Shown piece by piece: positions 1 to 27,031 of a stretch of 27,031 bases of DNA. A program made the position numbers and the translations under genes. Below the pieces are notes generated by a model that had not been told where the DNA came from, ran no database searches, and saw only the letters and a program-made list of their open reading frames with translations. This DNA comes from a virus, in IMG/VR virus record IMGVR_UViG_3300010413_000140, positions 1 through 27,031 of that record, one strand, 5' to 3'. The stretch's first letter is position 1, and every line of letters begins with the position of its first letter.

Positions 1-1316
1 TTAAGGCTTGCTCCGCCATCCGTTGCGCTTCCAGAAACAGCAATTAGGGTAATCTTCTCTGCTCCTGATAATGAGGAGGGATAAAACTCAAGAGTATGTG
101 TTCGGTAAAGCGTAGACATGCGATTAAGAAGGCTTTGAAAAGGATTGTCGCCCTCATATAACCCCCCCTTGTTTCCATAAATTCCTCTCAATTTGTTTCC
201 AGTATTTGTCAGGGTATGAGGAGCACCAATTGTCGTTGTGTCAGTGGAATAATTCCACGACGCAGCGATGGTATCCCAATAAAATAATGCACCCGCCTCG
301 GCCTTATCTATGCTATCCCCTTTATACGCCCCCACGACAATATATTCATTTAGCTTGGTAATTGTTCTTGCTTTATATCCTCTTCCCAAAAGAATTTTAT
401 TCGGCTCATAAGTAGATTGATCAAAAACCGCCAAATATTGTTCATTACCGATAATCAATTTATCCTCGACTACGATCATGGGGTGGAAATCTTCATCAAT
501 TAATACTCCATATTCAATCGTGTATTGAGCATCTTCCAAGTCGCTACTGGTGGTCGTATTAATAGTGGTATCAGCCACAGTGCTAGTGACATGAAAATGA
601 TATGGATTACCAATAACTGTTCTAAGTGCAATGGCAAAAGTAAAAGTATTGTTTGCCGCTGCCGAGATTGAAGCGGTAGCAATTGTTTTTGATCCGATGA
701 GGTTATTCTCCGCATCATGTACCGTCACTGTCACATTGCCTGTTCCCTTCGCCACAACATTAAATGTTATTTCTTTAATTGGATCGTAATTAGCTGTCCA
801 AGTTTGTCTGTGGGTGGCCCCTTCATTGATCGAAGTTGGGGTAGTATAAGTATTTCCGGTACTTCCACCAGTATCTTGAATGTCAGTAATTGAACCATCC
901 CACCATGAGGTTAAGGCATCGTCAAAAGCCGGTGTTCCAGATAACCGACCATATCTTCCCAATTCAGTTGCCAACGCGTAATATAAATAGTCATCAAAAA
1001 TTTCCATTCCTTCTCCTGCGCCACCTGAAACTGTACGAATAGACGACCATGTACCACCAGACGTTTCTTTTGCAATTTTTCCCCCCAAGTCGTAAAAATA
1101 TCTATTTGTGTCAAATGGGCTTCCGTCTACCGCCCAAACTACTAAATTATCCAATACACTTCCACTTACCTTTGATGCCGCCCTGGGCATAGTCATAAAG
1201 GAAGGATCTTGAAAAATGTCTAGGGTTATGTCTGAGGCTGAATATTCCGGCCCAATTTTAGTAAAACTAGAAATACCGCCTGAAAATCGTCTAAGCTGTA
1301 AAATTTTTTTAGAAAT
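1..1316 (-). CDS. Virion-associated beta-rich protein, 3' end cut by window
   Basis: One frame stays open for 438 codons from position 1316 to the window edge, so the C-terminus is missing. The predicted protein starts (M)SKKILQLRRFSGGIS, then has a region with short motifs such as WSSIRTVSGG and YDDYLYYALATE, and then strand-rich sequence (ITFNVVAKGTGNVTVTV, YIVVGAYKGD). This looks like a phage surface or tail protein built from beta-sheet blades, and it is the last of a run of appendage genes. No ATG, GTG or TTG lies near the front of the frame. The best start is ATT at 1314-1316, 9 nt after a perfect AAGGAGG; the first ATG codons are about 40 codons further in. The exact function is not recognised. 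The reading frame is certain; the start and role are not. Confidence 0.8.
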   Translation of the reverse strand, partial: MSKKILQLRRFSGGISSFTKIGPEYSASDITLDIFQDPSFMTMPRAASKVSGSVLDNLVVWAVDGSPFDTNRYFYDLGGKIAKETSGGTWSSIRTVSGGAGEGMEIFDDYLYYALATELGRYGRLSGTPAFDDALTSWWDGSITDIQDTGGSTGNTYTTPTSINEGATHRQTWTANYDPIKEITFNVVAKGTGNVTVTVHDAENNLIGSKTIATASISAAANNTFTFAIALRTVIGNPYHFHVTSTVADTTINTTTSSDLEDAQYTIEYGVLIDEDFHPMIVVEDKLIIGNEQYLAVFDQSTYEPNKILLGRGYKARTITKLNEYIVVGAYKGDSIDKAEAGALFYWDTIAASWNYSTDTTTIGAPHTLTNTGNKLRGIYGNKGGLYEGDNPFQSLLNRMSTLYRTHTLEFYPSSLSGAEKITLIAVSGSATDGGASL

Positions 1317-1368
1317 TTGGACACACCTCCTTAAAATTATGACCCCATGTCTTAATATTTTTTGGCAT
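1309..1368 (-). other. Possible 19-codon leader ORF over the binding site
   Basis: An ATG at 1366-1368 opens a 19-codon frame (MPKNIKTWGHNFKEVCPNF) that runs through the Shine-Dalgarno site and stops with TAA at 1309-1311, 3-7 nt beyond the ATT start of the next gene. This geometry could allow termination-reinitiation, but so short a frame can arise by chance. Confidence 0.2.
1314..1332 (-). promoter_or_regulatory. Strong Shine-Dalgarno site before an ATT start
   Basis: The minus strand reads AAGGAGG at 1326-1332, 9 nt before ATT at 1314-1316. It is the strongest ribosome binding site in the window, and most neighbouring genes have none. It decides the start of the 1-1316 gene, because no conventional start codon exists in that frame within reach. 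Confidence 0.65.
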
Positions 1369-1374
1369 AGATTT

Positions 1375-2271
1375 TTAGGTAATTGTTTTTGTCCACAACC
1401 ATGAAACATCCTTATCCGCTTTTTTCACAATATTTCTTTTTACCAAACGCTTATTTGAACGTGAGGCATATGTCTTTTGAACTTTATTTATTCCCGCTAA
1501 ATACTTGTTCTCCCAATCATTAGCAGCGTCGCGGTCTTTAAGCGGGCCTCGGTAATAGTCGGAGGTAACACCATAACTGAGAAGAATGTGAGCCTCTTCG
1601 GGGAGTTCTGGGGACTCTCCTATTACATAGGATAACGATGAGCCAGAACTACCCTCAAAGACGCTCTCAAGCTCTATATTACTGGTATCTGTAAAAGATG
1701 CAATGCGATACCAATATCCATCAGCATCGGCCTTGAACCATCGGCCAACCATGCCCACCACAAAACTTGTACCAGAATGAGTCACGGTAGCATCATTGTT
1801 GGCCACTGTTACTGTCCCGGTGGTTACATCATCATTAGTCAAATTTCGATCTCGATAATGCGATCCAAAATTTATTGTATAAACAGCGTCAGGAATAGGC
1901 CAAAGCCCGAAGTCGTCTCTGCGAGGGAAAATATGAGTCGGATAATTTTCCAAAGTAACATAATTAAGTAAATCCCACGTTTGTTGAGAATTAACTACCA
2001 CCAAAGGGATGTTTTGATCACCAATATCAATATTCACATTTTCAATATCAAGTATTCCCGGTGGATTGTGATAATACTGTTGACCATCTACTGTCGCCGC
2101 CGTTTGTGGGGGAGCTTCGGTTTTGTATCCAGCCAATTCAACTAACAAATCTTGATATCTAACCCCCAAATGCCGAGAAAAAAAGGCCAAAAGGGTGGTA
2201 TCGGTTGAACCAGAATTACCCGTATTATCTAAAAAATCAGTTTGTAATGAGGTAAAAGTCATCCGAGCCAT
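1375..2271 (-). CDS. Putative head-tail adaptor/connector structural protein (298 aa)
   Basis: The protein begins with a helical region (MTFTSLQTDFLDNTG..., then LLAFFSRHLGVRYQDLLVEL). A central beta domain follows, roughly residues 140-210, with the pattern GTVTVANNDATVTHSGTSFV, GRWFKADADGYWYRI and FEGSSG. It ends in a charged helical tail (DRDAANDWENKYLAGINKV). Helix-beta-helix proteins of this kind occur in phage head genes as adaptor or head-completion proteins, which is the basis of the call; the specific family is not proven. The ATG lies 5 nt after a TATAAT with an extended TGn, without a Shine-Dalgarno site. The gene lies between the LamG-like protein and the partial beta-rich protein. 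Confidence 0.6.
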   Translation of the reverse strand: MARMTFTSLQTDFLDNTGNSGSTDTTLLAFFSRHLGVRYQDLLVELAGYKTEAPPQTAATVDGQQYYHNPPGILDIENVNIDIGDQNIPLVVVNSQQTWDLLNYVTLENYPTHIFPRRDDFGLWPIPDAVYTINFGSHYRDRNLTNDDVTTGTVTVANNDATVTHSGTSFVVGMVGRWFKADADGYWYRIASFTDTSNIELESVFEGSSGSSLSYVIGESPELPEEAHILLSYGVTSDYYRGPLKDRDAANDWENKYLAGINKVQKTYASRSNKRLVKRNIVKKADKDVSWLWTKTIT

Positions 2272-2276
2272 AGCTC

Positions 2277-2285
2277 ATTATAACA
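2277..2285 (-). promoter_or_regulatory. Extended -10 box, leaderless-type
   Basis: The minus strand reads TGTTATAAT, then 5 nt, then the ATG of the 298-aa gene. Transcription would start at or within a base or two of the start codon. No clear TTGACA lies 17 nt upstream; the TGn element may replace it. Confidence 0.5.
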
Positions 2286-2287
2286 TT

Positions 2288-2959
2288 TCAAAAATTAGTC
2301 CCTACGGCTACGCCAGGAGGATAAATCATGCCCGGAACGTGAGTGGCCGTCGCCCCCCCAGAAGTATTATTTACTTTTCCTATTACATCATCCTGATCAT
2401 GGACGATAAACGGATCATACATAATTAAACCGCTTGGGAAATGATCAGGAGAAAACTTGTTGGATAATGCAGTAATTTCGGTTGAGTTCAAAACTCGGTT
2501 CCAGATGGCAAATTCCGCAATATCTCCCTTCCAATAACGATCATTAAAACTATTTTGCAATCCCACTAAAAAATCAAAATTATTACTAGATACATCATTA
2601 AAACCCACCCCCGAACTAGCAACACTACTACCATTTTTATAAAGAGTGGCGGTTGTTTGAGAGTCTAAAGTTAAAATCATACTTAGCCAATTTCCCTGCT
2701 CACCATTAAAAAAAACACTACCATTAATAAATGGAATAGTATCAGCAATATAAATTGACAAATTATCATCACTACCATTGCAAAAGGCCAAAACGCCCGT
2801 GTTATATGGATCATCTAATTTGCAAAATAACGCACTTCCATCGGCATTTCCCACATCATCATTTTTGCACCAACAAGCAATAGTGAGGGTATTTGCTAAC
2901 CAGGAATCTTGGTCGCCAAAATTAGCGGTTTCTCCGCTTGAATTGAAATTAATTGCCAT
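2288..2959 (-). CDS. LamG/concanavalin-like jelly-roll virion protein (223 aa)
   Basis: The sequence matches the laminin-G-like jelly-roll pattern: NFGDQDSWLANTLTIACW near the start, WLSMILTLDSQTTATLYKNG in the middle, and YWKGDIAEFAIWNRVLNSTE followed by ITALSNK towards the end. Such domains bind carbohydrate and are common in phage appendages and capsid decorations, so host-surface glycan binding is likely. ATG at 2957-2959 is preferred to the TTG three codons upstream. It lies 1 nt after the TAA of the preceding gene. The C-terminal 45 residues (YDPFIVHDQDDV...) lie outside the jelly roll. Confidence 0.75.
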   Translation of the reverse strand: MAINFNSSGETANFGDQDSWLANTLTIACWCKNDDVGNADGSALFCKLDDPYNTGVLAFCNGSDDNLSIYIADTIPFINGSVFFNGEQGNWLSMILTLDSQTTATLYKNGSSVASSGVGFNDVSSNNFDFLVGLQNSFNDRYWKGDIAEFAIWNRVLNSTEITALSNKFSPDHFPSGLIMYDPFIVHDQDDVIGKVNNTSGGATATHVPGMIYPPGVAVGTNF

Positions 2960-2960
2960 A

Positions 2961-3326
2961 TTATGCAAAAGCTAAATTTGCCGATCCATAATAATTAGTT
3001 CCATCCCAATATAAACTCACAATGTCGGTACCACTAGAAGTCCAGGGCGGTTCTACTCCGCCAGACCACAGAACAGTGCCAGGCCAAGTAATTGTATGTG
3101 CTCCACCATTAACTAATTTCAAAATTAAATTGCATGGCCCATCAGGAGAAGTAAAAGTATAAGTGACATCATCTGTTACTGTAGATTTATGCTTATTTCC
3201 AGTTGTCCAATTAATAGTGTCTGCCGTACTTGAATTACCATCATCTATTTCTTCATCAAAATATGAATGTTTATTTACCTTCAAATCAACTACTCTACCA
3301 GGATTTCTTGTTACATCACTACTCAT
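2961..3326 (-). CDS. Phage appendage beta-sandwich protein (121 aa)
   Basis: The signature HKSTVTDDVTYTFTSPDGPC, then LILKLVNGGAHTITWPGTVLW and DIVSLYWDGTNYYGS is a recurrent beta-sandwich module of phage tail fibres and fibre-like proteins, in which a TWP motif and a final SLYWDGTNYY strand are typical. Here it is a stand-alone small gene. It starts 2 nt after the stop of the 178-aa gene upstream, and TACAAT lies 5 nt before the ATG, overlapping that gene's last codons. A role in the particle's appendage is inferred from the module and the neighbours. Confidence 0.65.
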   Translation of the reverse strand: MSSDVTRNPGRVVDLKVNKHSYFDEEIDDGNSSTADTINWTTGNKHKSTVTDDVTYTFTSPDGPCNLILKLVNGGAHTITWPGTVLWSGGVEPPWTSSGTDIVSLYWDGTNYYGSANLAFA

Positions 3327-3328
3327 GG

Positions 3329-3865
3329 TTAATTGTAATAAAGATAGCGTACCCCTTCTCCGCTTACGGTCGAATCAACATAAATATTTGCCAGATTGTT
3401 ACTAAAAATATTAATTGAATCACCAGCGTATAAAATGATGCCTGTTCCAGTGGCCTCAGTTGCATCTACCCCAGAAACACCAATAGCAATTAATCCTGTA
3501 TTATCGGTTTGAGCTTGAATCACTGCCTTTTTACAAGCAGTTGATCCAGCCAGTGCTTCATCTGTTCCGGCGGTTGTTACGGTTTTCACGCCATCTCCAG
3601 TTAAAGTCAATCTATCGGTATTAGAATCAATTGCATCTAAAGCCGCATTGTCTGTTGCAGATAAATTGGCCGTCACAGTTCCAGAAACAGTAAAAATAGT
3701 AATTTGATCGCCACTTTCATCAACAATTACCACATCCATCGGATCAGCATTGGTTAATTGTCGTCCAGTAATAGCCAGCGGACTGCGAGTGGCTTTGTCC
3801 GTGGTAGAGTCAACAACGACGACACTGGGAATGAAGTTGGTCGAGCGCGATTCTGGAGTCGGCAT
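3329..3865 (-). CDS. Virion structural protein, fibre-region (178 aa)
   Basis: The N-terminal half carries VVVVDSTTDKATRSPLAITG and PMDVVIVDESGDQITIF, resembling short beta segments found at the front of phage fibre-region proteins. The second half (KKAVIQAQTDNTGLIAIGVS, ILYAGDSINIFSNNL, YVDSTVSGEGVRYLYYN) resembles a small beta-sandwich of the type seen in phage proteins that ends in a conserved VRYLYY strand. It sits among appendage genes. The start ATG lies 6 nt after TATAAT with no Shine-Dalgarno site. The family is not named with certainty. Confidence 0.6.
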   Translation of the reverse strand: MPTPESRSTNFIPSVVVVDSTTDKATRSPLAITGRQLTNADPMDVVIVDESGDQITIFTVSGTVTANLSATDNAALDAIDSNTDRLTLTGDGVKTVTTAGTDEALAGSTACKKAVIQAQTDNTGLIAIGVSGVDATEATGTGIILYAGDSINIFSNNLANIYVDSTVSGEGVRYLYYN

Positions 3866-3871
3866 AAACTA

Positions 3872-3877
3872 ATTATA
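3872..3877 (-). promoter_or_regulatory. TATAAT box, leaderless-type
   Basis: TATAAT on the minus strand ends 6 nt before the ATG of the 178-aa gene and starts 2 nt after the stop of the 54-aa gene. Confidence 0.45.
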
Positions 3878-3879
3878 CC

Positions 3880-4044
3880 TTATGAAGAAATCATAGAACT
3901 TAGCTTATTTATAAGCTGAATTTTAATTTGTCCCTCCTGACTACCAACACCTGCTGGAGTAGGATGAGTGCTTACAATTTGAATTAGATTTTGTAATTCC
4001 TCTTTAGTTAATTTAATCTCCGGTTTCTTTTCTTCTTTTGCCAT
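3880..4044 (-). CDS. Small unknown protein (54 aa)
   Basis: This 54-codon frame begins MAKEEKKPEIKLTKEELQNL and ends NKLSSMISS, with a lysine/glutamate-rich amphipathic start and a short THPTPAGVG linker. It fills what would otherwise be a 180-nt gap exactly: its ATG abuts the TAA of the upstream 111-aa gene, and its own stop is followed at once by the TATAAT of the next gene. That packing is the main evidence that it is real. Its function is unknown; position suggests a virion or assembly role. Confidence 0.7.
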   Translation of the reverse strand: MAKEEKKPEIKLTKEELQNLIQIVSTHPTPAGVGSQEGQIKIQLINKLSSMISS

Positions 4045-4380
4045 TTATACCCCCATTTCATGTAAACCATTAAGTTCGGCTGTTCTGGTTTCTCTTACCT
4101 CATCTATTCCTCCCTCATCACTTACCACATAAAAAGTATTAGCATGATCTTTAATTGTTTTGGTAAAGTAATCCAAGAGAATATTGGCCTTCTGTTGAGT
4201 TGTCAGTTCGCTAAATTCAACCAAATCTTCGCCGTTGTAAATATTGCCGTAACCTGCATTGTAAAGATTATGAGAAGCCCTGCTTAAAATGGTATTCATC
4301 TTTGTCTTCTCGGCTATCCAAGTGGCCGTCAAGGTAGAATCGGTAGCTCCTATCTCGTAAGTAATTGCTTTTGAAGCCAT
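4045..4380 (-). CDS. Unknown fibre-region protein (111 aa)
   Basis: The protein is mostly helical by appearance (WIAEKTKMNTILSRASHNLY, then ELTTQQKANILLDYFTKTIK) and ends ETRTAELNGLHEMGV. No family is recognised. It follows the 875-aa fibre gene by 20 nt and could be a small assembly or fibre-associated protein; this is inference from position. The ATG lies 5 nt after TATAAT, without a Shine-Dalgarno site. Confidence 0.65.
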   Translation of the reverse strand: MASKAITYEIGATDSTLTATWIAEKTKMNTILSRASHNLYNAGYGNIYNGEDLVEFSELTTQQKANILLDYFTKTIKDHANTFYVVSDEGGIDEVRETRTAELNGLHEMGV

Positions 4381-4385
4381 AAGTT

Positions 4386-4391
4386 ATTATA
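4386..4391 (-). promoter_or_regulatory. TATAAT box, leaderless-type
   Basis: TATAAT on the minus strand ends 5 nt before the ATG of the 111-aa gene, within the 20-nt gap after the fibre gene. Confidence 0.45.
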
Positions 4392-4400
4392 TATTATTTC

Positions 4401-7028
4401 TTAATTGAATGCGGCCCATGTTGCCGGTGTTCCTGTTGCAATACAACCATAAAACTTATTATCTGATGTGTTATAAACTATTTCTCCCTCTGTCCCATCT
4501 GTTGCCGTCATTGGCCCCGCATCTGTTACTTGCTTTGGAAAGAATGATCCTCCGACAAATGTCCAATCTCCACTCATTTCCAATGCACCATCAATATGCC
4601 ACTGCAGTTCATCTTCTTGCCATTCAATGTAAGCATCATTGCCGCTATCAGCAGTTATTCTTGGATCACCCGAACTTCCATCACCCAGAGTAAGATTATT
4701 TCCAGTAATAACAACATCTGCATTAAATCTATGAGCTGTTGTAGCCAGATAATCCATATATCCATCGTTGAGTGAGTCTATGGCTTCATTCCCGTCTGTC
4801 TGGGTAAAAATAACTTTGTCGCTAAATAATGCTCCACCTGTGGGGGTTATATAAGCTAGAACCCCGCTGGCACTATTTTGCCACTCGGTAATGTTTGTCG
4901 TTTGCGTAGCGTTAGCCCTGATTATTGTTTGAATACGGTCTGCACTACCTACTATTGAGAGTTGATCACCTAGTCTATTTAACCCTGTATTGGTGTAGAT
5001 GGCGTAGTTATTAGTGGCTAAATTAAAATTATCAACATAAAGACCATAACTATTTGTGTACCCGACCAATGATCCCGCCCGTGTAGGTTGAAAAATCTTG
5101 AACCCAGCATAATTAGTTAATGTCGCAGTAGAGTTATTGTTAAAATCACCATCAGTCGCCAGACCAGTTAACCAGGAAATTGTACCTGAAGCCCCACTTC
5201 TAATTTCCACTCTTGCTTCCAATCCGACTAACCCTAAGGCATTAACTGCCCCCGAAGAAGTCCAGTTTTGAGTATTATTACCACCAAGCCAAGCCTCAGT
5301 GATTAAACCTATTTGTTGAGAGGCAAAACTGGCACTTGTATGCGCCGCTTGTAAAAGGATATCTCCAGCGTTTCTATAAGCCGCTGCATTGGTTGAAACC
5401 CGATAAACTCTAAATAAATGAGCTGGAGCAGTAGCATCGACGACAGTATCACGGACATACATTTTACTGGCGGAAGCCGCAATATCATTATCTCCGATAA
5501 ATAATGCTCCGCTTCCGGTAATTCCCCCATCCACTGTCCCCGCTGAATTTTGAAATTGAATCCGATGGTTTGTCTGGGCGGCATTAGCCTGAACAATCAA
5601 TTGTTGATCGTCAGCCGTCCCTTTAATATGTAATTTACCTGCTGGGGTAATTGTTCCAATCCCGACATTCCCGCCATCTTGTATAAAAATTCCTGCTCCT
5701 CCATCATCATAGAGCTTTAGGCCGTCACCGTCTCTGGCATTAACTTGATCCGTCCCCAGAGCGGCTCCATCATTCATTGTGTCACTAGCTTTTTCTACCC
5801 AGATATCACCAGCACCGCCAGCTACTAATCCTAAAGAAGTTCTGGCAGTTGCTCCGCTTTCTGCTACCCAATTTATACCATCACCCACAATAAAATTACT
5901 ATCTGTGGGAGTAAGTGCGGCAATATCATCTAAATCATCATCCCAGGCTTGCACATCGCTGCCAATAGCCACACCCATTCCCGATCTAGCATCGGCTGGC
6001 GAGGTGGGATTATAGTTGGTTCCATCAGCCATTAAGAAATAGTTGGCGGTGTTAGTAACACAAAATAAACCATCATCAGGGATAGTTAAATTGCCGGTCA
6101 GGTTCAGATTAACAGTGTAAAGTGTATCGGTTCCAGCCTGATAGGTCATGCCGGTATCACTGGCGATAACACCCCCATTAGAGAACAATACCTCAGCATT
6201 AGTTAAACCAATATCTACATCACCAGTAGTTGCAATATTGGCACCTCCAAAATCAAAGATGTTTTCACTTTCGTCAAAGGTTATTGTGGCATCATTGTCA
6301 GACCCCTTAAAAGACAACACAATATCTGTAGCGGTATCATCTCCTAGAGTAAATAAATGACCCTGCATAGTTAAGTCATCGGTGGAGGTTAATTGTTCCG
6401 CAGTAACTATGCCAGTTGTTGTTAAATTTTCATCTCCAAAGTCTATCGTACCCGTAGAATCAATGATTGAGCCAGGAGTGAGGGTCAGCGTGTCATCAGC
6501 AATATTACTAAAAACAAAATTATCATTAGCTCCGCTTATCTTAAATTCAGTATATGCTCCGGCGGCAGTGGAAGAATCCAAATACAAATCGGCGGGAACA
6601 TAAGCTCCAGAGGCTCCATTTTGCCTTCCATAGATTCTTGCACCAGCGGCAAAGGCGGGTGTGGTATTACAACCTTCAAACTGAATAATACCCAACCAAT
6701 CACCATTATCGGTTTCCGATAAAACCGAGATATGATCTGATTTTCTTAATCTGAGTCTTGAGTATTTCTCCGACTCATTATCATAAGTTTCAAGAAATAA
6801 CCCTGAATCATCATTTGAAACCGTAATTTGAAGCGGTTGAGTTAATGGATCATTTGAGCAATCAAGCATTAAATATCTTGTATCTAGGGTGGTATAAAGA
6901 GAAGTGCCATCAATTAATACTGCTCCAGTAGTGGGATTGACAGCAATTAAAGTTGGAGTAGATAAATCTACCGAAGAGACACCAATAAGAGTTGGTCTAT
7001 TATTAGCATCTAAGACTGATTTGCCCAT
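4401..7028 (-). CDS. Large tail-fibre/appendage protein (875 aa)
   Basis: This is the largest protein in the window, rich in G, T, N, D and S with many short strands. The N-terminus (residues 1-45) carries TLIGVSSVDLSTPTLIAVNP, shared with the 45-aa gene just upstream. The body has fibre-like segments (DDLTMQGHLFTLGDDTATDI, NVGIGTITPAGKLHIKG) and two related stretches, HIKGTADDQQLIVQANAAQT and LSIVGSADRIQTIIRANATQ, that look like an internal duplication. The C-terminus (GTEGEIVYNTSDNKFYGCIA) resembles the distal end of fibre and collar proteins. No S74-type auto-cleaving chaperone domain is seen. The probable role is host recognition or a capsid/tail fibre. The ATG directly abuts the stop of the upstream gene. 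Confidence 0.8.
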   Translation of the reverse strand: MGKSVLDANNRPTLIGVSSVDLSTPTLIAVNPTTGAVLIDGTSLYTTLDTRYLMLDCSNDPLTQPLQITVSNDDSGLFLETYDNESEKYSRLRLRKSDHISVLSETDNGDWLGIIQFEGCNTTPAFAAGARIYGRQNGASGAYVPADLYLDSSTAAGAYTEFKISGANDNFVFSNIADDTLTLTPGSIIDSTGTIDFGDENLTTTGIVTAEQLTSTDDLTMQGHLFTLGDDTATDIVLSFKGSDNDATITFDESENIFDFGGANIATTGDVDIGLTNAEVLFSNGGVIASDTGMTYQAGTDTLYTVNLNLTGNLTIPDDGLFCVTNTANYFLMADGTNYNPTSPADARSGMGVAIGSDVQAWDDDLDDIAALTPTDSNFIVGDGINWVAESGATARTSLGLVAGGAGDIWVEKASDTMNDGAALGTDQVNARDGDGLKLYDDGGAGIFIQDGGNVGIGTITPAGKLHIKGTADDQQLIVQANAAQTNHRIQFQNSAGTVDGGITGSGALFIGDNDIAASASKMYVRDTVVDATAPAHLFRVYRVSTNAAAYRNAGDILLQAAHTSASFASQQIGLITEAWLGGNNTQNWTSSGAVNALGLVGLEARVEIRSGASGTISWLTGLATDGDFNNNSTATLTNYAGFKIFQPTRAGSLVGYTNSYGLYVDNFNLATNNYAIYTNTGLNRLGDQLSIVGSADRIQTIIRANATQTTNITEWQNSASGVLAYITPTGGALFSDKVIFTQTDGNEAIDSLNDGYMDYLATTAHRFNADVVITGNNLTLGDGSSGDPRITADSGNDAYIEWQEDELQWHIDGALEMSGDWTFVGGSFFPKQVTDAGPMTATDGTEGEIVYNTSDNKFYGCIATGTPATWAAFN

Positions 7029-7166
7029 TTAAGCGATTTCAACAATAATTGCATAAGTGGCGGGATTAACTGCTATCGTTACGGGAGTTGCTAGATCAAT
7101 GCTACTAACTCCAATGAGGGTAATTACATTGTTTACATCGAACTGTGCGATATTTCGGATAACCAT
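7029..7166 (-). CDS. 45-aa homologue of the fibre N-terminal module
   Basis: The frame encodes MVIRNIAQFDVNNVITLIGV, then SSIDLATPVTIAVNP, and ends IIVEIA. It aligns with the first 40 residues of the following 875-aa protein, sharing TLIGVSS[IV]DL, TP and IAVNP. It ends with TAA immediately before the ATG of the fibre gene and starts 7 nt after TATAAT. It is either a free-standing attachment domain or one product of a tandem duplication of the fibre's N-terminal module. Confidence 0.75.
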   Translation of the reverse strand: MVIRNIAQFDVNNVITLIGVSSIDLATPVTIAVNPATYAIIVEIA

Positions 7167-7173
7167 AGTTAAT

Positions 7174-7179
7174 ATTATA
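7174..7179 (-). promoter_or_regulatory. TATAAT box, leaderless-type
   Basis: TATAAT on the minus strand ends 7 nt before the ATG of the 45-aa gene, probably serving it and the fibre gene. Confidence 0.45.
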
Positions 7180-7187
7180 ACTTACTG

Positions 7188-7715
7188 TCATTCTAGCATT
7201 TTATTTAACTTCTCTAATTTTTTCTGTCGCTCTTCCTCTATCAAATCTATTTTTTTCTTGCGATCCCGCAGAGTTTGTTCTTTTCTAGCAACCAAAGCCT
7301 CCCGTTCAGTAATTAATTTGTTCTTTTCAGTTAATTCTTGCTCATATGTTTCCAATTCCTTTTCTTTTGTTTGTAATTCTTTTGCTTGTTTAAGCTTTTT
7401 ATCCAATTCTCTTTCAAAAATATTTAGCTCCCGCACTCTCTTTTTGTGCGTTTTGTTTTGCGCCTCAAAAACTTTAGCCGTTTGTTCATTCTGTTTAGAT
7501 ACTGTAACCAACGCCTCTTGTTGCTCAGATACTTTTTTTTGCAATTCTTTTAACTCTGCCTCTCGTCGCGAAAGAGCTGTTGATTGCTGATTAAGAAGAG
7601 ATGCTCTTCTTTCTAAATTGACAGAATCAGCCTCGAATTGCTTAACCTGATCAATCAAATTGGAAAATGTCTGTATATCATCGGTAAGTCTAGCGATTAA
7701 TCGTGTGATGTCCAT
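7188..7715 (-). CDS. Coiled-coil protein (175 aa)
   Basis: Almost the whole protein is heptad-like and charged (LKELQKKVSEQQEALVTVSK, REREL-like stretches, KKKIDLIEEERQKKLEKLNK), with few prolines and no cysteines. It begins MDITRLIARLTDDIQTF. It should form a long rod. Position before the fibre genes suggests a structural or assembly role, for instance a rod or trimerising spacer, but nothing specific shows this. Its ATG overlaps the TAA of the upstream gene by one base (TAATG), so translation is probably coupled. Confidence 0.75.
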   Translation of the reverse strand: MDITRLIARLTDDIQTFSNLIDQVKQFEADSVNLERRASLLNQQSTALSRREAELKELQKKVSEQQEALVTVSKQNEQTAKVFEAQNKTHKKRVRELNIFERELDKKLKQAKELQTKEKELETYEQELTEKNKLITEREALVARKEQTLRDRKKKIDLIEEERQKKLEKLNKMLE

Positions 7716-7972
7716 TAGATTTGCGGAATTATCTCATTCAATAATTTTTTCTTTTCATTTGGATTAGCATTTATCAAAATTCCATTTAAATTTCGTTCAT
7801 TAATTACAAAATCATATAAATGCTTCGACACAAAATCAAAATACTTTTGGGGAATTTCCACAATTTCTCCCGCTGGAATAGAAAATGTTTTGGGATCATC
7901 GGTTTTTGATCCGTAAGTAACGGTGAAATCTTCACTCAAGATTGGATTTTGAAGATACTTTCTACTTTCCAT
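7715..7972 (-). CDS. Unknown small virion-region protein (85 aa)
   Basis: The protein begins MESRKYLQNPILSEDFTVTY and contains FSIPAGEIVEIPQKYFDFVS, then helical KHLYDFVINERNL and a lysine-rich end. The IPAGEIVEIP segment suggests a small beta domain before helices. No family is recognised. It overlaps its upstream neighbour by 11 nt and its downstream neighbour by 1 nt, so it belongs to the same coupled group. Confidence 0.7.
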   Translation of the reverse strand: MESRKYLQNPILSEDFTVTYGSKTDDPKTFSIPAGEIVEIPQKYFDFVSKHLYDFVINERNLNGILINANPNEKKKLLNEIIPQI

Positions 7973-8141
7973 TTTCCAACTCTTCTAACCGTTTCAGAAT
8001 TACCACTAAAATCTTTTTGATGGTTTTTGTGTTAAACCTAGATTCCCGATCAAAGGAATCAAAAAACTCATCCCATTCTCCTTCACCAATAACTACTCCA
8101 AAAATATCGCCAATTTGTCTTCTGATTAATTTTTTATTCAT
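7962..8141 (-). CDS. Small unknown protein (59 aa)
   Basis: The frame encodes MNKKLIRRQIGDIFGVVIGE and continues with EWDEFFDSFDRESRFNTKTI and a helical end (LVVILKRLEELENGK). The start ATG overlaps the TGA of the 222-aa gene (ATGA), and its TAG stop lies inside the next gene, an 11-nt overlap. The packing and the protein-like composition support a real gene. Function unknown. Confidence 0.7.
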   Translation of the reverse strand: MNKKLIRRQIGDIFGVVIGEGEWDEFFDSFDRESRFNTKTIKKILVVILKRLEELENGK

Positions 8142-8806
8142 CCTTGTAGATTAATTTTCGCTATCAATTCTGCTTTCTTGTCTGTTTTACTTTCGGGTAT
8201 TCCCTTTTCTCGTGCTATTTTACGCAGTTGGGGTTGTTTTAACTCTTCAAGTGGAGTCTTTGGTGAACCGCTAGGTGTTTCAATAATTGGAGGCATGTTA
8301 GAATTACTCTCAAGAGGTTCTGAACTCAAAATTTTACCCATTAATTGTTCATGTGTGGTTGGTTTTTCTTCTCTCTTCACTTTGTCTATTTTTTGCATCC
8401 CATACTCCTTTACCAAACCGACGTAAAGCTGTTTATATACTTTCATTCTCGCCTCCGCACTCCCCGGCCCTTCAGTTAAAGCAAATTTTCCCTCCAAAAC
8501 ATGTTGTGTCTCTCCTGTCCATTTTTCCATCGTCTTTTCTCCTCGATCTTCTCTCCTTTTGTTTTCTTCTTCAATTAATCTGTTTTGTTTCTCTCCCAAA
8601 ATTAAATCAGTCATTTCTCGCAAGTATTTATCCACCTTGTAAGTTTCCACGTCAGCGGTTCCTCCCGCTGGTACGACATCAGTAATATATCCGTCCCAAA
8701 CTATTTCAAAATCGGTATCTCTTGGGTTTCTAATACGATGAACGTCTTGAGCTTTTCGGGCCATTTCTCTGTGAACCAAACTTTGATCTTTAGATTGAGT
8801 AGCCAT
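8138..8806 (-). CDS. Structural-region protein with C-terminal HeH/SAP-like domain (222 aa)
   Basis: The N-terminal part (REMARKAQDVHRIRNPRDTD, FEIVWDGYITDVVPAGGTAD) is followed by a charged helical stretch and a flexible proline/serine linker. The last ~35 residues (LEELKQPQLRKIAREKGIPE, then KKAELIAKI) match the helix-extended-helix pattern of HeH/LEM, SAP and Rho-N-like domains, which bind nucleic acid or protein. Such domains often end phage head and tail-associated proteins. The overall role is unknown. The ATG overlaps the preceding TAA by one base. Confidence 0.65.
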   Translation of the reverse strand: MATQSKDQSLVHREMARKAQDVHRIRNPRDTDFEIVWDGYITDVVPAGGTADVETYKVDKYLREMTDLILGEKQNRLIEEENKRREDRGEKTMEKWTGETQHVLEGKFALTEGPGSAEARMKVYKQLYVGLVKEYGMQKIDKVKREEKPTTHEQLMGKILSSEPLESNSNMPPIIETPSGSPKTPLEELKQPQLRKIAREKGIPESKTDKKAELIAKINLQG

Positions 8807-9036
8807 TAATTAATATCTATTTTTGTTTCACCATTTACAGCTTTTTCTTGATTTTGTATACGAACAAATTGTAACGTAAACACCGGAGGATCAATTACCA
8901 TGCCGCCGTCTTCCATTCTCCTTATCTTCTGTGGTTGCAAATTAGCCTGAATATCAATATTTTTCTTTTTGAAAAAATCTTGGATCTCTTGTGTCTCTTT
9001 TGGAGTTAGCACGCCCCCTGCTGTATTTTCAGCCAT
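8806..9036 (-). CDS. Unknown small protein (76 aa)
   Basis: The protein begins MAENTAGGVLTPKETQEIQD, continues with a basic stretch (QPQKIRRMEDGGM) and ends in a beta-like segment (PVFTLQFVRIQNQEKAVNGE). No family is recognised. The start ATG is preceded by TATACT at 9 nt and no Shine-Dalgarno site. Its stop overlaps the start of the 222-aa gene, so the two are probably made together. Confidence 0.65.
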   Translation of the reverse strand: MAENTAGGVLTPKETQEIQDFFKKKNIDIQANLQPQKIRRMEDGGMVIDPPVFTLQFVRIQNQEKAVNGETKIDIN

Positions 9037-9058
9037 ATATGAGAGAGTATATCACTAA

Positions 9059-9277
9059 TTATTCTTTTTCCACAATTTCTATTTTTACAAGAGAATAATT
9101 GAGGGCATAAATTCGCTGAAGAATAGCATATAAATCGTTAAGCAATCCAGACTCAACAAGTTTTAATATCGGATCATTCGAGTAAAGGAAAGACACCTCC
9201 CCGTCCCCATCAAACTCAATTTCCCCCTCAATGGTTTGTCCGTTAAATTGAAAATCAAGATTATGTGTAAATGACAT
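9059..9277 (-). CDS. Unknown small acidic protein (72 aa)
   Basis: The protein reads MSFTHNLDFQFNGQTIEGEI, then EFDGDGEVSFLY, then a helical half ending SLVKIEIVEKE. A beta hairpin followed by helices is likely; no family is recognised. Two ATGs are possible. The one at 9275-9277 is chosen because the other (9287-9289) lies inside the TATAAT box. No Shine-Dalgarno site is present. Confidence 0.65.
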   Translation of the reverse strand: MSFTHNLDFQFNGQTIEGEIEFDGDGEVSFLYSNDPILKLVESGLLNDLYAILQRIYALNYSLVKIEIVEKE

Positions 9278-9287
9278 ATTAAACCAC

Positions 9288-9296
9288 ATTATATCA
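9288..9296 (-). promoter_or_regulatory. Extended -10 box
   Basis: The minus strand reads TGATATAAT, 10 nt before the chosen ATG. It lies in a 65-nt gap after the beta-helix gene. A TTGACA at about 9344-9349 in the same gap has no matching -10 at the right distance. Confidence 0.4.
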
Positions 9297-9354
9297 TGCT
9301 GTTGATCTTACGTTTTACACAATCTTCTTTCTTAGGAGTTGTTTATGTCAAGGC

Positions 9355-10320
9355 TCAGGTTACGTTATTTACAGACAGTCCCGCATAAGTGCCAGGGTTT
9401 GTATCAACTTTTGGTTCAAAATATAAAATGTTAGAAGCTACCGCCTCCCAATCATCAGCCCCAATTGAAATTTGGCTACCGCTCATTATCATCCAAGCCG
9501 AGGCTGTTTGTGCTGAAAGATCAAAATTAGCGGTAATTTGATCAGCTTTATTCGTCCACTTGGCAATCCAAGTACAATTATTGAACCAATTAAATCCAGA
9601 GCAACCAGTGGTTCCAGTAGACTTAACATGAACTGGGCCAACATTGTCTGCGTTCATCATAAACAAACAATCATGAAAAAGATTTTTGCTTGATCCTACA
9701 AAATCAACTGTGGCATTGGTGGTTGAGCGCTGAATGGTATCGTTGCCAAAAACGCAATTGCGGTAGGTATTCTCATGTGAACCGGTCAAGGTTAAACATC
9801 TTGCGGTGGCATCATCTCCGGCAGTAGCATGTCCAATTCCCTGAAAATGGACGTTTTCAAAATAATTTCTGTCTCCGGTCATATTGACCAAAACATCATT
9901 TGAGGCTTGAGTTGTTTCTAATTTAATATTTTTGAAGACACAACCATTGGCCGAAATTGTAAGACAAGGATCGGTTGAATCAGTTGTAAAATCCACTCTT
10001 GCTCTGGGCCCGATCATAGTCGGAGCAGCATTTCCAATCAAGTGACAATAATCTTTATCCCAAGTTACTGCTGCAGCATCGGTTGTGGCAGCAGTTCCTC
10101 CTGAAAGTAAAACTATAACATCGTGGTTATAAGCTGTAAGTAGTGCCTCTGCAGCGTAAAGGGTAGCTTTTGCATCAGTTGGTTGTCTACCCGCATTGGT
10201 AGTATCATTTCCATTAGTAGGATCAACATAAAATATTCTACCTATATAGGGAATACCAAGTTGATGTTGAATCTCACGAGCATTATCATCTAAGCGAAGA
10301 CTTTGAGTCACTAATACCAT
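9355..10320 (-). CDS. Right-handed beta-helix virion protein (321 aa)
   Basis: After a short helical start, GRIFYVDPTNGNDTTNAGRQ and PTDAKATLYAAEALL form the entry motif of many pectin-lyase-fold phage proteins. The body has repeated short rungs around residues 120-250 (GCVFKNIKLETTQ, RNYFENVHFQGIG, ENTYRNCVFGN, KNLFHDCLFMMN, FNWFNNCTWI), the pattern xFxNxxF of stacked strands. No catalytic pectinase residues are evident, so a decoration or receptor-binding role is more likely than an enzyme. It follows a second beta-helix gene by 27 nt. Its ATG lies 5 nt after TGTTATAAT. Confidence 0.8.
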   Translation of the reverse strand: MVLVTQSLRLDDNAREIQHQLGIPYIGRIFYVDPTNGNDTTNAGRQPTDAKATLYAAEALLTAYNHDVIVLLSGGTAATTDAAAVTWDKDYCHLIGNAAPTMIGPRARVDFTTDSTDPCLTISANGCVFKNIKLETTQASNDVLVNMTGDRNYFENVHFQGIGHATAGDDATARCLTLTGSHENTYRNCVFGNDTIQRSTTNATVDFVGSSKNLFHDCLFMMNADNVGPVHVKSTGTTGCSGFNWFNNCTWIAKWTNKADQITANFDLSAQTASAWMIMSGSQISIGADDWEAVASNILYFEPKVDTNPGTYAGLSVNNVT

Positions 10321-10325
10321 AAATC

Positions 10326-10334
10326 ATTATAACA
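10326..10334 (-). promoter_or_regulatory. Extended -10 box, leaderless-type
   Basis: The minus strand reads TGTTATAAT then 5 nt then ATG, the same arrangement as at 2277-2285. It occupies the 27-nt gap between the two beta-helix genes. Confidence 0.5.
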
Positions 10335-10347
10335 TTCCGAAATCACT

Positions 10348-11397
10348 TTAGATGAAGACCTCACCCGAAACCAGCCCTGCGCCCACACCTGTAGAGAAGG
10401 TTCCGTAATTGCCAGCGGCCCACACTGTTGTGGGAAGTTTGCCTGCTGTGCCGGAGGCTTCAAATGTTACTTCAGTCTCACCCTCTGCCACTAACGCTCC
10501 AAACATGTTTCTGGTAAGCATGCCACCGTCTGCGCCAGTTAAATCAAAAAATCTTACAACTGATCCTGAACCGATTGCAGGAAGTGCGCCAAAAATATTT
10601 CCATCTATAGTTAATCCCACTCCAAATCCTGAACCTCCAGCACCATAAATATTCACATCGGTATTGGCTGCAACTGGAGAAAAATAATTATCTTTAATTA
10701 CAACATCTTGCGGAACTGAGTTTGATGTGTCCAAAAGGACAACATCCGCCAAATTTTTGTAAAATCTGTTACCCTCAATCCTTATTTGCCAGGGAGCACC
10801 AGAGAGAACAATTGCTCCGCCAAGCCTTCCGTCTGTGGCGGATGAACCCCTTGCGTTTTTGAAATGACACCCAAAGATACTTCCACCAAATGAAGCATAA
10901 GTTGTACCACCATCGTCAAAGAATTTAACCGCGCTTCCCGTTGCTCCTGCGCCGTTGAAACCTAAGTTAGCGAGCATTACTCCAGGGGCCTGAATGGAAA
11001 CGATTGGATTAGTGGTGGTCGCTCCAACTTTAAGTTGAGGAAGACCGCCTTGAGTTAAACCTCTGGAAACTCCAATTACTGAAACCTGTGGGACATCAAT
11101 GACTAAATTCATTGTGTAGCTTGTGGGATCTGTATCTGTTTTAGCCATTGTGCGAGCTGCAACGTAAAAAACATCTCCGGCAGACACCCCTGTAATATCG
11201 GTTAAATTACCATCAAATTGCGTTTCGCTGAAAGCGTCTTCCCAGCTTGTTCCACTCCCATTTGTTGATTTGTCTCCATCGACAAACCAAACCTTACCAC
11301 CTTCGACTGGGATATTCGGTGTCACCACATCTTCTCCGGCGTACCATTTAGCACCAAGACCTTGTGGCCCTGGATAATGCTGTCTCATTTTAGACAT
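10348..11397 (-). CDS. Right-handed beta-helix virion protein (349 aa)
   Basis: The N-terminus (YPGPQGLGAKWYAGEDVVTP) leads into KVWFVDGDKSTNGSGTSWED and AFSETQFDGNLTDI, the entry motif of phage pectin-lyase-like proteins. The rungs follow (MLANLGFNGAG, GSIFGCHFKNARG, IRIEGNRFYKN, VVIKDNYFSP, LTIDGNIFGAL, GMLTRNMFGAL). Its entry motif parallels that of the 321-aa protein, so the two may be ancient paralogues. It is probably a capsid or tail decoration. Its ATG at 11395-11397 overlaps the upstream gene by 8 nt; a second ATG three codons in is also possible. Confidence 0.8.
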   Translation of the reverse strand: MSKMRQHYPGPQGLGAKWYAGEDVVTPNIPVEGGKVWFVDGDKSTNGSGTSWEDAFSETQFDGNLTDITGVSAGDVFYVAARTMAKTDTDPTSYTMNLVIDVPQVSVIGVSRGLTQGGLPQLKVGATTTNPIVSIQAPGVMLANLGFNGAGATGSAVKFFDDGGTTYASFGGSIFGCHFKNARGSSATDGRLGGAIVLSGAPWQIRIEGNRFYKNLADVVLLDTSNSVPQDVVIKDNYFSPVAANTDVNIYGAGGSGFGVGLTIDGNIFGALPAIGSGSVVRFFDLTGADGGMLTRNMFGALVAEGETEVTFEASGTAGKLPTTVWAAGNYGTFSTGVGAGLVSGEVFI

Positions 11398-11533
11398 CTT
11401 TGTTTTCCTTCCTATTTAATTGTTCGGCATCATACTTTCTTTTTGCCGCCATAAAATCACCATAATCCCCGTATTCACTTGCTTGGGAAGCTAATAACTT
11501 TTCTTTTTTTGGTTTTCTTCCTTTTTTAGCCAT
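11390..11533 (-). CDS. Small basic protein (47 aa)
   Basis: The frame from ATG at 11531-11533 encodes MAKKGRKPKKEKLLASQASE and then a helical stretch ending AEQLNRKENKDV. Upstream in-frame codons exist, but they run through an intrinsic terminator, so the short form is preferred. The very basic start suggests nucleic-acid contact or binding to an acidic partner; there is no further evidence. Its end overlaps the first beta-helix gene by 8 nt. Confidence 0.6.
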   Translation of the reverse strand: MAKKGRKPKKEKLLASQASEYGDYGDFMAAKRKYDAEQLNRKENKDV

Positions 11534-11539
11534 TTTATT

Positions 11540-11562
11540 AAAAAATCCCTCGCAAAGAGGGA
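11540..11562 (-). terminator. Intrinsic terminator after the capsid gene pair
   Basis: On the minus strand CCCTC-TTTGC-GAGGG, flanked by a T-A pair, is followed directly by six T residues (11540-11545). It lies 55 nt after the stop of the 239-aa gene and directly before the 47-aa gene, so it should limit read-through from the highly expressed capsid genes. Confidence 0.8.
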
Positions 11563-11616
11563 AACTCTCTACGACTCTACCTTTCGGCAATGGACTCCTT
11601 TTACAGAACCAAGTCG

Positions 11617-12336
11617 TTAATCTAGCGTCCAATGTACAAAGCCCATTGTGCTATCAACCGATGCTACCTCTCTGCTCCACCCGATTCCGTTAGCACCATC
11701 CGCGCCTGCTGGCTTTACTGAGCCTGCTACTGCCGCTGAAGGCACAATTTGGGTAACTCCATTACTGGTGTTAGTCCCAGTGTCAAAGAGAGCTACACCA
11801 TCACCGCCACTTTGAATCCATCCGTGATAGTTTGAGGTAGTAGCATAAAGAGCTGCTCCTACTGCTCCGCCTGTTTGAGTGGTTGCTGGATATTGGATAA
11901 CTCCATCATATGAGTTTATTCTTACACTTACCTGAGAGCTAGTTGTAAGTGCGATTTTAAGAGGTCGGTCTACTGTAAAGTTACAACTTCCTGTAGTAGA
12001 TGTTTGCACTTCGTGACTTAGAATTCTAAATAGTTGGCCGATCCCAGTTGAGCTTTCAACTACTAGCTGGCCTCCGTCAAATTTATTAGCAGTTACTGCC
12101 GTTCCTCCAAGAGTTACTGAAATCAAGGTATCTCCGATAGCTGCTGCTGTATCTACAGCCATGCTTCTAAAATTAGTATCTTCTGCTGGCTCCTGTAGAA
12201 GATTACCAGTTACTAAAGTTGTACCAAATTGTACATATCGGTATTTTGAACCCCATTCATCAATCGCCAACTGTCCAAGTCTGTGCAGTGCGCGTTGTGA
12301 TTCGTTAAATAAATCCTGTTTTATTGTTGTTATCAT
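11617..12336 (-). CDS. Capsid-associated structural protein (239 aa)
   Basis: The gene directly follows the capsid gene (12-nt gap) and precedes a terminator, so it is co-expressed with it. The N-terminus is helical (LFNESQRALHRLGQLAIDEW); the rest is beta-rich and polar (GDTLISVTLGGTAVTANKFD, GQLFRILSHEVQTSTTGSCN, FTVDRPLKIALTTSSQVSVR), with NYHGWIQSGGDGVAL late. Proteins of this size and character beside the capsid gene are usually head decoration or stabilising proteins; this is inferred from position. TAAAAT lies 6 nt before the ATG and there is no Shine-Dalgarno site. Confidence 0.7.
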   Translation of the reverse strand: MITTIKQDLFNESQRALHRLGQLAIDEWGSKYRYVQFGTTLVTGNLLQEPAEDTNFRSMAVDTAAAIGDTLISVTLGGTAVTANKFDGGQLVVESSTGIGQLFRILSHEVQTSTTGSCNFTVDRPLKIALTTSSQVSVRINSYDGVIQYPATTQTGGAVGAALYATTSNYHGWIQSGGDGVALFDTGTNTSNGVTQIVPSAAVAGSVKPAGADGANGIGWSREVASVDSTMGFVHWTLD

Positions 12337-12348
12337 GTTTTTATTTTA

Positions 12349-13434
12349 TCAGATTCCGGTAATTCCTGTTCCTTTACCATTGTGCCTGAATGATTTTGGA
12401 ACTAGCTGACCGATTACCGTAAAGAATCCAGCCATTCCCAATTGATCAGGCATCATTTCAAGCGGCTTATAGAACCAACCATTGTATTCACTTGGCATCG
12501 TGTCTGCCCCCACTCCCTCTGTAACCTTAGCCGTACCCAAATTGACTTTTTGAACCTTACCGCGATACTTGGGAGGGACTACTGTTCTACCCATCCAGTC
12601 AAAAGTGTTCTCGTTAAGCATGTACCAGTAACCTGAAGTGGCTGCATCGTCTTTAATTACTGGTCGTCCTCGATAATCAAGGGATGTAAATCCAAGTCGT
12701 CCCTGCATATCTCCTCGGCTCATCGCTTCATCGCCGCGAACTGGAAGAACATTGTAATTATTTCTCAACTGAGGAGCAATTAATTGTCCATAAAGACTCC
12801 AATCAGCTTTTGTGGTTACATTAATTGTTGGTTCTGAACTTGTAAGTCCTGCGCTGGAAACGGCATCGTGAAGAGTATCAAGCTTGGCAAGAGTCATTGT
12901 TCCCCAAGCTGTAGAGGTTGCATTTAGTACTGAGTAGGTGGTTCTTGATTGTCCTCCGATAGTTCCCACATTAGTTCCATCGTCAACGATTGCCTCAAGT
13001 CCAAGCGGTTGATTAGAAGAACCAGTGCTAGAAAAAATTACTGACCCAATTTCCTGTACTGCTTCCTGCGCTGCATCTTCGTAGTTAAAGTCATCTACAT
13101 CAATCGTGCCCGCAGAACCAGCATTGGCTACGCTTTCAAGGAAAATGGAAACATTTGGCTGCACCCCTGCTGCATGCCTATATACTCCAACAATTGTCGT
13201 GTCGGCAGCGGCAAGATCAATGCTTTCCAAAGCCGTTACCCATTGGAACCTACTTGAAGTAGAAACCTTCATGGGTACTTCGTAAGATTTTCCTGAAGGA
13301 AATGGCTTAGCCTTACCCATAAGACGAGAATAATACGATCTGGAGTTCATTACTTGGTCAACAACTTTAGCGTACAATTTACGCTCTGTCGTACCTTCTA
13401 CTCGTTGTGTGTTCTGGATTCCGTCTACTGCCAA
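12349..13434 (-). CDS. Major capsid protein
   Basis: The 361-aa protein has the size, order and sequence character of an HK97-fold coat protein: a helical N-terminus (ERKLYAKVVDQVMNSRSYYS), the strand KSYEVPMKVSTSSRFQWVTA, an extended middle and a C-terminal region (GWFYKPLEMMPDQLGMAGFF). It lies between the scaffold-like gene and a putative decoration gene, as expected. The start is TTG at 13432-13434 with no Shine-Dalgarno site; no ATG is available before residue 29. It is preceded by a strong promoter and a terminator-like hairpin, and followed by the 239-aa gene and then a true terminator. Confidence 0.85.
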   Translation of the reverse strand: MAVDGIQNTQRVEGTTERKLYAKVVDQVMNSRSYYSRLMGKAKPFPSGKSYEVPMKVSTSSRFQWVTALESIDLAAADTTIVGVYRHAAGVQPNVSIFLESVANAGSAGTIDVDDFNYEDAAQEAVQEIGSVIFSSTGSSNQPLGLEAIVDDGTNVGTIGGQSRTTYSVLNATSTAWGTMTLAKLDTLHDAVSSAGLTSSEPTINVTTKADWSLYGQLIAPQLRNNYNVLPVRGDEAMSRGDMQGRLGFTSLDYRGRPVIKDDAATSGYWYMLNENTFDWMGRTVVPPKYRGKVQKVNLGTAKVTEGVGADTMPSEYNGWFYKPLEMMPDQLGMAGFFTVIGQLVPKSFRHNGKGTGITGI

Positions 13435-13457
13435 TGTAATATTTTTTTCTAAAACGC

Positions 13458-13484
13458 AAAAAACCCGACCCCTTTCGGTAGTCG
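13458..13484 (-). terminator. Terminator-like hairpin in the capsid gene leader
   Basis: On the minus strand CGACTACC-GAAA-GGGGTCG forms a stem with one bulged A, one G-U pair and a GAAA tetraloop, then GG and six T residues (13458-13463). It lies only about 15 nt downstream of the predicted transcription start of the capsid promoter and 23 nt before the capsid start. It could end upstream scaffold transcripts or act as an attenuator. A second small hairpin (CGAG-AATATA-CTCG, 13483-13496) overlaps its base. Confidence 0.7.
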
Positions 13485-13504
13485 AGTATATTCTCGTTAG
13501 ATAA

Positions 13505-13534
13505 ATAATAGAAGATAAATATTTACTTTGTCAA
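13505..13534 (-). promoter_or_regulatory. Sigma-70 promoter for the capsid gene
   Basis: The minus strand has TTGACA at 13529-13534, an 18-nt spacer and TATTAT at 13505-13510. The -35 overlaps the TGA stop of the AP2 mini-ORF. It is the best complete -35/-10 pair in the window, about 70 nt ahead of the capsid start. Confidence 0.7.
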
Positions 13535-13647
13535 GTATTTAAACGAGCAAATTCTCCATGTAATCTAATTGCAGCCTCATTATAAGATATTTTTGCCTCT
13601 TTTTTGTTTTTGAAATATCCCAAAAAAACATTTTTTTCACTTCCCAT
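13531..13647 (-). CDS. AP2-domain mini-ORF, likely remnant of a homing endonuclease
   Basis: The 38-codon frame includes VFLGYFKNKKEAKISYNEAA and ends RLHGEFARLNT. This is the second half of the AP2 DNA-binding domain, whose usual pattern is LGxFxxxxEAxxAYxxAAxxxxGxFAxLN. In phages that domain commonly forms the C-terminus of HNH homing endonucleases. No HNH part is visible, because the upstream DNA codes for the scaffold-like protein. ATG at 13645-13647 overlaps the end of that gene. It may be a decayed leftover of an endonuclease that once sat before the capsid gene, or a tiny DNA-binding protein. Confidence 0.65.
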   Translation of the reverse strand: MGSEKNVFLGYFKNKKEAKISYNEAAIRLHGEFARLNT

Positions 13648-14443
13648 CCTTAATTTGATCAATTGATTTGTTGTGAATATCCCAATATGAATAATCATCG
13701 CCACCTGACTGTTGACTTACTCCCTTCTTACCAAAACTAACAGGCGCATCGGCTCCAGGTGGTTCTGGGTCTTCATAATGCTCGTAGTAAACCAATTTAA
13801 TAGAAGTAACTGGCTGTTCCCCCTGCGCCTGTCTTTTGTCACCAATTTCTTTCATCTTCCCAAATAACTTAATACGTGCTTGTTTGCCTGGATCGTTAGG
13901 ATCATTTTCATCTTTTATGGGGGGGATTTTGCCGTCTTCCTCCAACTCTTTCAGCTCATTATCCCAATAATCATTCCATTTTTTGTTTTCTTCTTTCGCC
14001 TCTCGTTCCTGTTCTTTTTGAGACTCGGCAACCTCTTTATCCACCTGCTCTTTTTTCCAGATTGCTAAGTCCGCCGAATATTCAGCTATTTCTTTGTAAC
14101 TTTTGGGATTTCGGTTTTCTTTTTCCCAGGGAGGAATCATCCCCTCCTCTTTTGCCTGTTTTCCATCCTTCTCATCCATTCCCAGAGCTTCAGAAATTTT
14201 ACTTAAAATATTTTGTTGAGTTTCGCTCATCACGTTCTGCTTAAACTCTTCTAAATCAAATTCCTGTTCTGTTTCTTCGACAGGAACTTCTTCCTCTGGG
14301 GGTGTCTCAGTTTCTTTTTCCTCTTCCTGGGGCTCAACCGACTCTTCTTCTAATTTTTCCGTTTGCTCTTCTTCCTGTACTTCTTCTTCGACCTGAGCTT
14401 CCTCTTTTACTTCTTCTGCTGGAGTTTTTTTGTCATCAGCCAT
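13637..14443 (-). CDS. Putative scaffolding protein
   Basis: The 268-aa protein is extremely acidic in its first 65 residues (runs of E, such as KEEAQVEEEVQEEEQTEKLE), then helical and charged (FKQNVMSETQQNILSKISEA, KEVAESQKEQEREAKEENKK), ending with a polar tail (SQQSGGDDYSYWDIHNKS). Size, charge, helicity and position between portal and capsid fit a phage head scaffold, which guides coat assembly and then leaves. No protease is encoded nearby. Sequence families for scaffolds are poorly conserved, so the call rests on character and context. Confidence 0.75.
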   Translation of the reverse strand: MADDKKTPAEEVKEEAQVEEEVQEEEQTEKLEEESVEPQEEEKETETPPEEEVPVEETEQEFDLEEFKQNVMSETQQNILSKISEALGMDEKDGKQAKEEGMIPPWEKENRNPKSYKEIAEYSADLAIWKKEQVDKEVAESQKEQEREAKEENKKWNDYWDNELKELEEDGKIPPIKDENDPNDPGKQARIKLFGKMKEIGDKRQAQGEQPVTSIKLVYYEHYEDPEPPGADAPVSFGKKGVSQQSGGDDYSYWDIHNKSIDQIKDGK

Positions 14444-14466
14444 ACTATTTTGTATATATATTTTGC

Positions 14467-14475
14467 ACTATAGCA
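14467..14475 (-). promoter_or_regulatory. Possible extended -10 before the scaffold gene
   Basis: The minus strand reads TGCTATAGT in the 37-nt gap after the 52-aa gene. It would give a short AU-rich leader of roughly 17 nt with no Shine-Dalgarno site. No clear -35 is seen. Confidence 0.3.
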
Positions 14476-14480
14476 CACAA

Positions 14481-14639
14481 TTAAGTATTACGCATCTTTT
14501 GCCCGCTTTCAGAAGCATATCTTGCGCGTACCGAAGCCATTGCCTTGTCTTTAGAATCGGATTTACCCACTACTTTTCCAGTTGTCTTTTTGACAATTAA
14601 CCATTTCCCGTTTTTTCCCTTTTTTACTTTCCAAGGCAT
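14481..14639 (-). CDS. Small basic protein (52 aa)
   Basis: The frame encodes MPWKVKKGKNGKWLIVKKTT and continues GKVVGKSDSKDKAMASVRAR, ending YASESGQKMRNT. The start resembles a small beta hairpin (WKVKKGKNGKWLIVKK), followed by a helix with the KAMASVRARYA pattern found in small phage proteins of the head module. It is strongly basic, so DNA or RNA contact is possible but not shown. It lies between the transglycosylase and scaffold genes, filling a 200-nt gap. TATTAT lies 6 nt before the ATG. Confidence 0.75.
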   Translation of the reverse strand: MPWKVKKGKNGKWLIVKKTTGKVVGKSDSKDKAMASVRARYASESGQKMRNT

Positions 14640-14651
14640 ATCAAAATAATA

Positions 14652-15353
14652 TCATAAATTATGAAATCTTCCCCAATTCCAACGACTAGTTTCCCACCAA
14701 TTAATCCTTCCTTTGGCTAAAGCCAATGCCGCCGCTCGTGCATTGGCCTCTGGATTGGTTTTGGGAGTGTTTTCAGGTAAACCAAGCTCTTGCATCATTT
14801 GTTTCCAAGAAGAATCAATAAATTGAAATAATCCTCCGGCAGAGCTTTCATTGCTTTGTTTACTTGGATCAAGTGAGCTTTCTGCAAACGCAATGTCTTG
14901 AAGGAGATCAGGGTCAACACCAAATTCCTGAGCAGCACTTTGAATTACGTTTTTAACTTGTTGATATCTTTCTCCTTGCAACTTCTTGATTTCTGGGTTT
15001 TTACCTTCAACCTTTGGTTTTGGGACTACTTGCGGTGCTCCTGCCACAGGAGATGGACTTATTGCCGGCTCTCTGTTTGTAAAAATGTCAGATTCAACCG
15101 CCATTTCAGGAACCTGATCGCTTTTTAATCGTTGCGCAAGATATTGAGGGAAAGCAGCCGCCTGATCTAAAATATTGGGTCTAATTATTTTGGTTTCTTT
15201 AACCATTCCTCCCCCTGGTTGTGATTTAAATGTTGATTCTTTTTCGCCAATAAGATCCAAAAAAAGCTTTTTTAAAAACGATTCACTGGGTTGTTGATTT
15301 TCTTTTCTTAAACGACTAGACAGTGCTTTTGAAAAATCATTATCGTTATTCAT
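14652..15353 (-). CDS. Virion-associated lytic transglycosylase (SLT-like)
   Basis: Residues ~128-233 form a soluble-lytic-transglycosylase-type domain: GVDPDLLQDIAFAESSLDP carries the catalytic Glu (E158) in an ESS motif, and SSAGGLFQFIDSSW is the conserved GLxQF segment. The ~120-residue N-terminal part is low-complexity and helical with a proline-rich linker (AISPSPVAGAPQVVPKPKVE). The enzyme cleaves the glycan backbone of peptidoglycan. Placed between portal and scaffold it is more likely a particle component for DNA entry than the lysis endolysin. There is no signal peptide. It starts 1 nt after the portal stop. Confidence 0.85.
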   Translation of the reverse strand: MNNDNDFSKALSSRLRKENQQPSESFLKKLFLDLIGEKESTFKSQPGGGMVKETKIIRPNILDQAAAFPQYLAQRLKSDQVPEMAVESDIFTNREPAISPSPVAGAPQVVPKPKVEGKNPEIKKLQGERYQQVKNVIQSAAQEFGVDPDLLQDIAFAESSLDPSKQSNESSAGGLFQFIDSSWKQMMQELGLPENTPKTNPEANARAAALALAKGRINWWETSRWNWGRFHNL

Positions 15354-15354
15354 A

Positions 15355-17484
15355 TCATAAATTTCTGGGTGATCCCTGTGCTAATTCTGGTGCTTGCGTG
15401 GGGACATTAGCGGTATTCTGAGCACTAGGGTTTTGTGGGTTAATTGTTCCATCCTCTTGTCCGAATTGTGCAGCAGCAGGATTTTCTGCTTGTCCCTGTT
15501 GCGCGATTTGCACAACCTCTTGAGCAAACTGCACAATCAATTGCTGAATTTCAGGTAGGAGTTGGGCAAACTCTGGGCTTTGAATGAATTGGTTTAAAGT
15601 ATCAAGGTATTCTGGTGTTGGCTGTTGTGGAATATTTGGCATTTGACCTTGCTGGAGTTGCTGGATATCCAATAACGCCTGTTGCCCATCGGCCCCATTT
15701 AGTTGATTAGCCATTTGTTGAGAATTTTCCAACCCCATTCCATATTTTCCCAAATACTCTGCTGGAGATTGAAAGAACATCATTAGTTTCAATGTTCTAC
15801 CCATTGGGTCACTCGCCCCTACATCTTTGTAAAAAGTATACGGATCAATCAATTTAAGTTTTGCCATCTCCAACGCTCTTCTTTCTGCCTTGATTTTGTC
15901 TGTACCAGAGGCAGTAGCGATTACTTGCATCCCATCGTTAATCATGTCTCGTTTAAACTCATATGCCGTTGCCAATCCATCCTCACCCAATACTTCAATG
16001 AAGTCAGACTCACTCTTTCTCAAACGGGTAAGCTGCAGATCAGCCCGTACCATCTTCTCGGCGGCGTAAGTAATAGTTTCATCCACCAAATTATCATGTA
16101 GGGTAAAATTCCCCTCTCTGGCAATTTGATTGCTGGTTGCCACGTCTGTTTGTAACTCTCCACCAATTGCATTAACCCCCGCTTTGGCTTGCATCCTAGT
16201 GCGAGTATCGTCATAATCCTTAAACTCTTGGGCAGTAGGCAAATCAGGAGGAATAACCCCATGAGTTTTTCGCACATCACCGTCCACTAACAAATCTTCG
16301 TCGGGATCATTTAAGTCCATTTCCTCAATGTCTTCAGCCCTCAAACCAGCCTCCTTAGAAAAGACGTGTTTGGTTCTATTTCTAAGCTTCTCCACCATCA
16401 CCTTTCCCCGCTCATCCAGGGTATATTGCATCAAAATGAGCTGTTCAATACGGGAGGTAGCACTGATTGGAGCCTTACCTAATTGATCGGATACCATGAA
16501 AATATATGGCTTCTCCGGTTGCTTGAAATAATTACGGTAAAAAGTCTCTTCTCTAAATCCCTGGATTTGCTGATCATTTAAGACCGATTCTCGCACTTGC
16601 TGTTCAGTGAGCATTTCTTTGTAAGAAAAGAGTTTTTTCTCTCCCCCCCAATCCCAATTGGGATCACGCATCTTGTGAAGAATGAGATCGTGGTATTTCC
16701 AAGCCACGCCCTCAATCCTCTCCCATTCCTCTTCTACCTTGTTGTACCAAGTAAACCAAACCTCCCAGGGATGAACAATTGTCGCCAATCCCTTTTCCGG
16801 TGGCTTATCAAATTTATCAAAATTCAAACCATCCTTCTTCGCCATTTGTAAGATATCCTTTTCTTTCTTGGGAAAACGAACAATCATCTCCTTTATAGAC
16901 GTGTGTAATCGCTCTCCAATCATGTCCATCCCGCTTGCCTCGTGAGTGCGAGAAAAAGCATCCAATACCAAATCCTCTCCAAGTGGATTGGTATATTCAA
17001 TATCTCCGTTGTCACCCTTCTCAGGATTCCAAAGCCATTTAATACAACCAAAGTAATCAATCGGTTCACGCTTGAAAGCAAGTGTTAAGGCCATTCTTCG
17101 CTCACGAGATTTGCTGCGCGCATCAATTACTTTGCTGACATCTTCTGCAATCTTTTTAGCCTCGTCTCCCTCCTGCCCAGGAGTAACAATGAAATCAGGC
17201 ATTTTGCTGACTGACACCGCTTTGATTTGTCGCTCTGATTCCCAAATCATATTGTCAAGCCATTTCCCTTCGTAATCTTTTAAGGCATCAATATCTATCT
17301 GTTGTCCAAGATAGTATTTTTCGTTCTGCTCTCTCTTTTTCTTCAGATCATACTTTTTCTCAAACTCTTTTTCGTTCTCTTTGAGCCGATCATTCAATAT
17401 TTCCACCAACTCTTTGTCTTTAATATCCAAAGTGAGAGCATCTCGCACAATTACGGGGTCTTTTGGAGCAGCTTCGTCTCTCAT
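15355..17484 (-). CDS. Portal protein
   Basis: The 709-aa protein follows the terminase and has typical portal features: a charged helical N-terminus (LKENEKEFEKKYDLKKKREQ), a wing with FGCIKWLWNPEKGD and HPWEVWFTWYNKV, a region NRTKHVFSKEAGL, long helices (QTDVATSNQIAREGNFTLHD) and a glutamine-rich C-terminal tail (QQALLDIQQLQQGQMPNIPQ). Its size is large for the family and closer to short-tailed phage portals. It forms the dodecameric ring through which DNA enters and leaves. The ATG lies 6 nt after TATAAT with no Shine-Dalgarno site. Confidence 0.88.
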   Translation of the reverse strand: MRDEAAPKDPVIVRDALTLDIKDKELVEILNDRLKENEKEFEKKYDLKKKREQNEKYYLGQQIDIDALKDYEGKWLDNMIWESERQIKAVSVSKMPDFIVTPGQEGDEAKKIAEDVSKVIDARSKSRERRMALTLAFKREPIDYFGCIKWLWNPEKGDNGDIEYTNPLGEDLVLDAFSRTHEASGMDMIGERLHTSIKEMIVRFPKKEKDILQMAKKDGLNFDKFDKPPEKGLATIVHPWEVWFTWYNKVEEEWERIEGVAWKYHDLILHKMRDPNWDWGGEKKLFSYKEMLTEQQVRESVLNDQQIQGFREETFYRNYFKQPEKPYIFMVSDQLGKAPISATSRIEQLILMQYTLDERGKVMVEKLRNRTKHVFSKEAGLRAEDIEEMDLNDPDEDLLVDGDVRKTHGVIPPDLPTAQEFKDYDDTRTRMQAKAGVNAIGGELQTDVATSNQIAREGNFTLHDNLVDETITYAAEKMVRADLQLTRLRKSESDFIEVLGEDGLATAYEFKRDMINDGMQVIATASGTDKIKAERRALEMAKLKLIDPYTFYKDVGASDPMGRTLKLMMFFQSPAEYLGKYGMGLENSQQMANQLNGADGQQALLDIQQLQQGQMPNIPQQPTPEYLDTLNQFIQSPEFAQLLPEIQQLIVQFAQEVVQIAQQGQAENPAAAQFGQEDGTINPQNPSAQNTANVPTQAPELAQGSPRNL

Positions 17485-17490
17485 GTCTCA

Positions 17491-17496
17491 ATTATA
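17491..17496 (-). promoter_or_regulatory. TATAAT box, leaderless-type, for the portal gene
   Basis: The minus strand reads TATAAT, then 6 nt, then the portal ATG. It sits just after the stop of the zinc-ribbon gene. TCAAGA lies 17 nt upstream as a poor -35. Confidence 0.45.
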
Positions 17497-17498
17497 CA

Positions 17499-17756
17499 TT
17501 AGAGAAATATCTTTCTTGAGATAAACTTCCTGAGTAAATAGTTGTGTTGACACCTGGAGTTGGAACATTGAAGCAATACCGGAATCTCGGTAGGTACTTC
17601 TCCCGGTTCGATTTCAACCACCCGCCCCTTGAAACGGAAAAGGGGGTTGCCACAAATAGGACATTTCCATAATACCCAGGTTCCTGTCTGATTCTCAATT
17701 AATGTCAGCGTGGTTACTTCCACATCTTTTACCTCCGTTAATGTATTTATTTTCAT
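17499..17756 (-). CDS. Zinc-ribbon protein (85 aa)
   Basis: The central part carries two cysteine pairs: CPIC (residues ~32-35) and CSNSRC (~63-68), separated by a beta segment (FRFKGRVVEIEPG). This is the layout of small zinc ribbons such as the Com-like proteins found next to phage packaging genes, where one member is an RNA-binding translational activator. Here the partner is unknown. The ATG overlaps the terminase stop (ATGA), so it is translationally coupled to the terminase and ends just before the portal. Confidence 0.75.
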   Translation of the reverse strand: MKINTLTEVKDVEVTTLTLIENQTGTWVLWKCPICGNPLFRFKGRVVEIEPGEVPTEIPVLLQCSNSRCQHNYLLRKFISRKIFL

Positions 17757-19219
17757 ACTGCTCGATACGTTCTTCCTTTTTTTGGTATTGTAGCAAAAGC
17801 ATCCAGATCCACCTTATCAATCATTGGTTGCTTGTGCTTGGGTGGTTGCTTTTGTTTTACTCCACCGATTTTGGTTGAATCTACCCATTTCAAACCAGAG
17901 AGAAAGTAGGAAACGTCATCAACCGCATGATCTTCAAGCGTGGTATCGAGGTCATCAGGCTTACTTTCATCAGGAATCATCATTGGAATAGTACGAATCA
18001 AATTGGGGTTATCTTTTGTAATCATCCAATATGGTAACCCATCTATTGCTACTCGCATCCAGTTCTCCATATTGGCCCACCGCCCAACTCTATTTCTTGA
18101 CCCCATTGCAAATACCGGTCTGATACCACGCAACTCCTCAAACGCCTTAATCATCTGGTCGGTAATTGACATCGAACCGTCTGACTGGAGGTTCATCATC
18201 GAAGGATCAGTCCAGATTTTTCTCACACGATCATAATCAAATTTGGTAATTAATGTTTCGATCTGTTCATATGGAGATTTACCGGTACTGTACTCTTCTT
18301 TGAAAGTTACTACTCGCGTAAACTTAATTCCTTCGTAATCCACTGGAATGAGAGTATGAAGATGAGAGGAAAATGGCGCAGTTCTTCCCCAATCCATTGA
18401 TCCTTCCACCACATATTCGTTCAAGGGAACAATACTTTTGTCCAAGCCGTGTGTGGCAAAACTCCAACGGGGAAAAAACCTTCCTGCTCCCTCCTCAAAA
18501 GAAGCCATATACTCCTGATTAAACCAAGAGAGCTTACCCTTTTCTTCGGCATCAGATCGTTTTTCATTAATGTAATCAACAAAAGCCTTTCTTTCTTTTG
18601 TTCCTTCTGCCCAAGCCATGTTATCGTAGCTTGTAAAATGCCAGGTTTCCCAATCATCTTTAAGCGCTATCTTCTTCTCGAAATTGGGGATAACATGTTG
18701 ATGATCTCCCTGCAAAGCAAAATCGTGAAACCAATTTAATCCCTTTGGTGTACCAACGTAAATCATTCGATGGTTGGGTGAATCAGCAAGAGCCGGTTCA
18801 ATCGTATCAAATGCTTCTGGCTTCACATCAGCAACCTCATCCCAGCCAATAAAATCGATTCCACTTCCCCGCAAACTATCGTAATTATCACTTCCCTTCA
18901 GTCTCACCCAGCTATCGGTGTGCCTAAAATAGAGCGAGAGTTCGCTTTTGTCAGCCTTACAGATACCAGCTTGAACGTAGGGCATGAAGTATTTGGTAAT
19001 ATCTGGATCAACCCAGTAAATCTCTTTTGCCTGACGATACAAAGGTAAAATGATCCATGCAATCTGTCGTGGTTTTTGAAGAGCTAGAGCAATCGCTTCG
19101 TTCAATAGTAGTGCGCTTTTACCAAATCTTCTCCCGCATACTGCCACCCGATACTTAGCCTTACTTCTGTGGATTAGTCGTTGGTTCTGGTGTGGGGTAT
19201 ACAGTTTGGGTATTTCCAT
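17753..19219 (-). CDS. Terminase large subunit (packaging ATPase/nuclease)
   Basis: The ATPase half shows Walker A GRRFGKS (residues 29-35), Walker B DFIGWDE (122-128) with the catalytic Glu, and the coupling motif YVGTPKG (154-160). The RNase H-like nuclease half shows its acidic residues at GSMDWGRT (D276), IWTDPS (D338) and LEDHAVDD (D430/D434-435). It pumps phage DNA into the prohead through the portal and cuts it at the end of packaging. At 488 aa it is a normal length. The start overlaps the small subunit gene by 59 nt, unusually long, but YTPHQNQRLIHRS close behind the ATG is the expected beginning. Confidence 0.95.
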   Translation of the reverse strand: MEIPKLYTPHQNQRLIHRSKAKYRVAVCGRRFGKSALLLNEAIALALQKPRQIAWIILPLYRQAKEIYWVDPDITKYFMPYVQAGICKADKSELSLYFRHTDSWVRLKGSDNYDSLRGSGIDFIGWDEVADVKPEAFDTIEPALADSPNHRMIYVGTPKGLNWFHDFALQGDHQHVIPNFEKKIALKDDWETWHFTSYDNMAWAEGTKERKAFVDYINEKRSDAEEKGKLSWFNQEYMASFEEGAGRFFPRWSFATHGLDKSIVPLNEYVVEGSMDWGRTAPFSSHLHTLIPVDYEGIKFTRVVTFKEEYSTGKSPYEQIETLITKFDYDRVRKIWTDPSMMNLQSDGSMSITDQMIKAFEELRGIRPVFAMGSRNRVGRWANMENWMRVAIDGLPYWMITKDNPNLIRTIPMMIPDESKPDDLDTTLEDHAVDDVSYFLSGLKWVDSTKIGGVKQKQPPKHKQPMIDKVDLDAFATIPKKGRTYRAV

Positions 19220-19667
19220 CTAATTGAAGCTCTTTGTCTATTTTAACTGTTACATTTCCAGAATGTTCAGTTTCTTTTTTGTCCACCATGTCAGTTAAAT
19301 TAATAGCCACAAATTTAGCAAAGATCGGATTATACAAACCGTTGAGTCCATTTTCAATTAGAAACCACTTCCTTAATTCCTTCGCATGCGTAAAAGCGTC
19401 TGAAAACTCCTCGTATTTTTTAACCCAACGATAGAAAGTATCGTAATGAATATTTACTTTTTTACAAAACTCTCTTACTGTAGGTATTCGATGAGGTAAA
19501 CGCTTGAAATCTATCCATTTGACTTTACCTTGATCTTCTCCCTTATTCGGCTTGAAATAATGTGGTAACTCTATTTCATAAAAAGGCTCTTGCTCAAAAA
19601 AGAGAATTAACTCTCTACAATATTTAGGATCATATTTACTTGGTCGCCCTGCTTTATTTTTGCCCAT
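19161..19667 (-). CDS. Terminase small subunit
   Basis: The 168-aa protein begins MGKNKAGRPSKYDPKYCREL, the start common to many small terminases. It has a helix-turn-helix at about residues 62-90 (PTVREFCKKVNIHYDTFYRW, then VKKYEEFSDAF), a core helix region (NGLYNPIFAKFVAINLTDM) and a polar tail. It recognises the packaging site and regulates the large subunit. Immediate linkage to the ATPase supports the call. A weak AAGAGA precedes the ATG. Confidence 0.9.
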   Translation of the reverse strand: MGKNKAGRPSKYDPKYCRELILFFEQEPFYEIELPHYFKPNKGEDQGKVKWIDFKRLPHRIPTVREFCKKVNIHYDTFYRWVKKYEEFSDAFTHAKELRKWFLIENGLNGLYNPIFAKFVAINLTDMVDKKETEHSGNVTVKIDKELQLDGNTQTVYPTPEPTTNPQK

Positions 19668-19687
19668 CTTTTCTCTTTAATAGTTAC

Positions 19688-20215
19688 CTACTTATAATCA
19701 AACATCAGATAATCATTATAATAAAAACTATTTAACTTTCCTAATGCTTCCTTGCTAATCTCATACTCCTGTTTATTTGATTTATTAACATGAGGGAGTG
19801 GCGTATCTACGGCTAAAACTTTCGATATATGTTCCCAATCCTTCTCCAAGTTCTCATACTTGCCCGTGAAATCCATCAAGTTTTCACTAGCGGGTAATGC
19901 CACGAATCTCCACTGTGGTTGAAAATAGATATTATCCGCCCAATCTCGATTCAAAATGTACTCTGAAATATTCTCTCCCTTCAGCTTTTGTGCGAAATAT
20001 CCCGAAACAAAGCGATCAATGGGGTGACGAACGAAGGCAAACTTAAAAACCTCATCAAATTTTGGCAGTCCCATCGAATATTGGTTAAGAAAATAATAAT
20101 ATTTATCTATCTTTGCGTGACCCGGTGGGTTGCCTAAAACTCTTGAAATCGAAGTGCTAGCGGTTCTAGGTATCGAAATATTTATATAATTTCTTTTGTA
20201 ATCATATACACTCAT
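19688..20215 (-). CDS. Sulfotransferase-family protein (175 aa)
   Basis: Two PAPS-binding signatures are clear. The 5'-phosphosulfate loop is ISIPRTASTSISRVL (residues ~13-27) and the 3'-phosphate site is FAFVRHPIDRFVSGYF (~59-74), with R63 and S71 as the expected contacts. This matches the Sulfotransfer_2 type of Golgi-like carbohydrate sulfotransferases, though at 175 aa the gene is shorter than typical members. It would transfer sulfate from PAPS to a sugar or other acceptor, perhaps a host surface polymer or a virion glycan; the target is not visible. The ATG overlaps the previous stop (ATGA). Confidence 0.85.
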   Translation of the reverse strand: MSVYDYKRNYINISIPRTASTSISRVLGNPPGHAKIDKYYYFLNQYSMGLPKFDEVFKFAFVRHPIDRFVSGYFAQKLKGENISEYILNRDWADNIYFQPQWRFVALPASENLMDFTGKYENLEKDWEHISKVLAVDTPLPHVNKSNKQEYEISKEALGKLNSFYYNDYLMFDYK

Positions 20216-20424
20216 GTTAATTTTTTGATTAATAGCTTCAAATCAAAAAAACGACGGCGCGGCCACGTCCAATACTCAACTATTTCATTATATAGTTTCT
20301 CAATCAATTCTTTGTTCGATCCTCTAAATATTTCCCTCTTCAAAAAATCAACTACAGCACGGGGCGGCATTTCCCGATAATCTTCTCCTCCCAACAATGT
20401 GAAATAAGGAATCGACCCCTCCAA
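20212..20424 (-). CDS. Unknown protein, possibly the 3' part of an interrupted gene (70 aa)
   Basis: TTG at 20422-20424 lies 8 nt after GGAGG and gives MEGSIPYFTLLGGEDYREMP followed by helical sequence ending DLKLLIKKLT. The same frame remains open and protein-like upstream (IAKKYAGRTIHELWEDGV) to a TAA at 20485-20487, which is the stop of the next upstream gene in the same frame. So this may be a separate TTG-started gene, a gene starting at a rare codon further up, or the second half of a gene broken by one stop codon. No family is recognised. Confidence 0.55.
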   Translation of the reverse strand: MEGSIPYFTLLGGEDYREMPPRAVVDFLKREIFRGSNKELIEKLYNEIVEYWTWPRRRFFDLKLLIKKLT

Positions 20425-20484
20425 AACACCATCCTCCCAAAGCTCATGGATAGTTCTACCAGCATATTTTTTAGCAATTACTAA

Positions 20485-20670
20485 TTATTCAAAGCCAGTG
20501 GAAGGTTTTTTGCTTGCACGAAAGATTGCCGCGTCCGCCTCCTGTTTATGCAATCCTCTCTCAGACCAGTCAAAATATTTTTCCAAATCTTTATTGGTGG
20601 CATTAATCTCAAGGGGAGCAAAATAACGCAGTACATCTAATTCGTTTTGCCTGTTATTAGATATCCTCAC
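20485..20670 (-). CDS. Unknown protein, possibly the 5' part of an interrupted gene (61 aa)
   Basis: GTG at 20668-20670 is preceded by AGGAG with 6-nt spacing. The product starts VRISNNRQNELDVLRYFAPL and has a helical middle (NKDLEKYFDWSERGLHKQEA), ending SKKPSTGFE. It overlaps the upstream gene by 14 nt. Its TAA stop is in frame with the following 70-aa gene, and the intervening 20 codons look like protein. No family is recognised. Confidence 0.6.
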   Translation of the reverse strand: MRISNNRQNELDVLRYFAPLEINATNKDLEKYFDWSERGLHKQEADAAIFRASKKPSTGFE

Positions 20671-20917
20671 CAACCACTCCTTTCAGCGTTTCTTCCATCG
20701 CTTCCTGCTCCTCTTTCATCTTTGGATTAGCTCTCAACTCAAGCTCTGCTTTGTTGGGCCGCTTGATTGCTCCCACTTTTACCTCATCCCTCACCTTTTG
20801 AATGGGGGCTTTAAGAGTGTCTTCTTTGGGTGGAAGCAGCCAATATTCAAGTATTTTCTCCTTGCTTGCTCGGCTAATATCTGAGTCTATAATCTTGATG
20901 AGTAAATCTTGGTTCAT
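20657..20917 (-). CDS. Unknown protein (86 aa)
   Basis: The protein is helical and charged: MNQDLLIKIIDSDISRASKE, EYWLLPPKEDTLKAPIQKV, then KRPNKAELELRANPKMKEEQ. The PKMKEEQEAMEETL end is common in small packaging-region proteins of phages, but no function is known. The ATG overlaps the upstream TGA (ATGA), and its end overlaps the next gene. Confidence 0.65.
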   Translation of the reverse strand: MNQDLLIKIIDSDISRASKEKILEYWLLPPKEDTLKAPIQKVRDEVKVGAIKRPNKAELELRANPKMKEEQEAMEETLKGVVGEDI

Positions 20918-21054
20918 AATTCTGTTTTTAATTTAAGTTTATATTCAAAACGCTTATTCCAAGGAAGCGATAGATATTCTTTGCGATATCTTTTCCAACT
21001 AAACCCTGACTTTTTTGCATATCGTTTTAATAATAAGACAGTTTTTTTATTCAT
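20914..21054 (-). CDS. Small very basic protein (46 aa)
   Basis: The frame encodes MNKKTVLLLKRYAKKSGFSW, then KRYRKEYLSLPWNKRFEYKL, ending KLKTEL. About a third of the residues are Lys or Arg, suggesting contact with nucleic acid. It fills the space between the zinc-finger gene and the 86-aa gene, and its TGA overlaps the next ATG (ATGA), which supports a real gene. Function unknown. Confidence 0.7.
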   Translation of the reverse strand: MNKKTVLLLKRYAKKSGFSWKRYRKEYLSLPWNKRFEYKLKLKTEL

Positions 21055-21072
21055 TAAGTTTTTTTGGTCTAT

Positions 21073-21237
21073 TCATTTTGTTTTTTTCTCTTTATGACTT
21101 TTCAGATGAGATTCCAATTTTTGTCTTGCTATCCATACATTACTATTCTCCTCGACAGTGCTGAATCTTTTGCCACAAACGCTACATTCTAAACTACATC
21201 CTAATTCTGTAATTTTTATATATGGTTTTGTTTTCAT
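21073..21237 (-). CDS. Small C2H2-type zinc-finger protein (54 aa)
   Basis: From ATG at 21235-21237 the protein reads MKTKPYIKITELGCSLECSV, then CGKRFSTVEENSNVWIARQK and LESHLKSH. C18-x2-C21 and H44-x3-H48 form a C2H2 finger with an unusually long middle. A longer start upstream would overlap the neighbouring zinc protein by 41 nt and adds no conserved sequence. It is likely a small DNA- or protein-binding factor. Confidence 0.7.
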   Translation of the reverse strand: MKTKPYIKITELGCSLECSVCGKRFSTVEENSNVWIARQKLESHLKSHKEKKTK

Positions 21238-21238
21238 T

Positions 21239-21577
21239 TCATTTTGTCCTCTCCCATCCTCCCACCGGCTCAACATCACCCCACACTGGCTTCGCCTTTT
21301 TAATCTCGCTTTCTGTATGTATTCCTTCTTTTACCATAGCTTTGGCCCTTTTAGGATATGCTTCTACAAACTCTTTTGAAAGCTGCCCATCACGATATCG
21401 CTGGATTGTACTTTTGAAATATTCTTTGCGGCTGGTTTTAATCTCATCGCTGGTAAATTCTATATTTTGGTACGGCTTAGAAAAAGTTCTTTGACGTGTG
21501 TGGCAAATTCTACAGGGCAATATTCCGTACTGTTTGTCTTGCGTCGCTTTATTTACTCCACAAACCGGACAGTTCAT
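21239..21577 (-). CDS. Zinc-finger protein (112 aa)
   Basis: The N-terminus holds CPVCGVNKATQD and LPCRICHTRQ, a four-cysteine zinc ribbon in the first ~30 residues. A helical region follows (FTSDEIKTSRKEYFKSTIQR, then YRDGQLSKEFVEAYPKRAKA), which is typical of small phage proteins with a ribbon-plus-helix layout. It may bind DNA or RNA. The ATG overlaps the GroEL stop (ATGA), so it is coupled to the chaperonin gene. Confidence 0.7.
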   Translation of the reverse strand: MNCPVCGVNKATQDKQYGILPCRICHTRQRTFSKPYQNIEFTSDEIKTSRKEYFKSTIQRYRDGQLSKEFVEAYPKRAKAMVKEGIHTESEIKKAKPVWGDVEPVGGWERTK

Positions 21578-23151
21578 TTCTCCTCAGTTTCATGCGGAAT
21601 AATAGCATCAATAGTCATTGCCTGAATCGCAACGCTTACCGCATTAATAATTGCCGAAGTTAATACGCCAGCCGGATCAACTATTCCTTCTTTGACGAGA
21701 TCATATATTTTTCCATCAGCAACATTTACACCCATTTGCTTACCCTGTCCCCTCAGTCGTTCGATATATTCTCCAGGGTCTATTCCCGCGTTTGTCAAAA
21801 GCTTCTTGAATGGAGCCTTCAAAGCATTTTTCATAATCTCTGCCGCATTATCAGTTCCGCCCTTGAGATTAATATATTCAACCAAATTAAGCAGCGTCAC
21901 TTCACCACCAGGAACAATCCCTGTCTTTACCGCCGTTCGTGTGGCTTCCACCGCATCTTTTACTCGTTCTTTTCTTTCGTTCATCTCCACCGGCGTTGCT
22001 CCTCCCACCTTGATTACCGCCACTGAGCCAACGAGTCTACCGATTCGCTCTCTCAACTTGGCAATCTCATAGGCACTATCTTCTTGAGCAATCTCATTGG
22101 TAATTGCCTTGATTCTGGTTTTAATTTCCTTCTTGTTTCCCTTACCACCACGAATGATTGTCGCGTCCTTAGTCGCCACAATCTTTTGAGCGTAACCCAA
22201 ATGTTCCAGTTTAACATCGTTTAACTTTATGCCTGAATCCTCACTAATTACTGTTGCTCCGGTAAGCGCAGCAACATCATACAAAAATGCCTTTTGTATA
22301 TTTTCAAACAAGGGAGCCTGAACACAAAGCACGTTCATCTTACCGTTCATTTTATTCACCACAAAACTTGGGATTACATTGCCCTCAAAGTCCTGTGCCA
22401 TTACAAACAAGGTTTTACCATGTGGAATCAGTTCATTTGCCAAAAAATTCTGCAATTCAACAAAATCACTTAAAACTTTGTCAGTGATTAATACTCGCGC
22501 ACCTTCCAATACCGCCGTCTGATCTTGAGGATTAGTGATAAACAAAGGCACCCTCCATCCCTGGTCAATTTGAAAACCATCCTGCATTTCCACCAATGTA
22601 TCGTGACTATTACTTTCCTCTACCGTAGATATTCCATCTTCCCCAATCTTGTCTATTGTTTCGCCAATCATTTTTCCTAATTCTTCACTAGCAGAGGAAA
22701 TAATGGCAATCTGTATTTTCTTCTCTACTGTCTTTATCTTTTGCGCCTCAGAATTAATCTGCTCTATCAATGCGTCCCGCCATCTCTCTAGTCCTTCTCT
22801 TAGTTCCATTGCGTTCACTCCCGCCGCAATAATTCTGTTTGCCTCCACCGCAATATTTCTACCTAAAATCGTTACCAAAGTAGTTCCATCACCCACCTCA
22901 TCAACCTGTTTTTTAACGGCTTGCAGTAAGATATCCGCTCCTAGCTTTTTGTATTTATCTGTTACAGTAATAGCTTTGGCAACTTCATAACCATCGTGAA
23001 TTACTGATGGCTCAAATCCTCGATCAATCACCACGTTATTTCCACGCGGGCCAAGTGTCGTACCCACCGCTTTATAGACAATCTCAATTCCCTCTAAGAT
23101 TTTGTCTCTGGCTTCCCTGCCGAAAATGATTTCGTGTTTATTTTTTTTCAT
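21574..23151 (-). CDS. groEL: Phage-encoded chaperonin GroEL (divergent)
   Basis: At 525 aa it is near full length. The ATPase core is kept: TTLGPRG (31-37), HDG with D53, VGDGTT with D88, and RVKDAVEATRTAV with D399, matching E. coli D52, D87 and D398. The C-terminal core pattern GIVDPAGVLTSAIINAVSVA is also kept. Differences are many: GGG near residue 415 reads GGE; the apical substrate-binding segment YLSPYF reads WRVPLF; the usual GFGDRR loop reads LFENIQ; and there is no GGM tail. It should form a protein-folding ring, probably for phage proteins. AGGAG lies 7 nt before the ATG. It overlaps groES by 14 nt. Confidence 0.92.
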   Translation of the reverse strand: MKKNKHEIIFGREARDKILEGIEIVYKAVGTTLGPRGNNVVIDRGFEPSVIHDGYEVAKAITVTDKYKKLGADILLQAVKKQVDEVGDGTTLVTILGRNIAVEANRIIAAGVNAMELREGLERWRDALIEQINSEAQKIKTVEKKIQIAIISSASEELGKMIGETIDKIGEDGISTVEESNSHDTLVEMQDGFQIDQGWRVPLFITNPQDQTAVLEGARVLITDKVLSDFVELQNFLANELIPHGKTLFVMAQDFEGNVIPSFVVNKMNGKMNVLCVQAPLFENIQKAFLYDVAALTGATVISEDSGIKLNDVKLEHLGYAQKIVATKDATIIRGGKGNKKEIKTRIKAITNEIAQEDSAYEIAKLRERIGRLVGSVAVIKVGGATPVEMNERKERVKDAVEATRTAVKTGIVPGGEVTLLNLVEYINLKGGTDNAAEIMKNALKAPFKKLLTNAGIDPGEYIERLRGQGKQMGVNVADGKIYDLVKEGIVDPAGVLTSAIINAVSVAIQAMTIDAIIPHETEEK

Positions 23152-23434
23152 TTAAGACTCCTCTAAGATTATCAAATGAAATAATATTATGCTCCTTGCC
23201 ATTTAAGTATATTTTTTCAATTCCGTATGGTTTAAAAACAATACTATCTCCTTTTTTCACGTCAACACCATATACTTGTCCTGATTGATGAATTGTCTCT
23301 TTACCTACCTTGACCACAATACCAATGTTTGACGGCGTACCTTCCTCGTCGGCCACCAGAATAACGTCATTTTTCGTTTGGGTTACTTCTACAAGAATAA
23401 AACCTGGAGCTGGAGCAAAACCTATAACGGCCAT
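23138..23434 (-). CDS. groES: Phage-encoded co-chaperonin GroES
   Basis: The 98-aa protein has the GroES pattern: a start with APGFILVEV, a mobile-loop region (TQTKNDVILVADEEG, residues ~18-32), SNIGIVVKVG, VKKGDSIVFKPYG and a final ISFDNLRGVL. In bacterial GroES the loop carries GGIVL, whose hydrophobic triplet docks on GroEL; here VIL (24-26) takes that place without the GG. It caps the GroEL ring encoded just downstream. TATATT lies 5 nt before the ATG and there is no Shine-Dalgarno site. Confidence 0.9.
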   Translation of the reverse strand: MAVIGFAPAPGFILVEVTQTKNDVILVADEEGTPSNIGIVVKVGKETIHQSGQVYGVDVKKGDSIVFKPYGIEKIYLNGKEHNIISFDNLRGVLNEKK

Positions 23435-23439
23435 ATATT

Positions 23440-23445
23440 AATATA
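23440..23445 (-). promoter_or_regulatory. TATATT box, leaderless-type, for groES
   Basis: The minus strand reads TATATT, then 5 nt, then the groES ATG. It lies in the 32-nt gap after the membrane peptide gene and would drive the groES-groEL-zinc finger group. Confidence 0.35.
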
Positions 23446-23466
23446 TTATCAAATTTACTTTTATTT

Positions 23467-23589
23467 TCAATACACTCCCAACCAATTAAACCAAAAAGAC
23501 GGAATCACTGCCGTCAAACTAATCAGCAAAAAAATCACTGCCGTTACAATTACTACAAGCATAAAACCAAAATATTGCTTTTTATTCAT
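23467..23589 (-). CDS. Single-span membrane peptide (40 aa)
   Basis: The frame encodes MNKKQYFGFMLVVIVTAVIF, then LLISLTAVIPSFWF, ending NWLGVY. A positively charged start (NKK) is followed by about 25 hydrophobic residues, so one inner-membrane span with the N-terminus inside is likely. It fits between the tRNA-like RNA and groES. It could be a small holin-like, lysis-regulating or host membrane-modulating peptide; nothing proves any of these. There is no Shine-Dalgarno site. Confidence 0.55.
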   Translation of the reverse strand: MNKKQYFGFMLVVIVTAVIFLLISLTAVIPSFWFNWLGVY

Positions 23590-23604
23590 TTTTTAATTTC
23601 TGTG

Positions 23605-23702
23605 TGGCCCAGGTAGGACTTGCACCTACGTCTTCTTTCCCAGAAAGATATTTTTTGTTGACAGTTCCTCGCCCATCAACATCTCTATAAAACTACTGGG
23701 CC
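23605..23702 (-). tRNA. tRNA-like RNA, Pro(UGG)-like, with enlarged D-loop
   Basis: On the minus strand the ends pair as a 7-bp acceptor stem (GGCCCAG with CTGGGCC) followed by A as discriminator base. Next to it is a perfect 5-bp T-stem with a 7-nt loop (GTAGG-TGCAAGT-CCTAC). TA follows the acceptor stem as positions 8-9, and GTTT can pair with AAAT as D-stem. TCTT-TCTGGGA-AAGA is the best anticodon arm, giving UGG with C instead of U at position 33. The D-loop is about 35 nt long and carries its own 5-bp hairpin (GTTGA/TCAAC). CCA is not encoded. It may be a working, degenerate or mimic tRNA. Confidence 0.5.
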
Positions 23703-23716
23703 TTAATGATCCAAGA

Positions 23717-23749
23717 GGGTGAGTGAAACGGAAAAGAAGGGACTCACCC
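23717..23749 (-). other. 8-bp inverted repeat between the 75-aa gene and the tRNA-like RNA
   Basis: GGGTGAGT and ACTCACCC are separated by 17 nt, directly after the stop of the 75-aa gene. No T-run follows on the minus strand, so a processing or stabilising hairpin is as likely as a terminator. Confidence 0.5.
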
Positions 23750-23759
23750 AAAAGTTAAA

Positions 23760-23987
23760 CTACCATGCATCGCGGTACTTGTCGTAACTATCATCTGGCG
23801 CGTCATGGCGACCACCTTCTCCACGCGCTTTGTTTTGATTCGTCCAGTGACGGCCTTTACCTGGAACCAGACTGTTACGATAGTTGTCAGGATACCATTG
23901 TGTTTGCTTGCCGGTATCCATGTCCGTTGTTGAACCACTTACGCCCAATGCTCTCAAGGCATTGTCTACAATATCTTTGACTGGCAT
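23760..23987 (-). CDS. Unknown small hydrophilic protein (75 aa)
   Basis: The protein reads MPVKDIVDNALRALGVSGST, then a polar, disordered-looking stretch rich in N, D, K, R and W (WYPDNYRNSLVPGKGRHW, ending DDSYDKYRDAW). One short helix starts it and no fold is evident. It has one of the few strong Shine-Dalgarno sites in the window (AGGAGGG, 4 nt before the ATG), suggesting high translation. It lies between two hairpins. No family is recognised. Confidence 0.65.
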   Translation of the reverse strand: MPVKDIVDNALRALGVSGSTTDMDTGKQTQWYPDNYRNSLVPGKGRHWTNQNKARGEGGRHDAPDDSYDKYRDAW

Positions 23988-24037
23988 TGTTCCCTCCTAC
24001 ATGGGGTTACATTTTTTCGTTGTCAATGTTCCGTTTC

Positions 24038-24093
24038 ATTAACCCTTCATAACTGCCGTCAGTGGTTGCTAACAGCAGTTACAAAAGGTTAAT
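24038..24093 (-). ncRNA. 25-bp RNA hairpin rich in G-U pairs
   Basis: On the minus strand, ATTAACCTTTTGTAACTGC near the 5' side pairs with GCAGTTATGAAGGGTTAAT near the 3' side. The pairing continues inward through a T-G pair and GTTAG/CTGAC to a 6-nt CAACCA loop: 25 continuous pairs, five of them G-U. On the plus strand those five become A-C mismatches, so the structure is built for minus-strand RNA. It begins 2 nt after the stop of the pentapeptide gene and has no T-run, arguing against a simple terminator. It may be an RNase III site, an mRNA stabiliser or a small RNA. Confidence 0.65.
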
Positions 24094-24095
24094 CT

Positions 24096-24782
24096 TTAAT
24101 CTATTAAATTCAATTCTTTAGCACTTGTCCTACTTATTCTCTTCGTCTTGCCCTCAACTTTTATTTCCACCATATCTTCTTCTCCAGTTATCTCAATCTT
24201 ATTTTCCAACGATACCGGCTCGTTACATGGACTTCGTCTCCCCGCTATGCTCATACATTTGATTGAACCGTAACAATTAAAGAAAGCATAATAGCTAACT
24301 TTTCTACCATTGAAGTCCTCGCCATTAAAGTCCATGCCATTGAAGTCCTTGCCATTGAAGTCCCTGCCATTGAAGTCCTCGCCATTAAAGTCCATGCCAT
24401 TGAAGTCCTTGCCATTGAAGTTCCCACCATTGAAGTCCTCGCCATTAAAGTCCATGCCATTAAAGTCCATGCCATTGAAGTCCCAACCATTGAAGTCCTT
24501 GCCATTGAAGTCCTTGCCATTAAAGTCCATGCCATTAAAGTCCATGCCATTGAAGTCCCAACCATTGAAGTTCCCACCATTGAAGTTCCCACCATTGAAG
24601 TTCCAACCATTGAAATCAAATTTTTGGTCATCATTCATCAAAAAAAGATTGATACACTCTACGTTTCTAATTTCATCTTTAGTAGGTTCAAATTCAATAC
24701 GCAAATCATCGTCTGGAAATATGAGGTCTTTGTTTCCATCTACTAACCCGGCTAATTCTTTGCTATTTTTTATTATTTTCAT
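24096..24782 (-). CDS. Pentapeptide-repeat protein with 21 [DN]FNGx units (228 aa)
   Basis: An N-terminal domain (residues 1-55: KELAGLVDGNKDLIFPDDDL and onward) is followed by 21 perfect-register pentads, residues 56-160, each [DN]-F-N-G-x. A C-terminal domain contains CYGSIKCMSIAGRRSPC and VEIKVEGKTKRISR. Phenylalanine would be the central residue of a pentapeptide beta-helix, but the inward i-2 position, usually Ala or another small residue, is W, M, K, E, R or G. Some pentapeptide proteins mimic DNA and bind gyrase; whether this one does is unknown. GGAGG lies 4-5 nt before the ATG, and the ATG overlaps the upstream stop. Confidence 0.8.
   Translation of the reverse strand: MKIIKNSKELAGLVDGNKDLIFPDDDLRIEFEPTKDEIRNVECINLFLMNDDQKFDFNGWNFNGGNFNGGNFNGWDFNGMDFNGMDFNGKDFNGKDFNGWDFNGMDFNGMDFNGEDFNGGNFNGKDFNGMDFNGEDFNGRDFNGKDFNGMDFNGEDFNGRKVSYYAFFNCYGSIKCMSIAGRRSPCNEPVSLENKIEITGEEDMVEIKVEGKTKRISRTSAKELNLID
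24303..24617. repeat. 15-bp tandem array encoding the pentads
   Basis: Twenty-one 15-bp units are present on the minus strand as [GA]A[CT]-TT[CT]-AAT-GG[CT]-NNG. Nearly all non-synonymous variation sits in the last codon (ATG, TGG, GGG, AAG, GAG or AGG) and the first base. Blocks of several units recur (for example K-M-E-R twice), showing growth by segmental duplication. Confidence 0.9.
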
Positions 24783-24994
24783 AATTCCTCCATTTCTCTT
24801 GCTCTGTCATCCATTACTTCGGCGTAAATATGCTCTTTCAAAAATTCTTCTCTAGTTTTTGGTTGGGTATCATAATATCTGGGTTTTGGTTTTTTAATTT
24901 CATCTAACATCCCCAAAAAATTATCCGCGTATCTCTTTGGATACAAACCATTAAGTAAATTCTCTGTTATTTGTTTGTCTATTTTATTTTTCAT
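24779..24994 (-). CDS. Unknown small charged protein (71 aa)
   Basis: From ATG at 24992-24994, which overlaps the upstream TGA (ATGA), the protein reads MKNKIDKQITENLLNGLYPK, then RYADNFLGMLDEIKKPKPRY, and ends MDDRAREMEEL. It is helical and charged. An upstream in-frame TTG/ATG would overlap the previous gene more and is not preferred. No family is recognised. Its stop overlaps the pentapeptide gene start. Confidence 0.65.
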   Translation of the reverse strand: MKNKIDKQITENLLNGLYPKRYADNFLGMLDEIKKPKPRYYDTQPKTREEFLKEHIYAEVMDDRAREMEEL

Positions 24995-25293
24995 TCTACC
25001 AGCACATCCTTTACTGCTTCCCAAAGATCATCGCACAAGGTTGCCCCTCTAATTCCTGAAACATATGCGATTTTATCATTATATTTTTGACCATCACTAT
25101 CTACATAAATAGAGTCATCGTTCTCTTCTAAAAACTCAATCATTTGGCCGATAGATAAGCCTTGTTCGGCTATAGCAATTTCTTTAGAATTATTAATATC
25201 AAAAGGATAATGTCGGTTTAACCAATTCAATAATCGCTCCATGCCTTTTTCAGAAAGCTCATTTAATTGTTCTTCTGTAATGTGTTGTTTCAT
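24991..25293 (-). CDS. Unknown phage accessory protein (100 aa)
   Basis: The protein begins MKQHITEEQLNELSEKGMER and contains LLNWLNRHYP, LSIGQMIEFLEEND and a C-terminal LCDDLWEAVKDVLVE. The ITEEQLxELSEKGxERL start and LSIGQMIEFLEE core recur in short proteins of many phage early regions, whose role is unknown. It is helical with a short beta segment (SIYVDSDGQKYNDKIAYVSG). Confidence 0.7.
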   Translation of the reverse strand: MKQHITEEQLNELSEKGMERLLNWLNRHYPFDINNSKEIAIAEQGLSIGQMIEFLEENDDSIYVDSDGQKYNDKIAYVSGIRGATLCDDLWEAVKDVLVE

Positions 25294-25308
25294 TTTTATA
25301 TGTTCACT

Positions 25309-25647
25309 TTAATCTAATTTTTCTTTTACGTGTTCAATAAATTTGTCCATTTTTTCCGAATAAAAACTGTCAAAAGTATCTGGCCTACCCTGTTGTTCCC
25401 ACCATACAAAAAGAACTGACCTTAATCTTTGCGATAGTCTTTTTCCTTCTAGTTTAGCCTCTACGTTAATTTGCTCTGTGCCTCCACTCTCTGGTTCAAT
25501 TAATAAATTGACATTTTTACCTTGTAAATTCAAAAAAGCTATTTTTTCTTTATCTACCAGTTCAGGCGTGTGTAAACTCAAACCTAACGATCCATCAACT
25601 TTACTTCTAATGCTAGTAATTATGGCTGGCGTATTGATTATTTTCAC
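25309..25647 (-). CDS. Unknown protein of the recombination region (112 aa)
   Basis: The start codon is GTG at 25645-25647, overlapping the preceding TGA (GTGA). The protein has a beta-rich front (SIRSKVDGSLGLSLHTPELV, FLNLQGKNVNLLIEP) and a helical end (RLRSVLFVWWEQQGRP, FYSEKMDKFIEHVKEKL). The HTPEL...LQGKxVxLLIEP pattern occurs in small phage proteins encoded beside annealing or ssDNA-binding proteins, as here. Their function is not established. Confidence 0.65.
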   Translation of the reverse strand: MKIINTPAIITSIRSKVDGSLGLSLHTPELVDKEKIAFLNLQGKNVNLLIEPESGGTEQINVEAKLEGKRLSQRLRSVLFVWWEQQGRPDTFDSFYSEKMDKFIEHVKEKLD

Positions 25648-26153
25648 TTTTCTTTATTATATTTTGTATTTCTTCCGTTACACCACTTCCCTGTTTCTGT
25701 TTTGTGTGCCCACCACTCATCGTTGCCTTGTTCGTAGTGAGTTAATTTTACTTTGTGAATTGGACACATTGCACTGTCTTCAATTCCTTCCTCAGTAGCA
25801 CCCGCTTTAACCATTTCGTCAGCACTAGATACACTGTCAATTATCCCTATACCCATCATGGCAAGCGCCCTACCAACTGCGGATGTTTCAGCGTTCTCCA
25901 AAGCTGCACTGGAATTAACCATTCCATCTCCCCACTTTGCTTGTGAATGTCCCGTAAAAAATCTATCTTGATACGCCATGTCAGGTATCACTTGGGCTTT
26001 GACAACAACCATCTCAGCATCAGAATCACTAAGTAAATGTGTGCGGATCATTCCGTTCTTGCAGTTGTCATTAAAGTAAGAGATACGATCCTTTACTAAG
26101 ATATATTTTTTACCCTTAATGCTAATTGCTTTAGATTTCAAATCTTTACTCAT
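25644..26153 (-). CDS. Putative single-strand annealing / ssDNA-binding protein (169 aa)
   Basis: The start is taken at ATG 26151-26153 (MSKDLKSKAISIKGKKYILV). The core has YFNDNCKNGMIRTHLL, VVVKAQVIPD, FFTGHSQAK and SAALENAETSAVGRALAMM (residues 82-100) followed by GIGI. That last motif is characteristic of a phage family linked to Erf/Rad52-type annealing and ssDNA-binding proteins. The C-terminus adds a possible zinc site (CPIH at 130-133, H150, WC at 157-158). It would bind or anneal single strands in recombination or replication. The motif is known; assignment to a named superfamily is inference. Confidence 0.7.
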   Translation of the reverse strand: MSKDLKSKAISIKGKKYILVKDRISYFNDNCKNGMIRTHLLSDSDAEMVVVKAQVIPDMAYQDRFFTGHSQAKWGDGMVNSSAALENAETSAVGRALAMMGIGIIDSVSSADEMVKAGATEEGIEDSAMCPIHKVKLTHYEQGNDEWWAHKTETGKWCNGRNTKYNKEK

Positions 26154-26155
26154 AT

Positions 26156-26383
26156 TCAAAAAACGTATTTGTTGTACCAATTAACAAAATCTAAATCTGT
26201 CATATTGTCTTCATCTTTTCCTTCCCAGCTAACACTTGCTCCGATTACATTCTTGAGATACCAATCGGCAGCGTCTTTAGCAATTTTTACCTTTTTATTC
26301 CAAGCAACGATTGTGGGAGAGAGAGGATTTTTAACCTTTATGTATTCAATGTAATCCTGGTAGTTATCTATTACTAAGTTCAT
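26156..26383 (-). CDS. Unknown small protein (75 aa)
   Basis: The protein begins MNLVIDNYQDYIEYIKVKNP and continues with KIAKDAADWYLKNVIGASVS and MTDLDFVNWYNKYVF. It is aromatic-rich and probably helical. No family is recognised. A TTGACA/TACATT promoter lies just ahead, with the ATG 8 nt after the -10, so it is probably the first gene of a transcript that also carries the annealing protein. Confidence 0.65.
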   Translation of the reverse strand: MNLVIDNYQDYIEYIKVKNPLSPTIVAWNKKVKIAKDAADWYLKNVIGASVSWEGKDEDNMTDLDFVNWYNKYVF

Positions 26384-26391
26384 ATATTAAT

Positions 26392-26420
26392 AATGTATAC
26401 CATTTTGTAGTCTATGTCAA
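26392..26420 (-). promoter_or_regulatory. Sigma-70 promoter for the annealing-protein group
   Basis: The minus strand has TTGACA at 26415-26420, a 17-nt spacer and TACATT at 26392-26397. The ATG of the 75-aa gene follows 8 nt later, so the leader would be absent or 1-2 nt. The -35 contains the TGA stop of the upstream gene, as at the capsid promoter. Confidence 0.6.
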
Positions 26421-26623
26421 GTACCTAATTTCTTTGCTTTCTTTTCCCAATCTTGTTTCCCATACTTTTTCTCAAACGCGTCCATTTCGTTTTTAATCAT
26501 CGCCCTCATATATTGCTGGCTTCCCATGCCATATTGACGGCTAATGACCTTTAACGCGGCCCACATGATGCCAGGGAACCTTGCAGCGCGTACTATCGTC
26601 TTGTCTTTTTCTGTTTTTTTCAT
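26417..26623 (-). CDS. Putative ribbon-helix-helix DNA-binding protein (68 aa)
   Basis: The protein reads MKKTEKDKTIVRAARFPGIM, then WAALKVISRQYGMGSQQYMR, then AMIKNEMDAFEKKYG. A short strand (VRAARFP) followed by two helices (IMWAALKVISRQYG; SQQYMRAMIKNEMDAF) fits the Arc/MetJ ribbon-helix-helix fold of small phage repressors and regulators. The sequence match is only by pattern. Its ATG overlaps the TGA of the upstream repeat gene, and its stop lies inside the next promoter. Confidence 0.55.
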   Translation of the reverse strand: MKKTEKDKTIVRAARFPGIMWAALKVISRQYGMGSQQYMRAMIKNEMDAFEKKYGKQDWEKKAKKLGT

Positions 26624-27031
26624 TTTAACAACTCTTTCTCGTCATATTCTCCCAAATATTTTCCTTTTTTACCAAATATTTTTGCTTTCCCTTTTACAAA
26701 AACAACTGTTATTCCTAACTTCAAAAAATCGAAAAATGGATGCACCACTCCTAATGAAAAATGTAAATTAATAGCCCAATAAGAAACTGTCCTAACCTGA
26801 TCCCAAACCTGATCCCAAACCTGATCCCCAACCTGATTCCAAATCTGATTCCCAACCTGATTCCTAACCTGATCCCTAACCTGATCCCTAACCTGATCCC
26901 AAACCTGATCCCTAACCTGATCCCAAACCTGATCCCCAACCTGATTCCAAATCTGATTCCCAACCTGATTCCTAACCTGATCCCTAACCTGATCCCAAAC
27001 CTGATCCCTAACCTGATCCCAAACCTGATCC
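26620..27031 (-). CDS. [DN]QV[WRG] tetrapeptide-repeat protein, 5' end cut by window
   Basis: One of two frames open through the terminal repeat array continues beyond it into normal protein: RTVSYWAINLHFSLGVVHPF, FDFLKLGITVVFVKGKAKIF and GKKGKYLGEYDEKELLK, ending in TGA at 26620-26622 that overlaps the next ATG. The repeated part is about 20 units of [DN]-Q-[VI]-[WRG], in alternating forms such as DQVW, DQVR, DQVG and NQIW. The other open minus-strand frame (GIRF/GIRL) stops soon after the array and is a shadow. Such short amphipathic repeats could form a long helix or solenoid. The N-terminus is outside the window. Function unknown. Confidence 0.75.
   Translation of the reverse strand, partial: DQVWDQVRDQVWDQVRDQVRNQVGNQIWNQVGDQVWDQVRDQVWDQVRDQVRDQVRNQVGNQIWNQVGDQVWDQVWDQVRTVSYWAINLHFSLGVVHPFFDFLKLGITVVFVKGKAKIFGKKGKYLGEYDEKELLK
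26793..27031. repeat. 12-bp tandem array with a 9-unit higher-order period
   Basis: Units of the form ctgatccc[act]aac on the plus strand run to the window end, about 20 copies. A distinctive block starting ctgattccaaatctgattcc at 26833 recurs at 26941, exactly 108 bp (nine units) later. The second block differs after 48 bp by the loss or change of one unit, showing segmental duplication of several units at a time. Confidence 0.95.

What the first reader, a model, noticed from the sequence alone, without database searches (positions are those of the whole stretch)
2277..23445. TATAAT boxes placed 5-8 nt before start codons: a phage built on leaderless mRNAs
Seen in the sequence: a -10-like hexamer lies just before the ATG, with no Shine-Dalgarno site, at 2271 (5 nt), 3326 (TACAAT, 5), 3865 (6), 4380 (5), 7166 (7), 10320 (5), 12336 (TAAAAT, 6), 14639 (TATTAT, 6), 17484 (6) and 23434 (TATATT, 5); the gene at 26383 shows the same with a TTGACA (8 nt). 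Two are the identical extended form TGTTATAAT. A bacterial -10 ends about 6-7 nt before the transcription start, so the start codon would be the first bases of the mRNA. Genome surveys describe TATAAT-like signals at this spacing as the mark of leaderless genes in some bacterial phyla, notably Actinobacteria and Deinococcus-Thermus. Inference: many virion genes, even within gene clusters, have their own promoter and use leaderless translation, and the host tolerates this well. AT-rich start regions alone could mimic part of the pattern.
Basis: partly seen in the sequence, partly recalled or inferred. Interest (0 to 1): 0.72.

Follow-up and report, generated by a model that had tools for sequence, protein, structure and literature searches.

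The report
Phage genes starting inside their promoters
In this uncultured phage and dozens of its relatives, many genes carry a bacterial promoter box exactly six or so letters before the start codon, so their messages almost certainly begin at the start codon itself; this way of working is known, but its heavy use in this phage family, whose hosts may be ultra-small Patescibacteria, is new.

Summary
In the window, exact TATAAT lies 5-8 nt before the first ATG of 6 of 43 genes, against 0.26 in dinucleotide shuffles (0 of 2000 reach it). A model trained only on relatives recovers all ten listed sites plus a missed one (9036), but not 26383. In 10 relatives TATAAT at 5-7 nt is the top hexamer of all (35 seen, 0.84 expected), ahead of Shine-Dalgarno AAGGAG. 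In 57 further contigs 79 copies sit at exactly 6 nt, with about two per position elsewhere. The box is an extended -10 (TGnTATAAT) without a conserved -35. It nearly excludes Shine-Dalgarno: 6 of 186 against 351 of 1026.

Best reading: gene-by-gene extended -10 promoters give leaderless mRNAs for about 13% of called genes (about a quarter in the window), mostly on the virion-gene strand. Other genes use Shine-Dalgarno or neither; the capsid gene has a structured leader. No transcript data exist.

The host is unknown; the only catalogued phages matching capsid and portal are a TM7 (Saccharibacteria) phage and one unassigned phage. The kind is known; the family, its extent and its possible Patescibacteria link are new.

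The parts
2277..2282 (-). -10 box TATAAT (TGT before it), 5 nt before ATG of tail-type gene 1375-2271
   Evidence: (score 12.3); orthologues carry the signal in 10 of 22 contigs
3332..3337 (-). -10 box TACAAT, 5 nt before ATG of tail-fibre-like gene 2961-3326; the upstream gene's stop lies in the spacer
   Evidence: score 6.8; phrog_9017
3872..3877 (-). -10 box TATAAT, 6 nt before ATG of gene 3329-3865
   Evidence: score 10.3; orthologue in G001 has TGATATAAT at 6 nt
4386..4391 (-). -10 box TATAAT, 5 nt before ATG of gene 4045-4380 (no TG)
   Evidence: score 5.2, weaker
7174..7179 (-). -10 box TATAAT, 7 nt before ATG of 45-aa gene 7029-7166
   Evidence: score 7.8
   Evidence: score 8.1
10326..10331 (-). 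-10 box TATAAT (TGT before it), 5 nt before ATG of gene 9355-10320
   Evidence: score 12.3
12343..12348 (-). -10 box TAAAAT, 6 nt before ATG of gene 11617-12336; the TGA stop codon of the capsid gene forms the TG of the extended -10
   Evidence: (score 11.9); orthologue G001 has TATAAT at 6 nt
14646..14651 (-). -10 box TATTAT after TGA, 6 nt before ATG of 52-aa gene 14481-14639
   Evidence: score 10.3
17491..17496 (-). -10 box TATAAT, 6 nt before ATG of portal-like gene 15355-17484
   Evidence: score 7.4; signal kept at 10 of 26 orthologous starts
23440..23448 (-). -10 region TAATATATT (TAATAT at 8 nt or TATATT at 5 nt) before ATG of GroES gene 23138-23434
   Evidence: score 6.1; GroES starts carry the signal in 10 of 17 contigs, GroEL starts in 0 of 18
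26392..26420 (-). TTGACA-17-TACATT promoter-like site 8 nt before ATG of gene 26156-26383; different class, inconclusive
   Evidence: (score -0.8)
12349..13434 (-). major capsid protein gene (TTG start here, ATG in relatives); not leaderless-type
   Evidence: (phrog_9953, 1.4e-24)
13457..13534 (-). capsid-gene leader: TTGACA (13534-13529), TATTAT (13510-13505), hairpin (about 13487-13463) and T-run
15355..17484 (-). portal-like protein (no family hit; homologue annotated 'portal protein' in MW202566)
17753..19219 (-). terminase large subunit
   Evidence: phrog_2, 1.6e-35
21574..23151 (-). GroEL, Shine-Dalgarno-led

Best explanation
Roughly a quarter of the window's genes are each preceded by their own extended -10 promoter (TGnTATAAT, no -35), read by a bacterial-type (sigma-A/sigma-70) RNA polymerase. 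Because the box ends 5-8 nt (mode 6) before the ATG, transcription starts at or within a nucleotide or two of the A of the start codon, and the mRNA is translated as leaderless message by ribosomes that recognise a 5'-terminal AUG. The signals sit in the 10-20 nt gaps between late genes, sometimes sharing letters with the upstream stop codon, so that a gene in a cluster gets a transcript of its own. The other genes use Shine-Dalgarno, coupling or neither; the capsid gene uses a promoter with a structured leader. SHOWN: motif, spacing, TG extension, absence of Shine-Dalgarno, recurrence at orthologous starts across a phage family. INFERRED: use as promoters, the 5' end at the AUG, leaderless translation, use by the host's polymerase.
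For: Window enrichment over shuffles, anagrams and internal ATGs. Unbiased hexamer-by-spacer search in 10 relatives not used to state the hypothesis: TATAAT at 5-7 nt ranks first, 35 against 0.84, p about 1e-43. In 57 further contigs: 79 exact boxes at 6 nt, 18-19 at 5 and 7, about 2 elsewhere. T before the box in 35 of 40 and G in 29 of 40, no -35. A 6-nt gap puts the A of ATG at the normal +1 (established promoter geometry). These starts almost lack Shine-Dalgarno (6/186 against 351/1026) and rarely overlap the upstream gene (5% against 30%). Gene-specific conservation: GroES 10/17, GroEL 0/18, small gene after terminase 15/24, portal 10/26, capsid 0/26. Benchmarks: Thermus phage phiYS40 shows a TATAAT-like peak at exactly 6 nt (14 of 161 genes); T4 does not. 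No sigma factor (PF04542) in 18 records, while 10 of 14 control genomes ring. [quoted passage not shown]
Against: No 5' end has been mapped. The -1 base is only slightly more often a pyrimidine at these starts than at Shine-Dalgarno starts (76% against 68%, p=0.046). The signal is patchy: contigs G021, G024, G027, G005 and G010 have 0-1 such starts. In the window itself several boxes lack the TG (3326, 3865, 4380, 7166, 17484). Readthrough from upstream promoters would also put these start codons inside longer messages. Gene calls are mechanical ORFs.
Confidence: 0.82

Rival explanations
1. The boxes are real promoters, but most translation of these genes comes from longer polycistronic late messages, where the AU-rich, unstructured stretch before the AUG suffices for Shine-Dalgarno-independent initiation; the leaderless transcripts are a minor supplement.
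For: The genes stand in one-directional clusters; nearly half the ORFs have neither signal and must start some other way; starts without Shine-Dalgarno in unstructured mRNA are known (PMC3121790, title and abstract).
Against: It does not explain why Shine-Dalgarno is specifically missing where the box is present, nor the single-nucleotide sharpness of the spacing.
Confidence: 0.12
2. The A/T-rich sequence is a translation signal (Kozak-like, as in Bacteroidetes) and not a promoter.
For: Position close to the AUG; Flavobacterium uses Kozak-like start contexts without Shine-Dalgarno (PMC6847099, title and abstract).
Against: Only TATAAT and not its anagrams is enriched, apart from the overlapping ATAATT and TTATAA; the TG extension lies two bases further upstream; the same box also stands ahead of Shine-Dalgarno leaders in relatives.
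Confidence: 0.03
3. The boxes are late promoters read by a phage sigma factor or phage RNA polymerase, as with the TATAAATA late promoters of T4.
For: Nearly all lie on the virion-gene strand and lack a -35.
Against: The motif is the ordinary TGnTATAAT; no sigma-70 region-2 domain in 18 records. The single-subunit polymerase search was uninformative because its control did not ring, and a divergent gp55-like factor would be missed.
Confidence: 0.08
4. Chance or AT-rich start regions.
For: The window is 60% A+T.
Against: 0 of 2000 shuffles reach the count; relatives and further contigs show the same peak.
Confidence: 0.005

Closest known systems
Leaderless ('TA-led') genes of bacteria, as surveyed in PMC3160421
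   Same: TATAAT-like signal about 10 bp upstream of the start and no Shine-Dalgarno; TG before the box in low-GC genomes, as here
   Different: That survey covers bacterial and archaeal genomes; here it is a phage family, with the boxes mainly at head, portal, tail and GroES genes
Thermus phages phiYS40 and P23-45
   Same: P23-45 middle and late promoters are of the extended -10 class (PMC7403470). My scan of phiYS40 shows a TATAAT-like peak at exactly 6 nt before starts. Leaderless late mRNAs in these phages: from memory, papers not held
   Different: Unrelated phages and host, far larger genomes; in phiYS40 Shine-Dalgarno hexamers dominate and exact TATAAT is rare, whereas TATAAT is the top signal here
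TM7 phage DolZOral124_53_65 (MG269973) and phage cthkR962 (MW202566)
   Same: Only catalogued phages with related capsid (29-30%) and portal (24-26%); 39 kb; both encode GroEL
   Different: They start genes mostly by Shine-Dalgarno; at most one TATAAT start
phage lambda cI
   Same: mRNA starting at AUG (named as a leaderless mRNA in PMC9031893)
   Different: One repressor gene, not a set of virion genes

Membership tests
Bacterial leaderless (TA-led) gene | TATAAT-like signal about 10 bp upstream of the start codon | tested here: met
Bacterial leaderless (TA-led) gene | no Shine-Dalgarno at the same start | tested here: met
   6 of 186 against 351 of 1026
Bacterial leaderless (TA-led) gene | mRNA 5' end at the start codon | not testable with these tools
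   no transcript data
Extended -10 sigma-70 promoter | TG one base upstream of TATAAT | tested here: met
   T 35/40, G 29/40; TG at 73% of 186. In the window 6 of 11 boxes have it, the GroES one only in its 8-nt reading
Extended -10 sigma-70 promoter | no need of a -35 element | tested here: met
   best -35 matches no better than at random positions
Extended -10 sigma-70 promoter | recognised by host sigma-A RNA polymerase | not testable with these tools
   host unknown; no phage sigma found
T4-type late promoter | TATAAATA with leader of ordinary length | tested here: not met
   motif is TATAAT at 6 nt; T4 itself shows TAAATA at 26-28 nt
T4-type late promoter | gp55-like sigma factor | tested here: inconclusive
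   PF04542 absent in 18 records, but gp55 is divergent
Phages of Saccharibacteria/Patescibacteria | homology to a phage assigned to such a host | tested here: met
   capsid 29% over 98%, portal 26% over 74% to TM7 phage
Phages of Saccharibacteria/Patescibacteria | CRISPR spacer, prophage or culture link for this phage | tested here: inconclusive
   only genome hit is a phage-sized contig with terminal repeat in a Brocadia MAG, whose own contigs lack the start signal; spacers not available

The most novel reading that the evidence does not exclude
A widespread phage family of Patescibacteria makes many of its virion proteins from gene-by-gene leaderless mRNAs read by host sigma-A polymerase, while the capsid gene is controlled separately by a promoter followed at once by a terminator-like hairpin (attenuation or antitermination). 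This would imply that Patescibacteria ribosomes translate leaderless messages well.
Probability: 0.3. Interest if true: 0.72.

Novelty: new member of a known kind. Interest (0 to 1): 0.52.

Why it matters
Leaderless translation is usually studied in cellular genomes and in a few model phage genes. Here a whole group of uncultured, about 40-kb, mostly GroEL-bearing phages shows it from sequence alone, with single-nucleotide spacing and with orthologous genes that switch between leaderless-type and Shine-Dalgarno starts. It gives gene finders a start signal to use in such phages, a way to test leaderless use in hosts that cannot be cultured, and, if the hosts are Patescibacteria, a handle on how those bacteria start translation.

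Tried and rejected
AT-richness or chance: rejected. Pyrimidine at -1 as independent proof of a transcription start: first looked strong (33/40), but Shine-Dalgarno starts show nearly the same (68%), so it was dropped. Brocadia as host: the only genome hit is a 39,780-bp contig with a 144-bp terminal repeat, so not an integrated prophage, and the Brocadia contigs show no TATAAT start signal (0 of 89 genes). GroEL gave no host hint. tRNA and Rfam searches of the window were empty. Single-subunit RNA polymerase search uninformative. Papers on Patescibacteria phages searched say nothing on promoters at starts or leaderless genes. The Berdygulova 2011 P23-45 paper and a phiYS40 paper are not held.
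Full report
WHAT THE WINDOW IS. The 27,031-bp window is a whole IMG/VR record, a fragment of a tailed phage with all main genes on the - strand: terminase small (19161-19667) and large subunit (17753-19219), portal-like (15355-17484), transglycosylase (14652-15353), scaffold-position (13637-14443) and major capsid (12349-13434) genes, tail genes towards the left end, GroES and GroEL (23138-23434, 21574-23151) and a sulfotransferase. G+C is 40%.

CHECK OF THE OBSERVATION. Every listed box is present at the stated spacing. TATAAT occurs 14 times on the coding strand; six copies lie 5-7 nt before a start, where about 0.07 are expected. Shuffles that keep dinucleotides give 0.26 exact and 1.66 near matches, against 6 and 10 seen; none of 2000 shuffles reaches either number. 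Of the 20 anagrams of TATAAT, the real one is the most frequent. The site at 26383 is of another type; 9036 was missed.

INDEPENDENT TEST IN RELATIVES. Relatives were fetched by capsid, portal and terminase and then by a capsid alignment, which gave 62 viral contigs. An unbiased count of all hexamers at all spacings in ten relatives puts TATAAT at 5-7 nt first (35 seen, 0.84 expected) and the Shine-Dalgarno AAGGAG next (23 seen, 0.58 expected). In 57 further loci with 1080 genes (a few overlap the first set of contigs), exact TATAAT by spacing is 18 at 5 nt, 79 at 6, 19 at 7, 10 at 8, 12 at 9, and about 2 elsewhere. Of 40 boxes in relatives, 35 have T and 29 have G at the extended -10 positions; no -35 is conserved. 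A matrix trained on relatives alone then finds the window's sites.

HOW IT LIKELY WORKS. A -10 box ending 6 nt before the A of ATG places the normal transcription start on that A (established promoter geometry). These starts also lack Shine-Dalgarno (6 of 186, against 351 of 1026 other ATG starts), seldom overlap the upstream gene, and lie in short gaps (median 21 nt). In 17 of 186 the stop codon of the upstream gene is itself the triplet TGA or TAG in front of the box, as at 12336. Orthologous genes differ in which signal they use, yet some genes keep to one: GroES is leaderless-type in 10 of 17 and GroEL in 0 of 18; the small gene after the terminase in 15 of 24; capsid in 0 of 26. Over 27 contigs, 186 of 1471 called ORFs have the leaderless signal (score 6 or more), nearly all on the virion-gene strand, and some contigs have almost none. 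The best mechanism is a set of gene-by-gene extended -10 promoters that yield leaderless mRNAs, next to ordinary Shine-Dalgarno genes. The promoter step is strongly supported by sequence; the 5' end, the leaderless translation and the polymerase are inferred.

BENCHMARKS. The same script on Thermus phage phiYS40 gives a peak of TATAAT-like boxes at exactly 6 nt (14 of 161 genes); T4 gives none there but shows its late TAAATA far upstream. P23-45 middle and late promoters are of the extended -10 class (PMC7403470). No sigma-70 region-2 domain was found in 18 phage records.

HOST. Among 50,697 catalogued phages only two match the capsid and the portal: a TM7 (Saccharibacteria) phage from a dolphin mouth and an unassigned spring phage, at 24-30% identity, both with GroEL. 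Both start genes mainly by Shine-Dalgarno. This makes a Patescibacteria host plausible for the window (my estimate about one half) but not shown; nothing supports Actinobacteria or Deinococcus-Thermus. The one hit among bacterial genomes is a phage-sized contig in a Brocadia bin, most simply a binning error.

CAPSID LEADER (side finding). In front of the capsid gene, most relatives have a strong promoter (16 of 26, against 231 of 1423 other genes), then about 20-30 nt, then a terminator-like hairpin with T-run (19 of 26, against 114 of 1427), then the start codon; the stem sequences differ widely but pair. Attenuation, antitermination or a protective 5' hairpin would all fit; this was not resolved.

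NOVELTY. Leaderless genes with this signal are known in bacteria (PMC3160421) and for some phage genes; I found no paper in the library describing it for these phages or for Patescibacteria. It is a new member of a known kind, well supported at sequence level and directly testable.

Noticed in passing
window 13457-13534 (- strand), and MCP upstream regions of relatives G001-G004, G008, G010-G015, G017, G018, G022-G026: Capsid gene preceded by a promoter, then a terminator-like hairpin with T-run just before the start codon; structure kept while the stem sequence changes. In many relatives a motif like AATAGG lies between promoter and hairpin.
   Followed up: partly
window 11546-11574, gene start at 11533 (- strand): A second gene whose ATG follows directly on a terminator-like hairpin and T-run (GAGGGATTTTTTAATAAA-ATG), like the capsid gene of G001.
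   Followed up: no
window 13434: The capsid gene seems to start with TTG here (TTGGCAGTAGACGGA) where close relatives have ATG.
   Followed up: no
window 24306-24614: 15-bp tandem repeat, about 20 copies, encoding a pentapeptide-repeat-like protein (24096-24782); a long ORF is also open on the opposite strand.
   Followed up: no
window 26794-27031: 12-bp tandem repeat, about 20 copies, encoding a QVWDQVRD-type repeat protein that runs off the contig end.
   Followed up: no
window 21574-23434 and most relatives: Small (about 40 kb) phages carry GroEL, found in 14 of 16 further viral contigs checked, with GroES in many.
   Followed up: partly
window 19688-20215: Sulfotransferase gene (PF03567, phrog_3347) next to the terminase genes.
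   Followed up: no
L097 / G011 contig C224, 39780 bp: A complete-looking phage genome of this family (144-bp terminal repeat) binned as a scaffold of Candidatus Brocadia sp. WS118.
   Followed up: partly
G000 against G001: Capsid (84%) and portal (75%) are close but the terminase is only about 33-38% identical, which suggests module exchange.
   Followed up: no
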